A stretch of DNA of 64,000 nucleotides from Pontibacter burrus. Its GTDB lineage: Bacteria; Bacteroidota; Bacteroidia; Cytophagales; Hymenobacteraceae. This document shows, piece by piece, positions 1 through 64,000 of this stretch (within the stretch, counting starts at the first letter, position 1; the number at the start of each line of letters is the position of its first letter). Where the stretch lies: assembly GCF_010686685.1 (NCBI RefSeq), contig NZ_JAAGWD010000008.1, positions 1-64,000 of the forward strand. Direction: 5' to 3'. The position numbers and the translations under genes were made by a program. The notes below the pieces were generated by a model. It saw only the letters and a list, made by a program, of their open reading frames with translations. It had not been told where the DNA came from and did no database searches.

Positions 1-483
1 AAAATAACAGCATCGCCTTTATCTATATAATACAACACCATAATTTTATTAGCACTACTATAGCTGCCCTGTTAAATTTGAAATAAAGCTGCAGATAATG
101 ATCAAGCATGTTTGTCAAAAATCTACTTATGCAGAATTAACCTGGTTTACTTTAAAAAAATAGTTCATCAATTAAACTTATCTTTTTGTATTTTGGTTGG
201 TGTGACAGATAAAGCAGCAGAATAGAACCACTTTGTTTATTACAATTAAGCAAAACCCAAAAACAAGCATTGGCTTTTTTTACTTTTCTTCACTTTGTCT
301 TTTACCCTTACTAAAGGGATTTGAACTATAGAAAAACATTGAAACGATTCACATATATGCATTTTGCATGGTTGTATCTGTTTTAACTATGTACAAATTG
401 AGCAGCACTGATCTGTTCTTTCTGTTCGGGTTTTATCCAATTTAAATAAACTGCTTCTGTAATAAAATTTACCGCTTTTAGCC
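1..483. other. Gene-free leader upstream of the SprB-like gene
   Basis: No credible coding region is seen on either strand. The stretch is A+T-rich, as expected for a promoter region of the long gene that begins at 484. Two copies of the CTATAG core are present (about 57-62 and 325-330), the second as GAACTATAGAAA. No strong Shine-Dalgarno sequence precedes the start codon, which is usual in Bacteroidota. I could not settle on a specific promoter box. Confidence 0.6.
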
Positions 484-3400
484 ATGCAGCCATTTCAATT
501 AGGCAGAATGCTGCCTGTCCTTGTCCTATTTCTGGGACTATGGGCAAACAGCGCTGTCGCACAGGATTGTACGCCTGAAATCAGTACGCCTCAGGGAATA
601 TCGCTCTGTAACGGCGAAGTGCTTTTGCAGGCATCTGCAGCCACCTCTTATGCCTGGTCTACCGGCGAAACCACTTCAGCTATAAAAGTAACCAAACCCG
701 GTACTTACTGGGTTAAAACCACAACTGCCGAGGGCTGCGAAGGCACCTCAGAAAGTATAACTATAGCCGGTGCACCCGATGCCAGCATCACAGATCCTGA
801 ATACCCGGAACTCAACTTTACCTATTGCAGCTACTCCAGCAGTTCATCCGGGTTTAAGTTCACGCTGAACATAGAGAACACTTCCAAAACCAAGGAAACA
901 AACAAAGAATACCACATTAGCTGGGGTGATGGCAAAACCAGCACGTATGGCAAAAACTTCGACAGAGTAACACATACCTATACTGCCGGCGGCGGCTATG
1001 ATATCGTACTGACCGTAATTGGCGAAAACGGCTGTAGTACTACCACTTCCAAGCGTATGTTTGTGGGCAGCAACCCGGGACTAGGCATCTCTAGCGATGG
1101 TAACAACACACAGTGTGCTCCTGCTACTTACCGCTTTAAAATTACTGGTGTTGATGGCAACTCACCTGAAACAGTTTACACGTTCCAATTTGATGATGGC
1201 ACACCGGCTATTACTTACAAGCATGATGAGCTACCGGCAGACCGTTACATTTATCATACGTTTACAGAGACCTCAAAAAACACAGAATTTGGATTTACCT
1301 TAACCGGTTATGCCAAGAACCCATGTAGCTCGTCACGCGCTACCTTTTCTGGTATTAGAATCTCGAAAGGCCCGGAAGCTGATTTTGCAGTTGGTAATGG
1401 AACATCGTTGTGTATCAACCAGCCTGTTAACCTGCAGAACCTGACAAAAAGTGGCTATGACGCCACAAACAATACGGAAACTTACCAGAGCGAGTGGTCT
1501 ATTGTACCGGCAACCGGCTGGCGTTTCGTATCAGGTTCAGCTACTTCTAAAAGCCCTAGAATTGTATTCACCGAGCCTGGTAAATACAAGCTTACCTTAA
1601 CTGCTAAATCTCTGGATACCAACCTATCGTGTGGTTCGAGCAGCAAAGAGCGCGAAATTATAGTTGCTGCTCCTCCGGTAGCAGATTTCACCTTAGATCC
1701 TACCCCATCCATTAACTGTACCCCAAACACATTCAAAGCCCTAAATACCTCAACTGGCGATGGTGTAACCTACACCTGGCAGGTAATGCCGGCGGAAGGC
1801 TGGAGCTTTGCCAATGGCACTACGGCTACATCTGAAAATCCGGAATTCAATTTCGCGAAGGCAGGAGATTACACTATAAAACTTGTTGCAACCAACCTGT
1901 GTGCCCCAGCAAGCATAAAAGAGCAGAAAATAACCATACGCAATAAGCCTGTTGTTACGCTGCCTGCCAATGCCGTGTATTGCGGTCCGCAAACTATAAG
2001 TTTTACGTCAGCTAATGCAGCGCATAAACCAACTTACGATGCTCAATCCGGAACTATAACTGGCTACCGCTGGACAGTAACCGGCGGAAATGCAACGTTT
2101 GCAGAAGGCAGCAGCACTTCAGCTAACCCAACTATAGCCTTCCCGGAAGCTGGTTTATATACCGTTAGTGTTGTAGCTATAAATGAGTGCGGCGAATCAG
2201 AACCGGCAACGCAGCAGATTCGCATCGACGCCTTACCGGAATTGAAAGCCACTGCCGAAATGCCTGTACTTTGCAAAGGCAGCAGTACAACTATAGCTGT
2301 AACAGGTGCCGATACCTATACCTGGGCACCAGCTGATGGTTTAAGCGTAACCACTGGCAGCACAGTAACTGTAAAACCAACCAAAACTACAACTTATACT
2401 ATTACCGGTAAAAACAACGCTACGGGCTGTATCAGCACCACTACTATAACTATAGTTGTAAACGAGCCCCCGAAAGTAGAGCTGGTTGCTGATGTATATG
2501 AGATCTGCGTAGGCCAGGCACAGGCAGTGCTTACTGCATCCGGCGCAGACCGCTACGAGTGGTCTCCGGCTACAGGTTTATCAGCTACTACCGGGGCCAG
2601 TGTTACCGCTACACCAGCGCAAACCACAACTTATACGGTTACTGGATTTGATGATGAAACCGGCTGCAGCAGCACGGCACAGGTAACTATAAAAGTAAAC
2701 CCATTGCCAGTTGTTAGCGCAGGACCGGACATTACTGTTTGTAACAACCCGGTTCCGACCAAACTAGTAGGTAGCCCTGCAGGTGGTGTTTGGAGCGGCG
2801 CGCATGTATCGGCAGATGGTACCTTTACGCCTCCAGCCGAAACCGGCACTTTTACCTTAACTTATACTTACACCGACCCGAAAGGCTGCAGCAACTATAG
2901 CACCATGCAGGTTACGGTTAATGAAGCTCCGGTAGCGGATGCCGGTCAGGGTATAACCGTATGTTTGAACAGTGGCAGCTTTAACCTAAAGGCAACACTA
3001 GCCGGCGGAAAATGGTCAGGATCAACACTAGTAACAGCTAATGGTAAATTTACGCCATCAAAAGCAGGTGTTTATACCTTAACCTATACTTTCGGGGAAG
3101 GTAGCTGCGAGACAAAAGACCAGGTTATAGTTACTGTAAATGAACTACCTAAAGCCCCCAATGTTGCTGCGGCGGAGATTCTTTGCCCTGGCTTCGGCAC
3201 TACTTTGCAGGTACAAAACCCGGTAGGTAAGCTGGCCTGGTACGATGCTGCCACTGGCGGTAAACTTTTAGGCGAAGGCGCTACTTTTACAACTCCGGCA
3301 CTTGACAAAACCACCACTTACTACGTAGAAACTACGATTGAAGGCGGCTGTACCAGCGTGCGTACTCCGGTTAAAGTTACGGTTCGTCCGGCAACTCCGG

Positions 3401-6400
3401 CGCCAACGGTAGCTCCTGTTACCCTTTGCGGACCAGGCAGCGGCGCCACATTGGTAGCGCAAGGCAATGCCACTGTTTACCAATGGTTCGATGTGGCCGA
3501 AGGTGGTACCATGCTATTCCAGGGTCGTTCGTTTGGGATTGCATCTGTAAACGAGAGCAAAACTTATTATGTGCAGGCTGTTATTGATGGATGTATCAGC
3601 CCGAGAACTCCGGCAACGATAACCGTACTGGATGTGATCAGCAACAACATTATTGAGGCTGTAGCTGAGATCTGTGCGGGACAAACACCAGATCCGTTAG
3701 TGGGCTCCACTCCTATCGGCGGTGACAGCAACTATAGCTATTACTGGGAAATCAGCACGAAATCTGCCACGGAAGGCTTTAGTAAAGTGGAAGGCGCTAC
3801 TGGCAAAGACTACCAGCCGGGTGCGCTTACAGTACCAACCTGGTTCCGCAGAGTTGCAGCTTCATCGGTTTGCGCGCACGTATCGGAGTCGGTAAAAGTG
3901 AGTGTAACACCTGTTATCAGCAGCAACACGGTATCGGAAGATGCTACGTATTGCCTTGGCGCAACTATCGCCCAACTGAACGGCAGTCAGCCGACTGGCG
4001 GTAACAATAACTATAGTTATACCTGGGAAATGAGCACTACCGGCGAGAACGGAAACTATACAGCGGCTACCGGTATCAACACAGAACAGCACTATAAGCC
4101 GGGCACGGTAGATGTAACCACCTGGTTCAGAAGAAAAGTAACATCAGGTACTTGCCAGGTGAGCATCAGTCAGCCGGTAAAGATCACGATCTATAAACCG
4201 ATCACAAATAATACGATAGTAGGCGAACAGACCGTTTGCGCCAATGCCATACCGCAGGTGCTGGAAGGCAGCCAGCCGGAAAATGGCGATGGCAACTATA
4301 GCTACCGCTGGTACATGAGCACCGACGGCGAAAACTTTACTCTGGCAACCGGCCAGAACAACGGCATCAACTATAAGGTAGGCGCCCTTACCCGCACCAC
4401 CTGGTTTAAGCGCGAAGTAACCGGTGGACCATGCGATGCGAGAATTAGTAACACCATCAAAATTCATGTGAATCCGGTCATAGCCAGCAACATCATCTCC
4501 AAAGACCAGGTGATCTGTTTCGGTACTGAAGCTGCAGTGCTTACCGGTACAACGCCAACCGGCGGAGATGGTAACTATAGTTTCCGCTGGATGGTGAGCA
4601 CAACTGGTGCAAACGGTACTTACGCACCGGCTGCGGGTACTAACAACCTGCCAAACTATACACCGGGCGCTGTGGCTACCACCACCTGGTATAAGCGCGA
4701 AGTGCTTTCAGGTACGTGTGTGGATGTGTCGCCGGCGATAGAAGTAACGGTAGTGCCGCTTCCGGTGGCTCCTGCCGTGACGGGTATTACCATCTGCGAA
4801 GGCACCAAAGCGACACTCACTGTTTCGGCATCAGGTAACTATAACTGGTACACTGCTGCCAATGCCACGACACCTGTATTCAGCGGCCGTAGCTTCGAAA
4901 CGCCTGCACTGAGCGCCACTACAACTTATTATGTAGAAACGGTAAATGCCAATGGTTGCGGAAGCTCCGAGCGCACTGCCGTTACTGTTACGGTAAACAA
5001 AAACATCAGCAACAACAGCCTTATAGCGCCAACTGCAGTCATCTGCGCCGGACAAATGCCAGCATTAATTAGCGGAGCAGGCACAGGCCCGGAAGGCGGA
5101 AATGGCACCTATACGTACCGCTGGGAAAAGAAAACTGAAGGCGTAGATGCTGACTTCAAAACGATTGCAGGCGCAACTTCGGCAACTTACCAGCCCACAG
5201 CGCTTACTAAAACAACCTGGTTCCGCCGTGTAGTAATTTCAGGACCATGTGCTGAACATGTAAGCGAAGCGGTGAAAGTAGATGTATTGCCAGCCCTGGA
5301 GAATAACACACTTGCTGCCGCAACAGCAATCTGCGAAGGCGAAACGCCAGCTTTATTAACTGGTTCTGCGCCAACCGGCGGCAATGGCAGCTATACTTAT
5401 AATTGGTCTTTCAGTGAAAACGGTACATCCTTTACCGATATCGCGAACAGCAACGTGAAAGATTATCAGCCGAGCAAATTAACTAAAACTACCTGGTTCA
5501 AGAGAACTATAGTTTCAGGACCGTGCGCCAGATTAGAGAGCAATGTAGTGCAGGTGGTAGTGCATCCGGCTATAGTTGCCAACACCATTACCCCAACCGA
5601 AACTATAGTTTGCGAGAATGATAAACCGGGCATCATCAACGGCTCTAAACATGCAGGCGGCATAAGTGCCTTTACTTACCTGTGGGAAATGAGTACTGAT
5701 GGTGTAAACTTTAGTTCGGCGCCGGGCGTGAACAGCAACCAGTCGTACCAACCAGCTGCTTTAACAGTGCCGACCTGGTTCCGCCGCAAGGTTACATCAG
5801 GCAAATGCTTTGATTACTCGGCGGCTGTTAAGATCGATGTGAATCCAGTGATCGCGAGCAATACCATAACCGAAGAACAAATGGTGTGTGTGGGTGGTAC
5901 CCCTGCCCTACTGAAAGGTTCTACCCCAATTGGTGGTAATGGTACCTATAGTTACGAGTGGCAGTCGGCCACAACTAATTCACCTGCGGCATTCAGTACA
6001 GTGGGTACAGGTGTTAACTACCAGCCAAGTGCTTTGTCGGTAACAACTTACTTCAGACGAGTAGTTACATCAGGTGCGTGTTCGCATGTTTCGAATGTGG
6101 TAAAAGTAACAGTATCTCCGCAGATTACCAGAAACACGATCACAACTGATCAAACGATCTACTCGGGTCAGCGTCCGGCTCCGTTAACAGGCTCATTGCC
6201 AGCCGGCGGCGACAATACTTACAGGTACCTGTGGGAAGTGAGCACGGATGGTGTGAACTATAAAACAGCAACCGGCCTGAACGACGGCAGAAACTATAGC
6301 CCGGGCGTGCTGGATGAAAATACATGGTACCGCAGACGCGTGTTCTCGGGTGGTTGCGAAAGCATCTCCAACGCTGTCAAGGTTACGATTACGCCGTCTA

Positions 6401-7692
6401 TCTCTAACAACAACATACAGGCCGATCAGGTGATCTGCTTCGGTAATACACCACAGGTGCTGAAAGGCTCTATGCCGGTAGGTGGCGAAGGCGACTATAT
6501 CTACCAGTGGCAGTACAAAACATCGGAGCCTGGTGCGGTATGGGTGTCTGCCAAAGGTGTAAGCAACAGCATCGATTATGCTCCGCCAGCACTTACCCAA
6601 GATACTTGGTTCCACAGAATTGTGATCTCAGGCCCGCGCTCGCATGAGAGCCAGGAAGTGATGATCACGGTGAAGCCTGCCATGAGCAACAACAAGATCA
6701 GCACCAACCAGACGATATGTTATGCTACAGCACCATCTACTTTAAAGGGTACTACGCCAACAGGTGGCAGCGGCAACTATAGCTACCTATGGGAATACAG
6801 CACCACTGGTCCGGACAAAGGCTTTACAACAGCACCAGGCGCCAACAATGGCCAGAACTATAACCCAATGCCGTTAACGCAGAAAACCTGGTTCAGAAGG
6901 GTGGTTACATCGGAGTCGTGTGAAGGCCTGGTGAGTAATGCGATCGTTGTGAACATTAATGCACAGCCGGATGCACCGGTGGCGAAAGGTGCTATAGTTT
7001 GCTCTGGCAACAATGTGACGTTATCGGCTAAAGGCAAAGAAGGCAGACTGGAATGGTATGCTTCGGCAAGTTCGGGAGCGCTGCTGGGTGTGGGTAATAC
7101 CTTTACTACGCCTGCGCTAACGCATACAACAACCTACTACGTGCAGGAAGTAACACTATCATGTGCCAGCGAACGCACAGCGGTAACAGTGACAGTTACG
7201 GAGCCATCGGCAGATGCAGGCCCGGATGTGACTATCATCAAAGGCAGAAGCACTACACTGGAAGCATCTGGCGGCGATAGCTATAGTTGGTCTCCGGCTG
7301 TTGGCCTGAGCAACCCGAATGTGGCAAACCCGGTGGCAACACCAGAATCAACCACCACTTACAAGGTAACTATAACTACGGCAAGTGGCTGTACTTTCAC
7401 AGATGAAGTTACAGTAACGGTGCTTCCTTTTGTAGAGATACCGAACACCTTTACCCCTAACCGCGACGGCATAAACGATACCTGGGAAATTGCCAACCTG
7501 AAGAAATATCCGAACTGTAAGGTGCAGGTGTTTAACCAGTGGGGAGCCATAGTTTTCCAGTCGAACGGGTACCAGACGCCGTGGGATGGCCGCCACAACG
7601 GCCAGGAATTACCACTTGCTACTTACTACTACATCATCCAGTTAGAGCCAGGTGAGAAACCATTATCAGGAAGTATAACAATCGTTAAATAA
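484..7692 (+). CDS. SprB-like giant surface adhesin with T9SS type B sorting domain
   Basis: A 2402-residue secreted protein. A signal peptide covers residues 1 to about 26 (hydrophobic core, ends SAVAQ). PKD-like and Ig-like domains follow, for example the SWGDGK motif near residue 143. From about residue 1050 to 2155 there are eleven copies of a 92-94 residue repeat with conserved L-x-G-S-x-P-x-G-G, NYSY-W, TTWFRR and SGxC motifs; an unrelated Ig-like domain separates copies 4 and 5. The last about 87 residues (from FVEIPNTFTPNRDGIND, about 2316) match the gliding-motility C-terminal domain used as the T9SS type B signal. Family knowledge: SprB-type proteins are displayed on the surface, moved by the gliding machinery and exported with the help of a PorP/SprF partner, encoded here 9 bp downstream. 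The adhesin role is inferred; a gliding phenotype cannot be read from this window. Confidence 0.9.
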   Translation: MQPFQLGRMLPVLVLFLGLWANSAVAQDCTPEISTPQGISLCNGEVLLQASAATSYAWSTGETTSAIKVTKPGTYWVKTTTAEGCEGTSESITIAGAPDASITDPEYPELNFTYCSYSSSSSGFKFTLNIENTSKTKETNKEYHISWGDGKTSTYGKNFDRVTHTYTAGGGYDIVLTVIGENGCSTTTSKRMFVGSNPGLGISSDGNNTQCAPATYRFKITGVDGNSPETVYTFQFDDGTPAITYKHDELPADRYIYHTFTETSKNTEFGFTLTGYAKNPCSSSRATFSGIRISKGPEADFAVGNGTSLCINQPVNLQNLTKSGYDATNNTETYQSEWSIVPATGWRFVSGSATSKSPRIVFTEPGKYKLTLTAKSLDTNLSCGSSSKEREIIVAAPPVADFTLDPTPSINCTPNTFKALNTSTGDGVTYTWQVMPAEGWSFANGTTATSENPEFNFAKAGDYTIKLVATNLCAPASIKEQKITIRNKPVVTLPANAVYCGPQTISFTSANAAHKPTYDAQSGTITGYRWTVTGGNATFAEGSSTSANPTIAFPEAGLYTVSVVAINECGESEPATQQIRIDALPELKATAEMPVLCKGSSTTIAVTGADTYTWAPADGLSVTTGSTVTVKPTKTTTYTITGKNNATGCISTTTITIVVNEPPKVELVADVYEICVGQAQAVLTASGADRYEWSPATGLSATTGASVTATPAQTTTYTVTGFDDETGCSSTAQVTIKVNPLPVVSAGPDITVCNNPVPTKLVGSPAGGVWSGAHVSADGTFTPPAETGTFTLTYTYTDPKGCSNYSTMQVTVNEAPVADAGQGITVCLNSGSFNLKATLAGGKWSGSTLVTANGKFTPSKAGVYTLTYTFGEGSCETKDQVIVTVNELPKAPNVAAAEILCPGFGTTLQVQNPVGKLAWYDAATGGKLLGEGATFTTPALDKTTTYYVETTIEGGCTSVRTPVKVTVRPATPAPTVAPVTLCGPGSGATLVAQGNATVYQWFDVAEGGTMLFQGRSFGIASVNESKTYYVQAVIDGCISPRTPATITVLDVISNNIIEAVAEICAGQTPDPLVGSTPIGGDSNYSYYWEISTKSATEGFSKVEGATGKDYQPGALTVPTWFRRVAASSVCAHVSESVKVSVTPVISSNTVSEDATYCLGATIAQLNGSQPTGGNNNYSYTWEMSTTGENGNYTAATGINTEQHYKPGTVDVTTWFRRKVTSGTCQVSISQPVKITIYKPITNNTIVGEQTVCANAIPQVLEGSQPENGDGNYSYRWYMSTDGENFTLATGQNNGINYKVGALTRTTWFKREVTGGPCDARISNTIKIHVNPVIASNIISKDQVICFGTEAAVLTGTTPTGGDGNYSFRWMVSTTGANGTYAPAAGTNNLPNYTPGAVATTTWYKREVLSGTCVDVSPAIEVTVVPLPVAPAVTGITICEGTKATLTVSASGNYNWYTAANATTPVFSGRSFETPALSATTTYYVETVNANGCGSSERTAVTVTVNKNISNNSLIAPTAVICAGQMPALISGAGTGPEGGNGTYTYRWEKKTEGVDADFKTIAGATSATYQPTALTKTTWFRRVVISGPCAEHVSEAVKVDVLPALENNTLAAATAICEGETPALLTGSAPTGGNGSYTYNWSFSENGTSFTDIANSNVKDYQPSKLTKTTWFKRTIVSGPCARLESNVVQVVVHPAIVANTITPTETIVCENDKPGIINGSKHAGGISAFTYLWEMSTDGVNFSSAPGVNSNQSYQPAALTVPTWFRRKVTSGKCFDYSAAVKIDVNPVIASNTITEEQMVCVGGTPALLKGSTPIGGNGTYSYEWQSATTNSPAAFSTVGTGVNYQPSALSVTTYFRRVVTSGACSHVSNVVKVTVSPQITRNTITTDQTIYSGQRPAPLTGSLPAGGDNTYRYLWEVSTDGVNYKTATGLNDGRNYSPGVLDENTWYRRRVFSGGCESISNAVKVTITPSISNNNIQADQVICFGNTPQVLKGSMPVGGEGDYIYQWQYKTSEPGAVWVSAKGVSNSIDYAPPALTQDTWFHRIVISGPRSHESQEVMITVKPAMSNNKISTNQTICYATAPSTLKGTTPTGGSGNYSYLWEYSTTGPDKGFTTAPGANNGQNYNPMPLTQKTWFRRVVTSESCEGLVSNAIVVNINAQPDAPVAKGAIVCSGNNVTLSAKGKEGRLEWYASASSGALLGVGNTFTTPALTHTTTYYVQEVTLSCASERTAVTVTVTEPSADAGPDVTIIKGRSTTLEASGGDSYSWSPAVGLSNPNVANPVATPESTTTYKVTITTASGCTFTDEVTVTVLPFVEIPNTFTPNRDGINDTWEIANLKKYPNCKVQVFNQWGAIVFQSNGYQTPWDGRHNGQELPLATYYYIIQLEPGEKPLSGSITIVK

Positions 7693-7701
7693 CGGTAATC
7701 T

Positions 7702-8721
7702 ATGAACAAACTTTTAGCCTTAGTTTTTGTGTTATTGCTTGCCGGCCAGACCATGGCGCAGCAAAGACCACAGTACACACAGTATTCTACCAACAACTAT
7801 CTGCTTAACCCTGCTATTACAGGTATAGAAGATTATGGCGACCTGAAATTGGGTACAAGGCAGCAGTGGTCCGGACTGGAAGGTGCACCACAGTCTTATT
7901 ACGCCAGCTTTCATATGCCGATCAACAAGGATATGTCTTCGTCGTACAGGGGCGGTCGCATTGGCTCAGCAGCTAAAGAAGCTACCACTAAAAAGCCGAG
8001 CAAGTATAAAAAGATACGTCCTCACCACGGCTTAGGTGTACAGGCGGCCAGCACCAGAACAGGTCCTTTAAAGCGTGGTAGTATGAGCCTCAGCTATGCC
8101 TATCACCAGCCGCTTACCAAGTCGCTGCGCGTGTCGGCGGGTGTGGCGCCGGGCTTTATACAGTACAGCCTGGACCCGGGAACGGTAACTACAGCACAAG
8201 GCAATGATCCGGCTATTTACGATGGCCGCGTAAACGAAATGAAGTTCGACCTGAACATGGGTATCTGGCTTTACTCCTATGATTTTTATGTAGGTTTAGC
8301 CGGCTCACAGCTGGTGCCAAGCAAACGGAAGTACATCAACGATAACTCCGTGATCACCGACAACGAAGGCCGGCTGCAGCAACATTATTTTGCCACAGCA
8401 GGTTACAGAGTGGATGTTTCGCCTTATTTGTCAGTAATTCCATCTGTAATGGTGAAAATGGCGCAACCAAGCCCTGTTTCGGTAGATGCCACCGCCAAAG
8501 TAATGTATGCCAACCGCATCTGGGCTAGTGTAACCTACCGCCACAACGAGTCGGTTGCGGCCATGGCAGGCATCAACGTCAGCCATTTGTTCGATGTTTC
8601 TTATTCTTATGATGCCAGCACCTCGCCGCTGGGGCAGGCCAATGCCGGAAGCCATGAAGTAGTAGTTGGTTTTAAATTGCGTAACACGCGTCGTATCCTC
8701 TGCCCGGAATGGGCTTGGTAA
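7702..8721 (+). CDS. PorP/SprF family T9SS outer-membrane protein
   Basis: 339 residues with a signal peptide ending at about residue 19 (AGQTMAQ). The mature start QRPQYTQYSTNNYLLNPA is the hallmark of the PorP/SprF family, and the remainder is a beta-barrel-like sequence ending with an aromatic residue (EWAW). Family members are partners of individual type B cargo proteins and are needed for their delivery or surface attachment. The start codon lies 9 bp after the stop of the giant adhesin, so the two are very probably one operon and a cognate pair. The stop codon TAA runs straight into CTATAG, a copy of the window-wide repeat. Confidence 0.92.
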   Translation: MNKLLALVFVLLLAGQTMAQQRPQYTQYSTNNYLLNPAITGIEDYGDLKLGTRQQWSGLEGAPQSYYASFHMPINKDMSSSYRGGRIGSAAKEATTKKPSKYKKIRPHHGLGVQAASTRTGPLKRGSMSLSYAYHQPLTKSLRVSAGVAPGFIQYSLDPGTVTTAQGNDPAIYDGRVNEMKFDLNMGIWLYSYDFYVGLAGSQLVPSKRKYINDNSVITDNEGRLQQHYFATAGYRVDVSPYLSVIPSVMVKMAQPSPVSVDATAKVMYANRIWASVTYRHNESVAAMAGINVSHLFDVSYSYDASTSPLGQANAGSHEVVVGFKLRNTRRILCPEWAW

Positions 8722-8749
8722 CTATAGATTAAAAGGTTTACAAGTGTAG

Positions 8750-8775
8750 AAAAGGACAGCGCAGGCTGTCCTTTT
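8750..8775 (+). terminator. Rho-independent terminator after the porP/sprF-like gene
   Basis: An 11-bp perfect stem (AAAAGGACAGC / GCTGTCCTTTT) with a 4-nt loop is followed by T-rich sequence, 28 bp after the stop codon. Confidence 0.8.
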
Positions 8776-8845
8776 TGCTTTACAGGAAACTATAACTTTT
8801 CGTAAAGATTCAAGTATAGTTATACCGTTATAAAACTGCTGTACT

Positions 8846-9217
8846 ATGCTTCGGAAGACAATTGGAATTATACTTTGCCTGCTGTTCATCAGCTTTGCAG
8901 CCATGCAATACAATGATCCGGATCCTGCCTTGTGGATCGCTATTTACGTGGTGGCGGGTATTATCTGTGTATTAGCTGCTTTTGGAAAACTGCCTTTGGT
9001 GGTGATGGCTGTAGCCTGTGCTGCGTGTGTAGTAGGTGCTTTTATAGTTTGGCCGGAAAAATACGAAGGCCTGGAGGTTGGTGGCGGCGACATCAAGAAC
9101 ATCGAAGAAGCAAGAGAGTCGCTTGGTTTACTTTTAATTGGGTTGGTGATGTTTTTATATGCTATCCTGCCAGGGCGAATCAGAAATGAAACACCAACTA
9201 TGCGGGCTGTGCAATAG
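8846..9217 (+). CDS. Small TMEM220-like membrane protein
   Basis: 123 residues with about four hydrophobic segments (residues about 5-20, 28-45, 47-68 and 91-110). The conserved AMQYNDPDP motif after the first helix is typical of the TMEM220 transmembrane family, whose function is not established. The gene stands alone behind the terminator of the adhesin operon. The start is the first ATG and gives a complete first helix. The family call rests on the motif and topology only. Confidence 0.8.
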   Translation: MLRKTIGIILCLLFISFAAMQYNDPDPALWIAIYVVAGIICVLAAFGKLPLVVMAVACAACVVGAFIVWPEKYEGLEVGGGDIKNIEEARESLGLLLIGLVMFLYAILPGRIRNETPTMRAVQ

Positions 9218-9316
9218 AGTTCATTGTGTTTTAAGTGCCTACCTCTGCGTTCCTTCCATTTAAACTATAACCCAACGGTTCGCAAATTATTGACAATAAG
9301 ATCCTTGTAACACACA

Positions 9317-9350
9317 AAAGGCTGGTCTTCAATGACCAGCCTTTGTTTTT
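9317..9350. terminator. Bidirectional terminator between convergent genes
   Basis: An 11-bp perfect stem (AAAGGCTGGTC / GACCAGCCTTT) with a 6-nt loop is flanked by A-tracts and T-tracts, so it can end transcription from both the TMEM220-like gene and the copper operon on the minus strand. An exact AACTATAGTT (9357-9366) lies beside it. Confidence 0.85.
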
Positions 9351-9365
9351 GATTCTAACTATAGT

Positions 9366-9572
9366 TTAAACTTCCTCGGCTTTAAACCCGGCCTTTTCCA
9401 CAGTGTTTCTGATTTGATCTGCATTCAGCGTATCCGTCTGCACTTCCAGAATTTTGTCCGGGTTATCGGTATCAACCTGCCAGGTTACGCCTTCCAGTTT
9501 GTTCATGTGTGGCGTTACAGCTTTTACACATCCACCACAGTTTATATTGGTTTTGAATTTATAGGTCTTCAT
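9366..9572 (-). CDS. CopZ-like heavy-metal-associated (HMA) protein
   Basis: A 68-residue single-domain HMA protein that starts MKTYKFKTNI and carries the metal-binding motif N-C-G-G-C-V. Such proteins are cytosolic copper chaperones or copper buffers that hand metal to a P-type ATPase. It lies 27 bp downstream of copA on the same strand, so co-transcription is likely. An ATG three codons upstream (9581) is an alternative start; the chosen one matches the usual family N-terminus. The stop codon TAA is followed at once by ACTATAGTT. Metal specificity is inferred from the neighbour. Confidence 0.87.
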   Translation of the reverse strand: MKTYKFKTNINCGGCVKAVTPHMNKLEGVTWQVDTDNPDKILEVQTDTLNADQIRNTVEKAGFKAEEV

Positions 9573-9599
9573 ATTTAACATAATTTATTAACTAAACAC

Positions 9600-11837
9600 T
9601 TATTTTAACTTTATAGTACGCAAGCGTAAACTATTCCCTACCACTGATACGGAGCTAAAGGCCATGGCCGCTCCTGCCAGCATCGGACTCAGCAGGAAAC
9701 CTGTGAATGGGAACAACAAGCCGGCTGCTACAGGAATACAGATCACGTTGTAGAAAAAGGCCCAGAACAGGTTCTGGCGGATGGTTTTTACAGTAGCTCT
9801 GGATAATTTAATGGCTGCTGCTACCTGTGTCAGGTCAGAACGCATCAGGGTAATTCCGGCTACGTCCATCGCAATATCGGTGCCCTGCCCCATGGCAATG
9901 CTGATGTTGGCGGTAGCCAGTGCCTGCGCATCGTTTATACCATCGCCCACCATAGCTACGTGCTTGCCATCTGCCTGCAGCTGCTTCACAAAGTCCGCTT
10001 TATCCTGCGGCATCATTTCAGCTTTAAAGTGAGTGATGCCTACCTGACGAGATACCGCTGCTGCTGTCTGGCTGTTGTCGCCGGTTAGCATGTATACCTC
10101 AATTCCGGCATCTTGCATGGCTTTTATACCATCCGCAGCGCTTTGCTTAATCGGGTCGGCTACCGCAAATACGCCAAGTGCTTGTGTGGCACCTGCAAAA
10201 TAGATCGCTGTTTTGGCCTCGTTCTGTAGTTTCACGATCTGCTCAGCCAGTTCTTCCGGTATAGTGATGCCGTGCTCCTGCAGTAATTTATAGTTACCGG
10301 CATAGTAACGTTTTCCGTTAAAGTCTGCCTCGATACCCATACCAGTCAGGCTGCTGAAGTAGTCGGGTTGCTGTACCTGTGCACCTGCTTCTTTATAGTA
10401 AGCATATACCGCTTGAGCAATCGGGTGCTCCGACTGAGCCTCCATCGAGTAAAAGTACGTTTCCAGTTGCTCGTGCTGCTGCGCGTTGTTAGCCCAGATT
10501 ACGTCGGTTACCGTTGGTTTACCCAAGGTTATTGTTCCGGTTTTATCCAGAATTACAGCATTTACTTCGTGGGCGCGCTCCAGGCTTTCGGCATCTTTAA
10601 TCAGGATACCGGTTTCAGCACCGCGGCCTACGCCCACCATAATAGCGGTTGGGGTTGCCAGGCCAAGCGCACAAGGGCAGGCAATTACAAGTACCGAAAT
10701 CATCGACAGGAAGCCTTCTGTTAAATACGCTTCGCCGCCCAGTATTATCCAGGACACTAAGGTGAGCAGCGCAATACCCAACACGATCGGCACAAATATT
10801 CCGGCAATTTTATCCACCAGTTTCTGAACCGGGGCTTTGCTACCTTGGGCTTCCTGTACCATTTTAATGATATGTGCCAGCATGGTTTCGCCACCGGTTT
10901 TTTTGGCAATCAGCTGCACGCTGCCTTTCTGGTTTATAGTTCCGGCATACACCATATCGCCGGGTTGCTTTTGAACGGGTAATGGTTCGCCGCTCAGCAT
11001 ACTTTCGTCCAGGTAAGTGGTTCCGGTTGCTACTTCACCATCTACAGGCACGCGGTCGCCAGGCAAAAGCAATACCCTGTCTCCTACCCGCACTTCTTCA
11101 ATCTTGATTTCTAATTCTGATTCGTCACGCAGAATACGCACAGTTTTTGGTTGTAGGCCCATTAGTTTTTTGATGGCTTCGGAGCTGCGGTTTTTGGCGC
11201 CCTCTTCCAGGTATTTACCTATCAGTATAAAGGCAATAATTACCGCTACAGCCTCGAAATACACATGCGGTTCCAGGCTCCGACTCAGAAAAAACTCAGG
11301 GTAAACAGTATTGAACACACTAAAAATGTAAGCAATACTTGTACTCAGGGCTACCAGTGTATCCATGTTGGCGCGCCCATGTTTTGCCTGTGCCCAGGCT
11401 CCGGTAAAGAAGCGCTGCCCAGCCCATAGTAAAATTGGGGTGGTAAATACCAACATGGCCCAGTTGCCCCACGCAAAGTGCCCGTGGAAGAACATGCCCA
11501 ATACAAATACCGGCAATGCCAGCAAACAGGCAACTATAGTTTTGGTCTTCAGTGTTTGCAGGGCCTTGGCTTCGCGGGCCTCCAACTCTTCCTGCGTCTG
11601 TTTTTCTATCAGTATATCAAAACCGATTTCCTGCACAGTTTCGCGCAATTGAGCCGGGTTAACTATAGTTGGTTCATAGGTTACCTGCACGCTTTTACCT
11701 GCAAAGTTCACGTTTGCTTCGGATACGCCTTCACGGTGACGCAGCATGCTTTCTATACTCGATGCGCAGGAGGCACAGGTCATGCCCTCTACCGGGTAGG
11801 TATCTTTTTTATAGTTGGTTTGTGTTAGTGTTGCCAT
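9600..11837 (-). CDS. Copper-translocating P1B-type ATPase
   Basis: 745 residues, typical length for CopA. It has an N-terminal HMA domain with GMTCASC (Cys21, Cys24), then transmembrane helices, an actuator domain, the transport motif CPC (about residues 387-389 in IACPCALG), the phosphorylation motif DKTGT (Asp about 430), the SEHP nucleotide-binding motif and the hinge MVGDGIND. These define a P1B-1 ATPase that pumps Cu(I) out of the cytoplasm using ATP. It is the first gene of a two-gene operon with the HMA protein. Several TATAGTT and AACTATAGTT sites fall inside the gene and encode Thr-Ile-Val. Silver export is a possible second activity. Confidence 0.95.
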   Translation of the reverse strand: MATLTQTNYKKDTYPVEGMTCASCASSIESMLRHREGVSEANVNFAGKSVQVTYEPTIVNPAQLRETVQEIGFDILIEKQTQEELEAREAKALQTLKTKTIVACLLALPVFVLGMFFHGHFAWGNWAMLVFTTPILLWAGQRFFTGAWAQAKHGRANMDTLVALSTSIAYIFSVFNTVYPEFFLSRSLEPHVYFEAVAVIIAFILIGKYLEEGAKNRSSEAIKKLMGLQPKTVRILRDESELEIKIEEVRVGDRVLLLPGDRVPVDGEVATGTTYLDESMLSGEPLPVQKQPGDMVYAGTINQKGSVQLIAKKTGGETMLAHIIKMVQEAQGSKAPVQKLVDKIAGIFVPIVLGIALLTLVSWIILGGEAYLTEGFLSMISVLVIACPCALGLATPTAIMVGVGRGAETGILIKDAESLERAHEVNAVILDKTGTITLGKPTVTDVIWANNAQQHEQLETYFYSMEAQSEHPIAQAVYAYYKEAGAQVQQPDYFSSLTGMGIEADFNGKRYYAGNYKLLQEHGITIPEELAEQIVKLQNEAKTAIYFAGATQALGVFAVADPIKQSAADGIKAMQDAGIEVYMLTGDNSQTAAAVSRQVGITHFKAEMMPQDKADFVKQLQADGKHVAMVGDGINDAQALATANISIAMGQGTDIAMDVAGITLMRSDLTQVAAAIKLSRATVKTIRQNLFWAFFYNVICIPVAAGLLFPFTGFLLSPMLAGAAMAFSSVSVVGNSLRLRTIKLK

Positions 11838-12096
11838 TTCAACTCCTTCCTTTTATAACACTACAAAGATACAACCACACATACCGGTTAGCGTTACAGA
11901 TTTATCTATAAGATTTACACATTTAGCTGCCCTAAGCTACAGGCTTTGGGCAACACCTTAACGCAACTATACGCTTCATTTTCTATACACAGAACTAGGT
12001 ATCGAAGTCAAAAGTCTTAACTTAGATGTTCTTAAACAGATATTATCCACTTTACAAATAAGTTAACATACTGTTTGACAACACTTTACACACCAC

Positions 12097-15000
12097 ATGA
12101 AAACCAGTACCTCCTATAAAAACAAATTCACACCCGGTATTGGGGCCATGCGTTACCTGGCTATTGCCTTTATAGTGTTGGCACTGGCGCTACTGGTGGT
12201 AAGTGCTTACTCTTTTTTAGCAGCTCGTACGGTACAGGAGAACTATAACACCATGGTGGAAGATACGCTCAGAAAGCTGGAGCTGATCGGAAACCTGCAC
12301 AACAACGAAGACCTGATCTATGATAAGATTGTACAGCACCTGAAAACATCTGACAAGGATTCTTTACAAAGGCTGGAACAAGAAATTGAAGCAGCAGATG
12401 CGGATGTAAAAGCAGATATGGATCGCCTGAATGAGCTGCTGATACGCAAAGGGCGTAAGCAGATGTTGCAAAACTATAGAAAGAGTCGCCAGACCTACAC
12501 TGCTTATCTACAGGAGCTGCTGCATAAGAGCAGGCAGGCCCCACCTAACTCTATTCAAAGCCAGATAGCATTGTTACCTGCTTACCGCGAACATCAGAAA
12601 TACCTGAACCGCTTAAGCGACAGTATCAGTGCTTCTACCCGCACACGCGGCTACGAGTCCCTGAAGGAAATAGATAATACTGTACGCAACTATAACCTGC
12701 TCCTACTGGCTGCTTTGCTGGTAACCGCTATAGCTACCTTCCTCATACGCAGAGTTATACAGCAACTAAAGCAACAGCACCGCATCCTGGATTATGAGAT
12801 ACATGAAGGAGAACAACTGCGCACAGCCCTCAGCAAGAGCAAAAGTATTTACCGTTCACTGTTTCAGAACATAGCCTTGCCTATGTGGGTGTTTGATGCC
12901 AATTCGCTTCAGATCCTGGAAGTAAACAGAGCTGCCTTACTGGAATATGGTTACAGTCACGAAGAGTTCCTGGCACTTACTATTCTTGATCTGCAACCCG
13001 AACACCAGAGAGCAGAGATTCTGAAACTTATTGAACAGCAGGAGCCCCCTTTCAAGTCCTACCTAAACCGGCAGCATAAACGCAATAATGGCAGTGCATT
13101 TTATGTAGATCTTAAAATACACGCGCTGCCTGCCCTGAACGATATGAAACCCTACATTGTGGTTGCCATCAACATTGACGACCAGGTGCGGGCGCTACAA
13201 GAGCTGGAACGGCGTGAAAAACAATTTCATGAGATCAGCTCCAGCATACCGGGTATAGTTTACCAGTTTCAGTTAGATGAGGCAAAGCAGGTTACCTTTC
13301 CTTTTGTAAGCGAAGGTGTTTTGCGCATGTTTGGCTATGCCCCTGAAGAAGTGAAAGCTGATTCGCAGATACTTTTCCAGCATGTGCACCCCGATGATCT
13401 CAAAAAACTATGGAATTCTATTCTTGATTCTTATGAAAACCTGACACCCTGGGAGCTTGAATTCAGAGTATGGCAACAGTCCAGCAGCAAGTATATCTGG
13501 CTTAAAGGAAGCAGCCTGCCTACCCGGAAAGATAGTGGAGTGGTTATCTGGAATGGCACACTGATAGACATTACCAACGAAAAGGAAGTCCAGGAAAAAC
13601 TGGTAACAAGCGAGGCCAACCTACGCTACCTGCTCAATAGCTCACCACAATCAATTTACCTGCTTGATGAAAACCTGCGCATTGTAGCGTTCAATACCAA
13701 AGCCGAGGAAGAGGTAAGGGTATCATTTCTACGCACACTACGCACAGGCCAGAGCGTCTTTACTTATATAGATGCCACACAGGAGGACAGAACAAGAGAA
13801 AGTCATAACCGCGCGCTGCAAGGCGAAACCACTGTTTATGAAACAAATACAGGGACTTACTGGCACGAAATTGCTTTCAGACCAGTATTAGGGCCTGAAC
13901 TGCAGGTATTGGCTGTAGCCCTGAGCATAGAAGACATAACCGAGCGGAAACGTATTGTAGAATCGTTGCAGCAGAGCGAGAAACAGCTATCGCGCGCGCA
14001 GGAACTCAGCAACATGGGCAGTTGGGAGTACGACATCATTATGGGGACTATAGTCTGGTCTGATAACCTCTATAAACTATACAACCTTTCAAAAGAGACC
14101 TTTACACCACAGGTAGCTACAGTAAAGCAGTTAGTACACCCTGAAGACCGGGAAATGGTACAGGCGCAGTATAAGCACGCCCTCCAAAATCATGAGACAG
14201 TAACTATAGAGCATCGTGCAGTAACTCCTGATGGCCGGGTACGCAATATGGTACAGATTGGGGAAATATTTTATGACGATCACAACCAGCCTGTACGCAT
14301 GGCTGGGACTATACAGGACATAACGGCTCGTAAAGAGGCTGAACAGGAAATTACCAAAACCAAAAATCTACTGCAATCAACACTGGCCAACATTCCGGAG
14401 CTGATATTCTCTGCCGATGCCGAATTCAATACAACTTATGTCAGCCCGCACTCTTACGATATTTTAGGTTATCAGCCGGAAGAGCTACTTGGCAACAAGG
14501 ACATCTGGCATAAGAACATATACCCTGATGATTTACCGGAAATGCAGCACATAATGGAGCGCATCTTACAGGGCGAAAACATACAGCACGAAGTACGTGT
14601 CACCAGGCGGGACAAGGAACTCCGGTGGTTACTGCTCAGAATGTCGCCTATGATCGAAAGGGATGGAGAGCTTATACGCATTGACGGTTCTGCTGCTGAC
14701 ATTACACAGCAAAAGCTAACAGAAGCAAAGCGCGAAGAGCTGAATGCCCAGCTTATTACCCAAAACCGGAACCTGCAGCAGTTTGCCTACATTGTATCGC
14801 ATAACCTAAGGGCGCCTATTGCCAACATCTTGGGGCTTGCATCTATCTACGACCGCAACAACGCTGAAAACCCTATCAACCAGCGTGTCATCGAAAATAT
14901 GGCAAAGTCTGCCAGGCTGCTTGATGGTACCATCCGTGACCTGAATGATCTGCTCGCATTCCGCAGCCATCAGCAGGGAGAGATGTTAGAAAAAGTCAGT

Positions 15001-15477
15001 TTTGAAACCACGATGCAGCAGGTAACAGAAGCCCTCGACGATGAAATAAGGCGTGCAGAAGCCGCCATCTCCACTGATTTTTTGGCTGCGCCAGAAGTGG
15101 TTACCATCAAAAGCTACCTGCACAGCATTATGCATAACCTTTTATCTAACGCATTAAAGTACCGCGATAACAGCAGAAAATTAAATGTTATAGTTAAAAC
15201 TTTAGTTGTGGATGATTATATTTGCCTACAAATCAGTGATAATGGCCTGGGAATTGATGTAGCCAAAGTGAAAGACAAGCTCTTTGGGCTATACAAGCGT
15301 TTCCACCCGAATATTGCAGGCAGGGGACTTGGCTTGCATTTGGTTAAAACCCAGGCAGAACTATTGGGCGGTAAAGTTGATGTTGAGAGCACACTAGGGG
15401 CTGGTACAACTTTTCGTGTATACTTTGATAGGAGTAAAAATTTACATGAGCGTTTTAAAGAAAGTAATGTTGATTGA
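12097..15477 (+). CDS. Membrane sensor histidine kinase with five PAS domains
   Basis: 1126 residues. Two N-terminal transmembrane helices (about 16-37 and 198-217) bracket a periplasmic helical region. Five PAS units follow, starting near residues 245, 372, 504, 626 and 755. The dimerisation domain has the H-box SHNLRAP with the phosphorylated histidine at about 902, and the ATPase domain shows LLSNALKY (N box), ISDNGLGID (G1) and GRGLGL (G2). It should autophosphorylate in response to signals read by the PAS units. The stimulus is unknown. It overlaps the next gene, a receiver-only protein, by 32 bp, so the two are translated together and are very probably partners. Confidence 0.92.
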   Translation: MKTSTSYKNKFTPGIGAMRYLAIAFIVLALALLVVSAYSFLAARTVQENYNTMVEDTLRKLELIGNLHNNEDLIYDKIVQHLKTSDKDSLQRLEQEIEAADADVKADMDRLNELLIRKGRKQMLQNYRKSRQTYTAYLQELLHKSRQAPPNSIQSQIALLPAYREHQKYLNRLSDSISASTRTRGYESLKEIDNTVRNYNLLLLAALLVTAIATFLIRRVIQQLKQQHRILDYEIHEGEQLRTALSKSKSIYRSLFQNIALPMWVFDANSLQILEVNRAALLEYGYSHEEFLALTILDLQPEHQRAEILKLIEQQEPPFKSYLNRQHKRNNGSAFYVDLKIHALPALNDMKPYIVVAINIDDQVRALQELERREKQFHEISSSIPGIVYQFQLDEAKQVTFPFVSEGVLRMFGYAPEEVKADSQILFQHVHPDDLKKLWNSILDSYENLTPWELEFRVWQQSSSKYIWLKGSSLPTRKDSGVVIWNGTLIDITNEKEVQEKLVTSEANLRYLLNSSPQSIYLLDENLRIVAFNTKAEEEVRVSFLRTLRTGQSVFTYIDATQEDRTRESHNRALQGETTVYETNTGTYWHEIAFRPVLGPELQVLAVALSIEDITERKRIVESLQQSEKQLSRAQELSNMGSWEYDIIMGTIVWSDNLYKLYNLSKETFTPQVATVKQLVHPEDREMVQAQYKHALQNHETVTIEHRAVTPDGRVRNMVQIGEIFYDDHNQPVRMAGTIQDITARKEAEQEITKTKNLLQSTLANIPELIFSADAEFNTTYVSPHSYDILGYQPEELLGNKDIWHKNIYPDDLPEMQHIMERILQGENIQHEVRVTRRDKELRWLLLRMSPMIERDGELIRIDGSAADITQQKLTEAKREELNAQLITQNRNLQQFAYIVSHNLRAPIANILGLASIYDRNNAENPINQRVIENMAKSARLLDGTIRDLNDLLAFRSHQQGEMLEKVSFETTMQQVTEALDDEIRRAEAAISTDFLAAPEVVTIKSYLHSIMHNLLSNALKYRDNSRKLNVIVKTLVVDDYICLQISDNGLGIDVAKVKDKLFGLYKRFHPNIAGRGLGLHLVKTQAELLGGKVDVESTLGAGTTFRVYFDRSKNLHERFKESNVD

Positions 15478-15856
15478 TGATGATCAGGTAAATAACTTTG
15501 TTTGTGAGAGCATCATCAAAAGCGAGCATTTTGCTGAGGAAGTAGTAAGTTATGAAATGGCAGAAGATGCCCTCGAATACCTGAAAGGTGCAGCCGCAAA
15601 TAACCCCGGAGCATTTCCTGACCTCATATTTCTGGATATTAACATGCCGGGCATGGACGGCTGGAGCTTTATAGATGAGTACCGTAAACTTCCTGAAGAA
15701 ATAACTAAGCAGTGCAGTTTGTTCATGCTCTCGTCGGCAGTCGACCGAAAAGACATTATATGTGCAAAGAGCATGGCCGAAGTAAAGGACTTTTTCTCTA
15801 AGCCGCTTTCCCCGGAGATTTTAAGCTTTATAAAAGACGAGTTTATAGCTATCTAA
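15446..15856 (+). CDS. Receiver-only response regulator
   Basis: 136 residues, a single CheY-like receiver domain: acidic pair in VMLIDDDQ, phosphorylation site in IFLDINMPGMDG, Ser in MLSSA and Lys in FFSKPL. There is no output domain, so it probably acts by protein contact or in a phosphorelay. The start ATG at 15446 lies inside the end of the kinase gene and has AGGAG 11 nt upstream (15430-15434), an unusually clear ribosome binding site for this window. An upstream in-frame start at 15416 would add ten residues before the receiver fold and is less likely. Confidence 0.9.
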   Translation: MSVLKKVMLIDDDQVNNFVCESIIKSEHFAEEVVSYEMAEDALEYLKGAAANNPGAFPDLIFLDINMPGMDGWSFIDEYRKLPEEITKQCSLFMLSSAVDRKDIICAKSMAEVKDFFSKPLSPEILSFIKDEFIAI

Positions 15857-15857
15857 A

Positions 15858-15893
15858 CAAAGAGGCCGCAGGATAAAACCGGCGGCCTCTTTG
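15858..15893. terminator. Bidirectional terminator
   Basis: A 12-bp perfect stem (CAAAGAGGCCGC / GCGGCCTCTTTG) lies just after the receiver gene stop and before the convergent AraC gene. It is followed on the plus side by several TATAGTT half-sites. Confidence 0.85.
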
Positions 15894-15919
15894 ATTGATA
15901 CCTGTATAGTTATTTATAG

Positions 15920-16519
15920 TTAAGAAACCTGATCGAGGGGCTTGCGGCTAACCTGGCTATTATTTTTATAAGCCGACGGCGTAACACCGGTTATCTGCTT
16001 AAATTGTCCCGAGAGGTGCGCCACACTACTATAGCCTAGCCTGTCTGCTATCTGGCTAAGACTTAATTCATTATAGTCCAGCAGTTCTTTTGCCATCTCT
16101 ACTTTCTGCAGCACCATAAACCGCGCAATAGTAATACCTTCCGAAGCCGAAAATGCAGTGCTCAATGTATTATAGTCTTTGCCCAGCAGCTCCGCAAGGT
16201 AATCGGAGAGGTTAACATGCAGCTCCTCTACCCTACCCGACCGCAGCAGCTCAATTATCGCTATCTTAATTTTCTCGGCTATTTCGGTCCTGGGGTCATT
16301 TATCAGGTCGAAGCCTTCGGTTGAAAGTATCTTTTCAAGTATGCTCACCTGGGCCGCTGTAGGCTCATGCGTCAGGATAGCTTCGCCTAATTTTACTTCC
16401 TGCACGGGCAACTCGAGCTGTTGCAATGCTTCAGTTACTACTTTTATGCAACGCGGGCACACCATGTTGCGGATGTGGAGTGTATAGGCGGGCGATATGT
16501 TAGTTTCCTGTGCTGACAT
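15920..16519 (-). CDS. AraC-family regulator with HMA-like N-terminal domain
   Basis: 200 residues from the ATG at 16519 (MSAQETN); an in-frame start 19 codons upstream would add an unlikely hydrophobic tail. Residues about 10-75 look like a ferredoxin-fold HMA domain with the motif NMVCPRCIKVV at the metal-loop position. The C-terminal about 100 residues hold two AraC helix-turn-helix motifs, including LSQIADRLGYSS and the signature QFKQITGVTPSAYK. Inference: a metal or redox-responsive transcription factor. The copper ATPase operon lies about 4 kb away and is a candidate target. The pairing of CxxC with an AraC output is clear in sequence; ligand and target are not. Confidence 0.85.
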   Translation of the reverse strand: MSAQETNISPAYTLHIRNMVCPRCIKVVTEALQQLELPVQEVKLGEAILTHEPTAAQVSILEKILSTEGFDLINDPRTEIAEKIKIAIIELLRSGRVEELHVNLSDYLAELLGKDYNTLSTAFSASEGITIARFMVLQKVEMAKELLDYNELSLSQIADRLGYSSVAHLSGQFKQITGVTPSAYKNNSQVSRKPLDQVS

Positions 16520-16575
16520 AGGGATACAGTATAGAGAGGTAAACTTACTAAATATCTCTGCTATATGTACAAACA

Positions 16576-16611
16576 AAACAGCGGGAGAACTATATTGTTC
16601 TCCCGCTGTTT
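16576..16611 (-). terminator. Terminator downstream of the disordered-protein gene
   Basis: A 15-bp perfect stem (AAACAGCGGGAGAAC / GTTCTCCCGCTGTTT) with a 6-nt loop, flanked by A/T runs. It lies 11 bp after the minus-strand gene ending at 16623. The sequence GAACTATATT at the loop resembles a half-site of the repeat motif. Confidence 0.85.
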
Positions 16612-16622
16612 ATTGCCTTCTG

Positions 16623-16994
16623 TCAGGTCCTGCTGTGGTCAGTGTCATTAGGCTTTGTGTTTTTGTCGCCTAAAGGCTGTTCTTTGCTCCGAATCCCATT
16701 CAGATCATCATCCATAGCGGTGTCGCTGCCTTCAAACTCGAACCCTGGTCCCTGAGCTAAGTAATCTACACTTTTAGGATCGTTGGCACCGTAGCCGGTT
16801 GTTTCATCTCCGCGTATGTGCATGTTCTCCAGTTTATCTTTCTGCCCGGAGCGTTCCATCTGTCCGCCTAATCCAATGCTGCGCTTGGCAGATGGGTCAG
16901 GCTTGTTATTCATGGTCATGCGTTTATTATAATCGCTGTTTATGTTCTTTTCCCGGGAGGGTGTATTTTGTCTGTTTTCTTCTTCAATTGCCAT
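16623..16994 (-). CDS. Predicted disordered acidic/polar protein
   Basis: 123 residues, almost wholly polar (Asn, Asp, Lys, Gly, Ser rich), with no hydrophobic core, signal peptide or membrane segment, so probably disordered in solution. It contains patches such as GLGGQMERSGQKDKLENMH and GPGFEFEGSD. I do not recognise a family. Support for a real gene is the clean start, the divergent promoter region it shares with the small gene at 17210, and a strong terminator directly downstream. Stress-related hydrophilic proteins have this composition, but that is only an analogy. Confidence 0.65.
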   Translation of the reverse strand: MAIEEENRQNTPSREKNINSDYNKRMTMNNKPDPSAKRSIGLGGQMERSGQKDKLENMHIRGDETTGYGANDPKSVDYLAQGPGFEFEGSDTAMDDDLNGIRSKEQPLGDKNTKPNDTDHSRT

Positions 16995-17057
16995 AACTGT
17001 ATTTCAATAGTTGTAGCATTATATACGCGCTGCCAGGAGGCTTGTTCGTAAACCACC

Positions 17058-17106
17058 AACTATAGTTAACATAAGATAACAACTACAGACACACAAAACT
17101 ATAGTT
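17058..17106. repeat. Two exact AACTATAGTT palindromes in a divergent promoter region
   Basis: Exact copies lie at 17058-17067 and 17097-17106, 39 bp apart, in the short region between two divergent small genes. A half-site AACTATAA follows at about 17121. Such spacing could suit protein binding, but the motif is so common here that chance placement cannot be excluded. Confidence 0.7.
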
Positions 17107-17133
17107 TAGAACAGCAGCGCAACTATAAATAAG

Positions 17134-17141
17134 TATCTTTG
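17134..17141 (+). promoter_or_regulatory. Candidate -7 promoter element (TATCTTTG)
   Basis: TATCTTTG fits the Bacteroidota -7 consensus TAnnTTTG and lies 68 bp upstream of the ATG at 17210. No convincing -33 TTTG box was found at the usual distance. Confidence 0.4.
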
Positions 17142-17209
17142 CCGAATTCTGATGCGGCGGGCACCTATAGCCTTATAGTTGCGTTAGGAGAAGAGAAACA
17201 TAACATTGC

Positions 17210-17437
17210 ATGAAATTATCGAAGATATACGACCCGCGCGAAATGAATTCGTACCAGTTTGTGGCAGCTACTGGCCTTGTCATGACTTTACTGGCGCACC
17301 TTATCCTGCTGCTGATCGGCAAATCGATCAATAATTTTGCGGCGCTTTACCTGTGCTGGGCCGTATTTTTTACGCTGGGCACTATTGCCAACTTCAACAG
17401 CAAACCCGACGACCACGATCATCACCACCATCATTAA
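17210..17437 (+). CDS. Small membrane protein with histidine-rich tail
   Basis: 75 residues with two hydrophobic segments (about 17-40 and 43-62) and a C-terminal tail DDHDHHHHH after KPD. The tail could bind divalent metal. No family recognised; comparable small two-helix proteins are common in this phylum and unannotated. A perfect terminator follows the stop and a -7 like element precedes the start, which supports expression as its own transcript. Confidence 0.75.
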   Translation: MKLSKIYDPREMNSYQFVAATGLVMTLLAHLILLLIGKSINNFAALYLCWAVFFTLGTIANFNSKPDDHDHHHHH

Positions 17438-17441
17438 TATA

Positions 17442-17469
17442 AAAGCCGGCCACATCAGTAGCCGGCTTT
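17442..17469. terminator. Bidirectional terminator
   Basis: A 9-bp perfect stem (AAAGCCGGC / GCCGGCTTT) with a 10-nt loop, followed by CTTTTTT. It lies between the His-tail gene and the convergent T9SS cargo gene. Confidence 0.8.
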
Positions 17470-17497
17470 CTTTTTTCACAAACTAAGCTATACTTTA

Positions 17498-18667
17498 TTA
17501 TTTAATCAGCAGCCTTTTGGTCAGGGTTCTACCGTTCTGCTCTACTTGCAGGTAGAAAATACCGGTCCCCTTCCCTGTCAGGTCCAGCTGCTTATCATAT
17601 TGCCGTGTGTTCTTGTCCAGTTTCTCCTGGTACACCTGTTTGCCAGCGCTGTTCAACACTTTTATAGTTGCCTGCCCCTTTTCTGGTAAAGAAAAACTGA
17701 GGTTTACCCTGCCGCTGCTCGGGTTTGGGTAATAGCTTAGGTTATCAATCTTCAGCTCCTTCTTTTCAGACTTTTCTACTTTTACACCTGCCTCTTTCAG
17801 CGTTTTCTTATCGTCTTCTGTAATGCGCTCAATTCTGGTCTTGTCTAACAGTATCACAGTCGATTTTTCGCCTGATCTGCCGAAGTGGTAGGCATCAATT
17901 TCTTTTTTGTTGCCTTTCCCGTCTATTTCGTAAACTGTGGTTTTGCCGGTCTCGTCTGTTTCGATCTTGATCTTATCAGAAGTGCTGTAGCGGGCTTTTA
18001 CATCGCCAGAATAACCTATAGCATGTTTCCCGTGAACTCTAACTCCCTCCGGCCCCGCAATCCGAACGATGGTATGCGCAGAGTCTGAGCCATCTCCCGA
18101 ACTAATAATGCTGAATGCACGGCCAGGTTTTCCATTCACAATTAACTCCCGCACATTCTTGTTCAGGCTGTCTCCGCGTAGTGTCATTACTTTTGCACCG
18201 TTCAGCGCTCTAACTATAAAAGAATCACCTTTTATAGTTTCAATTCTCTCAAATAGCATTTTGCGTTCTTTCTCGCTCATAGCCTTGCCATGCAGCATTC
18301 GAACTTCTTTTACTTTACCCATCAGGGTTGTATCGGCAGCAATTCTGTAGCCTATAGTTTCAAGCTCACGCAGCTTCTTACTAGGGTACAGTGAGTCTAC
18401 CCTAACTTTAAATCCATCCAGTTTTTTCCAATCAATCGAGTCGAGCTTTCTCAGGGCTTTCATGTGCTTTTCATGGTCTTCAGCATTTATAAGCGTGTCT
18501 GAACTATAGACCAGGTCCCCGTTTTCGTACTTTAAGACTTTTACTCTCATCTTTTCCGGCTTATCCTGCTTCTTTGCATCCTGCGCTAAAAGCGAGTAGA
18601 CTGGCAGTAATGCTAACAGTAAGTTGATGGCCAGTTTTAACAAATGCTGTAAAATAGATAGGTTCAT
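17498..18667 (-). CDS. Secreted T9SS cargo protein with type A sorting domain
   Basis: 389 residues from the ATG at 18667, which gives a good signal peptide (about 1-28, ending SLLAQ); the longer frame upstream would place this peptide internally. The middle is charged and repetitive with no recognised domain. The last about 75 residues begin LSYYPNPSSGRVNLSFSL and end GRTLTKRLLIK, the hallmark of the T9SS type A C-terminal signal. The protein should be exported to the surface or medium. It is transcribed away from a sensor kinase gene across a 269-bp shared upstream region. Function of the central part is unknown. Confidence 0.85.
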   Translation of the reverse strand: MNLSILQHLLKLAINLLLALLPVYSLLAQDAKKQDKPEKMRVKVLKYENGDLVYSSDTLINAEDHEKHMKALRKLDSIDWKKLDGFKVRVDSLYPSKKLRELETIGYRIAADTTLMGKVKEVRMLHGKAMSEKERKMLFERIETIKGDSFIVRALNGAKVMTLRGDSLNKNVRELIVNGKPGRAFSIISSGDGSDSAHTIVRIAGPEGVRVHGKHAIGYSGDVKARYSTSDKIKIETDETGKTTVYEIDGKGNKKEIDAYHFGRSGEKSTVILLDKTRIERITEDDKKTLKEAGVKVEKSEKKELKIDNLSYYPNPSSGRVNLSFSLPEKGQATIKVLNSAGKQVYQEKLDKNTRQYDKQLDLTGKGTGIFYLQVEQNGRTLTKRLLIK

Positions 18668-18936
18668 AGTTTTGGCGTTAAGGTTTATACAAATGTACGC
18701 GCCTTTGCGACCGGCTTTAGTTAAGGCTTCGTTAAAGAATGTTAAAGAAAAGTTAAAGTTTGCCTCCACGGCACCAATCATTCTGCAACTACTGTATTAT
18801 TGGTGTATCTATAGATAAAATTGTAACTTATACACAAGTGCTGCCCACTATCTGGTAACTATAGTTTTAACTGTGTGATGTGTTAAATAAAAGTTAAAAT
18901 CAGGCGGCGTTGAAGTTTAAGGAGTAAATTTGATAC

Positions 18937-21120
18937 GTGAACAAGTACACAATCATAGGGGTTATTGCGCTGATGAGCGTTTCACTGCTTGGTGTGGTGG
19001 GACTGCAACTATACTGGATCAATGATGCGATCGAAGTAAAGCAGGCCCAGTTTGAGCAGGCTGTAAACAGCGCCCTGACCAGCACAGTTGATAAACTTGA
19101 AACTGAAGAAGCCCTAGCTGTAGTTACCGGCAAAATGGCCACGCTGCAGCACCTCCCCGCTCCTGATACACTTATAAAAGAGGTCATTCAAGCCGAACCA
19201 TTAAAACATACACCGAAACAAGCGCCTTCTAAAGCACCTGAACTACAGAAAGAGCCCAAACCAAAGGCCAAAAGCAAGCCAACCCTTGCAGATAACACTG
19301 AGCGGCCTGAAGTCAGGAAAGTGGGTCCCGGTTCTATAGTTTACCACCCGAAAGGCAGTGCCCGTGTACGTTTTCTCAGCGGAGACAGTATTCCGCTTAC
19401 TGAGTTCAAAGCTCAAGGTAAAAAGCCAGTAAAGTATGTTGAGCTGAATGGCAAAGTAAAACCTGCCAGCGACATGCAGGTGCAGGTTTATACCTATGTG
19501 ACAGATGAAATCAGGCAGCCGCATACAGTACAGCGTATTAATGTACAAACCGATTCGGTGCTTAAACTGGCGAAAACTTACAGGCGTTCTTTTAACTTTT
19601 CGGTAGATACCCTGCAAATGCTGGCATCTATGCTGGACAGCCTGCACCAATTTACGCATTTTGCAACGACTATTAATCCGGCAGACCTGGAAGCGGTACA
19701 GGTGCGCAACGATAGCGTTTTCATTACGCGAAAGGGACAAAAGAGGCCTGTTCACGTCAATCAGCAGCGCAGAGCCAACATTCCGGCTGTTCCTTTCCTT
19801 TTCAGGCAGCCAGAAGCATTCAGAATTTACGGGCAGGATGCTCAGGCTATAGTTGAAGGGCATAAACATAGCAGAGCTATAGCAGAAGCCCAAAAAAAGG
19901 AAGCGCAAACGCTGGTAGCTGCTCAAGCCAGCAGAAATGCGAATAAAGCAGCCAAAGCAACTATAACACAGCCTTTACAGCCAACTAAAACCACCATCGA
20001 AAAACTGGAGCATAAAAAAGAAAAGCTCAATAACGTGGTGCAGAAAATGGTGGTAGAGTATGTGGCCAAAGACGAACCCCTACAAAAACGCCTGAACCTG
20101 GAAAGTCTGCCGCTGCTCCTGAAAGATGAGTTGAAACAACAGGGTATTGACCTGCCTTTTGGCTACCACGTAGTAAGCGGGCAAAATGATACGCTGCTTG
20201 TTAAACATGCCGCCAAACAAGACAATGTGCACTATTATGCAGCCGCCCTTTTCCCTAACGACCTCATCCAGAAAAAAGACTACCTGGCCGTTTATTTCCC
20301 TGACAGTAGCATCTATGCTATACAATCGTTGTGGGGCATGATGGCTTTATCCGGATTCTTTACACTGATCATTATTGCTACATTCGGCACCACCATCCAT
20401 ATAATCTATAAGCAGAAGAAGCTGTCGGAGATGAAGAACGACTTCATCAACAACATGACGCATGAGTTTAAAACGCCGATCGCTACCATTTCGCTGGCTA
20501 CTGACTCAATAGCCAATCCTAAGATCTACGAGAACCCGGACAAAATAAAATACTATACCAACATCATCCGGCAGGAAAACAAACGCATGAACACGCAGGT
20601 AGAGAACGTGCTGCAAATTGCCCTGCTCGAGAAAAACGAATTTAAAATGCGCCTGGCGCCGGTGGATGTGCACCTGCTTATAGTTAAAGCCATCGAAAGC
20701 ATACGCCTGCAGGTAGAACAGCGCCTGGGTAGCATAAATGTACAGCTGGACGCCCTTGCACACGAACTGAAATCAGATGAAATACACCTTTACAATGTGA
20801 TCTGCAACCTGCTCGATAATGCCAACAAGTACTCCCCTGCCGCCCCTGAAATTAGCCTGAGCACCCGTAACGTAGATGGCGGCATTGTGATAGCCGTGGA
20901 TGACAAAGGCATGGGCATGAGCAAAGATACGCAGCAGCGTGTGTTCGAGAAGTTTTACCGTGTGCCTACCGGTAACCTGCACAATGTAAAAGGCTTCGGG
21001 CTTGGCCTGAGCTATGTAAAAGCTATCGTTCAGGCGCATCATGGCAATATCAACCTGTGGAGCGAACCCGGCAAAGGAAGCCGCTTCGAGATTTTTTTAC
21101 CATTCAGGAAAGAAAGTTAG
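18937..21120 (+). CDS. Sensor histidine kinase
   Basis: 727 residues. One transmembrane helix at about 5-26, a long charged extracytoplasmic region (about 27-462) rich in Lys, Gln and Ala, a second helix at about 465-487, then the kinase core: H-box NNMTHEFKTPIA with His at about 509, N box ICNLLDNANKY, VDDKGMGM and GFGLGLSYVKA. The start is a GTG preceded by AAGGAG 12 nt upstream; the next in-frame ATG would cut the first helix. The regulator gene at 21267 is very likely its partner, similar to the RprX/RprY pairs of Bacteroides. The stop codon TAG lies inside a repeat unit, GTTAGAAAGTT. Confidence 0.9.
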   Translation: MNKYTIIGVIALMSVSLLGVVGLQLYWINDAIEVKQAQFEQAVNSALTSTVDKLETEEALAVVTGKMATLQHLPAPDTLIKEVIQAEPLKHTPKQAPSKAPELQKEPKPKAKSKPTLADNTERPEVRKVGPGSIVYHPKGSARVRFLSGDSIPLTEFKAQGKKPVKYVELNGKVKPASDMQVQVYTYVTDEIRQPHTVQRINVQTDSVLKLAKTYRRSFNFSVDTLQMLASMLDSLHQFTHFATTINPADLEAVQVRNDSVFITRKGQKRPVHVNQQRRANIPAVPFLFRQPEAFRIYGQDAQAIVEGHKHSRAIAEAQKKEAQTLVAAQASRNANKAAKATITQPLQPTKTTIEKLEHKKEKLNNVVQKMVVEYVAKDEPLQKRLNLESLPLLLKDELKQQGIDLPFGYHVVSGQNDTLLVKHAAKQDNVHYYAAALFPNDLIQKKDYLAVYFPDSSIYAIQSLWGMMALSGFFTLIIIATFGTTIHIIYKQKKLSEMKNDFINNMTHEFKTPIATISLATDSIANPKIYENPDKIKYYTNIIRQENKRMNTQVENVLQIALLEKNEFKMRLAPVDVHLLIVKAIESIRLQVEQRLGSINVQLDALAHELKSDEIHLYNVICNLLDNANKYSPAAPEISLSTRNVDGGIVIAVDDKGMGMSKDTQQRVFEKFYRVPTGNLHNVKGFGLGLSYVKAIVQAHHGNINLWSEPGKGSRFEIFLPFRKES

Positions 21121-21166
21121 AAAGTTAAAAAGTTGGGAAGTTGGGAAGTTGGGAAGGTAAAAGTTA
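21116..21166 (+). repeat. Short tandem octamer repeat after the kinase gene
   Basis: AAGTTGGG is repeated three times exactly (21130-21153), preceded by GTTAGAAAGTT (21116-21126), which contains the kinase stop codon, and followed by AAGTTAG. The GTTAGAAAGTT unit recurs after the aldehyde dehydrogenase gene at 58001. Confidence 0.75.
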
Positions 21167-21266
21167 GTAGAGACGTAAAATGATCCCTCTGATACTTTAG
21201 GAGAGCCAACAATTTAACCATACAGCCATTTAACCATTCAACAATCAACCAGCAATTAAAGTAACT

Positions 21267-21965
21267 ATGAAGATATTACTGGCAGAAGATGATCCGAATT
21301 TTGGCATTGTGCTCCGCGATTACCTGGAGCTGCACGATTACGACGTTACCCTTTGCGTGAACGGTTGCCTGGCTATTTCGGCTTTCAGAAAAGGTACTTT
21401 CGATATCTGCATTCTGGATGTGATGATGCCGGAGAAAGATGGTTTTACACTGGCCCGCGAAATAAAGAAACTGAACCCGGATATTCCTCTCATCTTCCTG
21501 ACGGCCAAAGCCATGAAAGAAGACATGCTGGAAGGTTTTAAGATTGGTGCCGACGACTACATTACAAAACCTTTTGATTCGGAAGTACTGCTCTATAAGA
21601 TAAAAGCAATACTGAACCGCCACCACCCGTCTACTATAGAAAAACCGGAGCCTGATGAATATGCCATCGGCAAATACCGGTTCCTGCACAAGCTGCGCCA
21701 GCTTACGCTAAATGGCAACATCCAGAAACTATCGCCCAAAGAAGCTGAGTTGCTGCACCTGCTATGCCAGCACCTGAATGATGTAATGCCACGCGAACTG
21801 GCCCTGCAAAACATCTGGCACGAAGACAGTTACTTTACAGCCCGCAGCATGGACGTTTATATAGCCAAACTGCGCAAATACCTGAAAGACGACGCGACAG
21901 TAGAGATCGTGAACCTGCATGGCCAGGGTTACAGGCTGTGCGTGCAGCAAGGGGTCATGCTATAA
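21267..21965 (+). CDS. OmpR/PhoB-type response regulator
   Basis: 232 residues. Receiver domain about 1-120: acidic pair at 8-9, phosphoacceptor Asp51 in CILDVMMPEKDG, Thr79 and Lys101 in DYITKPF. C-terminal winged helix with LSPKEAELLHLLC and the recognition/wing region RSMDVYIAKLRKYL and HGQGYRL. Phosphorylation by the kinase encoded 146 bp upstream should alter DNA binding. The pair resembles RprXY of Bacteroides. Targets are unknown; the adjacent T9SS cargo gene is one candidate by position. Confidence 0.93.
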   Translation: MKILLAEDDPNFGIVLRDYLELHDYDVTLCVNGCLAISAFRKGTFDICILDVMMPEKDGFTLAREIKKLNPDIPLIFLTAKAMKEDMLEGFKIGADDYITKPFDSEVLLYKIKAILNRHHPSTIEKPEPDEYAIGKYRFLHKLRQLTLNGNIQKLSPKEAELLHLLCQHLNDVMPRELALQNIWHEDSYFTARSMDVYIAKLRKYLKDDATVEIVNLHGQGYRLCVQQGVML

Positions 21966-22195
21966 GGTTGTAGGCTGTAATACCACCTGTTTAAACTATA
22001 GTGGTACTTTGTTTACTGCTTAAAGTTGTAACATTAAAATATATTGTATTCTAAACCATACACAAATACAATATATTGGTAATACTATTATATTTACGGT
22101 CGCATTATAGTTTACTAAACAGACTAAGGCTTTATTTAAAGCTTTTGCCACACCAAACGTTATCCGGTAATTTATAGAAAACTCACTTTTAGCTA

Positions 22196-22831
22196 ATGAG
22201 AAAATTATTACTCTTCGCCCTGATCTGCTTTACATTGGGCAGCTGTGGCCCTCAGATCTACCAAGCTCCATCTTTCAGCCAGGTAAAAGATTCCCACAAA
22301 GTTGTGGCCGTACTTCCATTCGAAGTAACAATAGAGTCGAGAAGACTGCCGAAAGGTGTTACTGCAGACATGGTGCTGGACCAGCAGCGCGACTATGGTT
22401 TTGGAATACAGAGCGATGTTTATGGCTACTTCTTAAGAGAGATGAGCAAAAACAAGTACACTGTTAACTTCCAGGATGTAAGCAAAACCAACGCAATCCT
22501 GAACGAGGCCGGTATCAGCTATGAAGAACTAAGACTGAAATCTAAAGACGAGATCTGCCAGTTATTAGGTGTGGATGCAGTTGTGTCGGGTAAGGCGATG
22601 ATGTCTAAGCCAATGTCGGATGGTGCTGCTATTGCAGTTGGCATATTGGTTGGTGCATGGGGCGCTACAAACTCGGTAAACACTACTATTACATTGCACG
22701 AAGGCAAAGCCGGCGACCTAATGTGGAAATACGACTACCAGGCCTCAGGCAGCGTAGGCAGCAGCAGACAGTCGCTTACAAATGCGCTGATGAGAAATTC
22801 ATCTAAAAAATTCCCTTACAAGCGGTCTTAA
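22196..22831 (+). CDS. Lipoprotein with CsgG/GNA1162-like features
   Basis: 211 residues with a lipoprotein signal (hydrophobic core and lipobox LGSC, Cys17). The fold hints, KVVAVLPFEV early and LGVDAVVSGKAM after a helical segment, are like those in CsgG, LpoB and TolB-N type periplasmic domains that bind partners at the outer membrane. A glycine/alanine-rich hydrophobic stretch (AAIAVGILVGAWGA) follows. No exact family is claimed. It is a single gene followed by a strong terminator. Confidence 0.7.
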   Translation: MRKLLLFALICFTLGSCGPQIYQAPSFSQVKDSHKVVAVLPFEVTIESRRLPKGVTADMVLDQQRDYGFGIQSDVYGYFLREMSKNKYTVNFQDVSKTNAILNEAGISYEELRLKSKDEICQLLGVDAVVSGKAMMSKPMSDGAAIAVGILVGAWGATNSVNTTITLHEGKAGDLMWKYDYQASGSVGSSRQSLTNALMRNSSKKFPYKRS

Positions 22832-22867
22832 GAACAGCATCGGGTAACACAAGATAATTGTAAGCAG

Positions 22868-22902
22868 AAAGAGCAGCTACTTTTTACAGGTAGCTGCTCT
22901 TT
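22868..22902 (+). terminator. Terminator of the lipoprotein gene
   Basis: A 13-bp perfect stem (AAAGAGCAGCTAC / GTAGCTGCTCTTT) with a 9-nt loop and a T tract. Confidence 0.85.
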
Positions 22903-22915
22903 TTATTTAAAGTAG

Positions 22916-22943
22916 AACAGGCTGCCCAAACGGGCAGCCTGTT
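22916..22943 (-). terminator. Second hairpin, probably terminating the convergent porin-like gene
   Basis: A 12-bp perfect stem (AACAGGCTGCCC / GGGCAGCCTGTT) with a 4-nt loop, 35 bp downstream of the minus-strand gene ending at 22979 and 14 bp from the plus-strand terminator. Each convergent gene thus has its own hairpin. Confidence 0.7.
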
Positions 22944-22978
22944 CCACATCACCAAAACACTAAACAATTAGCTCACAC

Positions 22979-23677
22979 TTAAAATGTATAACCCACAGAA
23001 GCCTTAAATGTTCTGTTGTAGGTTTCGAAGTTGCCGTTCTGATCAATTGTATTCAGACCATGATCGTAACCAGCGCTCAGGTTAAGTCCGTTTGTAAACT
23101 GGTAACCGATACCGCCAACTACACTAAAATCCACCTCGCGGAAACCGTTTTTCATGTCCCACTCGCGGTTAAGGGCATTAAAACCAAGTACACTGGCCTG
23201 AGCCTGTACTTTATTAGACAACAGGTAAGCTACCTGCGGACCAGCAAAAATATGGAAGCCTTCGCCAACGTATAGTTTCGCCATTACCGGCAGCTCAATG
23301 TATTCTGCTTTATTGGTAACAGTCAGGTTCGCATTCAGGAATTCGGTTTCTACCCAAGGCAGTTTACCTGTTAAACGTGTACCCTTCTGAGAGTATTGTA
23401 AACCCGGCTCGATCTCGAAGCCTGGGCCAACCGGAATGCTCATGTAAAGTCCGGCATGCACGCCTTCACGCATTTTGCGGCTCACATTCCCGTCAGACAG
23501 GTCGATCAGGTTTTGGGCGCTGTTCACGGTTTCGCCCTGCCAGTTAGATAAGTTTGCACCTACACGAACCCCGAATTTAACCGGGCTCTTAGGTTGCTGT
23601 TGTTGATATTGTTGAGCGCTAGCTTCGGTAGCCGCAAAGCCAAACGCCACGGCCATAAGTAAAAATATCTTTTTCAT
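22979..23677 (-). CDS. Outer-membrane beta-barrel protein (PorT-like family)
   Basis: 232 residues with a clear signal peptide (MKKIFLLMAVAFGFAATEASAQ). The mature part starts with KFGVRVGANLSNWQG and shows alternating strands such as GPGFEIEPGLQYSQKG and GEGFHIFAGPQVAYLLS, ending in the aromatic residue expected for barrel insertion (VGYTF). This is the Bacteroidota outer-membrane beta-barrel family (PF13568 type). Role unknown; the family includes small receptors and structural barrels. Confidence 0.88.
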   Translation of the reverse strand: MKKIFLLMAVAFGFAATEASAQQYQQQQPKSPVKFGVRVGANLSNWQGETVNSAQNLIDLSDGNVSRKMREGVHAGLYMSIPVGPGFEIEPGLQYSQKGTRLTGKLPWVETEFLNANLTVTNKAEYIELPVMAKLYVGEGFHIFAGPQVAYLLSNKVQAQASVLGFNALNREWDMKNGFREVDFSVVGGIGYQFTNGLNLSAGYDHGLNTIDQNGNFETYNRTFKASVGYTF

Positions 23678-23905
23678 GTCCCCTTCTCTTTTATAGTTCT
23701 TCAGTATGATTTTTTAAGCTGCGCTGCTCTTTTTGTCATTATGTAAAAACCATGCCAAAAACTAAACTAATGATGAATACTGAATGAATATTAATTGCAA
23801 AAATCTGGTGGACAACATCTTAAGAAGAGTGAATAGGTGAACTATAGTTGTAAACTGATTTGAGAACTATAGTATGCGTGAGGGATGAAGCGGTTGTTTG
23901 AGCTC

Positions 23906-23928
23906 CTATAGTTGGGCACCAACTATAG
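23906..23928. repeat. Inverted pair of motif copies
   Basis: CTATAGTTGG and CCAACTATAG form a perfect 10-bp inverted repeat around GCA. Each arm is the core plus one half of the window-wide palindrome, so the site is a palindrome of palindromes. Confidence 0.85.
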
Positions 23929-24127
23929 AGCGAGCCGCGAGAGCCCGACGGCTTGCTGGCACGCCCTGAGAATATTACTGTCTGTAAACTATAACTATAG
24001 ACTTCAGTCAACTATAGCTATTGCTCAAACTATAAACTACCTCACCCCCACCCCGAAACGATAAACTTAAAATCCGGAACCGACCAACAACTATAATCCG
24101 GCAACCAAACAATCCGCAATAAATAAT

Positions 24128-24135
24128 ACCTTTGC
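24128..24135 (+). promoter_or_regulatory. Candidate -7 promoter element (TACCTTTG)
   Basis: Matches TAnnTTTG and lies 28 bp upstream of the ATG of the nucleoid-associated protein gene. No clear -33 box was seen. Confidence 0.4.
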
Positions 24136-24163
24136 ACTCCATATTCAGAAAGCCAAAGTACAG

Positions 24164-25216
24164 ATGAGTGAAAAGAAGATACAGGTGCAGTTAAGGCGAC
24201 TGGCCGTGCACCGCGTGGGTAATAAAGCAAAGGAAGAAGGTGTGGTAGCATCGCAGCAGGAAGTGGACCTGGGCGATGAGCAGTTGAATGACTTACTGCT
24301 GCGCTACTTTATTACGCCTTTTAAGCAGGAAGAATTTTTCCGTTTCACGCACTCATCAGACCTGGCCCTGAACGAGATGTTTGCCTATGCCACGCTTATC
24401 TTTAACGATGCAGCTAAGTTTCAGGGATACACCATCCACATCCTGAACCACCTGTATGAGCAGTCGGACCACCCGAAAGTGAAAAGCGGTGAATTATATG
24501 TGGCCTATTTTACCGGCTGCATTATGAATGACCAGGAAGTAGACGCCATCGGAATTTTCAAGTCTGAGAATAAAGACACGTTCCTGACTTTCCAGGATAG
24601 CAGCGATGACCTGAGTATTGATTACCATGCCGGCGTAAACTTGAAAGGAGTTGACAAGGGCTGTATGATCTATAACATTGAGGCTGAAGACGGATACCGC
24701 GTTAAAATGGTAGATGCCAACAGCACCGATGCCCAGTTCTGGAAAGATGATTTTCTGCACGTGGATGAGCTAAAAGACACCAACTTCTCGACCCGCACCA
24801 TGCTGAATATGTGCAAGGATTTCTCGGAAGAAGTATTTGCAGTGAGCGAGAGTAAAAAGGCACAGGTAGAGTTCATCAGCCGCTCTGTTGATTATTTTTC
24901 GAAAAACGAGACATTTGACCTGGAAGAATTTACCAGCAGTGTAATTGAGGAGCCGGAAGCAGCCGAACGTTTTAAAAACTATACCCAGAACTTTGCCGAA
25001 GAGCGGAACCTGGAAGATATCCAGGGCTTCACAATAAACAAGAGCACCGTTCGTAATATGAAGCGCAAGTTCCGCAACTTCATTAAACTGGACACGCAGA
25101 TCGAGATAAAGTTCAGCGGTTATAACCCGGAGCAGAGCGAGCAGTACATGGAGCGTGGCTATGATGAAGAACGCGGCATGCACTACTATAAAGTATACTT
25201 CTACAACGAATCGTAA
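24164..25216 (+). CDS. Nucleoid-associated protein, NdpA/YejK (37-kDa) family
   Basis: 350 residues, matching the usual length of the NA37 family. Recognised by the N-terminal pattern RRLAVHRVGNKAKEEG, the central SGELYVAYFTGCIMNDQEVDAIGIFKSE and the C-terminal INKSTVRNMKRKFRNFI. No signal peptide or membrane segment; cytosolic, DNA-associated in known members. The exact cellular role of the family is poorly defined. Transcribed alone; an exact AACTATAGTT lies 12 bp after its stop. Confidence 0.9.
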   Translation: MSEKKIQVQLRRLAVHRVGNKAKEEGVVASQQEVDLGDEQLNDLLLRYFITPFKQEEFFRFTHSSDLALNEMFAYATLIFNDAAKFQGYTIHILNHLYEQSDHPKVKSGELYVAYFTGCIMNDQEVDAIGIFKSENKDTFLTFQDSSDDLSIDYHAGVNLKGVDKGCMIYNIEAEDGYRVKMVDANSTDAQFWKDDFLHVDELKDTNFSTRTMLNMCKDFSEEVFAVSESKKAQVEFISRSVDYFSKNETFDLEEFTSSVIEEPEAAERFKNYTQNFAEERNLEDIQGFTINKSTVRNMKRKFRNFIKLDTQIEIKFSGYNPEQSEQYMERGYDEERGMHYYKVYFYNES

Positions 25217-25322
25217 CCCGAACCAGAAACTATAGTTTAAAAGGGCATGTTATCTGAGCTGCAACCCATGGAACCGGAACAGTTCTTGCAGTTGCTCAGC
25301 TAAATGCCAATTCTTAAGTGAT

Positions 25323-25754
25323 ATGAAAAAGATATTATTTGCAGCCCTCTTGATTTTTGCTTCTGCAACAGCGTTTGCACAAGGGGCAAAAAGTCCTGCA
25401 CAATCTGCTGCGCCTAACCTGGAACAACGCGCTGCAGCCATTACCAACAGCATGGTAAAACACCTGCGCCTTACTCCGGATCAGGCTCAGAAAGTTGCTC
25501 AGGTTAACCTCAGCAGCATGCAGATGGCCGAAGAAGCAAAAGTAAAGTATAAGAAAAACCCAAAGAAACTTGCCGCACAGATGGACATTATCAGCGAAAC
25601 CAGATTGTCGCTGATCAAAGACATCCTGACTCCATTCCAGTTCTCACAGTATCAGCAGCGCCGCGAAGAGAAAATGGGAGTACCGAAAGAGATGCAGAGT
25701 AATCCTGCTTCCCGCCAGCAGGGCTCGAGTTATAATGAGCAATACAGTAATTAA
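25323..25754 (+). CDS. Small periplasmic helical protein, Spy/CpxP-like
   Basis: 143 residues with a signal peptide (about 1-19, ATAFAQ). The mature protein is helical and basic, with LRLTPDQAQKVAQVN and ILTPFQFSQYQQRREEKMG, the two-LTP layout of Spy/CpxP-type periplasmic proteins that act as chaperones or stress sensors. The C-terminal 20 residues are polar and low-complexity. The assignment is by pattern, not by a full domain match. Confidence 0.75.
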   Translation: MKKILFAALLIFASATAFAQGAKSPAQSAAPNLEQRAAAITNSMVKHLRLTPDQAQKVAQVNLSSMQMAEEAKVKYKKNPKKLAAQMDIISETRLSLIKDILTPFQFSQYQQRREEKMGVPKEMQSNPASRQQGSSYNEQYSN

Positions 25755-25767
25755 TAGAGTATAAAGC

Positions 25768-25797
25768 AAAAAGACAGGACTTCAACCTGTCTTTTTT
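25768..25797 (+). terminator. Terminator
   Basis: An 11-bp stem (AAAAAGACAGG / CCTGTCTTTTT) with a 7-nt loop and a T run, 14 bp after the Spy-like gene. Confidence 0.85.
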
Positions 25798-25848
25798 GTT
25801 TTGACATCTCCTGTTTTGGTAGGATTCGTTTGACTATAGTTTCTCTTC

Positions 25849-25930
25849 TTTGTCATTCCGAGCCCTAGCCGAGGAATCTTATAAGTCCTATAGTTACTCT
25901 TTTGTCATTTCGAGCAAAGCGAGGAATCTA
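25849..25930 (+). repeat. Two copies of a GTCATTTCGAG...GAGGAATCT dispersed element
   Basis: Copy 1 at 25849-25880 and copy 2 at 25900-25930 share TTTGTCATT, CGAG and CGAGGAATCT with a variable centre (CCCTAGC versus CAAAG). The ends of the central part are self-complementary (CGAG...), like REP elements. The two copies have the same orientation. Confidence 0.7.
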
Positions 25931-26323
25931 TCCCAGACTATAGTTGAGTCCTCGATTTATAGTTACCTATAGTTGCTATTCGACACAAGCAGTTCGTGCT
26001 ATAGTTGGTTTATATCCTGGGAGCTCTACTTACCTATCGTTTCAATCCAGCTTTGGTGCGCTCACGGCCGCGGGGCCTCGTCTTCGGGCATCGCGCTGCT
26101 TTCGCTTCCTTGGCTCGTTCCTCGCCATGCCTGACGGCACCGGAAACTCTCGAGGCGCTCAACCCAAAGACTGAGATCTTTCGATAGATAAGCTATAGTT
26201 ATTTCAATAGCTATAGTGCTGTAGCCTTTTTATGGTGATAGTTTCTTATGTCAGGCTGCGCCTGCCTGCTCGTAGCTTGGAAATATAGAACTATAGCTCA
26301 AACTATAGCAAAGGCAGAAAGTC

Positions 26324-26434
26324 CCCCTTTGAAGGGGGCGAAGGGGGATGTTTTTACTAAACTAAGAACGATAGCTTAACTATAGAAATAGCAAAACTAC
26401 CTCTCCTGTTTTTAGGAGAGGGCTGGGGTGAGTA
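26324..26434. repeat. Two palindromic dispersed intergenic elements
   Basis: CCCCCTTTGAAGGGGG followed by CGAAGGGGGATGT (26323-26351), and CTCTCCTGTTTTTAGGAGAG followed by GGCTGGGGTGAG (26402-26433). Each has a short perfect inverted repeat and a G-rich flank. Confidence 0.6.
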
Positions 26435-26607
26435 AAAATTCCCTGCCCTAGACTAACGAGAAGCCATTTCGAAAGTAGCGAGCGTAGCTCTGAGGAATAA
26501 AGGGGCGTGAACTCACCTCAATTATAGAACGATAGCTCCAACAATAGCAGAAGCCCAAATCCTGCTAATCTATTAATCCCGTAAATCCTGATTCAGATAA
26601 CAGTTCA

Positions 26608-27567
26608 TTAAACCCCACTTTCCAGCACTTCTACCGGCGTTTTAGGCAGCGTACTAGTTTCTAGCGTTGGCTTACATTGCTCATTCAGATCTTCTGCTAT
26701 TTTCTGATTGGCCATTACAACTGCCCCCGGCGCACTGAATAGCATGAGCCAGGCTTCTTTCAACGAGCGGCAATGGCGTAGGTCTTTCCAGATGGCCACC
26801 CACTCATGAAAAACGAGGTACACCGGGTTGTAGGATTTAACAGGCGTTGTAAGCCCATAAACGGGCTTTTCGGTTTCTGCCTGAAAGGTGCCTAACATGC
26901 GATCCCAGATAATGAACGTGGAGCCATAGTTACGGTCTATGTAAGCTGCGTTGGAGCCGTGGTGCACCCTGTGATGCGATGGTGTAACAAAAATGTACTC
27001 AATTGGGGCGGGCATTTTACGAACCAGTTCTGTGTGCACAAAAAACTGGTACAACACCGCTACCTGGTGACAGACAAAAAACGTGAACGGATCGATGCCG
27101 AGAAGAGGAACTGGTATAAAGAAGACAAATTTGATCGGGTTGGTCCAGCCGGTGCGTAGCGAGATCAGGAAATTCATTTTCTCAGAGGAGTGATGTGTAA
27201 CGTGGGTAGCCCACCAGAATCGCTGTTCATGTGCAATCCGGTGTGCCCAATAACGGCAAAAATCCACAGCAACAAAACAGATCACAAACCCCCACCACGA
27301 ACGCGGAATAGCCCACGGCACATGGTTATAGACTACCATGGCAATAGCGAATAAAGCAACTTTAAGGGCCACTCCAATAACTGCATTTCCGGCGCCTATT
27401 GCCAGCGCCGCCATAGTATCTTTCCCGTCGTAATACGCTTTGTTCTTAAAATAACTAATCAGCCACTCTGCCAGTACCAGACCAACTATAATTGGTGCCA
27501 GGTAGGGCATTATTGTAAGGTCGTGCAGCTGCTCCAGGTCATCCAGCGTGTAAAGCTCCTTCTGCAT
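26608..27567 (-). CDS. Sterol desaturase / fatty acid hydroxylase family membrane protein
   Basis: 319 residues with several transmembrane helices (about 20-38, 53-83, 90-110 and 150-175). The di-iron histidine clusters are present: HRIAHE, HVTHHSSE and HHRVHHGS. Family members hydroxylate or desaturate lipids at membranes using O2. Substrate cannot be predicted; in bacteria options include carotenoids, sphingolipid-like lipids and ether lipids. The C-terminal about 40 residues are polar and lack family motifs. Transcribed alone, away from the small gene at 27691. Confidence 0.9.
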   Translation of the reverse strand: MQKELYTLDDLEQLHDLTIMPYLAPIIVGLVLAEWLISYFKNKAYYDGKDTMAALAIGAGNAVIGVALKVALFAIAMVVYNHVPWAIPRSWWGFVICFVAVDFCRYWAHRIAHEQRFWWATHVTHHSSEKMNFLISLRTGWTNPIKFVFFIPVPLLGIDPFTFFVCHQVAVLYQFFVHTELVRKMPAPIEYIFVTPSHHRVHHGSNAAYIDRNYGSTFIIWDRMLGTFQAETEKPVYGLTTPVKSYNPVYLVFHEWVAIWKDLRHCRSLKEAWLMLFSAPGAVVMANQKIAEDLNEQCKPTLETSTLPKTPVEVLESGV

Positions 27568-27690
27568 ATGTTAAAACTTTAATTCTATAAAAACGGTAAT
27601 ACTGCCTCAGAGTTAAAAAAAGGTGTTCTGCAGACACCTGTTTTCTAAAAAAGGTAGATTTATGTACCTTACAGCTGTAAATAAGATGCT

Positions 27691-27882
27691 ATGAGAATTC
27701 GTAAAAAAGTAAAAGCTGCCCTGCCAAACAGCGGCACACGCTATGCAGCCCTGGATGTTTTTGTAAAAGCCGCCGAAAAGGAGAACTGGACCGAAGAGGA
27801 AATTCAGTTTGTAATTAATGAAGTGGTAGAAGCCCAGGACGAAAAAGAAGGTTTCGAGATTTTAGGCGATTACATGCAATAA
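27691..27882 (+). CDS. Small hypothetical helical protein
   Basis: 63 residues, basic N-terminus ([12 protein letters not shown]) and acidic helical C-terminal part ([21 protein letters not shown], here split for reading). No signal peptide or membrane helix. No family recognised. The gene has a clean start and a hairpin terminator three bases after the stop, which supports it being real. Confidence 0.7.
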
Positions 27883-27884
27883 AA

Positions 27885-27903
27885 AAGCGGGTTCTACCCG
27901 CTT
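27885..27903. terminator. Short terminator hairpin
   Basis: An 8-bp stem (AAGCGGGT / ACCCGCTT) with a 3-nt loop between the convergent small gene and the HD-domain gene; the A-run on its left suits the minus-strand transcript. Confidence 0.7.
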
Positions 27904-27914
27904 CTGTTACATTC

Positions 27915-28520
27915 TTACACCTGCGCCCCGGCCTGTGGTTGCAGCTTTAGTTCATGCTGGTGTTGCTGCAGCACCTGTATGATAAACGCAATATGCTCGT
28001 TCAGGTCAACACCAAGTAGTTCGCAGCCAATGCGTACCTGTTCACGGTCTACAGATGCGGCAAAGTTTTTATTTCCCAGCTTTTTAGTCACAGATTTTGG
28101 TTCCAGCCCCTCCAGGCGCTGCGGCCTTACCTGCGCGCAGGCAACTATAAATCCGGTCAGCTCATCGCATGCAAGCAGGGCTTTGTCCAGCATAGTGTTG
28201 TAAGGTACTCCCCAATGTGTGTAGTGCGCCGAAATAGCATGGGCTATCTCTTCTTCGCCCAGCTCGCGCAATTTTTCAACTATAATATTAGGGTGATGTT
28301 CGGGGTAGAGTTGGTAGTCGGCGTCGTGCAGCAGGCCTGTTATAGCCCATTTTTCTGTGTCCTGGTTAAGCTTGCCGGCGTAAGCTTCCATTACAAGCTC
28401 TACGGTACGGGCGTGGCGCAGTAAACTCTCACTGGTGGTTAACTGGTGTAATAAATGGCGGGCTTCTTCTCTAGTCATAGCTATAGTTGGTTTCTCAACC
28501 AAATTAGCTTTTTTATTCAT
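27915..28520 (-). CDS. HD-domain hydrolase
   Basis: 201 residues. The HD metal-binding pattern is visible: His36, His65-Asp66 in GLLHDADY, and Asp119 in LLACDELTG. Known members hydrolyse phosphoesters of nucleotides or nucleic acids. The second half LDKALLACDELTGFI and SVTKKLGNKNFAASV is typical of a conserved HD subfamily of unknown substrate found in many bacteria. An alternative start is Met15 (28478). Confidence 0.88.
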   Translation of the reverse strand: MNKKANLVEKPTIAMTREEARHLLHQLTTSESLLRHARTVELVMEAYAGKLNQDTEKWAITGLLHDADYQLYPEHHPNIIVEKLRELGEEEIAHAISAHYTHWGVPYNTMLDKALLACDELTGFIVACAQVRPQRLEGLEPKSVTKKLGNKNFAASVDREQVRIGCELLGVDLNEHIAFIIQVLQQHQHELKLQPQAGAQV

Positions 28521-28562
28521 CCCGTCAAACTGGATTTTGGCCCTGATGTAGCAGCAAATTGG

Positions 28563-29066
28563 TTATTCCAGTTTCGCTATCTGCACATTATCCCAGAAGC
28601 CCATAATGTTGTCTTTACGGCCAACCAGGATGTCTACCTGTTTCCGGAAACGCCGGTTCATGACATCCCGAACAATATAAAGGCCATCTAAATCTTCCGA
28701 AATACCGGTTATCCATAAAGAGTCGCCATAAGCCAGGTCGCCTCCCCAACGGGTGTGTAGGTCCCGCGATACAGCTATCCAGCGGTGTTTTCCAGGATCT
28801 TTACGGTTAATTCTGGAGCCATCGGCAGTTATAAAAGGGGTGTTATCAGTTTGCCCGGGCTCGGGAAAGTATACAGATGCTGAAACCTGGATGGTGAGAT
28901 CTTCTGTATAGACGGCTTCTGCTTCTTCTTCAAGCGACAGAGGTTTCCATTCGCTATAGTCGATTTCAGCTTCAGGGACGGACGGTTCGTTGTTTAGTAA
29001 CGAGAACTCTTCGGCAACAGCTACAAAGATAGAGATGACAGCCGCAAGTATTTTGTACCTAATCAT
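28563..29066 (-). CDS. 3D-domain protein, probable cell-wall associated
   Basis: 167 residues with a short hydrophobic N-terminus that may act as a signal or anchor. The C-terminal half carries the 3D (three-aspartate) domain: PFITADGSRIN, RWIAVSRDLH, YGDSLWITG and GLYIVRDVMNRR then QVDILVG. This double-psi barrel domain occurs in MltA-like lytic enzymes and Rpf/YabE-type proteins that act on peptidoglycan. The Asp residues of the domain are present. Catalysis by the lone domain is not proven. Confidence 0.82.
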   Translation of the reverse strand: MIRYKILAAVISIFVAVAEEFSLLNNEPSVPEAEIDYSEWKPLSLEEEAEAVYTEDLTIQVSASVYFPEPGQTDNTPFITADGSRINRKDPGKHRWIAVSRDLHTRWGGDLAYGDSLWITGISEDLDGLYIVRDVMNRRFRKQVDILVGRKDNIMGFWDNVQIAKLE

Positions 29067-29386
29067 GCGTAATCCTTTAAGTGAAACATCGATTTGGCAA
29101 CAATAAACCGCTTAAACGATGGTTTTACGCTTAGGTTATACAATATTAGCTTGAATACTATAAAAATAAAGATTTTTTATATAATTTTTTACATGCAAAT
29201 TTTCAGATATAGACACACTAAACTTATACTACTATATATAGTATAAACACAATTAATAAGCCGATTTTACAGCATTTTATGCCCTTTATTTGTGCGGTTA
29301 AAAACAATCGGATAAGCTTCCGAAAAGGTGAGCTAGAGCTTTAGCTTGGGAGCTATAGTTTGGTAGCTATAGTTGATCAACTATAG
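29067..29386. other. Gene-free A/T-rich stretch ending in a motif cluster
   Basis: No gene seen. Positions 29150-29260 are very A/T-rich (runs such as TATATAATTTTTT), likely the promoter of the 3D-domain gene, which is read leftwards. At 29351-29388 there are three tandem copies of the CTATAGTT motif, ending at the stop codon of the TVP38 gene. Confidence 0.6.
29367..29386. repeat. Perfect 20-bp palindrome made of two motif arms
   Basis: CTATAGTTGATCAACTATAG is its own reverse complement, centred on GATC. It is the right part of a cluster with another copy at 29351-29360. It directly abuts the TAA stop (29387-29389) of the minus-strand TVP38 gene and could form a hairpin in that transcript. 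Confidence 0.85.
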
Positions 29387-30112
29387 TTACCTTTTCTTTC
29401 TGACATATTTATCATAAACCACATAGCCGATAAACAACGCCAGGCTGACAACCGAAACCCAGATCAGGCCACTTTTCAGGCGGTCGTTGTTCTCGCCCAA
29501 CCAAGCCAGCAGCACGGTAAGCGGCGCTATACCTGCAAACGTTGCAAATATAAACGGCCAGTAACGCATGGTAGCAAAACCAGCCACAAAGCTTACCGCG
29601 TCGTTCGACAGGAAGGGCGATATGCGAGCAATGATAATAGCCCACAAACCATACCTGTCCATAAAATCAGTAACCTTTCGCTGGGTTTTATTGCCGATAA
29701 GTTTACTGACGCCAGCCTCTCCTACCGACTTACCTATCATGTACCCGACTGTTGAGGCAACCAGCACTGCTACCACCGCAATCACAGATCCCCAAACAGG
29801 CCCATAGGCGAGAATGGCTACCAGCATCAGCAATACCACATTAATTACCAGCAAAAACATCTGGGCAACCATCGCCAGTATTATAAAAAATGGCCCCCAG
29901 AAGCCGAACTGGTTCACCCATTCTGATATTCTGTCCTTATCACCACTCAGGAGCACATCCCAGCCCTCCTGCATGAATTGCTTGAACCCCGGAAAAATGA
30001 AATAGGACAAGATAAGGCCACCTATAATGATCCCGGTCAGGATCAATGGCCATTTGCTTTGCTTTTCTGAATCTGTATGTTGATGTGTTTTATTTTGCTC
30101 GTCTGCTATCAT
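29387..30112 (-). CDS. TVP38/TMEM64 (DedA-related) membrane protein
   Basis: 241 residues with about six hydrophobic segments. Family motifs include FGFWGPFFIILAMVAQM, YMIGKSVGE and the conserved RISPFLSNDAVSFVAG segment. Members are integral inner-membrane proteins of the VTT superfamily, implicated in lipid transport/scrambling. The N-terminus (first about 22 residues) is polar. The start overlaps the end of the rhomboid gene by 23 bp, so the two form an operon. Confidence 0.9.
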   Translation of the reverse strand: MIADEQNKTHQHTDSEKQSKWPLILTGIIIGGLILSYFIFPGFKQFMQEGWDVLLSGDKDRISEWVNQFGFWGPFFIILAMVAQMFLLVINVVLLMLVAILAYGPVWGSVIAVVAVLVASTVGYMIGKSVGEAGVSKLIGNKTQRKVTDFMDRYGLWAIIIARISPFLSNDAVSFVAGFATMRYWPFIFATFAGIAPLTVLLAWLGENNDRLKSGLIWVSVVSLALFIGYVVYDKYVRKKR

Positions 30113-30941
30113 ACGGCTGTGGGGGTGTTTTTTTAGAGTTTAAAGACGCAGTATACCCGGACTTGGTTGGCGCTGAACCCGGAAAACTGTCCTGTGTAAT
30201 GGTATAATTAATTTCGCCTGGAGAATGCTTATCCTGCTGAACGGTATAGTTTACTGTATAGTGTAAGTAATAAGGAATAAAGGTACTGCTCATGTGGCGC
30301 TGCGTTACCGATGCCTGTACCAGTGTTTTATCAACTCCATCAGAAGCCGGCTTAGCAGTTTTGCCATAGATCAGCGCTGCAACCAAGCCAGCAACCAGCC
30401 CCGCCAGGTGCCCTTCCCACGATACCCGCTCCTCTTCAGGAAACAAGCCGTAAAACAAGCCACTGTACAGAAACAGCACGGCAAAAGCTATCGCCAGTGA
30501 GCCACGGTCTCTGTCAAAAACACCTCTGAACAACAGGAAGCCTGCCATACCATACACCACGCCGCTTGCTCCGATGTGGTAAGCGTGCCGCCCAATAAAC
30601 CAGGTAAGCAGGCCACTCAGGATATATACCAGTACCAGCACACGTACGCCTCTCCATTGGTGCAGAAACAGGATCAGGCCTGAAAGCATCAGCAACGGAA
30701 ACGTGTTTGAAAGCAAGTGCTTTAAGTCGGCATGGATCAGCGGGCTTAGAAAAACGCCAACCAGACCCAGAAAGCTGCGAGGCATAATACCCAGCCATGC
30801 CAGGTCGGCTCCAGTTAAATAGGCGAGCGCGTGTATAAGCCAAATGAGCGCAATAAACAGCAAACCCGGCAAAAAACTATAGGCAAACCGATTACTATCG
30901 GATTGGTTCAGATGAGATAGGTTTTGCTGGCCAGTGCTCAT
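30090..30941 (-). CDS. Rhomboid-family intramembrane serine protease
   Basis: 283 residues. The six-helix rhomboid core spans about residues 20-193, with the catalytic Ser126 in IGASGVVYGM and His178 in WEGHLAGL; the HADLKHLLSN segment near 70 is also typical. The C-terminal about 90 residues are polar and outside the core. Such enzymes cleave transmembrane substrates. Substrate unknown. First gene of a two-gene operon with TVP38. Confidence 0.92.
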   Translation of the reverse strand: MSTGQQNLSHLNQSDSNRFAYSFLPGLLFIALIWLIHALAYLTGADLAWLGIMPRSFLGLVGVFLSPLIHADLKHLLSNTFPLLMLSGLILFLHQWRGVRVLVLVYILSGLLTWFIGRHAYHIGASGVVYGMAGFLLFRGVFDRDRGSLAIAFAVLFLYSGLFYGLFPEEERVSWEGHLAGLVAGLVAALIYGKTAKPASDGVDKTLVQASVTQRHMSSTFIPYYLHYTVNYTVQQDKHSPGEINYTITQDSFPGSAPTKSGYTASLNSKKTPPQPYDSRRAK

Positions 30942-31101
30942 TGCTATAGTTTATTCGTAATAAAGTAGCTGAAAAATGCTATCCTAAACTATAGGATGCG
31001 TGGTAAAGATGCCACTTTATAAGATTTGTTCAATTAAAACGCCATATCACTTATAACTTAATTGCTTATAAAAAGTAAGTACAGGTGTGTTCTACGAAAT
31101 T

Positions 31102-32925
31102 ATGCGTCGCATATACTATCACCCGCTGCTTATAGTTTGCCTGTCAGCCATACTGCTCTGCTTGCTCTCTGGTTGCGAAGGTACCGATACGCGCCGCCAC
31201 AATACGCACGATGATTTTCATCCGCAGGAGCATGAGCCATATGTGCGCCCATCAAGCCTGATCGAAGCATTGGAAAACCCGACTTCGCAATGGGTGGATT
31301 CCGTATTTAATACCCTGACACCGGAGCAGCGCATAGCCCAGTTAATGGTAGTGGAAGCATTTTCCGACAAAGGCCCCAAATACGAAGCCGATGTAATGCG
31401 CCTGATCAAAAAGTACCAGGTAGGTGGCATCATCTTTTTCCAGGGTGGGCCGGTACGCCAGGCTAAACTTACCAATAAATACCAGGCCGCAGCCAATGTT
31501 CCGTTGTTGATTGCCATGGACGCCGAAACTGGCGTAGGTATGCGTCTCGACAGTACGGTGCAATATCCTTATCAGCAGATGCTGGGCGCGATAGAAGATA
31601 ACGGGCTAATTTACAAAATGGGAGCCGAAGTGGCTGATGAATTTAAACGGCTGGGCATGCACGTAAACTTTGCGCCGGTTGCCGATATAAATAACAATGC
31701 AGCTAACCCTATTATCGGGTACAGAGCGTTTGGCGAAGATCGCCTGGATGTGACAGCCAAGAGCCTGGCTTACATGCAGGGCATGCAGGAAAACGGCATA
31801 CTAGCTACGGCAAAACACTTCCCGGGCCACGGCGATACCGACATCGACTCGCACTACGACCTGCCGATCATCCCCTACTCCCGCCATCGTCTGGATTCGC
31901 TGGAGCTTTACCCTTTTAAGGAGCTGATAAAATATGGCGTGGGCAGTATTATGGTAGCGCACATGCATATCCCGAAACTCGACTCGTCCAGATACCTGCC
32001 TTCTACGCTTTCCAGACCTATAGTTACCGGCTTGCTGAAAGAGAAACTGCAGTTTAAAGGACTGATTTTTACCGATGCCATGGTAATGAAAGGTGTGACC
32101 AAATATTTTAAACCCGGCGAGGCAGAAGTACGCGCCCTGATGGCCGGAAACGATATTTTGGAACGGTTGAACAGTGTGCCAAAAGCAATTGACGCAATTA
32201 AAGCAGCCATACAGCAGGGTTACCTTACCCAGGAAGAAATTGACCTGAAATGCAAGCGGGTATTGGCGGCAAAGCAATGGCTGGGGCTTGATAACTATAA
32301 ACCCATCGACCTGCATAACCTGTATGAAGACCTGAATCCGCCCATCTCCGATAGTACCAACAGAGTGCTAGCCGAGGCTGCCATAACAATGCTGCAGAAC
32401 AAAAAACGCCTGTTACCCCTTAAACCAAAGCGAAAAGAGCGTATTGCTACCGTATCTGTGGGCGCAGTAAGACCAACCGCATTTCAGCGGGAGATTGCAA
32501 AACATGCAAAAACCACAGCCTACGTGATATCGCGCAAAGCCAATAAAAAGGACGTAGAGAAGCTGAAAAAGCAACTTCGAAAGTATGATGTAGTATTGCT
32601 CAGCCTCTATGGCCCAAGCATGAGTCCCAGCAATAAACTGGGTTACTCCGATGCTTCTACCGCACTGGTGCAGGACATTATCCGGAGCAAGAAAACAGTT
32701 ACTGTACTGTTCGATAACGCCTATGCCCTGAACCAGTTTCCCGGAATTGAGCACAGTCGGGCACTACTGGTTGGGTATCAACCTTTATTCCATGCCCAAA
32801 TTGCTACAGCTCACGTTGTGCTGGGTAAGTTACAGCCACGCGGGCGGCTGCCAGTTACTGTAAACGAGCATTTTGGCTACGGAGATGGTATCCGGAAAGA
32901 TAAACCCATGATCGCAACACGGTAA
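31102..32925 (+). CDS. GH3 family glycosidase lipoprotein (beta-N-acetylhexosaminidase type)
   Basis: About 607 residues from the ATG at 31102, giving a lipoprotein signal (MRRIYYHPLL ... LLSGC); a GTG five codons earlier also is in frame. The N-terminal TIM barrel holds the GH3 signatures: LLIAMDAETGVGMR, KHFPGHGDTDIDSHYDLP (catalytic His motif of NagZ-like enzymes) and the nucleophile motif FTDAM. A second alpha/beta domain follows (about 400-607). The expected reaction is removal of terminal GlcNAc, for example in peptidoglycan recycling. Many Bacteroidota homologues are fused to a serine-hydrolase domain; that domain is absent here. Confidence 0.92.
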   Translation: MRRIYYHPLLIVCLSAILLCLLSGCEGTDTRRHNTHDDFHPQEHEPYVRPSSLIEALENPTSQWVDSVFNTLTPEQRIAQLMVVEAFSDKGPKYEADVMRLIKKYQVGGIIFFQGGPVRQAKLTNKYQAAANVPLLIAMDAETGVGMRLDSTVQYPYQQMLGAIEDNGLIYKMGAEVADEFKRLGMHVNFAPVADINNNAANPIIGYRAFGEDRLDVTAKSLAYMQGMQENGILATAKHFPGHGDTDIDSHYDLPIIPYSRHRLDSLELYPFKELIKYGVGSIMVAHMHIPKLDSSRYLPSTLSRPIVTGLLKEKLQFKGLIFTDAMVMKGVTKYFKPGEAEVRALMAGNDILERLNSVPKAIDAIKAAIQQGYLTQEEIDLKCKRVLAAKQWLGLDNYKPIDLHNLYEDLNPPISDSTNRVLAEAAITMLQNKKRLLPLKPKRKERIATVSVGAVRPTAFQREIAKHAKTTAYVISRKANKKDVEKLKKQLRKYDVVLLSLYGPSMSPSNKLGYSDASTALVQDIIRSKKTVTVLFDNAYALNQFPGIEHSRALLVGYQPLFHAQIATAHVVLGKLQPRGRLPVTVNEHFGYGDGIRKDKPMIATR

Positions 32926-32992
32926 AATATCTTGCACGCATTTATTTGCGTAGGTAAGGCTGTAACAAAACTGCTCCCCGAGCAACAACACA

Positions 32993-33718
32993 ATGAAACG
33001 AACATCTAGAATGATACCCCTGCTGGCAGCTGCTATAGTTTGCACAACCCTGCCGGCCTGCGAACGCACACGCAACGTAGAGGAAACTGATACAGTAACA
33101 GTAACGGAGGATAGTACACGGGACCGGGATAGAGACACAACTATAGTTGCCCGTACTGGCGAAACTGCCGAGCAGAAACTGGAAAGACTCCGCTCCTGGA
33201 TGAATGAAAAGGCAGACCGCGCCGATACCTCCATCCGCAAAGAATGGCCTAAAACACGCGAAGAACTGCGCCGCATCAACTCTGATCTGGAGCGTAATAT
33301 CGACAGCCTTTCAGCAGATTCGAAAGAAGAATACAGGCAGCTGAGAGCACGCTACCAGCAATGGGAAGAGCGGCAGGAACGACGTCAGAACCAGCCTTTG
33401 GACCCTGCAAAACTACGCACCTGGGAAGACCAGCTTTTGCGCGAGTACAAAGACATCAGCAACATAAAACCTGCAAATATGCGCGAGGCATACCTCACCT
33501 TTATGGGAACCGTACGCACCAAGCACCGCAACTGGACCCAGAACGACTGGGATTATGTAGATTATGTTTACAGTACCCTGAATGACAGACGGGGTCAGGT
33601 AGAAACACAGCTAGGCACAGCGGATAAACTAAAGATTCGCACCCTGCAAGCCGAATACCTGGCGCTGGAAGGCGCTGCAGACACACGCAGCCTGGTGAAA
33701 GGCGTAGATGGAAACTAA
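32993..33718 (+). CDS. Lipoprotein with coiled-coil region, unknown function
   Basis: 241 residues with a lipoprotein signal (lipobox LPAC, Cys near 23). After a Thr/Asp-rich spacer, residues about 57-145 are charged and predicted to form helices with coiled-coil character (Glu/Arg-rich, for example YQQWEERQERRQNQ). No recognised domain. The stop codon TAA (33716-33718) starts the motif half-site AACTATA that begins the terminator stem. Confidence 0.75.
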   Translation: MKRTSRMIPLLAAAIVCTTLPACERTRNVEETDTVTVTEDSTRDRDRDTTIVARTGETAEQKLERLRSWMNEKADRADTSIRKEWPKTREELRRINSDLERNIDSLSADSKEEYRQLRARYQQWEERQERRQNQPLDPAKLRTWEDQLLREYKDISNIKPANMREAYLTFMGTVRTKHRNWTQNDWDYVDYVYSTLNDRRGQVETQLGTADKLKIRTLQAEYLALEGAADTRSLVKGVDGN

Positions 33719-33764
33719 CTATAAAACAAAGGCCGGTGTGAATACCGGCCTTTGTTTTATAGTT
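33717..33764. terminator. Terminator with 21-bp perfect stem capped by motif half-sites
   Basis: The left arm (33717-33737) begins AACTATAAAAC and the right arm (33744-33764) ends GTTTTATAGTT; the arms are exact reverse complements with a 6-nt loop. The core (CAAAGGCCGGT) is a classic terminator, but the stem extends outward so that AACTATA pairs with TATAGTT. It serves both the lipoprotein gene and the convergent Nudix gene. Confidence 0.9.
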
Positions 33765-33765
33765 G

Positions 33766-34305
33766 CTATTTCTTGCGGAGTTGCAGCCATTGCTGGGCTA
33801 TAATTGTTTTGGCATCAGGTGTTACCAGTTTCAGCAGATCGGCCTCGCTCAGTTCAACTACCTCAATCTTTTCATGCTCATCGGCTTTGCCACCCCCGTT
33901 GCTATGTTGTTTACTTACTTCGGCAAAATACAGCAGTACCCTCTCTGTAGTACCTCCCGGCGACGAATAAAAAGTATACAGGTGCTCCAACTGATCTACG
34001 TGGTAACCTATTTCTTCTTCAATTTCACGTTTTATGCTCACTTCCGGGTCTTCGCCTGCATCCACTATCCCGGCCACCACTTCCACCAGTTCCGATTCAG
34101 AACCTATCCGGAATTGTTTGGTCAGGATGTAGCTGTCTTTTTGCGTGTCGTGCACAAGGGCGGCTACGGCAGTGCCTCTGTCAAACTGTTCGCGTGTTAA
34201 GGTGTGTCCATCCTGCTCTACGGTTAATTCATACATCTTAAAATAACCGTCATATACTTTTCTTCTGGATTTTACTTCCATGTTGTATTGGCTGCTTTGC
34301 AGCAT
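33766..34305 (-). CDS. Nudix hydrolase (ADP-sugar / GDP-mannose pyrophosphatase type)
   Basis: 179 residues. The Nudix box is intact: G-IVDAG-E-DPEVSIK-RE-IEEE-IGY. The upstream region KQFRIGSESELVEVVAG and downstream YTFYSSPGGTTERVLLYFAEV are typical of the NudK/ADP-ribose pyrophosphatase group, which cleave nucleoside diphosphate sugars. Start could also be Met9 (34281). It ends 1 bp from the shared terminator. Confidence 0.9.
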   Translation of the reverse strand: MLQSSQYNMEVKSRRKVYDGYFKMYELTVEQDGHTLTREQFDRGTAVAALVHDTQKDSYILTKQFRIGSESELVEVVAGIVDAGEDPEVSIKREIEEEIGYHVDQLEHLYTFYSSPGGTTERVLLYFAEVSKQHSNGGGKADEHEKIEVVELSEADLLKLVTPDAKTIIAQQWLQLRKK

Positions 34306-34325
34306 TAAGGGTGATTTGGGTTAAA

Positions 34326-35351
34326 CTATAGTTCGTTGTTGCGTGCGGCAGCCTTTTGCGTTCGCTCTGTTAAGCCAGACATGGATAACGGCGTTTCGCT
34401 TTCATAGCCTTTTGCCCTGTTTTTGCCAATACCGCCTTCCCCAGGCAGCATGCTGTTCACTACCGAGAAAACGGATGTCATCAGCCCCGGCGACAGGTTG
34501 TGCAGGTACTCGGCAACTATAGCTGGCAAGGTAGTGGTTACTTCGGCATCGCCATAGCGTAGGGCATCTAAAATTTCTGCAGCGGTTGCTTCAGCACTGT
34601 TCGAGGTCAGCGGGCTCGAGTCCATTATCTTGAAAAGGGTGTATTCTTTTTTGTGCTGCCCCTTCAGAATGGCATGGCGTGGGCTGCCGGTTCGCATTAA
34701 ACCGGGTGTGGCTGTAGTTACCACAATGTTATACTGCGCTAGTTCAGCACGCAGCCCCTCTGATAAGCCAACCAAGGCAAATTTGCTGGCACTATAGGGC
34801 ACCAGGTGCGGCACGCTTATCTTTCCGCCTATAGATGAAATATTCAGAATACGTCCTTGCTTCCGGGCTTTCATGGCAGGCAGAACTGCAAGTGTGGTAT
34901 ATATAGGTCCCCAGTAGTGCGTGTTAATGGCTTCTTCAAAATCCTGAACTGTCATTTCAGTTACAGGTCCGGCATGGATAACACCGGCATTGTTGATCAG
35001 TACATCAATCGGCCCGAACTCATTCTGCACATTCTCGATCATGCTGTTTACCTGGTCCTGCACTGTTACATCGCATTTCAGTACCAGCACATCGGCACCG
35101 TTTCCTGCCAGCTCCATGCGTGCGTTTTCCAGTTCGGTTTCATCGCGGGAGCAAAGTACCAACCGGGCACCTTCTTTGGCCAGTTTGCGGGCCATAACCA
35201 GCCCTAACCCGCGGGAGCCACCTGTTATCAATACAACCTTTCCCTCAAAATCGTAAGCAGTCAGGTTGCGGTAAATGGCACGCGCTGCCAGTACTAATCC
35301 GGCACCTGCTGCCAGCCACCATAGTTTGTTGTTTTTCTGTTCTGTCTTCAT
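34326..35351 (-). CDS. SDR-family oxidoreductase with N-terminal hydrophobic anchor
   Basis: 341 residues. Residues about 11-26 (WWLAAGAGLVLAARAI) form a likely membrane anchor. The Rossmann motif TGGSRGLG is at 43-50, NNAG at 120-123, catalytic Ser173, Tyr186 and Lys190 (YSASK). This is a complete NAD(P)H-dependent short-chain dehydrogenase; substrate unknown. The reading frame ends GAA-CTA-TAG, so the TAG stop codon is supplied by an exact AACTATAGTT (34324-34333). Confidence 0.92.
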   Translation of the reverse strand: MKTEQKNNKLWWLAAGAGLVLAARAIYRNLTAYDFEGKVVLITGGSRGLGLVMARKLAKEGARLVLCSRDETELENARMELAGNGADVLVLKCDVTVQDQVNSMIENVQNEFGPIDVLINNAGVIHAGPVTEMTVQDFEEAINTHYWGPIYTTLAVLPAMKARKQGRILNISSIGGKISVPHLVPYSASKFALVGLSEGLRAELAQYNIVVTTATPGLMRTGSPRHAILKGQHKKEYTLFKIMDSSPLTSNSAEATAAEILDALRYGDAEVTTTLPAIVAEYLHNLSPGLMTSVFSVVNSMLPGEGGIGKNRAKGYESETPLSMSGLTERTQKAAARNNEL

Positions 35352-35444
35352 CGTTATCCTGTGTTGAGTAAGTGCACCTATAGTTGGTAAAACATACTAA
35401 CACTACGGCGACAACCAGCACTTGTTAACTATAGTTACAATAGC

Positions 35445-36215
35445 CTATTTTCCGTGCTGGGCTTTGCGGCTAAAGATATTTTCTTTTATGGATGGGGTAT
35501 ACATCAACCGGATCGAGGCCACCCCATAATGGTCGCGGCTGGTTCCGGGCGCAAGGCGAGGCCCTACGTTATCAAGATAATCAGTGGAGGTAAGGTGATA
35601 GATAAGTTCTGGTGCTACACTCACCTGGTCAGAAAAACGGAATCGCAGACCGCCGCCAAAAGGTATTACAATACCAAATGCGGGATATTCCCGTTCCGGG
35701 TCATACTTTGTCTGAGACTCATCCAGGTTGCCCGTACCGGGGTATGATGTGGCAGTATAGTAGATAAAACCTGCGCCAAACTTGGCGTAAGGCACCACAA
35801 AGCGCTTTCGGGACGAACGGTATCCACCAGAGCCACTGTAAGCATCGAGCAGGTTAAAATGGATGTTGCCGGTTACTTCGTATAGTTCTGTGCGAAATGA
35901 AAGGTCAAGCGGGCGGGCGGGGCTTTTTTCGGTAGCACCCAGCTTAACGTAATCCAGGTTTATGCTCGCCGACCAGAGTGGGTCAAATTTATAAAGTGCG
36001 CCAATGCCAAATACAGGTTGAAACTCATTACAGCCCGGTGTGCCGCAGATATCGGATCGTATGGCAGCTATACCGCCTCCGGCCAGCACAACCAACCCAC
36101 GCTCAGGCATTTTACTCTCCAACATGCGCTTTCGCCACAACGATTGGCCAGCTGCATCCGGCAGGAAAAGCAGGATGCAAAGTATAAAGGTTAAGACCGT
36201 AATTTTCCTGTTCAT
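35445..36215 (-). CDS. Outer-membrane beta-barrel-like protein
   Basis: 256 residues from the ATG at 36215 (an upstream GTG is less likely), with a signal peptide ending near PDAAGQ. The mature part shows alternating amphipathic strands (YKFDPLWSASINLDYVKLG, RTELYEVTGNIHFNLLDAY) and Gly-rich turns, as in small Bacteroidota porin-like barrels of about ten to twelve strands. No clear conserved domain. The last residues (SRKAQHGK) are polar, unusual for a barrel end. Confidence 0.75.
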   Translation of the reverse strand: MNRKITVLTFILCILLFLPDAAGQSLWRKRMLESKMPERGLVVLAGGGIAAIRSDICGTPGCNEFQPVFGIGALYKFDPLWSASINLDYVKLGATEKSPARPLDLSFRTELYEVTGNIHFNLLDAYSGSGGYRSSRKRFVVPYAKFGAGFIYYTATSYPGTGNLDESQTKYDPEREYPAFGIVIPFGGGLRFRFSDQVSVAPELIYHLTSTDYLDNVGPRLAPGTSRDHYGVASIRLMYTPSIKENIFSRKAQHGK

Positions 36216-36425
36216 ATGATACACAGGTAAGGGTTTGTTATCAGGAAAAGGTGTAAGTAAAGAGTTCGGAATAATGCAAGCTACTCAGGGTAAAAACAGT
36301 CAGGCATTAAAGATGTAACTGCTCTCCTACCCTCTACGCGGCAGCTTTTAAAAGGATGAACAAAAAATAATAATTACATCATTATATCAAAATAATGTAA
36401 TACTTGGCAATAACTATAGATGCTG

Positions 36426-37352
36426 CTATTTTTTTGAAGCGCGAGACGGAAGTTTACCTGCATGCTTATCTGCCAGCAATATAAAATCCAGCACTAGCGC
36501 GGCGGCATCCGGGTAAAACTGCTGGTTGATGCGCTCAAAATCGTCGGTTGGTTTGTGGTAATGCGGATGATCTTCTACTCCGAAATACAGAAAGGGAATG
36601 CCCCGTTTATGAAACTGGTAATGGTCGGATTGCCTGGTCCAGTCATTAGGGCCTTCTTGAGGTTTATCATGACCTAACAGCAGACGGGCGTTCGGGCGCG
36701 GTTTAACCTGGTCTGCAAGGGTTTTGAGCTGCGGATTATGGTAAATGCCACTGGCATATAGCTCGCCTTTATCATTTACGCCAAGCATATCCATGTTCAC
36801 GTTTAAAATGATCTTGTCGAGTGGTATGGGCGGGTTGTTGAGAAAAGCGTTTGCTCCCTGCAGGCCCTGTTCTTCAGCATCCGGGGCAAGAAAAAGCAGT
36901 GTGTGCTTTGGTGGGTTTTGCTTAAAATAGGTAGCTATAGCCAGCAGAGCGCCAACACCGGAAGCATTGTCGTCGGCACCGTTAAGGATTTCGCCTCTCC
37001 GGATTCCTTCATGGTCATAGTGCGCTGTAATTACGATCACCTTATCGGACTTGCCCGGTATGTAGCCCAGCAAGTTTACGCCCTGTTGCTGCTCGTTACT
37101 ACTTCTGCCTTTAAAAGTAAAGGGATGTTTGTAGGTATTGCCATAGGTTTTAAGCCCTATCTGCTGAAAGCGGCCGATGATGTAATGCTGCGCCATCTGG
37201 CTGCCTTCAGTGCCCACACGACGGCCAGCCATAGAGTCGGCGGCAAGTACACGAACGTCTTTAAGCAACTGACCGGACTCCAGCATGGTTTGCTGTGCGA
37301 GTCCGGTCAATGGCAGGGCCAGAAGCGCCCCGATTATAAGTTTCTTTAGCAT
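36426..37352 (-). CDS. Secreted M28-family metallopeptidase (aminopeptidase type)
   Basis: 308 residues from the ATG at 37352, which gives a signal peptide (MLKKLIIGALLALPLTGLAQ). Metal and catalytic motifs of family M28: ITAHYDHEG, NGADDNASGVGALL, APDAEEQGLQG, and HPHYHKPTDDFE near the end. It should be a two-zinc exopeptidase acting in the periplasm or outside. Specificity is not predictable. Confidence 0.92.
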   Translation of the reverse strand: MLKKLIIGALLALPLTGLAQQTMLESGQLLKDVRVLAADSMAGRRVGTEGSQMAQHYIIGRFQQIGLKTYGNTYKHPFTFKGRSSNEQQQGVNLLGYIPGKSDKVIVITAHYDHEGIRRGEILNGADDNASGVGALLAIATYFKQNPPKHTLLFLAPDAEEQGLQGANAFLNNPPIPLDKIILNVNMDMLGVNDKGELYASGIYHNPQLKTLADQVKPRPNARLLLGHDKPQEGPNDWTRQSDHYQFHKRGIPFLYFGVEDHPHYHKPTDDFERINQQFYPDAAALVLDFILLADKHAGKLPSRASKK

Positions 37353-37403
37353 GTACCAAAGTACGACAAGCCGTAGCAAAAAACAACAGCCTGCTTACCT
37401 GGT

Positions 37404-37604
37404 TTACCAGCGAACCCAGCTGCGCTGATCGCGGATAGCTTGCTGCGTATTGTATTTTAGAAATGGATCGCTAGAGATCGCCAGCGTTACCCTGTCTGTT
37501 TTGGCAATAATGTTACCCATTTTTACCCAGCCGTCTAACATTGTATTTTTAACAGTTCTGTTCGTGTTTAGCTGGTCGCGGCTTACATTTACATCAGTGT
37601 TCAT
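37404..37604 (-). CDS. Small hypothetical protein
   Basis: 66 residues, soluble, without signal peptide or membrane helix; contains MLDGWVKMGNIIAKTDRVTL and ends SWVRW. No family recognised. It has an ATG start in an otherwise gene-free gap, and its composition is that of a normal protein. Moderate confidence only. Confidence 0.5.
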   Translation of the reverse strand: MNTDVNVSRDQLNTNRTVKNTMLDGWVKMGNIIAKTDRVTLAISSDPFLKYNTQQAIRDQRSWVRW

Positions 37605-37733
37605 TCTTTGGCTATTAGTTGGTTAGTAATGCGTTTCTAATGTCCCAACACAACTATTACCAGGATTGTGCCATGCTACGGCAAGTTTTTTAAAAAGTTA
37701 TAATTATTTAAAATATTATCTAAAAATATTACA

Positions 37734-38327
37734 TTATTTAGTCACTGTGATAAAAGCTGGCAGTTCAAACGGGCCAATGGAGGTCTGGATAGTTGGCTTT
37801 ATCTGCAACGACACGTCCGGCTTATTTGTACCTTTCTGATTCAGCAACATGGCAAACCCAAGCAGTTGGTTCATATCAACCTGCCCGTTTGTTTCACTTA
37901 ATTTTACCGGAGAGCTTAATGTGATCGTGTTCAGCCCGTCTTTCAGCTCCACAGGCTCGCTAACCAGCCCTGATACCGCCTGCTTACCATCTACCAGCAA
38001 TTGCCATTTAAGCTGTTGCACGGTCATGGTTCTGTCCTTACTGCCTTCGGGTAGCGATACCCGCAGCCCAAGTGTTGAAGTAGCGGCAAGTTTATTCTGA
38101 GTGATAGCGCTGTATAGTCTGGTCGCATCTGAAAAGGAAAAGTCACTGATATCGGTTTTATTCAACAGGTTGATCCCGTTCAGTTGCAGTTCATCAATTC
38201 CGGCCAGGTCATAATCAGCTGCTTTAAAAGCATCTACATCGCTTTTAGTGCTGCAGCTAACTATAAAAAGCGGCAACAGCAGCCAGACGGCCATCTTAAG
38301 TATAAATAATCTATTGGTTCTCATCAT
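37734..38327 (-). CDS. LEA-like lipoprotein A
   Basis: 197 residues with a lipoprotein signal (lipobox IVSC). The pattern AADYDLAGIDELQLNGINL, LKWQLLVDGKQAVSG and the ending SIGPFELPAFITVTK suits the LEA type 2 / WHy beta-sandwich fold. It is a paralogue of the gene at 39458, which has the same order of motifs (WQLLVDG, IGP/VGP, LP.(F/Y)ITVTK). The pair flank an M48 protease. Likely anchored in an envelope membrane, facing the periplasm. Function unknown. Confidence 0.75.
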   Translation of the reverse strand: MMRTNRLFILKMAVWLLLPLFIVSCSTKSDVDAFKAADYDLAGIDELQLNGINLLNKTDISDFSFSDATRLYSAITQNKLAATSTLGLRVSLPEGSKDRTMTVQQLKWQLLVDGKQAVSGLVSEPVELKDGLNTITLSSPVKLSETNGQVDMNQLLGFAMLLNQKGTNKPDVSLQIKPTIQTSIGPFELPAFITVTK

Positions 38328-38410
38328 GCAATAAAGATACGTAAAAGCCTGAATTCAGCCTTGCCCCTGTTATTTAGGCAAGGCATATAGTTACTATATG
38401 GATAGGATAA

Positions 38411-38447
38411 AACTATAGCGGCCACCTTTGGAGTGGCCGCTATAGTT
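38411..38447. terminator. Terminator-like hairpin built on the AACTATAG motif
   Basis: A 15-bp perfect inverted repeat (AACTATAGCGGCCAC / GTGGCCGCTATAGTT) with a 7-nt loop, starting 3 bp after the end of the minus-strand protease gene. The outer 7-8 bp of the stem are the window-wide motif. The usual T tract is weak. Confidence 0.75.
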
Positions 38448-38449
38448 GC

Positions 38450-39331
38450 TTAGGTCAGGTAACCGACCCGTTGCCCCCGCTGGTTGACTACCGCCCCTTT
38501 ATGGGTTATAAACAACGGCTCCATATGTTGACTCTCAAAATAATAAGGGTAATTGGCATTATTTGTTTTCACCAACCTGCCAATCACTTTCGGGCCACTG
38601 CGGGTTACATGCACCAGTTGCAGGCGGTTAGTCAGGTAAAACTGTTCTTCCGGGGCTCCGGCGAAGTGTACCCTGCTCAGCATATACCTGCTATCTGCTG
38701 ACACTACTTGAGCCTGTTGCGGTCTGGCAGGAGCTGGCCTTTCCATAATCTCGTTTGCAGCCGGTTTGCTCTGTGTACTGGCAAACAACTGAGCATCAGC
38801 ATTGCGCCAGCCTTTACTTATTGCAGCTAATCTATAGTTGCGACCCGGATGCGTAGACGAAGTTCGCTCGTCTGAGAGCAGGTTAATAGCAGCCTGTGCT
38901 TCTGCAAGGCTTGCACCCATCTTCCGCAGTACAAAGCCGGAGAACTCATCTGCTTCCAACTCATCGGCCGGGTTGCTGCCTTTCCGGGTAAGCGTGTGCC
39001 CGTTCAGGTGATGTCCGATCTCATGTGCCAGAATGCTTACGCCTGCCCAGTCGGTATGTACGGCGTTGTTAATGGCATCCAGGAAATCTTCGTTGTACAA
39101 AATATAGCGATTGCCATTGTAAACTACAGCAGCAGCGTTCTCTATATTAGCAGCCCTTAACTCAAAACGTGGCTTCAGCCCGATCACATCAATAATTTCT
39201 TTCACTATATCGCGGGCTCCAGCTGTGGTAGTTGTTTGCGCAGGCGCAACGGTCGCAGCCGCTGCATTAACCTTAGCCAGTGGTAAAAACAGCAGCGCAA
39301 TTGCCCAAACCCAATTCTTTAAGTTTATCAT
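38450..39331 (-). CDS. Periplasmic M48-family metalloprotease
   Basis: 293 residues with a signal peptide (about 1-24, KVNAAA). The zinc motif is HEIGHH (His103, Glu104, His107), followed by the third-ligand region ADELEADEFSGFV. The C-terminal about 100 residues form a separate part with LSRVHFAGAPEEQFYLT. Family members degrade misfolded envelope proteins. Lies between two LEA-like lipoprotein genes on the same strand, suggesting a shared envelope role. Confidence 0.9.
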   Translation of the reverse strand: MINLKNWVWAIALLFLPLAKVNAAAATVAPAQTTTTAGARDIVKEIIDVIGLKPRFELRAANIENAAAVVYNGNRYILYNEDFLDAINNAVHTDWAGVSILAHEIGHHLNGHTLTRKGSNPADELEADEFSGFVLRKMGASLAEAQAAINLLSDERTSSTHPGRNYRLAAISKGWRNADAQLFASTQSKPAANEIMERPAPARPQQAQVVSADSRYMLSRVHFAGAPEEQFYLTNRLQLVHVTRSGPKVIGRLVKTNNANYPYYFESQHMEPLFITHKGAVVNQRGQRVGYLT

Positions 39332-39457
39332 AGTCAGTATCTAATCAGTGTGTTACAGAGCAAGATGTTTGCCAAAAATTGATTACCCTGGTACTTTCAG
39401 GCTATGTTTGACTACTCATAAAACGTGGCGCCTCTGCCAGATATTTTCTGCTCTGAA

Positions 39458-40063
39458 CTATAGTGCAGCGGTATCCGACGGCTTCGTAACTGTGATGTAA
39501 TCGGGTAGGGTAATCGGGCCGACAGGTGTTTCTATAGTTGGTTTTATCCGGAATTCCATCCTGTCGCGCACGTCCTGTCCGGAAGAAATCAGCGTGGTTA
39601 GTAGCGAGAATCCTTCATAGTTCTGCAAACCCTCTACCTCGGCCAGTGCGACGCTGGAAGTTACTGGCAATTTGTTTAACCCATTGGTCAAGTGAAGTGG
39701 CTGCGTAACAGTTCCGGTCAAAGTTTCTCGGCCATCTACCAGCAATTGCCAGGTGAGGCTGGTTACCTGCATCGAGCGGGTTACTTCCGGCTCCGGCATC
39801 TGCACATCCAGGTACAAAATGGTGGTGGCTTTTAGCTTGTTAGTGGTAAAGGCATTTAATAAGCTGTCGCCCTGCGTGCTTCTGAAGTCGAACGGGCTGC
39901 GTTTATCTGTAACATCCACCCCGTTCAGGCGCAGGTCTTCTATGCCCTGTAGTTTATAGTTTGCCTCAGTAAAAGCTTTCAGGTCGGCTGCCTGTTTACA
40001 TGATATAGTGCCTGCCATTAAGCTGACAACTATAGCCCAAAAATATAGTTGCTTGAATTTCAT
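39458..40063 (-). CDS. LEA-like lipoprotein B
   Basis: 201 residues from the ATG at 40063 (MKFKQLYFW; an ATG four codons earlier is possible) with lipobox TISC. Paralogue of the lipoprotein at 37734: EANYKLQGIEDLRLNGVDV, LTWQLLVDGRETLTG, VGPITLPDYITVTK. The reading frame ends GCA-CTA-TAG, the TAG being part of a copy of the CTATAG motif. Confidence 0.75.
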   Translation of the reverse strand: MKFKQLYFWAIVVSLMAGTISCKQAADLKAFTEANYKLQGIEDLRLNGVDVTDKRSPFDFRSTQGDSLLNAFTTNKLKATTILYLDVQMPEPEVTRSMQVTSLTWQLLVDGRETLTGTVTQPLHLTNGLNKLPVTSSVALAEVEGLQNYEGFSLLTTLISSGQDVRDRMEFRIKPTIETPVGPITLPDYITVTKPSDTAAL

Positions 40064-40144
40064 CTGATATCTCATTTTATCTTACTGAACAAACAATAGG
40101 CCATCTATAGTTTATAGTTTGCTTATAAGCTATACGAAACAAAA

Positions 40145-40168
40145 AAGGCCCCGCCAAAGCAGGGCCTT
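40145..40168 (-). terminator. Terminator of the porin-like gene
   Basis: Stem AAGGCCC / GGGCCTT with a 10-nt loop that can pair further (GC/GC); on the minus strand it is followed by TTTTTTG. Lies 20 bp beyond the stop at 40189. Confidence 0.7.
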
Positions 40169-40188
40169 CACTTTTGAAACTATAGTTT

Positions 40189-40842
40189 CTATAATCCAAA
40201 CAGGTATGCAACACTCAGGCTGATGCCGCTGTTTCTCAGTTTTTCATTGTTATCAGACTCATACGCTGAGGTGAAACCTGTATGGTAGCGCGCATCGAAG
40301 TTGAATGTGCCCAAGCCAGTGTTATATGCTAAACCCAGGCCAATACTGCCGCCAAACTCAAAACGTTTTTCCAGTAATTCATCATCATCAAAATCAACAT
40401 CTTCACTGATTTCGAAACGGTCAGTTTTGTAGGTGTCTTTACCGCTTGCCCAGTAGCCTAAGGTTGGTCCTGCCGTTACAAAACCTTGCAGCGGCCCGTT
40501 GCCGATCGAGATCTTAGCCAGTACAGGCAGTTCCAGGTAATCGTACTTGCCGGTAGCTTTTCTGTCGTCAAACGTAAATTCATAGCCTTTCTGCACAAAC
40601 ATAAGTTCAGGCTGCACAGAGAACATTTCGCTGAATTTGATATTGGCTACAGCTCCCACCTGCAATCCAACTATAGATTTTACTTCATCATTCCAGTTAT
40701 CGGCATAACGGCTGTCGTCGCCGCTAACTATCTGGTTAGCAAAATTAACGCCTACCCTTGGGCCTATGCTTATAGTTTGCGCTGACGCGGTAAAGCTCAA
40801 TCCAACAATAAAAAGTAAAGCAAAAACAATTCTGATATTCAT
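40189..40842 (-). CDS. Outer-membrane beta-barrel protein (PorT-like family)
   Basis: 217 residues from the ATG at 40842 (signal peptide MNIRIVFALLFIVGLSFTASAQ); a longer frame upstream lacks such a start. The mature protein starts ISIGPRVGVNFANQ and has strand patterns FSVQPELMFVQKGYEF, YDYLELPVLAKISIG and a closing VAYLFGL. It is of the same family as the protein at 22979. Role unknown. Confidence 0.87.
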   Translation of the reverse strand: MNIRIVFALLFIVGLSFTASAQTISIGPRVGVNFANQIVSGDDSRYADNWNDEVKSIVGLQVGAVANIKFSEMFSVQPELMFVQKGYEFTFDDRKATGKYDYLELPVLAKISIGNGPLQGFVTAGPTLGYWASGKDTYKTDRFEISEDVDFDDDELLEKRFEFGGSIGLGLAYNTGLGTFNFDARYHTGFTSAYESDNNEKLRNSGISLSVAYLFGL

Positions 40843-41079
40843 AATTCTGATTATTATATATTTCTCTATAAACTCGAAATGCTTTACGTTTATTTTACTT
40901 TTTCGGCTTTCGGGCAATAAAAAAGCACAACCACTTATGACATTGCTTCTTAGAATTATTGATCTTAAACCTCAAATCTATATGAACGCACCTTGTATTA
41001 TAAGACTTGCCCATTTCTTAACTTTTGATCTAACGGTTCAGGCAAAAAAAGTCACTCTGAATAAATATAGTATTTTTCC

Positions 41080-41087
41080 TATCTTTG
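41080..41087 (+). promoter_or_regulatory. Candidate -7 promoter element (TATCTTTG)
   Basis: Matches TAnnTTTG; 35 bp before the ATG of the barrel gene at 41123, inside an A/T-rich region. No clear -33 box. Confidence 0.45.
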
Positions 41088-41122
41088 CATCTCAAATCAT
41101 TCAATAGTTAATTAACCTTTTT

Positions 41123-41776
41123 ATGAAAAGTAAACTTATTGCTGTTGCCTTATTTGTTGCAACTGCCTTTAATGCACAGGCGCAGGAAACGACAACAACT
41201 GTTACCGCTTCCAATGTTAAACCAACTGCCGGAAACGTTACAACCGAAGTTTTATTTAACGACTTAGGCAACATCAGCCTGAACAATGGTTTGTTGCGTG
41301 CACGTTATTTTACAAGCGACCAGTTTGCTTACAGACTAAGCCTGGGTGTAAACTACAACTATGATAAAATTGCTGACGACGCCCACTCACGCGTTTTCGG
41401 TATTTCGCTTGCACCTGGTATCGAAAAGCACTTTGCTGGGACCAACAGACTGTCACCTTATATTGGCGCTGAACTTCCTATCCGCATGCAAAGCGCAAAA
41501 ACAGAAACTGAAAATTCAACTATCACCGGAGCAACTTCAACCAATGGCGCTAACAGAGGTTATTTCAGTGTTGGCCTGAATGCAGTAGCCGGTGTTGATT
41601 TCTATTTTGCAAAAAATTTCTACGCTGGCGTGGAATTAGGCACAGGTCTGGCTTATTTTAAAAATGCAGATATTGAAGTAGAAAGCCCTGGTTTTGATAA
41701 TAAAACAGAAGGTTTCCACAGCATTCGCTTCGGTCAGTTTGTGAATGGCGGTATCCGTGTTGGTTACGTTTTTTAA
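41123..41776 (+). CDS. Outer-membrane beta-barrel protein
   Basis: 217 residues with signal peptide (MKSKLIAVALFVATAFNAQAQ). Short Thr-rich spacer, then barrel-like strands (GLLRARYFTSDQFAYRLSLGVNY, RGYFSVGLNAVAGVDFYF) and an aromatic C-terminus (VGYVF). Fits a small eight-strand type barrel of unknown role. Stop TAA runs into ACTATAGTTT, an exact motif copy (41776-41785). Confidence 0.85.
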   Translation: MKSKLIAVALFVATAFNAQAQETTTTVTASNVKPTAGNVTTEVLFNDLGNISLNNGLLRARYFTSDQFAYRLSLGVNYNYDKIADDAHSRVFGISLAPGIEKHFAGTNRLSPYIGAELPIRMQSAKTETENSTITGATSTNGANRGYFSVGLNAVAGVDFYFAKNFYAGVELGTGLAYFKNADIEVESPGFDNKTEGFHSIRFGQFVNGGIRVGYVF

Positions 41777-41797
41777 ACTATAGTTTATAGTTTACCA

Positions 41798-41839
41798 ATA
41801 AAGAAGCCTTCCTGTAATTAAACAGGAAGGCTTCTTTAT
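41798..41839. terminator. Bidirectional terminator with 18-bp stem
   Basis: Perfect 18-bp stem (ATAAAGAAGCCTTCCTGT / ACAGGAAGGCTTCTTTAT), 6-nt loop, between the barrel gene and the convergent tex gene. Motif copies flank it on both sides. Confidence 0.9.
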
Positions 41840-41865
41840 GAGCTATAGTTGTGCTAACTATAGGC

Positions 41866-44127
41866 TTATTTAAACATGCCTTTCAGCTTGGCAAGTTTAG
41901 TCTGGAAGTCGTCCATTGGCTCTTCTTCGCGTTTGCCGCCTTTGCTGTTGTTGCGGTCTCTGTTGCCACCAACTGGTTTCGGGGCAGCAGGGTCGCCTTT
42001 CATACTCAGGGAGATACGTTTGCGGTTCACGTCCACTTCCAACACAGTTACTTCTACTTTCTGCCCTACTTTCACCACATCATGCGGGTTGTTTATAAAG
42101 CGGTCCGATAGGTGACTCACGTGTACGAGTCCATCCTGGTGAACCCCAACATCTACGAAAGCTCCAAAAGCAGCCACGTTGGTCACGATGCCCGGCAGTT
42201 TCATGCCTTCGCGCAGGTCTTTTATCTCGTTCACGCCTTCGGTAAAGCTAAAGGCTTCAAAGGTCTGACGCGGGTCGCGGCCTGGCTTGGCAAGCTCGCT
42301 CAGGATATCCTGCAGGGTTGGCAACCCTACCGTATCGGTTACATATTTCTTCAGCTCTATCTTTTTGCGCAGTTCTTCGCTCTTCATCAGATCCTGCACA
42401 GTTACGCCCAGGTCTTTTGCCATCTGCTCCACAATCGGGTAGCTTTCCGGGTGCACAGCTGATGCATCCAACGGGTTCTTTGCATCACGGATTCTTAAGA
42501 AACCTGCTGCCTGCTCAAACGCTTTGTCGCCTAGGCGGGGCACTTTCTTCAGCTCGGTACGCGTACGGAACGGGCCATTCTGGTTACGGTAATCTACTAT
42601 ATTCTGTGCTAAGGCAGGGCCAAGACCTGAAACATAGGTCAGGAGTTGCTTACTGGCCGTGTTCACTTCCACACCTACGGCGTTCACGCAGCTCATTACC
42701 ACATCATCCAGCGAATGTTTCAGCGCTGACTGGTCCACATCGTGCTGGTACTGCCCTACACCAATGCTTTTCGGGTCGATCTTCACCAACTCTGCTAACG
42801 GGTCCATCAAACGGCGGCCAATCGAAACGGCTCCACGTACGGTTACATCCTGATCCGGAAACTCTTCGCGTGCTACCTCTGATGCACTATAGATAGATGC
42901 ACCACTCTCGTTCACCATTACCACCATTACAGTTGACGGCAGTTTCAGGCTCTTTACAAAAGCTTCGGTTTCGCGGCTGGCTGTTCCGTTACCTATGGCA
43001 ATGGCTTCTACCTCAAAGCGGGTAACCATGTAGCGTATCGCCTGCGCTGCTTCTTCCTGCTGGCGCTGGCCCGAGTGGGCGTAAAGGGTTTCGTTGTGCA
43101 GCAGCTTGCCTTGCTTATCCAGCACTACCGATTTCACCCCTGTTCTGAAACCCGGGTCCAGAGCCAATACTGTTTTCTGGCCAAGCGGTGAGGAAAGCAG
43201 CAACTGGCGCAGGTTATCGGCAAAAACACGAATAGCTTCTTCGTCGGCGCGTTTCTTAGAGCTCAGGCGCACTTCGGTTTCCATGCTCATTTTCAGCAGG
43301 CGCTTGTAGCAATCTTTGGCAGCCAGTTTCACTTGTTCCGATGCCGCGTTATTGCCCTGTACAAACATGGCTTCCAGTTTTGCCAGTGCAGCTTCTTCGT
43401 CGGGTTGGGCGCTCAGCATCAACACCATCTCGCTTTCGCCGCGGCGCATGGCCAGCACACGGTGCGATGGCGCTTTTTCAATCGGCTCTTCCCACTCAAA
43501 GTAGTCTTTAAACTTCTGCCCTTCTTCTTCCTTACCCATGATCACACGGCTCTTGAACACACCCTGTTTCTCGAACAGCTGGCGCATGGTAGCACGTGCT
43601 TCGGCATTTTCGTTCATCCACTCCGCCATAATATCGCGGGCACCGGCAAGGGCTTCGGCAGTATCTTTTACTTCTTTCTCTTCTGAGATAAAGTTGGCTG
43701 CTTCGGCTTCCACATCTATATTTTCCTGCGCAAAGATGCGCTCGGCCAGTGGCTCCAGGCCTTTCTCGCGGGCTATAGTTGCCTTGGTTCGGCGTTTTGG
43801 TTTATAAGGCAGATAGATATCTTCCAACACGGCCATCGTTTCAGCAGCCATGATCTGCTCTTCCAGTTCCGGTGTCAACTTCTCCTGGTCCTTGATCGAC
43901 TTCAGAATGCTTTCGCGGCGTTTATCTAGCTCACGCAGCTGCTCCAGTCGGTCGCGTATCGCGGCGATCTGCACCTCGTCGAGCGAGCCGGTAACTTCTT
44001 TTCGGTAGCGGGAGATAAAAGGAACCGTAGCACCTTCGTCCAGCAACGTTGCTGTAGCTTCGATCTGCTTTATCGTAATGTTCAGCTCCGAAGCGATCTT
44101 CAGCAAATGTGTGATGTTAAAATCCAT
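41866..44127 (-). CDS. tex: Tex-family RNA-binding transcription accessory protein
   Basis: 753 residues, close to the usual 750-780. N-terminal Tex region (ATVPFISRYRKEVTGSLDE), a YqgF-like RNase H fold (LALDPGFRTGVKSVVLD), helix-hairpin-helix region with YVSGLGPALAQNIVDYR, and an S1 RNA-binding domain (GIVTNVAAFGAFVDVGV ... VGQKVEVTVLEVD) before a basic, Gly/Arg/Lys-rich tail. Cytosolic, conserved; influences transcription in other bacteria. Confidence 0.95.
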   Translation of the reverse strand: MDFNITHLLKIASELNITIKQIEATATLLDEGATVPFISRYRKEVTGSLDEVQIAAIRDRLEQLRELDKRRESILKSIKDQEKLTPELEEQIMAAETMAVLEDIYLPYKPKRRTKATIAREKGLEPLAERIFAQENIDVEAEAANFISEEKEVKDTAEALAGARDIMAEWMNENAEARATMRQLFEKQGVFKSRVIMGKEEEGQKFKDYFEWEEPIEKAPSHRVLAMRRGESEMVLMLSAQPDEEAALAKLEAMFVQGNNAASEQVKLAAKDCYKRLLKMSMETEVRLSSKKRADEEAIRVFADNLRQLLLSSPLGQKTVLALDPGFRTGVKSVVLDKQGKLLHNETLYAHSGQRQQEEAAQAIRYMVTRFEVEAIAIGNGTASRETEAFVKSLKLPSTVMVVMVNESGASIYSASEVAREEFPDQDVTVRGAVSIGRRLMDPLAELVKIDPKSIGVGQYQHDVDQSALKHSLDDVVMSCVNAVGVEVNTASKQLLTYVSGLGPALAQNIVDYRNQNGPFRTRTELKKVPRLGDKAFEQAAGFLRIRDAKNPLDASAVHPESYPIVEQMAKDLGVTVQDLMKSEELRKKIELKKYVTDTVGLPTLQDILSELAKPGRDPRQTFEAFSFTEGVNEIKDLREGMKLPGIVTNVAAFGAFVDVGVHQDGLVHVSHLSDRFINNPHDVVKVGQKVEVTVLEVDVNRKRISLSMKGDPAAPKPVGGNRDRNNSKGGKREEEPMDDFQTKLAKLKGMFK

Positions 44128-44341
44128 AAGAGGTAATAAACTGACAGTGCCAGTAGGTCTAAAATAAGATTAACTAAATTGTCTTATAGTTTCCGGTAAG
44201 CATACCCGCAGTTTCGTGCGCTCAAATCCCTTACCGGATCATCAGAATCTCAAATTTATAGTTTCTCGGTTAATTCCTAACCCTGTTGTGGCCGGAAAAT
44301 TGTGAACTACCTACCAGAAATGTAGTAACTTGCAGCGCTCC

Positions 44342-45712
44342 ATGAAGATAAAAAAGAACAGATTGCTGCGCAGAACCCTGTTTGTTCTGCTGCCCCTGCT
44401 TGTGTTGCTGGCCTGCACCATCCGCCGCAACAACTATACGCCCTACACCGAAACTGCTTACTACAAAGAAACGATAAATACGCTGCAACAGCAGGCTCCC
44501 CTTATAACCGATGGCGATACATTACAGGTTGGCTGGGCTAAAATCGACATAACACCACCCGCTCCTTTCCCTTTTGCAGGTTATGGCAAGCGACTGGGCA
44601 TGGATTATACTGAAATACACGACCCAGCCTATGTGCGCACTTTTGCTTTGAGTAACGGCAAACAGGACGCCTATTTTATTGCGCTGGACATGCTGATTAC
44701 GCCGATGACCTTAACTGCTGCCCTGAACGATGCAAGTGCAAAAGCCGGTCTGAAGCCAGAACAACTATACCTGTCGGCTACGCACACGCACACCAGTTTT
44801 GGCGGGTGGGGCGAAAACCTGATGGGCTGGGTAATGGCCGGCAAATACAGCCAGGAGCAGGTAAACCTTACAGCCGCTAAAATTATAGAGAGCATACAAT
44901 TGGCAAAGGCCAATGCTGAAAAAGCTAAAGTTGGCTATGGGAAAGCTTTTGCAGGCCACCTGGTTGGTAACCGGCTTAACGGCCAGGAAAGTGTGCGCGA
45001 TACTACGGTTCGTTTTATAAAATTTGAGCAAGCAGATGGCGATGTGGGCGTACTGGCTACTTTCTCGGCGCATGTTACGGTACTGCCATCCAAACAAGCC
45101 ATTCTCTCGCGTGATTACCCGGGTGCGCTGATCGATGCGCTGGAGAAAGAAGTTGATTTTGCCGCCTTTTCTGCGGGTGCCGTTGCCAGCCACAGGCCCT
45201 TGTACCACCACGGCGATACCTTTATGAGTGTAGACTCGCTGGGCATACAACTGGCCCGAACGATAGTTCCGGAACTAGATGCTGTGCAGATGAGCTACAC
45301 AACACGGTTGGGTTACAGTCGCTTGCCGCTCCAGCTGCCGGATGCAGAGTTCAGAATCGGTGACAACTACCACCTGGCTCCATGGCTGTTCCATAGTTTG
45401 TTTGGCAACTACCCGGCATTTGTAAGCTCACTACAGGTAGACAACATTGTTCTGCTGGGCGCACCTGCCGACTATTCCGGTGAGTTTATGAAAGAACTGG
45501 AGCAACAGGCCACCCAACAGCATCAGCAGCTTATAGTTACAGGTTTTAACGGCGGTTATATGGGTTATCTTCTGCCTTCGCGGCATCATGGGTTAGATGC
45601 TTACGAAGCCCGCGACATGAATTTTTACGGCAAATGGGGCGGCGATTACCTCACAGCTATTTTCAGGCAAGTGATGCAGAAACACGCTGCGCCTCAGGCT
45701 CCTGCACGTTAA
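44342..45712 (+). CDS. Neutral/alkaline ceramidase N-terminal-domain lipoprotein
   Basis: 456 residues from the ATG at 44342; a TTG four codons before is in frame but less likely. A hydrophobic lipoprotein-like signal ends LLAC. The ceramidase-type features are VGWAKIDITPPAPFPFAGYG, the zinc-site SATHTHTSFGG and SAHVTVL with an acyl-substrate-like region. Length is about half of full neutral ceramidases, which have extra C-terminal domains. Hydrolysis of a ceramide-like lipid is possible since Bacteroidota make sphingolipids; not shown. Confidence 0.85.
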   Translation: MKIKKNRLLRRTLFVLLPLLVLLACTIRRNNYTPYTETAYYKETINTLQQQAPLITDGDTLQVGWAKIDITPPAPFPFAGYGKRLGMDYTEIHDPAYVRTFALSNGKQDAYFIALDMLITPMTLTAALNDASAKAGLKPEQLYLSATHTHTSFGGWGENLMGWVMAGKYSQEQVNLTAAKIIESIQLAKANAEKAKVGYGKAFAGHLVGNRLNGQESVRDTTVRFIKFEQADGDVGVLATFSAHVTVLPSKQAILSRDYPGALIDALEKEVDFAAFSAGAVASHRPLYHHGDTFMSVDSLGIQLARTIVPELDAVQMSYTTRLGYSRLPLQLPDAEFRIGDNYHLAPWLFHSLFGNYPAFVSSLQVDNIVLLGAPADYSGEFMKELEQQATQQHQQLIVTGFNGGYMGYLLPSRHHGLDAYEARDMNFYGKWGGDYLTAIFRQVMQKHAAPQAPAR

Positions 45713-45903
45713 TTCGGTTAAATTTAGAAACCTGCCCGCAACAAGTTCAATTCTATAGTTGGTCGCTTTTTTGAATAATACAATGAATCTTGTTGTATCT
45801 TAACATCAATCCAAGTACATTCTATAAATTATCCAAAACATTACGCTTTCATCCGGGTTTATAAAACAGTAACAAGTACTATTTCTGGTGCTTGTAATGT
45901 TTT

Positions 45904-46155
45904 ATGTTAGAGTACTTTATTATGGAAATCTGGATGCCTTATATCACAACAACAGTAGTTCTGGGCACCTTTATACTATACATGGCATTGCTGGCCTTTA
46001 TCCTGACATGGATATACCACGATGCTGAATTACGTGGCATAAACGGTTGGCTGATTACAGTGCTTACTTTTTTTACCGGTACTATAGCTGGTACATTTTT
46101 GTGGCTGGTCCTGAGACCGAAACTCAGGCCACAGCTTGTCAGAAACTATAGGTAA
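45904..46155 (+). CDS. Small two-helix membrane protein
   Basis: 83 residues with two hydrophobic helices (about 14-36 and 46-68) separated by the polar stretch WIYHDAELRGING, and a basic tail. The layout resembles the PLDc_N-type small membrane domain, but no conserved family is claimed. ATG at 45922 is an alternative start. AACTATAGG lies just before the stop. Confidence 0.65.
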   Translation: MLEYFIMEIWMPYITTTVVLGTFILYMALLAFILTWIYHDAELRGINGWLITVLTFFTGTIAGTFLWLVLRPKLRPQLVRNYR

Positions 46156-46173
46156 ATAGTTTTTAATATTATT

Positions 46174-46268
46174 AAACAGCCGGTTGGCAACTACATACGA
46201 GTAAAGCAAAGTTGGGTAGTGTTTGAAGTGCGAACTTTACTTGTATATCTTGTTGTCGCCGGCTGTTT
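46174..46268 (+). terminator. Long imperfect hairpin downstream of the small membrane gene
   Basis: AAACAGCCGG (46174-46183) pairs with CCGGCTGTTT (46259-46268), followed inward by CAAC/GTTG and by GAGTAAAG/CTTTACTT. The last arm runs into a T7 tract. The 75-nt interior is much longer than in a simple terminator, so it may be a terminator with extended stem or a small structured RNA. Confidence 0.55.
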
Positions 46269-46346
46269 TTTTGCTTCCTACCACTCCTCTCATAAGTAAA
46301 TAAAAATATTATAGCAGTTTAATGTTACAACATCGAGATTGACTTA

Positions 46347-46354
46347 TATATTTG
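46347..46354 (+). promoter_or_regulatory. Candidate -7 promoter element (TATATTTG)
   Basis: Fits TAnnTTTG; 68 bp before the ATG at 46423. TTGAC occurs just upstream but too close for a -33 box. Confidence 0.35.
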
Positions 46355-46422
46355 CAGCATGCTGATGTTATTTTATATTAGCAGATAAACAGCTAATTTG
46401 CAACTGATATACTATTTACAAC

Positions 46423-46986
46423 ATGAGAAGAGCATTTAATACTGTTTTAACGCTTTTAGCGGGCAGCATATTCCTGTTTTCCTGCAAAGATTGTGACGAT
46501 CCGCAGGTAACGGATGTGACCAAGGAAGATATGGCGTGGCTGGTTTACAACACCACAACCAGGGCTACGTTTGTGAATGAAAAGCAAGAGAATGTTCTTT
46601 ATAAGTTTTCTGGTGGGGCTATCCAGAACGTTCCGGGCGAAGGCTATTCTATAAACGATGAATGTATCGATAAGCTGGATGCTCAGGCATTTGCCATGCT
46701 GCAGGATACTACCAAGAAAAATCTTGGCCTGGTTACCTATATCCTGAAAAGACCAACGCAACTGGAAGTTCGTGTTGGTGTTGAAAACCGTGGCGACTGG
46801 CCAATTAATGTTGGAAACCCAACCTTCGCTAACCATGAGGTGGGCGGGTACCTGTACAACGAAGTGTACGAGGTATTACAGGACAGCACTAAGCCAAGCG
46901 ATGTAAAACGTGTGCTCTATAACCCAACGCACGGCATTCTGTACGTTGGTTTTTACAACGGCAAATTTTTAGAACTGACCCGATAG
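46423..46986 (+). CDS. Lipoprotein of unknown function
   Basis: 187 residues with lipoprotein signal (lipobox LFSC, Cys21) followed by KDCDDPQ. The body is mixed alpha/beta with several Trp/Tyr residues; no domain recognised. It has its own promoter-like box and a strong terminator, so is a single-gene unit. Confidence 0.75.
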   Translation: MRRAFNTVLTLLAGSIFLFSCKDCDDPQVTDVTKEDMAWLVYNTTTRATFVNEKQENVLYKFSGGAIQNVPGEGYSINDECIDKLDAQAFAMLQDTTKKNLGLVTYILKRPTQLEVRVGVENRGDWPINVGNPTFANHEVGGYLYNEVYEVLQDSTKPSDVKRVLYNPTHGILYVGFYNGKFLELTR

Positions 46987-46987
46987 C

Positions 46988-47019
46988 AAAAAAGGCCTGC
47001 AGTAGTGCAGGCCTTTTTT
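46988..47019. terminator. Bidirectional terminator
   Basis: 14-bp perfect stem (AAAAAAGGCCTGCA / TGCAGGCCTTTTTT), 4-nt loop, between the lipoprotein and the convergent peroxiredoxin. Its right edge touches the stop region of the peroxiredoxin gene. Confidence 0.9.
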
Positions 47020-47495
47020 TATGTCCTTACTGTAGAATTCAGCTTCTTCAGAGTGTCCAGAGCTACCTTAATGTGCTCCAGCGGCTTGGTAAGCGAGTTA
47101 AAGACATACTGTACTGTTCCGCTCTGGTCTATTACATAGGTTACCCTACCCGGTATGATCCCAAACTTTTTGGGTACGCCGTATAGTTTACGCACCTGGT
47201 TCCCTTTGTCGCTTAGTAGCACAAAAGGTAACTGATAGGTATGCTCAAAGTCCTGATGCGATTCGTCGCTGTCGCTGCTGATACCTACTACTTCGGCATT
47301 CTGCTCTTTAAATACCTCGTACTGGTCGCGGAACTCACAGGCCTGCTTGGTACAGCCTGGGGTATTGTCCTTTGGGTAAAAATACAGCACTACATTTGTC
47401 TGTTTTAGCTGCTCGTATAGACTGAAGGTGCTGCCATCGGCTCTGAACAGCTCGAAATCGGGAGCCTTATCTCCTGCTTTTATTTCCTGACTCAT
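47019..47495 (-). CDS. bcp: Thioredoxin-dependent peroxiredoxin, Bcp/PrxQ type
   Basis: 158 residues. The active-site region YFYPKDNTPGCTKQACEF contains the peroxidatic Cys48 and the resolving Cys53, five residues apart as in PrxQ/Bcp. VGISSDSDESHQDF and KFGIIPGRVTYVID complete the fold. It reduces peroxides in the cytosol with electrons from thioredoxin. Confidence 0.94.
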   Translation of the reverse strand: MSQEIKAGDKAPDFELFRADGSTFSLYEQLKQTNVVLYFYPKDNTPGCTKQACEFRDQYEVFKEQNAEVVGISSDSDESHQDFEHTYQLPFVLLSDKGNQVRKLYGVPKKFGIIPGRVTYVIDQSGTVQYVFNSLTKPLEHIKVALDTLKKLNSTVRT

Positions 47496-47618
47496 CTGCT
47501 TCTATGTTAGTGGAGTAAAGTAAACAACGTTGAACTGTCAAATGTTACAGTGTCGCTTATTTTGGATTGCTTTGTAAAGGTACAGGAATAATGGTCATAT
47601 TTGCAGCTTATGTATACT

Positions 47619-48311
47619 ATGGCACGCATCAACGTCATTATCCCGGCTTACAACGAAGAACACTCTATAGGCAAAGTAGTAGCAGCAATACCTGCCGAAC
47701 TGGTGGATGATGTGATTGTAGTAAATAATAATTCTACCGACGCAACTCCTGCAAAAGCCCTTGCTGCTGGCGCCACTGTTTTGCACGAGCCACGCCCCGG
47801 TTACGGACATGCCTGCTTAAAAGGCATTGCTCATGCCGCCGCCAAACCTGTTGAGAGCCGCCCGGATATCATCGTGTTTCTGGATGGGGACTATTCTGAT
47901 TTTCCGGAAGAATTGCCGCTGGTGGTGCAGCCTATAGTTGACGGCACAGCAGAAATGGTGATTGGCTCCAGGGTATTGGGCAAACGCGAAAGCGGATCGT
48001 TGCTACCGCAGCAGCTGTTTGGCAACTGGCTGGCTACACAATTGCTGCGCCTGCTCTACAAGGTAAACTATACCGACCTGGGACCTTTCCGGGCAATAAA
48101 ACTGGACACACTCCTTAACCTGGGCATGCAGGACAGAACGTATGGCTGGACCGTGGAGATGCAGGCCAAAGCAGCCAAAAAGAAAACTCCTTATGCCGAA
48201 GTACCCGTATCTTATCGTAAACGCATTGGCAAATCAAAAGTATCAGGCACTATAAAGGGCTCTGTAATGGCTGGCTATAAAATTATTTTCACGATATTTA
48301 GATACTTGTAG
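47619..48311 (+). CDS. GT2 glycosyltransferase, DPM1/polyprenyl-phosphate type
   Basis: 230 residues from the ATG at 47619 (MARINVIIPAYNEE); an ATG at 47610 and TTG at 47601 are also in frame. GT2 motifs: VIIPAYNEEHSIGKVV, VVNNNSTDAT, FLDGDYSDFPE (DxD) and the DLGPFRAI region. No transmembrane helices. Members move a sugar from a nucleotide donor to a lipid phosphate or small acceptor. First of three apparently co-transcribed genes. Confidence 0.88.
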   Translation: MARINVIIPAYNEEHSIGKVVAAIPAELVDDVIVVNNNSTDATPAKALAAGATVLHEPRPGYGHACLKGIAHAAAKPVESRPDIIVFLDGDYSDFPEELPLVVQPIVDGTAEMVIGSRVLGKRESGSLLPQQLFGNWLATQLLRLLYKVNYTDLGPFRAIKLDTLLNLGMQDRTYGWTVEMQAKAAKKKTPYAEVPVSYRKRIGKSKVSGTIKGSVMAGYKIIFTIFRYL

Positions 48312-48322
48312 CCGCACACGCC

Positions 48323-49786
48323 ATGACACTGGTAGCAACCCTGGTAATCGTAATCTATAGTTTCTGCCTGGCCTTTATTTTCTGCTACAGCCTGGTGCAG
48401 CTACATCTTACCTGGCTATACTTAACCCGAACCAAACAGCCCCTCAAACCAACTATAGCATTGCAGGAGTGGCCTACCGTAACAGTGCAGTTACCGGTTT
48501 ACAACGAGCGCTATGTAATTGAGCGCCTGCTTGATGCCGTAACAGCACTCGAATATCCTGCTGAAAAACTTCAGATCCAGATTCTGGACGATTCCACTGA
48601 CGATACGTCCAACCTTATAGTTGAGAAGCTTAAAGCGTTAGCTTACACAGGGATCAATATTGACCATATTCGTAGAAGTGACCGGACCGGGTTTAAGGCT
48701 GGTGCCCTGCAGCATGGTTTGCAGACAGCCACCGGAGAGTATATCGCCATTTTTGATGCTGACTTTACCCCCTTTCCTGACTTCCTGAAACAAACTATAG
48801 TTGCCTTTACACAGCCTGAGATTGGGGTGGTGCAAACGCGTTGGGGACATCTGAACAGAAATTATTCGCTACTAACCCGCTTGCAGGCCTTTGGCCTGGA
48901 TGCCCATTTTACGATAGAACAACAAGGGCGGAACAACGGAAACTACTTCATCAACTTTAACGGCACGGCAGGCGTGTGGCGCAAGACCTGTATTGTAGAT
49001 GCAGGTGGCTGGCACGCCGATACCTTAACCGAAGACCTGGACTTGAGTTACCGTGCCCAGCTCAGGGGCTGGCAGTTTGTTTACCAGCAGCACACAGAGA
49101 CACCAGCAGAGTTGCCAGCTGCCATGAGTGCCCTAAAGTCGCAGCAATACCGCTGGACCAAAGGTGCCGCCGAAACCGCCCGTAAGCACCTGAAAAACGT
49201 GCTCACTTCTTCCAAAACTATAGTTCCGAAGCTGCATGCCACTTTCCATCTGCTGAATAGCGGTGTATTTGTGTGTGTCCTCCTGACTGCGTTGCTTTCC
49301 GTACCGATCCTGTATATTAAGCAGGCTATTCCTCAATTAAGCTGGCTATATAATCTTGGAGTACTTTTAATTGGCAGCATGCTGTCTTTAACAGGGTTCT
49401 ACTGGATTGCTTCCGGTGTAAGCGGCAAACGATCCATCAAACATTTTATCCCTGATTTTCTGCTGTTCCTGAGCATGTCGATGGGGATGGCGCTGCATAC
49501 CAGTGTGGCGGTGCTGGAAGGGTATCTGGGCCGTAAAACACCATTCGTCCGCACACCAAAATATAATATTGTGCAGGCGCAGGACAGCTGGCGCAAAAAC
49601 CGTTACACGCTGCCGGGCATTGGTTTACTCAGTTGGGTTGAGGGGCTGCTGGTACTTTACTTTTTGTGGGGCATCTGGCTAGGCTGGCACTTCCAGGATT
49701 ACGGGTTGCTGCCGTTCCATAGTATGCTTGCACTGGGCTTTGGACTGGTATTTTGTTACTCCATCATACACAACCGGAAAGCATGA
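48323..49786 (+). CDS. Membrane GT2 glycosyltransferase with QxxRW motif
   Basis: 487 residues. Transmembrane helix at 5-30, cytosolic GT-A domain with ILDDSTDDT, FDADF, TEDLDLSYR and QQYRWTKG (QxxRW, about residue 272), then several helices at the C-terminus. This is the layout of processive or cellulose-synthase-like enzymes. The product could be a beta-glucan or a glycolipid; no partner subunit is seen. Follows the previous gene after 11 bp and its stop overlaps the next start. Confidence 0.9.
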   Translation: MTLVATLVIVIYSFCLAFIFCYSLVQLHLTWLYLTRTKQPLKPTIALQEWPTVTVQLPVYNERYVIERLLDAVTALEYPAEKLQIQILDDSTDDTSNLIVEKLKALAYTGINIDHIRRSDRTGFKAGALQHGLQTATGEYIAIFDADFTPFPDFLKQTIVAFTQPEIGVVQTRWGHLNRNYSLLTRLQAFGLDAHFTIEQQGRNNGNYFINFNGTAGVWRKTCIVDAGGWHADTLTEDLDLSYRAQLRGWQFVYQQHTETPAELPAAMSALKSQQYRWTKGAAETARKHLKNVLTSSKTIVPKLHATFHLLNSGVFVCVLLTALLSVPILYIKQAIPQLSWLYNLGVLLIGSMLSLTGFYWIASGVSGKRSIKHFIPDFLLFLSMSMGMALHTSVAVLEGYLGRKTPFVRTPKYNIVQAQDSWRKNRYTLPGIGLLSWVEGLLVLYFLWGIWLGWHFQDYGLLPFHSMLALGFGLVFCYSIIHNRKA

Positions 49787-51117
49787 GCGGTAACAGAAAA
49801 ACATCTGCAGGTTACGCAGTGCTGGCTGTTTCGGGATTGCTTTACGCAGCCCTGGCGTATGCAACACCACGCGAGAATTTTACGCAATTGCTTTTATTGT
49901 TTACCAGTTGCTTTGCCGGGTATGTATACGTCGTGAATGTCCGGTTCAATGTGTGGCATGGCATTGCCGCGGCAATCGTTTTCAGGCTTTTGCTGTTGGT
50001 ATCCATTCCCAAATTGTCCGACGACTATTTCCGGTTTATCTGGGACGGGCGCTTGCTTGCTGCCGGCATTAACCCTTATCTACATTTACCGGGCTATTTT
50101 GTGCAACAGGGCGCAACTATAGTTACAGGCATAACCGAATCGCTTTACCTGCAGCTCAACTCCCCCAATTACTATAGTGTGTATCCGCCTGTTTCGCAGG
50201 CAGTTTACTGGCTGGCTGCTATAGTTGCGTCCGACAGTATGCTTGGCAGTGTGGTGGTGATGCGCGTTGTTCTGTTATTGGCCGAAATAGTGAACATACT
50301 TCTGCTGCTACGCATGCTTCGCAAAATGGGCCTGCCTGATAACCATGTTCTGCTTTACGCCTTAAACCCGCTCGTGATACTGGAACTGACCGGCAACCTG
50401 CATTTTGAGGCGCTGATGCTTACGTTTATACTGCTCGGGCTTTACCAATTGTTTTACCACCGTTGGTTCTGGGCGGGCGGTGCTTTTGGGATGGCCATTG
50501 GGGTTAAGTTGTTGCCTTTGCTGTTTCTGCCGCTGGTATGGCGAAAGCTGGGCCATATGCGTTTCTTTTACTTTGTGGCGGCGCTCGGCCTTACCCTCCT
50601 AATTTGTGCATTACCACTCATTAACTCCGAAGTGATCAGCCATTTCTGGAGTAGCCTGGACCTGTATTTCCGGAAATTTGAGTTTAATGCCAGCATCTAC
50701 TATTTACTGCGCTGGCTTGGCATTGAATTGACAGGTTACAACCAGATCGCCGTGATCGGGCCCATGCTTTCGGCAGTAACCTTTGTGGCCGTTTGCTGGC
50801 TTGCTCTAGTTAAAAGTCTGGGCTCCGTCAAACGCCTGATCGGTTACATGGCCGTGTGCCTCTCTATTTACCTGCTGCTGGCTACAACTGTGCATCCTTG
50901 GTACATCACAACGCTGGTGGCGCTTACTGCCATGAGCCATGCCCGCTTTGCTATGCTGTGGTCTGGTATGGCCATTCTCAGTTATGCAGCTTACCGCACC
51001 GCTACCTACTCAGAAGACACAGCGCTTCTGATACTGGAATATACGCTGGTGCTGCTGTGGCTGCTGGTAGAACTATACCTATATCGCCGGCGCCGACAGC
51101 ATGCCAATTTAAAGTAG
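49783..51117 (+). CDS. GT87-like (DUF2029) membrane glycosyltransferase
   Basis: 445 residues from the ATG at 49783, which overlaps the preceding stop in ATGA, a classic sign of translational coupling. About ten hydrophobic helices; conserved WDGRLLAAGINPY and YYSVYPPVSQ segments are typical of polyprenol-phosphate-mannose-dependent membrane mannosyltransferases. The DPM1-like enzyme encoded first in the operon could make its donor lipid. Ends 1 bp from a convergent gene without a terminator between. Confidence 0.85.
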   Translation: MSGNRKTSAGYAVLAVSGLLYAALAYATPRENFTQLLLLFTSCFAGYVYVVNVRFNVWHGIAAAIVFRLLLLVSIPKLSDDYFRFIWDGRLLAAGINPYLHLPGYFVQQGATIVTGITESLYLQLNSPNYYSVYPPVSQAVYWLAAIVASDSMLGSVVVMRVVLLLAEIVNILLLLRMLRKMGLPDNHVLLYALNPLVILELTGNLHFEALMLTFILLGLYQLFYHRWFWAGGAFGMAIGVKLLPLLFLPLVWRKLGHMRFFYFVAALGLTLLICALPLINSEVISHFWSSLDLYFRKFEFNASIYYLLRWLGIELTGYNQIAVIGPMLSAVTFVAVCWLALVKSLGSVKRLIGYMAVCLSIYLLLATTVHPWYITTLVALTAMSHARFAMLWSGMAILSYAAYRTATYSEDTALLILEYTLVLLWLLVELYLYRRRRQHANLK

Positions 51118-51118
51118 C

Positions 51119-51805
51119 CTACTCCTCCCCGATCTCTTTCAGTGGTGCAGATAGGAAATCATTAAACGGTTTCAGGTCTTTAAAGCCCTGCAGTAACACA
51201 TCCATAAAATTATTGCTGAGCACTATTTTATCTGGTAGCGGCATGGTAGCATTCCAGCTTTTAAAGCGTAGGTACTCTATGGCCGGGTTATCCTTGTCGT
51301 AGCCTTTCGGTGTGGTTTTAAGCTGCTCTCCTTCTATGTTGCCGTATTTCTTTTTAAAATCAGGCGCTTCTACAATCCGCTTGAATTCATCTAAACTATA
51401 GTCAATCTCCTGTCGAACGGCTTTCAGGTAACCTGCAGGCGGCATCCAGAGCCCGCCTGCCAGAAACGAGTTGTTATTGCCGGCCAGATGCAGGTAATAC
51501 CCCGGTAGTATCGATTTGCGTCCGCCTTCGGCTACGTAGGCACCGAAGTGGTCTTTGTAAGGCCGTTTGTCGTTAGAGAAGCGTACATCGCGGTAGATTC
51601 GGAACACCAGGTCCTTACCCTTCTGTCCGATAGCAGCTGGCTCAAAAGTGACCATGTGCTCCAGCATTTCGTCCAGGAAAGCAAGGTAGTTTTTGCGGGC
51701 AGCTTCGTAGCGCGGTTTATTCTGTGCAAACCACTCGCGGTTATTATTCTTGCTCAGCTCATTCAGAAATTGTAAAGTAGTCTTATCTATAGTTGTTGCC
51801 ATCAT
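51119..51805 (-). CDS. DUF2461 family protein
   Basis: 228 residues. The family is recognised by NREWFAQNKPRYEAA, DVRFSNDKRPYKDHFGAY, LPGYYLHLAG and GLWMPPA. Soluble, no signal. Function is unknown throughout the family. Start ATG at 51805 or the next codon (both Met). Confidence 0.9.
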   Translation of the reverse strand: MMATTIDKTTLQFLNELSKNNNREWFAQNKPRYEAARKNYLAFLDEMLEHMVTFEPAAIGQKGKDLVFRIYRDVRFSNDKRPYKDHFGAYVAEGGRKSILPGYYLHLAGNNNSFLAGGLWMPPAGYLKAVRQEIDYSLDEFKRIVEAPDFKKKYGNIEGEQLKTTPKGYDKDNPAIEYLRFKSWNATMPLPDKIVLSNNFMDVLLQGFKDLKPFNDFLSAPLKEIGEE

Positions 51806-51812
51806 TTAATTG

Positions 51813-52694
51813 TTAATCACCCTGCCAATAGGCGTAGCGGCTTATCTTTTTTAGTTCGAGTTTACGGCCATCCCAGGTTTGCAGGCGAATCAGTTTATTC
51901 GGATACGCTGTAGAAAACCAATAGGAATTAAATTTGTTGGGTGCCAGCTGCACATTTACCTGCCAGGCTTTTTCTTCCTCGTCTGTTATATTCCCAGTAG
52001 TTGTAATGTTTACTTGAATAGTGGCCTTATATATAGTTGGTTCCTTTGCTTTGTTTGTCTGCTGCGTTTCGGCTATGTCAGCATTAAATATTAGCCCATC
52101 CTGGAACTGCAGCGCCCGCAAACTATAAGGCAGTTGGTCTTCAAAAAGCAGATTCTTTGATAGATCGCGTTTGCCTTCACCTTCTCCGTCGAAATACGAA
52201 TTATAGTACAAGCTATAGTTATCGCCCTTATCTGTTACAGACTTAAAGGTATTGCCGCACCACTCCTGCGACGAGGTGGTGAGTTTGTGCAACTGCCAGG
52301 GCTTTCCCCGGTGCATGAACAAAGAAGTAAGGTAATGATAGGGATAATTATCAGTAGGGATACGGCAAAACTCGTTCACTTTCATCACCGGAAAAAGATT
52401 ATCCCGGCTATAGTCGTCGGTTTTAACGTTGTATTCGCGGTTAAAGTCCTCTTTCACTGTGATCATCGTAAACTCAAACGAACGCTTTTTACCATATACA
52501 ACCCGCTCTGCGTCGTAAAGCGCTACTTCTGCTAACCCATCGTCCCATAGTTTATCCATCGCCCAATCCGGGTTAAAATGTTCTTTTATGGCTTCATAAC
52601 CTTCAGACTCAGCTGCGCTCTGCTCCTGTGCGGATTCAGAACAGGCTGTAAAACATAAAAGGAGGGATAGAAAATAAAGTTTGCGAAGGTGCAT
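51813..52694 (-). CDS. Lipoprotein of unknown function
   Basis: 293 residues with lipobox FTAC (Cys18). The mature protein carries an SESAQEQSAAESEG spacer, then an alpha/beta body with WCGNTFKSVTDKGDNY and LQTWDGRKLELKKISRYAYW. No domain recognised. Seven bp upstream of the DUF2461 start on the same strand, so likely co-transcribed. Confidence 0.75.
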   Translation of the reverse strand: MHLRKLYFLSLLLCFTACSESAQEQSAAESEGYEAIKEHFNPDWAMDKLWDDGLAEVALYDAERVVYGKKRSFEFTMITVKEDFNREYNVKTDDYSRDNLFPVMKVNEFCRIPTDNYPYHYLTSLFMHRGKPWQLHKLTTSSQEWCGNTFKSVTDKGDNYSLYYNSYFDGEGEGKRDLSKNLLFEDQLPYSLRALQFQDGLIFNADIAETQQTNKAKEPTIYKATIQVNITTTGNITDEEEKAWQVNVQLAPNKFNSYWFSTAYPNKLIRLQTWDGRKLELKKISRYAYWQGD

Positions 52695-52817
52695 GTTATG
52701 AAAGTAAAATAAGTTGCTATGCGCTATAGTTACACCAAATTAAAGCTTTTAGGTTAAAACCATACAACAGCAGGTTTACTACGTACAGAAAAATACGGAT
52801 ACTTTTACACTTTTGTC

Positions 52818-53954
52818 ATGATTTACCGTTGGCTGGTTGTGCTCCTGTTGTTGCTTCCGGCAAAGCTATTGGCACAGTTGCCCGAGCCGGGTTGGCTACA
52901 AAACGAGCGGCAGGCACAGCTCATGCAGCAGGCTATTGAACTATACAGTTGCATTGCCGATGTAAATCAGTGGTACACCCTGCCAACCGACCTGCAATTA
53001 AGCCCCGGCGACACCAACCAACATGTACCTAAACTGCAACACAACCTACTGCTAACCAAAGACCTGCAACCAGATCACGCGCTACCTACCACCATTTACG
53101 ATACGCTTATAGTTAGTGCAACTATGAAGTTTCAGCAGCGCCATGGCCTGAAGCCCAGCGGATTAATCGGACCTAAAACGATAGCTGAGCTTAACGTACC
53201 ACCTGCCCGACGCCTGCAGTTACTCCGGGATAACCTGCAACGCTGGATAACTACGATGTCCTGTACGCCAAAACCAGCTATAGTTATCAATATTCCGGCT
53301 TTTGAACTATATGTGGCAGATAGCAGCGAAGTATTGCTGCAAATGAAAGTGATCACAGGCAAACGGAAAACACCAACTTACCAGAATAAGACAGTACTCC
53401 AATCCATAGTCGTGAACCCGACCTGGAACCTGCCCCGCTCTATAGCTGTGAACGAGATCGTACCCATTCTGCGCCGTAACCCGAATTACCTGTACAAACG
53501 CAACATGCGTGTATACCTCGATGGCAGGCAGATTAACCCCTGGCGCGTGAACTGGAAAGAAGTGAACAGCAGCAACTATAGTTACCAGATAACCCAGCTA
53601 CCCGGCCGGCAAAATGAGCTGGGCGGACTGAAATTTCTGTACGACAGCAAGGCCGACCAGTATATGCACGATACACCTAAGAAAGAGCTATTTAACTACT
53701 TTCCACGCGATTTCAGTCATGGGTGTATCCGGCTGGAGAAGCCTTATGAACTGGCCATGTACCTGTTGCAGCATCATAATAAAAATTCAGAAGCGAAAGC
53801 AAAAGAATTGCTTAGCACCTGGAAGCCCAACAACTACTTGCTCGTAAAAAAGACCATGCCTTTGTACATTATTTACCAAACCGCTTGGGTTGACCAATAT
53901 GGGCTGGTGCAGTTCCGTGAAGATGTATATGGTTATGAAAAGCTGAATCTATAG
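52818..53954 (+). CDS. L,D-transpeptidase (YkuD family)
   Basis: 378 residues with a signal peptide (about 1-20, AKLLAQ). A peptidoglycan-binding-like region with MKFQQRHGLKPSGLIGPKT precedes the YkuD domain, which has the catalytic motif SHGCIRL (Cys303) and VVNPTWNLP. Such enzymes form 3-3 cross-links or attach proteins to peptidoglycan. The frame ends AAT-CTA-TAG; TAG is part of CTATAGTTA, which also contains the stop of the convergent gene. Confidence 0.93.
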   Translation: MIYRWLVVLLLLLPAKLLAQLPEPGWLQNERQAQLMQQAIELYSCIADVNQWYTLPTDLQLSPGDTNQHVPKLQHNLLLTKDLQPDHALPTTIYDTLIVSATMKFQQRHGLKPSGLIGPKTIAELNVPPARRLQLLRDNLQRWITTMSCTPKPAIVINIPAFELYVADSSEVLLQMKVITGKRKTPTYQNKTVLQSIVVNPTWNLPRSIAVNEIVPILRRNPNYLYKRNMRVYLDGRQINPWRVNWKEVNSSNYSYQITQLPGRQNELGGLKFLYDSKADQYMHDTPKKELFNYFPRDFSHGCIRLEKPYELAMYLLQHHNKNSEAKAKELLSTWKPNNYLLVKKTMPLYIIYQTAWVDQYGLVQFREDVYGYEKLNL

Positions 53955-53957
53955 TTA
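53949..53957. repeat. Motif copy holding the stop codons of two convergent genes
   Basis: CTATAGTTA contains TAG (53952-53954), the stop of the L,D-transpeptidase gene, directly followed by TTA (53955-53957), which is TAA, the stop of the minus-strand glycosyltransferase gene. There is no spacer. Confidence 0.9.
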
Positions 53958-54560
53958 CTCTTCATCTGCTTTCCAGTCAAAATCCACGTCTTCCAGGTGA
54001 TCCACGTCTGACAGCTCTGGCAGTAGTTTGTGGGATAGATGAAGGCGTTCTACATCGTAAATAGTGGCGGGTAATACTTCCGATGTGCTCCACTGTTTGT
54101 CCCGGAAAAGCTCTGGGTAAAGTTTGTTCATGCCCAGCAGGTAATAGCCGCCATCCAGCGCCGGGCCTAACACTACTTCGTGGGTTCGCAGGGCATCAAA
54201 AGCCTGTTCTATAATTTCCTGGGTAAGCTGTTTGCAATCGCTGCCGATGATCACTACCGAACTATAGCCAGCGGCAAAAGCAGCCTCAAAAGCAGCCTGC
54301 ATCTTCTGGCCCAGGTCACCTTCCGATTGCAAGTGGTGTTGGTAGAGCTGTTTCGGCCACATACCGTCATCCACAATGTTATCAGCAAAGTATACGGCTT
54401 TATCTGCAGTTAACTTTTCGGTTATCTGGCGGGTATGCTGCAGCAGGTGGATGTAAATTTCAAGCGCTACTTCAGGGCCAACCGCTTCGGCGAGGCGGGT
54501 TTTAACTTTGCCCAGCTCCGGCGCTCGCACAAACAGCAACAACAGGTTTTTATGGTTCAT
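53955..54560 (-). CDS. TIGR04282-type glycosyltransferase (DUF2064)
   Basis: 201 residues. Signatures: VRAPELGKVKTRLAEAVG, VVIIGSDCKQLT and LGPALDGGYYLLGM. NCBI naming for this family is arsenosugar biosynthesis glycosyltransferase. Cytosolic GT-A fold. Its start overlaps the preceding rhodanese gene by 11 bp, so it is the last gene of the four-gene minus-strand cluster. Confidence 0.88.
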   Translation of the reverse strand: MNHKNLLLLFVRAPELGKVKTRLAEAVGPEVALEIYIHLLQHTRQITEKLTADKAVYFADNIVDDGMWPKQLYQHHLQSEGDLGQKMQAAFEAAFAAGYSSVVIIGSDCKQLTQEIIEQAFDALRTHEVVLGPALDGGYYLLGMNKLYPELFRDKQWSTSEVLPATIYDVERLHLSHKLLPELSDVDHLEDVDFDWKADEE

Positions 54561-55053
54561 ACACTTTCTCTCCTTCCGTTAGCCAGAATCCCCAGAAGCT
54601 GGAGTATGGATGTACGTGGTCTGTCTGGCCTTTGGCATCATACACAGGTAAGCCCTTGTTCATCCAGTTAAACAAACCGCCCTGCAGGTGTTGTACATCC
54701 GTATAGCCTAGTTCCTGCAGCTTCACGCCCACATTTCCGCTTCTGGCTCCAACCGCGCAGTAAAGCACCACCCTTGCATATTTGGGGATATCAGCTAGGT
54801 CTCCCATTTTGGCGGTGTTATAGTTCACAAACTGGGCTCCCTGCAAATGGCTTATCTGGTACTCTTCCGGGGTACGAATATCCAGCAACACATAGGGCTG
54901 CTCCAGGTCTTGCAATTCTTCTGGCGCTATAGTTGGCACTGCCTGGTTCGAGACCATGCCGGTGAGCAAACTATAGGTGAAATGTTTTCCGGTATCAGTA
55001 AAAAATATGGCAGCAGCTATAAGGGCTACTAAAATGAGTATGCGTTTTGTCAT
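54550..55053 (-). CDS. Membrane-anchored rhodanese-like sulfurtransferase
   Basis: 167 residues from the ATG at 55053 (MTKRILILVALIAAAIFF, signal/anchor helix); an earlier in-frame start overlaps the ArsS gene. The single rhodanese domain shows VLLDIRTPEEY and the active loop YCAVGARS with the catalytic Cys. Expected role: sulfur transfer or arsenic/thiol chemistry, here probably linked to the neighbouring radical SAM gene. Confidence 0.88.
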   Translation of the reverse strand: MTKRILILVALIAAAIFFTDTGKHFTYSLLTGMVSNQAVPTIAPEELQDLEQPYVLLDIRTPEEYQISHLQGAQFVNYNTAKMGDLADIPKYARVVLYCAVGARSGNVGVKLQELGYTDVQHLQGGLFNWMNKGLPVYDAKGQTDHVHPYSSFWGFWLTEGEKVYEP

Positions 55054-55067
55054 ATGGTAAATTCGCG

Positions 55068-56117
55068 TTAAGACACTGTCTGGCCGCCGCAACTCGAACC
55101 GGCTCCTGCCGTGCAACCATAGCAATGCTGGTTCAGCACAATACTGCGGTTATTCAGGACCTGTAGGTCAAAATCGCGGATGTGTTGCGGCGCAGTTGGT
55201 GCTACGCGAAGTTCAAGCATCTGGTTAAAGTCGCAGTCGTACAAAAAGCCATCCCACCCCACCGAAATGGTGTTGCGGCACATCACGTTGGCAGCTGCAG
55301 ACGGGTTAAAGGCATCCACCAGCTTCTGCATATAGCTCTCATAGTTACCACTTTGCAGCAAATATTCCAGGTAACGACTTATGGGCAGATTGGTAATGCA
55401 GAACAGGTTATTAAAATCAATCCCAAATCCGGCTTTCAAGCGGCGTTTAAATTCGGCTTCCAGAGTTTGCTGCGCTGCCGGCAAAAAAGCTCCGGATGGA
55501 TTATAGACCAGATCCAGCGTTAAACCTGATCCTTCACGTCCATAACCTACTTCATTCAGCATTTGCAGCGCTTTTACAGATTTCTCAAACACACCTTCGC
55601 CACGCTGCGCATCGGTACGGCTGGCAGCAAAATAAGGCAACGACGATACCACCTGTACCTTGAGCTGCTTGTAGAACTCCGGCAAATCGTGATATTTCGG
55701 GTTCGCCAAAATAATGGTCAGGTTGCAGCGAACTATAGTTTGCTTGCCCAGCTTCGAGAGCTCTTCCACAAACCATCGGAAATCCGGGTTCATTTCTGGT
55801 GCGCCACCGGTAATGTCAACTATAGTTAGCTCAGGGTTCCGAGCCAGCGCATCCAGGCACAGCTGCATGGTTTCTCGGGTCATAATCTCTCGGCGGTCCG
55901 GGCCGGCATCAACATGGCAGTGGCGGCAGGTCTGGTTGCACATTTTACCCACATTTACCTGCAGTATAGTTGCACCGGTAGGTTTGAGCGGCAATAGGTT
56001 GTGCTGCGCTAGTTTCTCAGCAAATGCCGGAAACTGTGCCCCCTGCTGCAGCACTGTCAGCTGAAAACCGGCGTCTGCCAGCTCGTGGTATTGTTTTTTA
56101 AGCGAAGTTACCGCCAT
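55068..56117 (-). CDS. arsS: ArsS-like radical SAM protein
   Basis: 349 residues. Radical SAM cluster CNQTCRHC (Cys60, Cys64, Cys67) binds the [4Fe-4S] cluster; GGAPEMNP and the C-terminal DUF3641-like part with YDCDFNQMLEL and HCYGCTAG-GSSCGG are typical of the arsenosugar biosynthesis ArsS family. Reported members attach the deoxyadenosyl group to a methylated arsenical. The gene follows the CMD gene after 2 bp. Confidence 0.88.
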   Translation of the reverse strand: MAVTSLKKQYHELADAGFQLTVLQQGAQFPAFAEKLAQHNLLPLKPTGATILQVNVGKMCNQTCRHCHVDAGPDRREIMTRETMQLCLDALARNPELTIVDITGGAPEMNPDFRWFVEELSKLGKQTIVRCNLTIILANPKYHDLPEFYKQLKVQVVSSLPYFAASRTDAQRGEGVFEKSVKALQMLNEVGYGREGSGLTLDLVYNPSGAFLPAAQQTLEAEFKRRLKAGFGIDFNNLFCITNLPISRYLEYLLQSGNYESYMQKLVDAFNPSAAANVMCRNTISVGWDGFLYDCDFNQMLELRVAPTAPQHIRDFDLQVLNNRSIVLNQHCYGCTAGAGSSCGGQTVS

Positions 56118-56119
56118 GC

Positions 56120-56455
56120 TTACATGGTAAGTTCTTTGATTTTGTTCATCATTTGTACGCCATGTACCAGCGCTGCGCCCCCTTTTATAGCTGCCGCCAC
56201 ATGCACGGCTTCCATCATCTGGTTCTCGTCAGCCCCTTTCTCCAGGCAATCCGAAGTATAGGCATCAATGCAATACGGGCACTGCACCGCGTGCGACACC
56301 GCCAGCGCTATCAGGGCTTTTTCGCGGGCAGTCAGGGCGCCTTCCTTAAACACTTCGCCGTAATAATCGAAAAACTTGTTGCCCAGTTCCGGCTGCAGCT
56401 CGGTTATGTTGCCAAACTTTTTCAGGTCGGCGGGGTTATAATATGTCTTTTCCAT
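56120..56455 (-). CDS. Carboxymuconolactone decarboxylase-like (peroxidase-like) protein
   Basis: 111 residues, the size of an AhpD-like single domain. HAVQCPYCIDAYTSDC carries the redox CxxC (Cys59, Cys62). In databases this group is named the arsenosugar biosynthesis-associated peroxidase-like protein. First gene of the four-gene cluster, separated by 2 bp from arsS. Confidence 0.88.
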   Translation of the reverse strand: MEKTYYNPADLKKFGNITELQPELGNKFFDYYGEVFKEGALTAREKALIALAVSHAVQCPYCIDAYTSDCLEKGADENQMMEAVHVAAAIKGGAALVHGVQMMNKIKELTM

Positions 56456-56605
56456 GAGTATAATTGCGTATGATTAGTAAATGCTGAAACGGTGCCTTTT
56501 GTTATAGCAACAGTAAAGCTACACCCGTAAGCCCGGAATGTAAACTATAAATACGAAAAGCAGTATGGCCGCGCGCCATATATTCAAGATAAAATACCTG
56601 ATCCT

Positions 56606-57997
56606 ATGGCCATCCAAACTATGAATCCGGCCACCAACGAGGTGGTTAAAACATTTAAACCGCATACTACCGAAGAAGTTAACCAGAAAATAGAAGCCGC
56701 TGATAAAGGCTTCCAGAAATGGCGGCAGACGTCGTTTGAAGAGCGTTCTAAACTGATGCAGAAATGCGCCGATATTCTGGACAACGATGCCGAAAAGTAT
56801 GGCCGCATTATCAGCCTGGAAATGGGAAAACCATTGAAGGATGGAATAGCTGAGGTAAGAAAATGTGCTACTGCCTGCCGCTATTATGCCGAAAATGCTG
56901 AGGATTTCTTGAAAGATGAGCTTGTAGAAACTAAAGCGGATAAGAGTTTAATTGCTTATCAGCCGCTGGGTGTCATCCTGGCTGTAATGCCCTGGAATTT
57001 CCCATTCTGGCAGGTTTTCCGGTTCCTGGCTCCTGCGCTGATGGCGGGCAATACCGGTTTGCTCAAACATGCATCTAATGTACCACAGTGTGCGCTGGCT
57101 ATAGAAGAGATTGTGCGCAAAGCTGGCTTCCCCGAAGATGTGTTTTATACTTTGCTCATCGGTTCAAAAGAAGTGGATGCAGTCATTCAGCACCCGGCCG
57201 TGAAAGCCGTAACCTTAACCGGAAGCGAAGGCGCCGGTGCACACGTAGCAGCCACAGCTGGCAAAGAGATCAAGAAAACAGTGCTGGAGTTGGGTGGCTC
57301 TGACCCGTTTATAGTGCTGGATGATGCCGACCTGGAGCTGGCTTCTGAGAATGCGATGAAATCGAGGATGGTGAATACAGGCCAAAGCTGTATTGCTGCC
57401 AAGCGCTTTATAGTTGTGGCAACTATAGCCGATGCTTTCCTGGAAAAGATGAAAAAGAAAATGGCAGCCCTAAAAACCGGAGACCCACTGAAAGACGACT
57501 GCGACTACGGCCCGATGGCTCGCCCTGACCTGGCAGAAGAGCTGGAAGAGCAGGTGAAAAAATCAGTTGAGAAAGGTGCTGTAATAGTGCTGGATGGTGG
57601 CCAGGAGAAAAAAGGAAGTGCTTATTTTAAGCCGATGATCCTGAAAAATGTAAAACCCGGCATGCCTGCTTACGAGGAAGAAATGTTTGGCCCGGTAGCC
57701 GCTTTTATAGTTGCCAAAGACGAACAGGACGCTATCCGCATCGCCAACGATTCCCGCTTCGGCCTGGCCGGCTCCGTCTGGACGCAAGACCAGGAACGTG
57801 GCCTAAAAGTAGCCCGGCAGGTTGAATCCGGCGCAGTGTTTGTAAATGCCATGGTAGCTTCCACCCCGGAAATGCCTTTCGGCGGCATCAAAAAATCGGG
57901 CTATGGCCGCGAGCTTTCCTACATCGGAATCCGCGAATTTGTAAACCAGAAAAGCATCTGGATCGGCCCTAGCCCTAGCAACAAGCAGGGAGACTAG
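56606..57997 (+). CDS. NAD(P)-dependent succinate-semialdehyde-type dehydrogenase
   Basis: 463 residues, typical of the family. Catalytic Cys262 (NTGQSCIAAKR), general base Glu228 (LELGGSDPF), and the conserved PWNFPFWQ and EEMFGPVA motifs. It oxidises an aldehyde to an acid; the closest named group is succinate-semialdehyde dehydrogenase. Substrate is inferred. Stop TAG is followed after 1 bp by the long inverted repeat. Confidence 0.92.
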   Translation: MAIQTMNPATNEVVKTFKPHTTEEVNQKIEAADKGFQKWRQTSFEERSKLMQKCADILDNDAEKYGRIISLEMGKPLKDGIAEVRKCATACRYYAENAEDFLKDELVETKADKSLIAYQPLGVILAVMPWNFPFWQVFRFLAPALMAGNTGLLKHASNVPQCALAIEEIVRKAGFPEDVFYTLLIGSKEVDAVIQHPAVKAVTLTGSEGAGAHVAATAGKEIKKTVLELGGSDPFIVLDDADLELASENAMKSRMVNTGQSCIAAKRFIVVATIADAFLEKMKKKMAALKTGDPLKDDCDYGPMARPDLAEELEEQVKKSVEKGAVIVLDGGQEKKGSAYFKPMILKNVKPGMPAYEEEMFGPVAAFIVAKDEQDAIRIANDSRFGLAGSVWTQDQERGLKVARQVESGAVFVNAMVASTPEMPFGGIKKSGYGRELSYIGIREFVNQKSIWIGPSPSNKQGD

Positions 57998-57998
57998 G

Positions 57999-58128
57999 AA
58001 GTTAGAAAGTTTGTAAGTTAGAAAGTTTAGAAGGTAGGGAATTAAATATCTTATTTGATTCTATGTTAATTTACATCAGTACTATATTTGTTGTATAACC
58101 ACTTTTTAACTTACAAACTTTCTAACTT
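57999..58128. repeat. 28-bp inverted repeat with 74-bp loop between convergent genes
   Basis: The left arm 57999-58026 and right arm 58101-58128 pair over 28 bp with one G-T mismatch; 19 bp at the outer end are perfect. The arms contain the unit GTTAGAAAGTTT twice (58001-58012 and 58017-58028). Left arm begins 1 bp after the dehydrogenase stop; right arm ends 5 bp before the YdcF stop. Confidence 0.85.
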
Positions 58129-58133
58129 ATACC

Positions 58134-58898
58134 TTAAAGGTATCCCATCAGCTTATAAATCATGTAACCCGCTATTTCGTGGATGAGCAGGTGCCAGTTG
58201 TTGAAGGCGGCAGCGCTTGGGATAATGGTTTCGTCAGGAGTCAGGTAGCGGGGACCGGAGTAGAAATCTGTGCTGTAAGGGTCTACGGAAATGCCTTGTT
58301 TGGCAAAGCAACCCAATGAGCGCCGCATATGAAAAGCCGAAGTCACCAGTAATTTCTTCTTCCATTCCGGATGCTGCTTTAACACTTGTGCAGAGTTCAC
58401 AGCATTCTCGTGGGTGTTACGGCTGTTGCTTTCGGTTATAATATCTTCTTCGGCTACGGCTGCCATCAACAGCAGCTTTTCTATTTGCTCTGCTTCCGGA
58501 ACAGCTGTCCCGATCACGCGCCCGTTACCCCCAGAAATCAGGAATTGCTTAACCTTGCCCATGCGGTATAGTTGCAGCGGGTGCAGAAAGCGGTCAGAGC
58601 CTTTATTGGTATGAATGCGGTCGTCAATATCTTCGCGGTAGCCGGTAACACCCGTTAAAATAATGGCTACATCATAGTCATCTACTTTGCTTACCGGAGT
58701 AGCAGCAATTTCCCAGGCCCGCCAGGCTTCGTTCTCTAAAAAAGGGTTCGAAAACACCAGCAAAATGCCCAACGCCAGCCACAGAAACAATTTTTTAAGC
58801 TTCGCTTTTTTAAGAAAGAGCGCTAGTGCAATAAACAGCAGCACCCACAAAAAAGGCATCAGCAGCAAGTGCAGCGTTTTGGAGAGGATAAAAAACAT
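58134..58898 (-). CDS. YdcF family (DUF218) membrane protein
   Basis: 254 residues. Two N-terminal transmembrane helices, then a DUF218 domain with DVAIILTGVTGYRED, FLISGGNGRV, ESNSRNTHENA and VTSAFHMRRS. Related to ElyC, which takes part in cell-envelope lipid-carrier metabolism. Periplasmic domain orientation is expected. Confidence 0.9.
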   Translation of the reverse strand: MFFILSKTLHLLLMPFLWVLLFIALALFLKKAKLKKLFLWLALGILLVFSNPFLENEAWRAWEIAATPVSKVDDYDVAIILTGVTGYREDIDDRIHTNKGSDRFLHPLQLYRMGKVKQFLISGGNGRVIGTAVPEAEQIEKLLLMAAVAEEDIITESNSRNTHENAVNSAQVLKQHPEWKKKLLVTSAFHMRRSLGCFAKQGISVDPYSTDFYSGPRYLTPDETIIPSAAAFNNWHLLIHEIAGYMIYKLMGYL

Positions 58899-58990
58899 AC
58901 GTAGCTAAAAGTAAGGCCTGCTGTGGCTTCGGAACTATAGTTTTGATGGCAAGATAGGAAACTATAGCAAAACCAGAAAACAGCTATAGT

Positions 58991-59212
58991 TTAGAAGAAC
59001 TTCCGGAACAGCCACATCAGCAGCGATAACAGAATACTGAGCAGCAACATGGTTGTGAAAGGCGCGAAGATCTTCACGTTCTTTTTCTCCACCCGCACAT
59101 CGCCGGGCAGGTTACCAAACCAGTTCAGCTTATCTCCGGCAAACCATACCAGCAGGCCTACCACCACCAGTATCACCCCAACTATAACTATATATTTCCC
59201 GATCGGCTGCAT
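58991..59212 (-). CDS. DUF2905 family small membrane protein
   Basis: 73 residues with two helices around GDKLNWFGNLPGDVRVE, the DUF2905 signature. Function unknown. Closely spaced (2 bp) from the upstream gene on the same strand. Confidence 0.88.
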   Translation of the reverse strand: MQPIGKYIVIVGVILVVVGLLVWFAGDKLNWFGNLPGDVRVEKKNVKIFAPFTTMLLLSILLSLLMWLFRKFF

Positions 59213-59214
59213 CT

Positions 59215-59823
59215 TTAAAAGCTTACTCTTGCGCCCAACGAAATGTTTACAATATCCCCGAATTTGATGGATTCATCATTAAACCAGGCTGTGGCTACCA
59301 GGTCGTAGGTACCCAATTCTCCGTAAAGACCGATCTTATCTATCAAACTGCTCTGCACGCCTTTGGTAACTGAGGCTCCTGCAAAACCCAGCACCCTGAC
59401 CTTAGGCGACCACCAGTAATAGTTTTTCGGGTATTCATCGCCCCACTTCAGCGGATACTTGTCGTCAAAATAATAGCTCAACCCTAATCCAACCTGAAAC
59501 GGAATTACTGTTATGTCGCGGCGGCGCTGTATTTTCCAGGGTTTGTAAGTGCCCTTCAACGTAAGCAGGTGCTCTGCTTCATCAGAATCAAACTTCGGCA
59601 CAAAACCATACAGCAGGTCAGCAGAAAGGCGTTCTTTGGCAAAATCATAACCGGGGCCAATGGCAAACATCCCCATATTACCGGCAAACTGCAGCGTGGC
59701 AGCATCAGGTATATACCAGCGTTTTTGCTTAGTGGTATCAGCCGGTTGAGTTTGAGCGTTCAGATTTTCCGAAAAAAGTATAGCTATAGTTAGCGCTATA
59801 CTTTTCAGTATGTAATTTCTCAT
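59215..59823 (-). CDS. Predicted outer-membrane protein
   Basis: 202 residues with signal peptide (about 1-23, NLNAQ). Repeated strand-like segments (GYDFAKERLSADLLYGFVPKF, FQVGLGLSYYF, LGARVSF) and an aromatic C-terminus fit a barrel. No family recognised. Its start overlaps the stop of the preceding phosphoesterase gene by 4 bp. Confidence 0.72.
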   Translation of the reverse strand: MRNYILKSIALTIAILFSENLNAQTQPADTTKQKRWYIPDAATLQFAGNMGMFAIGPGYDFAKERLSADLLYGFVPKFDSDEAEHLLTLKGTYKPWKIQRRRDITVIPFQVGLGLSYYFDDKYPLKWGDEYPKNYYWWSPKVRVLGFAGASVTKGVQSSLIDKIGLYGELGTYDLVATAWFNDESIKFGDIVNISLGARVSF

Positions 59824-60674
59824 TTAAACCCCAGCTCTCCTTCTATTTTCACCCGATCAAACGTCACACCAGTGTTGGTGGCGCGCATTATCACGTATTC
59901 CTTATCGGCAGCATCACCAATGTTCAGGTAGCGGGTACCGCCCTCCCGTAACTGGTAAGCATCAAAACTGTGTCCGTGGCCGTGTATGCTCATGCTCACT
60001 TTATATTTTTCCATCAGGTCGTGGTAACGCTGCAGCTTTTCAGGGCTGCCAAACGAGGCATCCGAAGCCGGAATATGCGACAGCACAAAAACCTGGTCGT
60101 ACTCATCGCGGTCCTGTAGCTCTCGGTCCAGCCAGTCCAGGTCAGGGGCTTCCCCTTTAAATTCCCAGCCGTTCGTGTTAATGAAGATAAACTTGGAATG
60201 CCCTGCTGTGAAACTGAAGTCGTAAGGGCCATACATCTCTTTGTAGAGCTGTTTGCCGTTGTTCACCGCGTCGTGGTTGCCGATAACCGTTACCTGCGGA
60301 ACCTTCAGTTTGCCTAATCGCTCGTTTATCAGCCTGAACTCTTTTAACAGGCCAAAATCAGTTATATCGCCGTTATGCAGCACAAACTGTACATCGTTCT
60401 GTTTATTCAGGTGCGCCACCATCGCTTCGGTATCTTTATAAAATCCCTGTGTATCCGAGATCAGGGCAAAGGTAATCTGCGAATTGCGCGGTATGTTCAG
60501 CTGCTGAATGCGTTCTATATTTTTCTGGTTTAGCTGACGTTCATCGTCTTTAAGCCTTATTTCGTAAGGGCTGTATTCAAATTTATCGCAGGCCGACAAT
60601 GCCCAAACCGACAAGGCCAGTGCTGCAAGCGTAATCTTTTTCAAGTAGTTATATTTTGTAGTAGTGCATTGCAT
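59820..60674 (-). CDS. Metallophosphoesterase lipoprotein
   Basis: 284 residues from the ATG at 60674 with lipobox LSAC. Calcineurin-like metal motifs: LISDTQG, HNGDITD, IGNHD, LSHIP and IHGHGHS. Cleaves phosphoesters, possibly of nucleotides or lipids, at the envelope. First gene of an operon with the barrel protein and perhaps DUF2905. Confidence 0.9.
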   Translation of the reverse strand: MQCTTTKYNYLKKITLAALALSVWALSACDKFEYSPYEIRLKDDERQLNQKNIERIQQLNIPRNSQITFALISDTQGFYKDTEAMVAHLNKQNDVQFVLHNGDITDFGLLKEFRLINERLGKLKVPQVTVIGNHDAVNNGKQLYKEMYGPYDFSFTAGHSKFIFINTNGWEFKGEAPDLDWLDRELQDRDEYDQVFVLSHIPASDASFGSPEKLQRYHDLMEKYKVSMSIHGHGHSFDAYQLREGGTRYLNIGDAADKEYVIMRATNTGVTFDRVKIEGELGFK

Positions 60675-60686
60675 ATGTAAGTACAT

Positions 60687-61211
60687 CTATATTAGTATAC
60701 CAACAGTGCAATTAATTGTTTAGCGCGTAGTAATATTTTTGAGCAAATAACTGCTCAGAGCAAGTACAATATTGTACAATTCGTGTTCCTTATTTCCCCA
60801 TAGGCAATCTGGTTTATAGTTTGTTTGCAGCGCCTGCATTGCTATTCAGTTATTTAAAACTATAGTTTAGCTTATCTGCACCATCCGGTTAAGCAGCAAA
60901 ACCGAAACTATAGTTTACCCTGAAGCTGTCTTCATAAAGTTCAAATTCGTGTGCTATATTTATGACTTGTAAACTATAGTTAGCTGTCAATAAGTTAGAG
61001 CAGCCACTGCCGCATATGTTACAATTAAAAAGAGTCGAAATTTTTATGTTGCGCCAAAAGCTATAGTTGAACCAGCTATAACGATACATAACACAGGCCT
61101 CCTGAACCCAGGCTTGTTTTAAAACGGGGCGCAAAGTTACAGAAAAGCTACGAACTAAGCTCCAAAAGCCTTAAATTTGAGTTCTGTTGATTCACTAAAC
61201 CCTACAAGAGC
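60687..61211. other. Gene-free stretch with dense motif copies
   Basis: About 525 bp before topB without a credible gene. Three exact AACTATAGTT (60858, 60906 and 60972) lie within 125 bp, plus AAGCTATAGTTG near 61060. An open frame on the minus strand (60889-61134) only reads NYS where the motif falls and is not supported. The end holds the topB start region. Confidence 0.65.
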
Positions 61212-63659
61212 TTGAAAGTTTGTATTGCTGAAAAACCGAGTGTAGCCCGCGAAATAGCCATGGTAATTGGTGCCAAAACCAAAAAAGACGGTTATTTTGA
61301 AGGCAACGGCTATCAGGTAACCTGGACCTTCGGGCACTTTTGTACCCTGCGTGAGCCCGACGACTATCGCCCTGAATGGAAGCGCTGGAGTTTATATGAT
61401 CTGCCTATGCTCCCCGAGCAGTACGGCATAAAGCTGATGCAGGACAGTGGCGTGCAAAAACAGTTCAAGATCATTAAGCAGCTGCTCGATAAGGCTGAGG
61501 AAGTGATTAACTGCGGGGATGCAGGCCAGGAAGGGGAAGTAATCCAACGCTGGGTATTAACCGAAGCCAAATATAGAAAACCTTTCAAACGCCTCTGGAT
61601 CTCGTCGCTCACAGAAGAGGCAATACGTCAGGGCTTTGCCAGACTACGCGAGGGCGCCGAGTTCGACTCGCTATACCAGGCCGGTAAAAGCCGTGCCATC
61701 GGTGACTGGTTGCTGGGCATGAACGCTACCCGACTTTTTACCTTAAAATACGCCAACGGTAGCCGCCAGACCTTATCTATAGGCCGTGTGCAGACACCAA
61801 CGCTGGCCATGATTGTGAACCGCTACCACGAGATTGCCAACTTTGTGCCGCAACCATACTGGGAACTGAAAACCGTGTACCGCGAAGTAACTTTTGCCAG
61901 CACCAACGGCCGTTTCCAGAAGGAAGAAGACGCGCAGAAAATACTGGAAGCTATTAAGCAGGCTGAGCTGACGATAACCGATGTTGAGACCAAAAAGGGA
62001 ACTGAAGCGCCGCGCAACCTGTTCGACCTGACCTCACTGCAAATTGAGTGCAACAACAAACTGGGCATGTCGGCTGATGAGACACTGAAGACCGTGCAAA
62101 GCCTTTACGAGAAAAAAGTTGTTTCCTATCCGAGAGTTGATACCACGTACCTGCCTGATGATATCTATCCGAAAATACCGGGCATTTTGCAGGGCCTGAG
62201 CAACTATAGCCAGGAAGTAGCGCCGCTGCTGCAAGAGAAAATACGCAAGACAAAAAAAGTATTCAACAACAATAAAGTTACCGATCACCACGCCATTATC
62301 CCGACCGGTGCCAATGCAGGCAGCATTTATGGCCGCGAAGCTGATGTATATGACATCATCACGCGCCGTTTTATAGCTGCTTTTTATCCGGATTGTATCG
62401 TGAGCAATACCACCGTTAATGCAGAATCAGCAGGCTATAGTTTCAGGGTGCGGGGCAAGCAGATACTGGAGCCCGGCTGGCGTGTGTTGTATGGTGCTGA
62501 AGACATAAAACCGGAAACCTCAGGTAAAGATGGCGAGGGCAAGGAAGAAGAAGCAACCGCTGGTGTGCTGCCCCACTTCGAGAAAGGCGAACATGGCCCG
62601 CACGAGCCGCTGCTGGAAACCAAAATGACCAATCCGCCTAAGGAGTATACCGAAGCGACGCTGCTGCGTGCGATGGAAACAGCCGGTAAACAGGTGGAAA
62701 ACGAAGAGCTGAAAGATGCACTGAAGGAAAACGGCATTGGCCGGCCATCTACCCGTGCTGCCATCATCGAAACGCTCTACAAACGCCAGTACATCCGCAA
62801 AGAGAAAAAGAAGATCGTGCCGACGCAAATGGGCATCGACCTGATAGGCGTTATCAAAAACCAGACTTTGAAGTCGGCGGAGATGACGGGGCAGTGGGAG
62901 AAGAAACTACGCCAGATAGAAGCCGGTGAATTTAAAGCGGAAGCTTTTCTGCAGGAACTACAGGACTTTGTGGTTAGCCTGGTGCAGGAAGTGAAATACG
63001 ATACCGCTACGGTAACGATAGAACCAACTATAGAGAAGGGTTCTACTGCTACAAAGAGCAGCAAAACAGTTAAACCAGCGAAGGCTGCTGCAGATAAGTC
63101 TGCTGCCCCAACGCAAGGCCTTGGCTCCTGCCCTGCCTGCCAGCAAGGCTACATTGTTAAAGGTTCTTCTGCTTACGGCTGCATCCGGTACAAAGAGGGT
63201 TGCAGGTTCCTGATTCCGATAGAGCAATACGGTAAATCGCTGACCGAGAAACAGGTAACTACACTGCTTACTAAGGGCAAGACACCAACTATAAAAGGCC
63301 TGACCGGCGCCGATGGCAATACCTTTGACGGCATACTGAAACTGAACGGACAGCAGTTACAGGTAGAGGTAGCCGCTAAAAAACCGGAAGCAGATCCGTT
63401 TGCGACCTGCCCGCGCTGCAAACAGGGCCGCCTGCTGAAAGGCAACACAGCTTATGGTTGCAGCCGTTTCCGGGAAGGTTGCCAGTTTAAAGTACCTTTT
63501 GAGCTGGGCGGCAAAACACTTACCGACAAGCAAATTGCAACGTTGCTAACAAAAGGTAAAACAGGCAAAATTAAAGGCTTTATCTCTCCTAAAACCGGAA
63601 ATGCTTTTGAGGCTGCACTTGCCATTAATGAAAACTGGCAGGTAGTGTACCAGTTCTAA
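61212..63659 (+). CDS. topB: DNA topoisomerase III (type IA)
   Basis: 815 residues. The TOPRIM part begins MKVCIAEKPSVAREIA, which defines the start as the TTG at 61212, with no upstream alternative; the catalytic tyrosine is Tyr306 in VSYPRVDTTYL. The C-terminal end carries two about 80-residue copies (from about 640 and 733) of a CPxCxxG...YGCxR(Y/F)xEGC module, probably metal-binding. Relaxes or decatenates DNA; the extra module may bind single strands. Confidence 0.94.
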   Translation: MKVCIAEKPSVAREIAMVIGAKTKKDGYFEGNGYQVTWTFGHFCTLREPDDYRPEWKRWSLYDLPMLPEQYGIKLMQDSGVQKQFKIIKQLLDKAEEVINCGDAGQEGEVIQRWVLTEAKYRKPFKRLWISSLTEEAIRQGFARLREGAEFDSLYQAGKSRAIGDWLLGMNATRLFTLKYANGSRQTLSIGRVQTPTLAMIVNRYHEIANFVPQPYWELKTVYREVTFASTNGRFQKEEDAQKILEAIKQAELTITDVETKKGTEAPRNLFDLTSLQIECNNKLGMSADETLKTVQSLYEKKVVSYPRVDTTYLPDDIYPKIPGILQGLSNYSQEVAPLLQEKIRKTKKVFNNNKVTDHHAIIPTGANAGSIYGREADVYDIITRRFIAAFYPDCIVSNTTVNAESAGYSFRVRGKQILEPGWRVLYGAEDIKPETSGKDGEGKEEEATAGVLPHFEKGEHGPHEPLLETKMTNPPKEYTEATLLRAMETAGKQVENEELKDALKENGIGRPSTRAAIIETLYKRQYIRKEKKKIVPTQMGIDLIGVIKNQTLKSAEMTGQWEKKLRQIEAGEFKAEAFLQELQDFVVSLVQEVKYDTATVTIEPTIEKGSTATKSSKTVKPAKAAADKSAAPTQGLGSCPACQQGYIVKGSSAYGCIRYKEGCRFLIPIEQYGKSLTEKQVTTLLTKGKTPTIKGLTGADGNTFDGILKLNGQQLQVEVAAKKPEADPFATCPRCKQGRLLKGNTAYGCSRFREGCQFKVPFELGGKTLTDKQIATLLTKGKTGKIKGFISPKTGNAFEAALAINENWQVVYQF

Positions 63660-63672
63660 ACTATAACATTTA

Positions 63673-63717
63673 ATAAAAGCAGAAGCGCCACTATTATAGT
63701 GGCGCTTCTGCTTTTAT
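63673..63717 (+). terminator. Terminator with 21-bp perfect stem
   Basis: Left arm 63673-63693 and right arm 63697-63717, loop of 3 nt (TTA); GC-rich middle (GAAGCGCC). Serves topB and probably also the convergent gene. Confidence 0.9.
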
Positions 63718-63743
63718 AAGGTAAAGGGCTATTTGTTATCGTT

Positions 63744-64000
63744 TTATTTAACAGTGAAGCTTACTATCTGCTGCGCTACATTGGTTCTTCCGTCAGTTGC
63801 ACGCACTATAAGCTGATAGCTTCCAGGCCTGATATCACTTACAGCAACTGTTGTATCAAACTCAAAAGCGGTTTTGTTCATTACTTTATTAAAAGAGAGG
63901 AGATCTGTTTCAGAACCACGCACCGTAAACTCCATGTTCTTTACTTCGTCCTTGTCGAAAGCCGAAAGGTAAATACGCAGCCCTTTTGCTTGCTGCACCG
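63744..64000 (-). CDS. C-terminal part of a protein cut by the window edge
   Basis: At least 85 residues, open to the right end of the window. The visible end has an Ig-like/beta-sandwich pattern (KNMEFTVRGSETD, AVSDIRPGSYQLIVRATDG, QQIVSFTVK). Likely a secreted or lipoprotein domain, but no family is claimed; DUF4625-type proteins end in a similar way. Confidence 0.6.
   Translation of the reverse strand, partial: VQQAKGLRIYLSAFDKDEVKNMEFTVRGSETDLLSFNKVMNKTAFEFDTTVAVSDIRPGSYQLIVRATDGRTNVAQQIVSFTVK

Follow-up and report, generated by a model that had tools for sequence, protein, structure and literature searches.

Chi sites and KOPS are over-represented short oriented words of species-specific spelling that are skewed along replichores, and Vsr, the very-short-patch repair enzyme of E. 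coli, repairs a single kind of mismatch, T:G, within a single sequence context. The origin of highly iterated words such as HIP1 (GCGATCGC) is an open question, and in the cyanobacteria the word, the methyltransferase and the phylogeny are hard to separate. Elhai (2015; PMC4390886) connects methyltransferases with the words that are strongly over-represented in cyanobacterial genomes. Frye et al. (PMC3630211) describe eight dialects of DUS that keep a CTG core, and two further papers give a DUS spacing that matches the size of conversion fragments (PMC2397512) and an average USS spacing of about 1 kb (PMC7811141). The Pontibacter word described here is a new case of this little-understood kind of genome-wide DNA mark. 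Among the matches listed in open-licence PubMed Central, AACTATAGTT was found only in papers on malaria, as judged by title, and nothing on this word came up under iterated palindromes, Pontibacter or the Bacteroidetes; AAGTATACTT together with palindrome wording had no match in the same collection.

The window, a 64,000-nucleotide stretch of the Pontibacter burrus genome, holds 29 exact copies of AACTATAGTT between positions 2448 and 60981. None of 100 dinucleotide shuffles of the window reached this number (mean 0.15, largest 1). The CTATAG core occurs 131 times, against 17.4, 12.8 and 46 expected at Markov orders 0, 2 and 3 respectively; an order-4 model, contaminated by the motif since it was trained on the window itself, predicts 7.7 copies of AACTATAGTT. 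In the whole 4.31 Mb genome there are 1300 copies (0.3 per kb) and only 9 of the mirror palindrome TTGATATCAA. Chance, base composition and low-order Markov structure are thus ruled out by the shuffles, the order 0-3 models and the genome counts, and the 1300 copies exclude a feature of these 64 kb alone, the restriction that the preliminary description had named as fatal to its proposal. Its claims of an excess of both palindrome and core over composition, and of genome-wide behaviour like that of HIP1 or uptake sequences, are borne out: as with the cyanobacterial words, the palindrome is many-fold over-represented throughout the genome, in genes and in spacers.

The first fourteen exact copies lie at 2448..2457, 4009..4018, 4573..4582, 5505..5514, 5601..5610, 9357..9366, 11532..11541, 11661..11670, 17058..17067, 17097..17106, 18857..18866, 23840..23849, 25228..25237 and 29379..29388. 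The fifteenth (33139..33148) and the twentieth (48793..48802) are shared with the orthologous sites of P. populi (L001), where the counterpart of the twenty-second (50115..50124) is GACTATAGTT; all six window copies aligned to P. populi are free of gaps inside the word. The TAG of the sixteenth (34324..34333) is the stop codon of a minus-strand ORF at 34326-35351. The remaining copies are at 35427..35436, 40178..40187, 41776..41785, 49216..49225, 53574..53583, 55731..55740, 55818..55827, 58933..58942, 60858..60867, 60906..60915 and 60972..60981.

The basic unit is the oriented seven-letter word TATAGTT, and AACTATAGTT is its two-sided form. TATAGTT occurs across the window (1..64000) 112 times on the plus and 111 times on the minus strand, each of the 29 palindromes being counted once per strand, a density of 348 per 100 kb (3.5 per kb). 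The base 5′ of it is C, T, G or A with frequencies 0.56, 0.30, 0.11 and 0.03, and the flanks beyond the word and the palindromic arm carry little or no information. The palindrome, taken as the unit in the preliminary description, is therefore better seen as the symmetric maximum of the oriented word, while the view that it is not a mobile element is upheld by these flanks. A mobile repeat (REP, IS end or MITE) was rejected, as there is neither a longer conserved unit nor a conserved flank.

By mechanical longest-first ORF calls, which are not an annotation, 14 of the 29 palindromes are coding, 12 are intergenic and 3 lie at ORF edges. The copies thus fall in genes as well as spacers, as first described, with the correction that spacers carry the word at about five times the density of genes. 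In the complete genome G031, TATAGTT was counted in twenty 20-kb stretches (400 kb, both GC-skew signs) at 258 per 100 kb (2.6 per kb), with a strand ratio of 518:514; in the sampled regions of TATAGTT genomes the ratio was 381:388. This absence of chromosome-strand bias rules out Chi or KOPS. Relative to genes, TATAGTT runs opposite 271 times and along 184 times, and TATACTT 137 and 165 times. The imbalance of TATAGTT is read as the cost of an in-frame TAG, because copies of CTATAGTT that run along the gene are absent from precisely this frame. Codon preference was rejected because the word is not tied to a single frame or strand and is densest in spacers. A promoter or terminator was also rejected, as no spacer bias matches either: in convergent, tandem and divergent spacers TATACTT occurs at 5.52, 5.75 and 5.62 per kb and TATAGTT at 10.6, 7.2 and 9.9 per kb, the latter raised over tandem in both outer classes and in neither alone.

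Copies of TATAGTT and TATACTT between genes are placed independently of each other. At intergenic site densities of 3.5-6 per kb, pairs 8-60 bp apart numbered 89 against 76.6 expected and 31 against 31.8 under a Poisson model. Placement is Poisson between genes but not between stretches, because the twenty 20-kb stretches of G031, all of which carry TATAGTT, hold from 11 to 87 copies (mean 51.6, variance 267).

A TATA-core word is iterated genome-wide in Pontibacter, and its spelling (TATAGTT, TATACTT or TATACCT) is a clade-specific dialect. Among 50 Pontibacter genomes, AACTATAGTT occurs 1087-1477 times in five, 330, 232 and 104 times in three relatives and 0-28 times in the other 42. The TATACTT dialect is found in 20 of the 50, with 82-259 copies of AAGTATACTT in whole-genome 10-mer counts. 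The TATACCT dialect is found in 12, where CAGGTATAGC, counted on both strands, occurs 559-1472 times in all 12 genomes of one clade and 19-134 times in the remaining 38. Two genomes, G033 and G027, carry TATAGTT and TATACTT together. Judged by the three 10-mers, eleven genomes have none of the three main words at strength; two of them (G068, G069) have weaker words of another kind that contain TATA, and a third (G007) has a small excess of TATACTT. All words apart from the three 10-mers were counted over 5-120 kb of each genome, and for G031 also over the 400 kb. Outside Pontibacter, whole-genome counts were made of AASTATASTT, and of AACTATAGTT in 22 genomes; no excess of AASTATASTT comparable to that in Pontibacter was seen in 371 genomes of the order.

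Gain, loss and conversion of the word were followed at sites whose three-genome alignment is free of gaps and at which the sister and the first aligned outgroup agree, and were compared with composition-matched control words that lack TATA. The pools given below are not independent, as lineages share outgroups. For both TATAGTT and TATACTT, gain is faster and loss slower than for the matched controls. In TATAGTT lineages 79 of 349 copies were lost, against 293/890 for controls (ratio 0.69, 95% interval 0.55-0.85), and the gains were 11/275 against 222/16297 (2.9, 1.6-5.4). In TATACTT lineages the losses were 58/154 against 206/420 (0.77, 0.61-0.96) and the gains 7/119 against 103/5461 (3.1, 1.5-6.7). 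CTATAGTT is retained (loss ratio 0.51, 0.37-0.69; between genes 0.34, 0.15-0.75), but retention is not evident for every form: the ratio is 0.66 (0.44-1.00) for TTATAGTT overall and 0.92 (0.31-2.68) between genes, and the 10-mer itself lost 4 of 19 copies (0.44, 0.17-1.14). Taken singly, only G031 among the five TATAGTT genomes has a loss interval that excludes 1 (0.39, 0.22-0.71); the ratio is 1.00 in its sister P. populi (G065; Fisher p 0.0023).

Spellings that share the TATA core differ between related species, and sites change spelling in place. Conversion of TATACTT to TATAGTT in TATAGTT lineages is about tenfold over the control. Pooled over G031, G064 and G065, which partly share history, it was seen at 18 of 190 sites against 6/665 control C-to-G changes; in G031 alone the counts were 7/67 against 3/230, and in G000 with G018, 6/51 against 2/171. 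The old spelling is not fully excluded: the reverse change occurred at 3 of 308 sites (control 0/788). Gain of TATACTT among TATAGTT genomes was 10/549 (ratio 1.4, 0.7-2.6) and 0/316 in the G033-polarised set, and its loss in G000/G018 was not significantly faster than that of controls (1.12, 0.92-1.35). Gains of the word arise from several different near-misses. Depletion of a near-miss as a sign of a single mutational source was looked for and none is clear: relative to their level in TATACTT genomes most near-misses are near or above 1, except TATACTT itself, with TATAATT at 0.67 and TCTAGTT at 0.62. No imported tract was seen around new sites, among 18 gains (14 of them one-step) that are too few for a test.

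Maintenance of a word appears to have ceased in some genomes. TATAGTT decays at the control rate in the two mixed genomes (loss ratios 1.19, 0.98-1.45, and 0.99, 0.82-1.19). G-to-C conversions were counted at 10/113 sites in G033 and 15/113 in G027, part of which may be the reverse event in TATAGTT lineages, and the decay ratios carry the same caution on polarity. In a tree of 40,436 columns G033 branches outside all the others (support 88) and G027 groups with G000/G018 (support 92); the tex tree groups the two genomes differently.

The reading to which we lean, tentatively, is that the choice of surviving variant at each site is biased by a putative sequence-specific DNA protein. Such a protein, probably a symmetric dimer, would read the half-site AASTA. 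Where the word and a near-miss meet in one duplex, as a mismatch-repair or recombination intermediate, it would favour the strand carrying its word, and that variant would survive. The process would be a local, motif-directed biased conversion, with the logic of very-short-patch repair, by which the whole word could be built. A shift in the specificity of the protein would rewrite the genome site by site, from TATACTT to TATAGTT, and with loss of the protein the words would decay neutrally. Held more tentatively still is the wider proposal that the word is driven locally by a cellular protein favouring its own word, that changes of specificity between clades re-spell whole chromosomes and that the bilingual intermediates are still alive. 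Among the options listed in the preliminary description, a mutation- or repair-driven sequence comes closest to this local drive, save that plain mutation bias fails to explain why loss of sites is slower than that of controls. P. populi, with a loss ratio of 1.00 despite 1124 palindromes, would require a recent switch-off under the drive. If true, local drive would amount to biased gene conversion directed at a specific motif in bacteria, independent of both DNA methylation and DNA uptake, and thus to an evolutionary force able to rewrite thousands of sites although no single one need be beneficial. With three strong spellings, bilingual genomes, genomes in which maintenance has apparently lapsed and others that lack a strong word, many of them alignable, Pontibacter makes the models of methylation, uptake, selected binding and biased repair directly testable by the presence or absence of genes.

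It is rather unlikely, though the first alternative to be weighed, that the dialects are those of DNA uptake, in which a surface receptor with a preference for word-bearing DNA would, through biased uptake and recombination, accumulate the word by molecular drive. Clade-specific spellings follow the phylogeny round a fixed core, as in DUS, the three main words sharing TATA; this agrees with uptake, as do the retention of sites, the lack of chromosome-strand bias and the excess in permissive spacers. The word is also scarce in DNA that is likely acquired: in TATAGTT, TATACTT and TATACCT genomes the methyltransferase loci hold 85, 73 and 77 words per 100 kb, and the stretches around tex 343, 250 and 147. 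The methyltransferase densities are from 37 of 54 loci (4 in mixed genomes, 10 in wordless ones and 3 that adjoin loci already counted being left out), some of which overlap and which are lower in GC than the chromosome. ComEC (PF03772) is present in all 50 genomes, the wordless ones included, and so does not track the word and is uninformative as a correlate. The word is itself short and partly palindromic. Nor do the sites show the spacing of about 1 kb that imported fragments give to DUS and USS; pairs 8-60 bp apart between genes are as frequent as Poisson placement predicts, with no sign of saturation at one per fragment.

That natural selection weakly favours sites bound by an architectural (nucleoid-associated) protein we consider improbable, a shade more so than uptake. 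The dyad form fits such a protein, consensus sites are lost at about half the control rate, and every sampled stretch of G031 carries the word. Faster gain and slower loss cannot separate conversion from weak selection, because the gains are few (11 and 7) and selection also gives a ratio of 0.51. Selection would, however, demand that every one of some 11,000 to 15,000 copies (a total scaled up from the G031 density of 258 per 100 kb and the window density of 348) be beneficial by itself. These copies lie within genes and in spacers of all three kinds, convergent, tandem and divergent, and show no preferred spacing between genes, and eleven relatives dispense with the three main words at strength.

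That an orphan methyltransferase and methyl-directed mismatch repair create and keep the word, as proposed for the methylation-linked HIPs, is highly improbable. Four families were searched (PF01555, PF00145, PF02086, PF02384). A PF00145 gene of some kind is present in all five TATAGTT genomes, and PF02384 matches above the cut-off in all 50. Against this, PF01555 is missing from 6 of the 10 genomes in which it was sought, four of the five TATAGTT genomes among them, and PF00145 from 27 of 50, including the strong-word genomes G060, G030, G010 and G017. In G060, where TATACTT is strong, nothing matches PF01555, PF00145 or PF02086, and the only PF02384 matches are two short ones (E 7e-5 and 4.5e-4, in frames of 394 and 290 aa) just above the cut-off. 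Methyltransferases of the four families are thus not needed in this genome beyond these weak matches, which weakens the case for a methyltransferase target, one of the candidates of the preliminary description, as a leading one. The cyanobacterial model also expects saturation near one site per kb, well below the density of TATAGTT in G031 and in the window. The Pontibacter pattern speaks against any general need for methylation. A pure bias of mutation or composition, by which the word would be made more often and be otherwise neutral, agrees with gains about three times faster than controls, but is equally improbable, since loss should then equal that of controls, where TATAGTT and CTATAGTT are lost more slowly, and since order 0-3 models fail to predict the counts.

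Of the known systems, Vsr resembles the proposed drive in that a sequence-specific enzyme picks the surviving strand of a mismatch and so shifts word counts genome-wide; it differs in that the Pontibacter gains start from several different near-misses. Chi and KOPS are likewise over-represented short oriented words of species-specific spelling, whereas the Pontibacter word is balanced between strands rather than skewed along replichores. With the DUS of Neisseriaceae and the USS of Pasteurellaceae it shares clade dialects round a fixed core, retained copies, an excess in permissive DNA and the lack of a chromosome-strand preference, but it is shorter, denser, partly palindromic and free of fragment-scale spacing, and its link to uptake is hypothetical. 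HIP1 and the alternate HIPs are also short words with a palindromic maximum, spread chromosome-wide through genes and spacers, whose spelling varies between related genomes and which some genomes lack. Compared with HIP1, the Pontibacter word has an AT-rich TATA core and an oriented seven-letter unit, reaches 2.6-3.5 copies per kb, Poisson-placed between genes, is strong in a genome (G060) that lacks three methyltransferase families and matches the fourth weakly, and is found in genomes of two spellings with exchange site by site.

The palindrome AACTATAGTT occurs 29 times between positions 2448 and 60981 of the window, while shuffled windows hold 0.15 copies on average and one at most. The CTATAG core is found 131 times against 17.4 expected by composition. 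Both excesses reported in the preliminary description are thus confirmed, and that of the palindrome is not restricted to these 64 kb; the whole 4.31 Mb genome has 1300 copies of AACTATAGTT and only 9 of its mirror image, a palindrome of the same composition. The host belongs to Pontibacter: the window encodes a Tex protein (41866-44127, minus strand) with 91% identity to that of P. populi and 88% to that of P. aquaedesilientis over the best segment. Of the genomes compared below, G065 has the same tex gene as P. populi, and G016 the same as P. aquaedesilientis, which identifies both. CTAG is very scarce in the window (38 vs 247 expected at order 1) and TCCGGA is 2.5-fold in excess.

The palindrome, earlier taken as the unit, gave way to a shorter one. 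Flank profiles identified the oriented word TATAGTT as the common unit, and AACTATAGTT is the form it takes where both sides fit. Of 45 one-mismatch copies of AACTATAGTT, 32 carry the change at position 2 or the mirrored position, and 3 carry it within the TATA core. The base preceding TATAGTT is C (0.56), T (0.30), G (0.11) or A (0.03), and the flanks past the word and its palindromic arm carry little information. Head-to-head pairs of the word 3 bases apart number 94 in five sampled regions. TATAGTT density per 100 kb is 348 in the window, 320-358 in 40-kb tex regions of four sister genomes, and 323, 329 and 248 over 120 kb in G064, G031 and G065 (P. populi), respectively; twenty stretches round the G031 chromosome gave 258. 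Extrapolation of these densities yields roughly 11,000 to 15,000 copies per genome.

Three 10-mers were counted in the whole genomes of 50 Pontibacter. AACTATAGTT is present in 1087-1477 copies in five genomes (G000, G018, G031, G064, G065), at lower levels in G027 (330), G033 (232) and G071 (104), and in 0-28 copies in the remaining 42. Its C/G-exchanged counterpart AAGTATACTT, from the TATACTT spelling, has 82-259 copies in 20 genomes including G071 (183); the mixed genomes G033 and G027 have 120 and 80, and the remaining 28 have 5-39. The third spelling, TATACCT, is represented by CAGGTATAGC, with 559-1472 copies on both strands in 12 genomes; these form a single supported clade, and the remaining 38 genomes have 19-134. 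Eleven genomes have none of the three in strength; weaker words with the same core, TATACC(C) and CTATATA, are seen in G069 and G068. The tex tree unites the AACTATAGTT genomes with both mixed ones in a clade (100/100), which G071 adjoins at weaker support (85/65). A tandem array of five CAGGTATAGC copies at a 13-base period lies at G059:C1:405473-405534. Genome size is greater where no strong word is present (11 genomes, mean 5.71 Mb) than in the 39 genomes that carry one (mean 4.59 Mb); a Mann-Whitney test gave p 4e-6 from rounded sizes, uncorrected for relatedness. As far as tested, Pontibacter is the only genus of its order with the AASTATASTT spelling family, because none of 371 other genomes shows a comparable excess: each has at most 121 copies, and counts of 50 or more are no higher than about double those of the mirror word. 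The search for unrelated iterated words outside Pontibacter covered loci of 13-22 kb.

The density of CTATAGTT in the window is 6.3 per kb in the spacers separating ORFs, falling to 1.34 per kb inside the ORFs. Spacer type has a moderate effect on TATAGTT (tandem 7.2, divergent 9.9, convergent 10.6 per kb), and TATACTT is near-uniform (5.5-5.8 per kb). Inside genes, TATAGTT lies against gene direction 271 times and along it 184 times, which fits avoidance of in-frame TAG; for TATACTT the counts are 137 and 165. No chromosome-strand bias of TATAGTT was detected in 40-64 kb regions (381:388) or over twenty stretches of the complete G031 chromosome with GC skew of both signs (518:514). Between genes the words follow a Poisson distribution. 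With palindromic pairs merged, 89 pairs of TATAGTT lie 8-60 bp from each other (76.6 expected) and 31 pairs of TATACTT (31.8 expected); the counts of site-free spacers are 78 (78.9 expected) and 152 (153.3 expected), respectively. Along G031, density is uneven (11 to 87 TATAGTT per 20 kb, mean 51.6, variance 267). The lowest stretch, G031:C1:2387001-2407000, has 11 TATAGTT and no 10-mer, and is possibly recently acquired or unusual DNA. Near methyltransferase genes, used as a proxy for likely acquired DNA (37 of 54 loci), words number 85, 73 and 77 per 100 kb in TATAGTT, TATACTT and TATACCT genomes, compared with 343, 250 and 147 near tex.

Relative to matched words, the identical word is retained at orthologous sites with 1.4-2.8 times the frequency for TATAGTT, and 1.9-3.9 times for TATACTT in TATACTT genomes. 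Rates were polarised by outgroup. In TATAGTT lineages, loss is reduced (79/349 vs control 293/890; ratio 0.69, 0.55-0.85) and gain is 2.9 times control (1.6-5.4; 11 gains); in TATACTT lineages the ratios are 0.77 (0.61-0.96) and 3.1 (1.5-6.7; 7 gains). The loss ratio is 0.51 (0.37-0.69) for the consensus CTATAGTT and 0.34 (0.15-0.75) for its copies between genes, 0.66 (0.44-1.00) and 0.92 (0.31-2.68) likewise for TTATAGTT, and 0.44 (0.17-1.14; 4/19 gone) for the 10-mer. P. populi shows no retention at present (33/124 lost vs control 69/258), in contrast to its sister G031, where 11/106 are lost vs 69/262 (p 0.0023 between the two). Since species so close (88% identity) differ so sharply, the results suggest that P. 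populi switched off retention recently. For G064, G000 and G018, each alone, the intervals include 1.

The spellings are also exchanged. TATACTT, the old word, disappears faster than control words from G031, G064 and G065 (ratio 1.44, 1.28-1.61) and is not gained there (0/316 vs 186/12735); G000 and G018 give a loss ratio of 1.12 (0.92-1.35). In both groups TATAGTT is the commonest destination. This change affected 18/190 sites in G031, G064 and G065 pooled, whereas control words underwent the equivalent substitution at 6/665 (p 3e-8); it was seen in G031 alone (7/67 vs 3/230, p 0.0015) and in G000 and G018 (6/51 vs 2/171, p 0.0022). TATACTT gain polarised within TATAGTT genomes is not below control (10/549; 1.4, 0.7-2.6). 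TATAGTT is lost at the pace of control words in both mixed genomes (1.19 and 0.99), and TATACTT tends to persist in them (0.73 and 0.75, intervals including 1). Pooled TATACTT sites of four TATACTT genomes are still in place at 59/147 in G027 and 68/151 in G033, compared with 26/148 in G064, and the remaining pure TATAGTT genomes show even fewer; the common ancestor therefore probably carried both spellings.

Methyltransferases are patchy over the genus: PF00145 is found in 23 and PF02086 in 13 of the 50 genomes, PF01555 in 4 of 10 tested, and PF02384 in all 50, some matches being weak. G060, whose TATACTT density is 214-242 per 100 kb, has no match to the first three and two weak ones to PF02384 (394- and 290-aa frames, barely above the family cut-off). 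ComEC is present in all 50 genomes. Its match contains an in-frame stop at G009:C76:160505-161305 and G022:C1:2771217-2771876; G009 has its own word at full strength despite this.

Tentatively, we favour a site-by-site process, because it fits the independence of sites, the absence of strand and spacer context, the directed exchange of spellings and the neutral decay after loss. A putative sequence-specific DNA protein would act on each site separately and drive locally biased conversion toward the word, which would beat near-misses in competition. Uptake of DNA, as with neisserial DUS, is a serious if rather unlikely rival; dialects, permissive location and retention resemble that system, and ComEC is present throughout, in genomes lacking a strong word too, but intergenic sites ignore each other at 8-60 bp, whereas DUS spacing is reported to track import fragments (PMC2397512) and USS spacing to average about 1 kb (PMC7811141). 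Weak selection for protein binding sites, also a serious rival, is unlikely, as each of thousands of independent sites, coding and noncoding, would have to confer its own benefit. The methyltransferase target among the candidate roles of the preliminary description is weakened; a HIP1-style enzyme seems unneeded, strong G060 having no clear match in the four families searched.

In distribution and turnover, the Pontibacter word resembles both the HIPs of cyanobacteria and the DUS dialects of Neisseriaceae. It differs from HIPs in that one strong genome has no clear methyltransferase of the four families searched and in that the word has no set point of one per kb, and from DUS in having no fragment-scale spacing. 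As at least one test failed for each family, we file it as a 'highly iterated genomic word', a member of neither.
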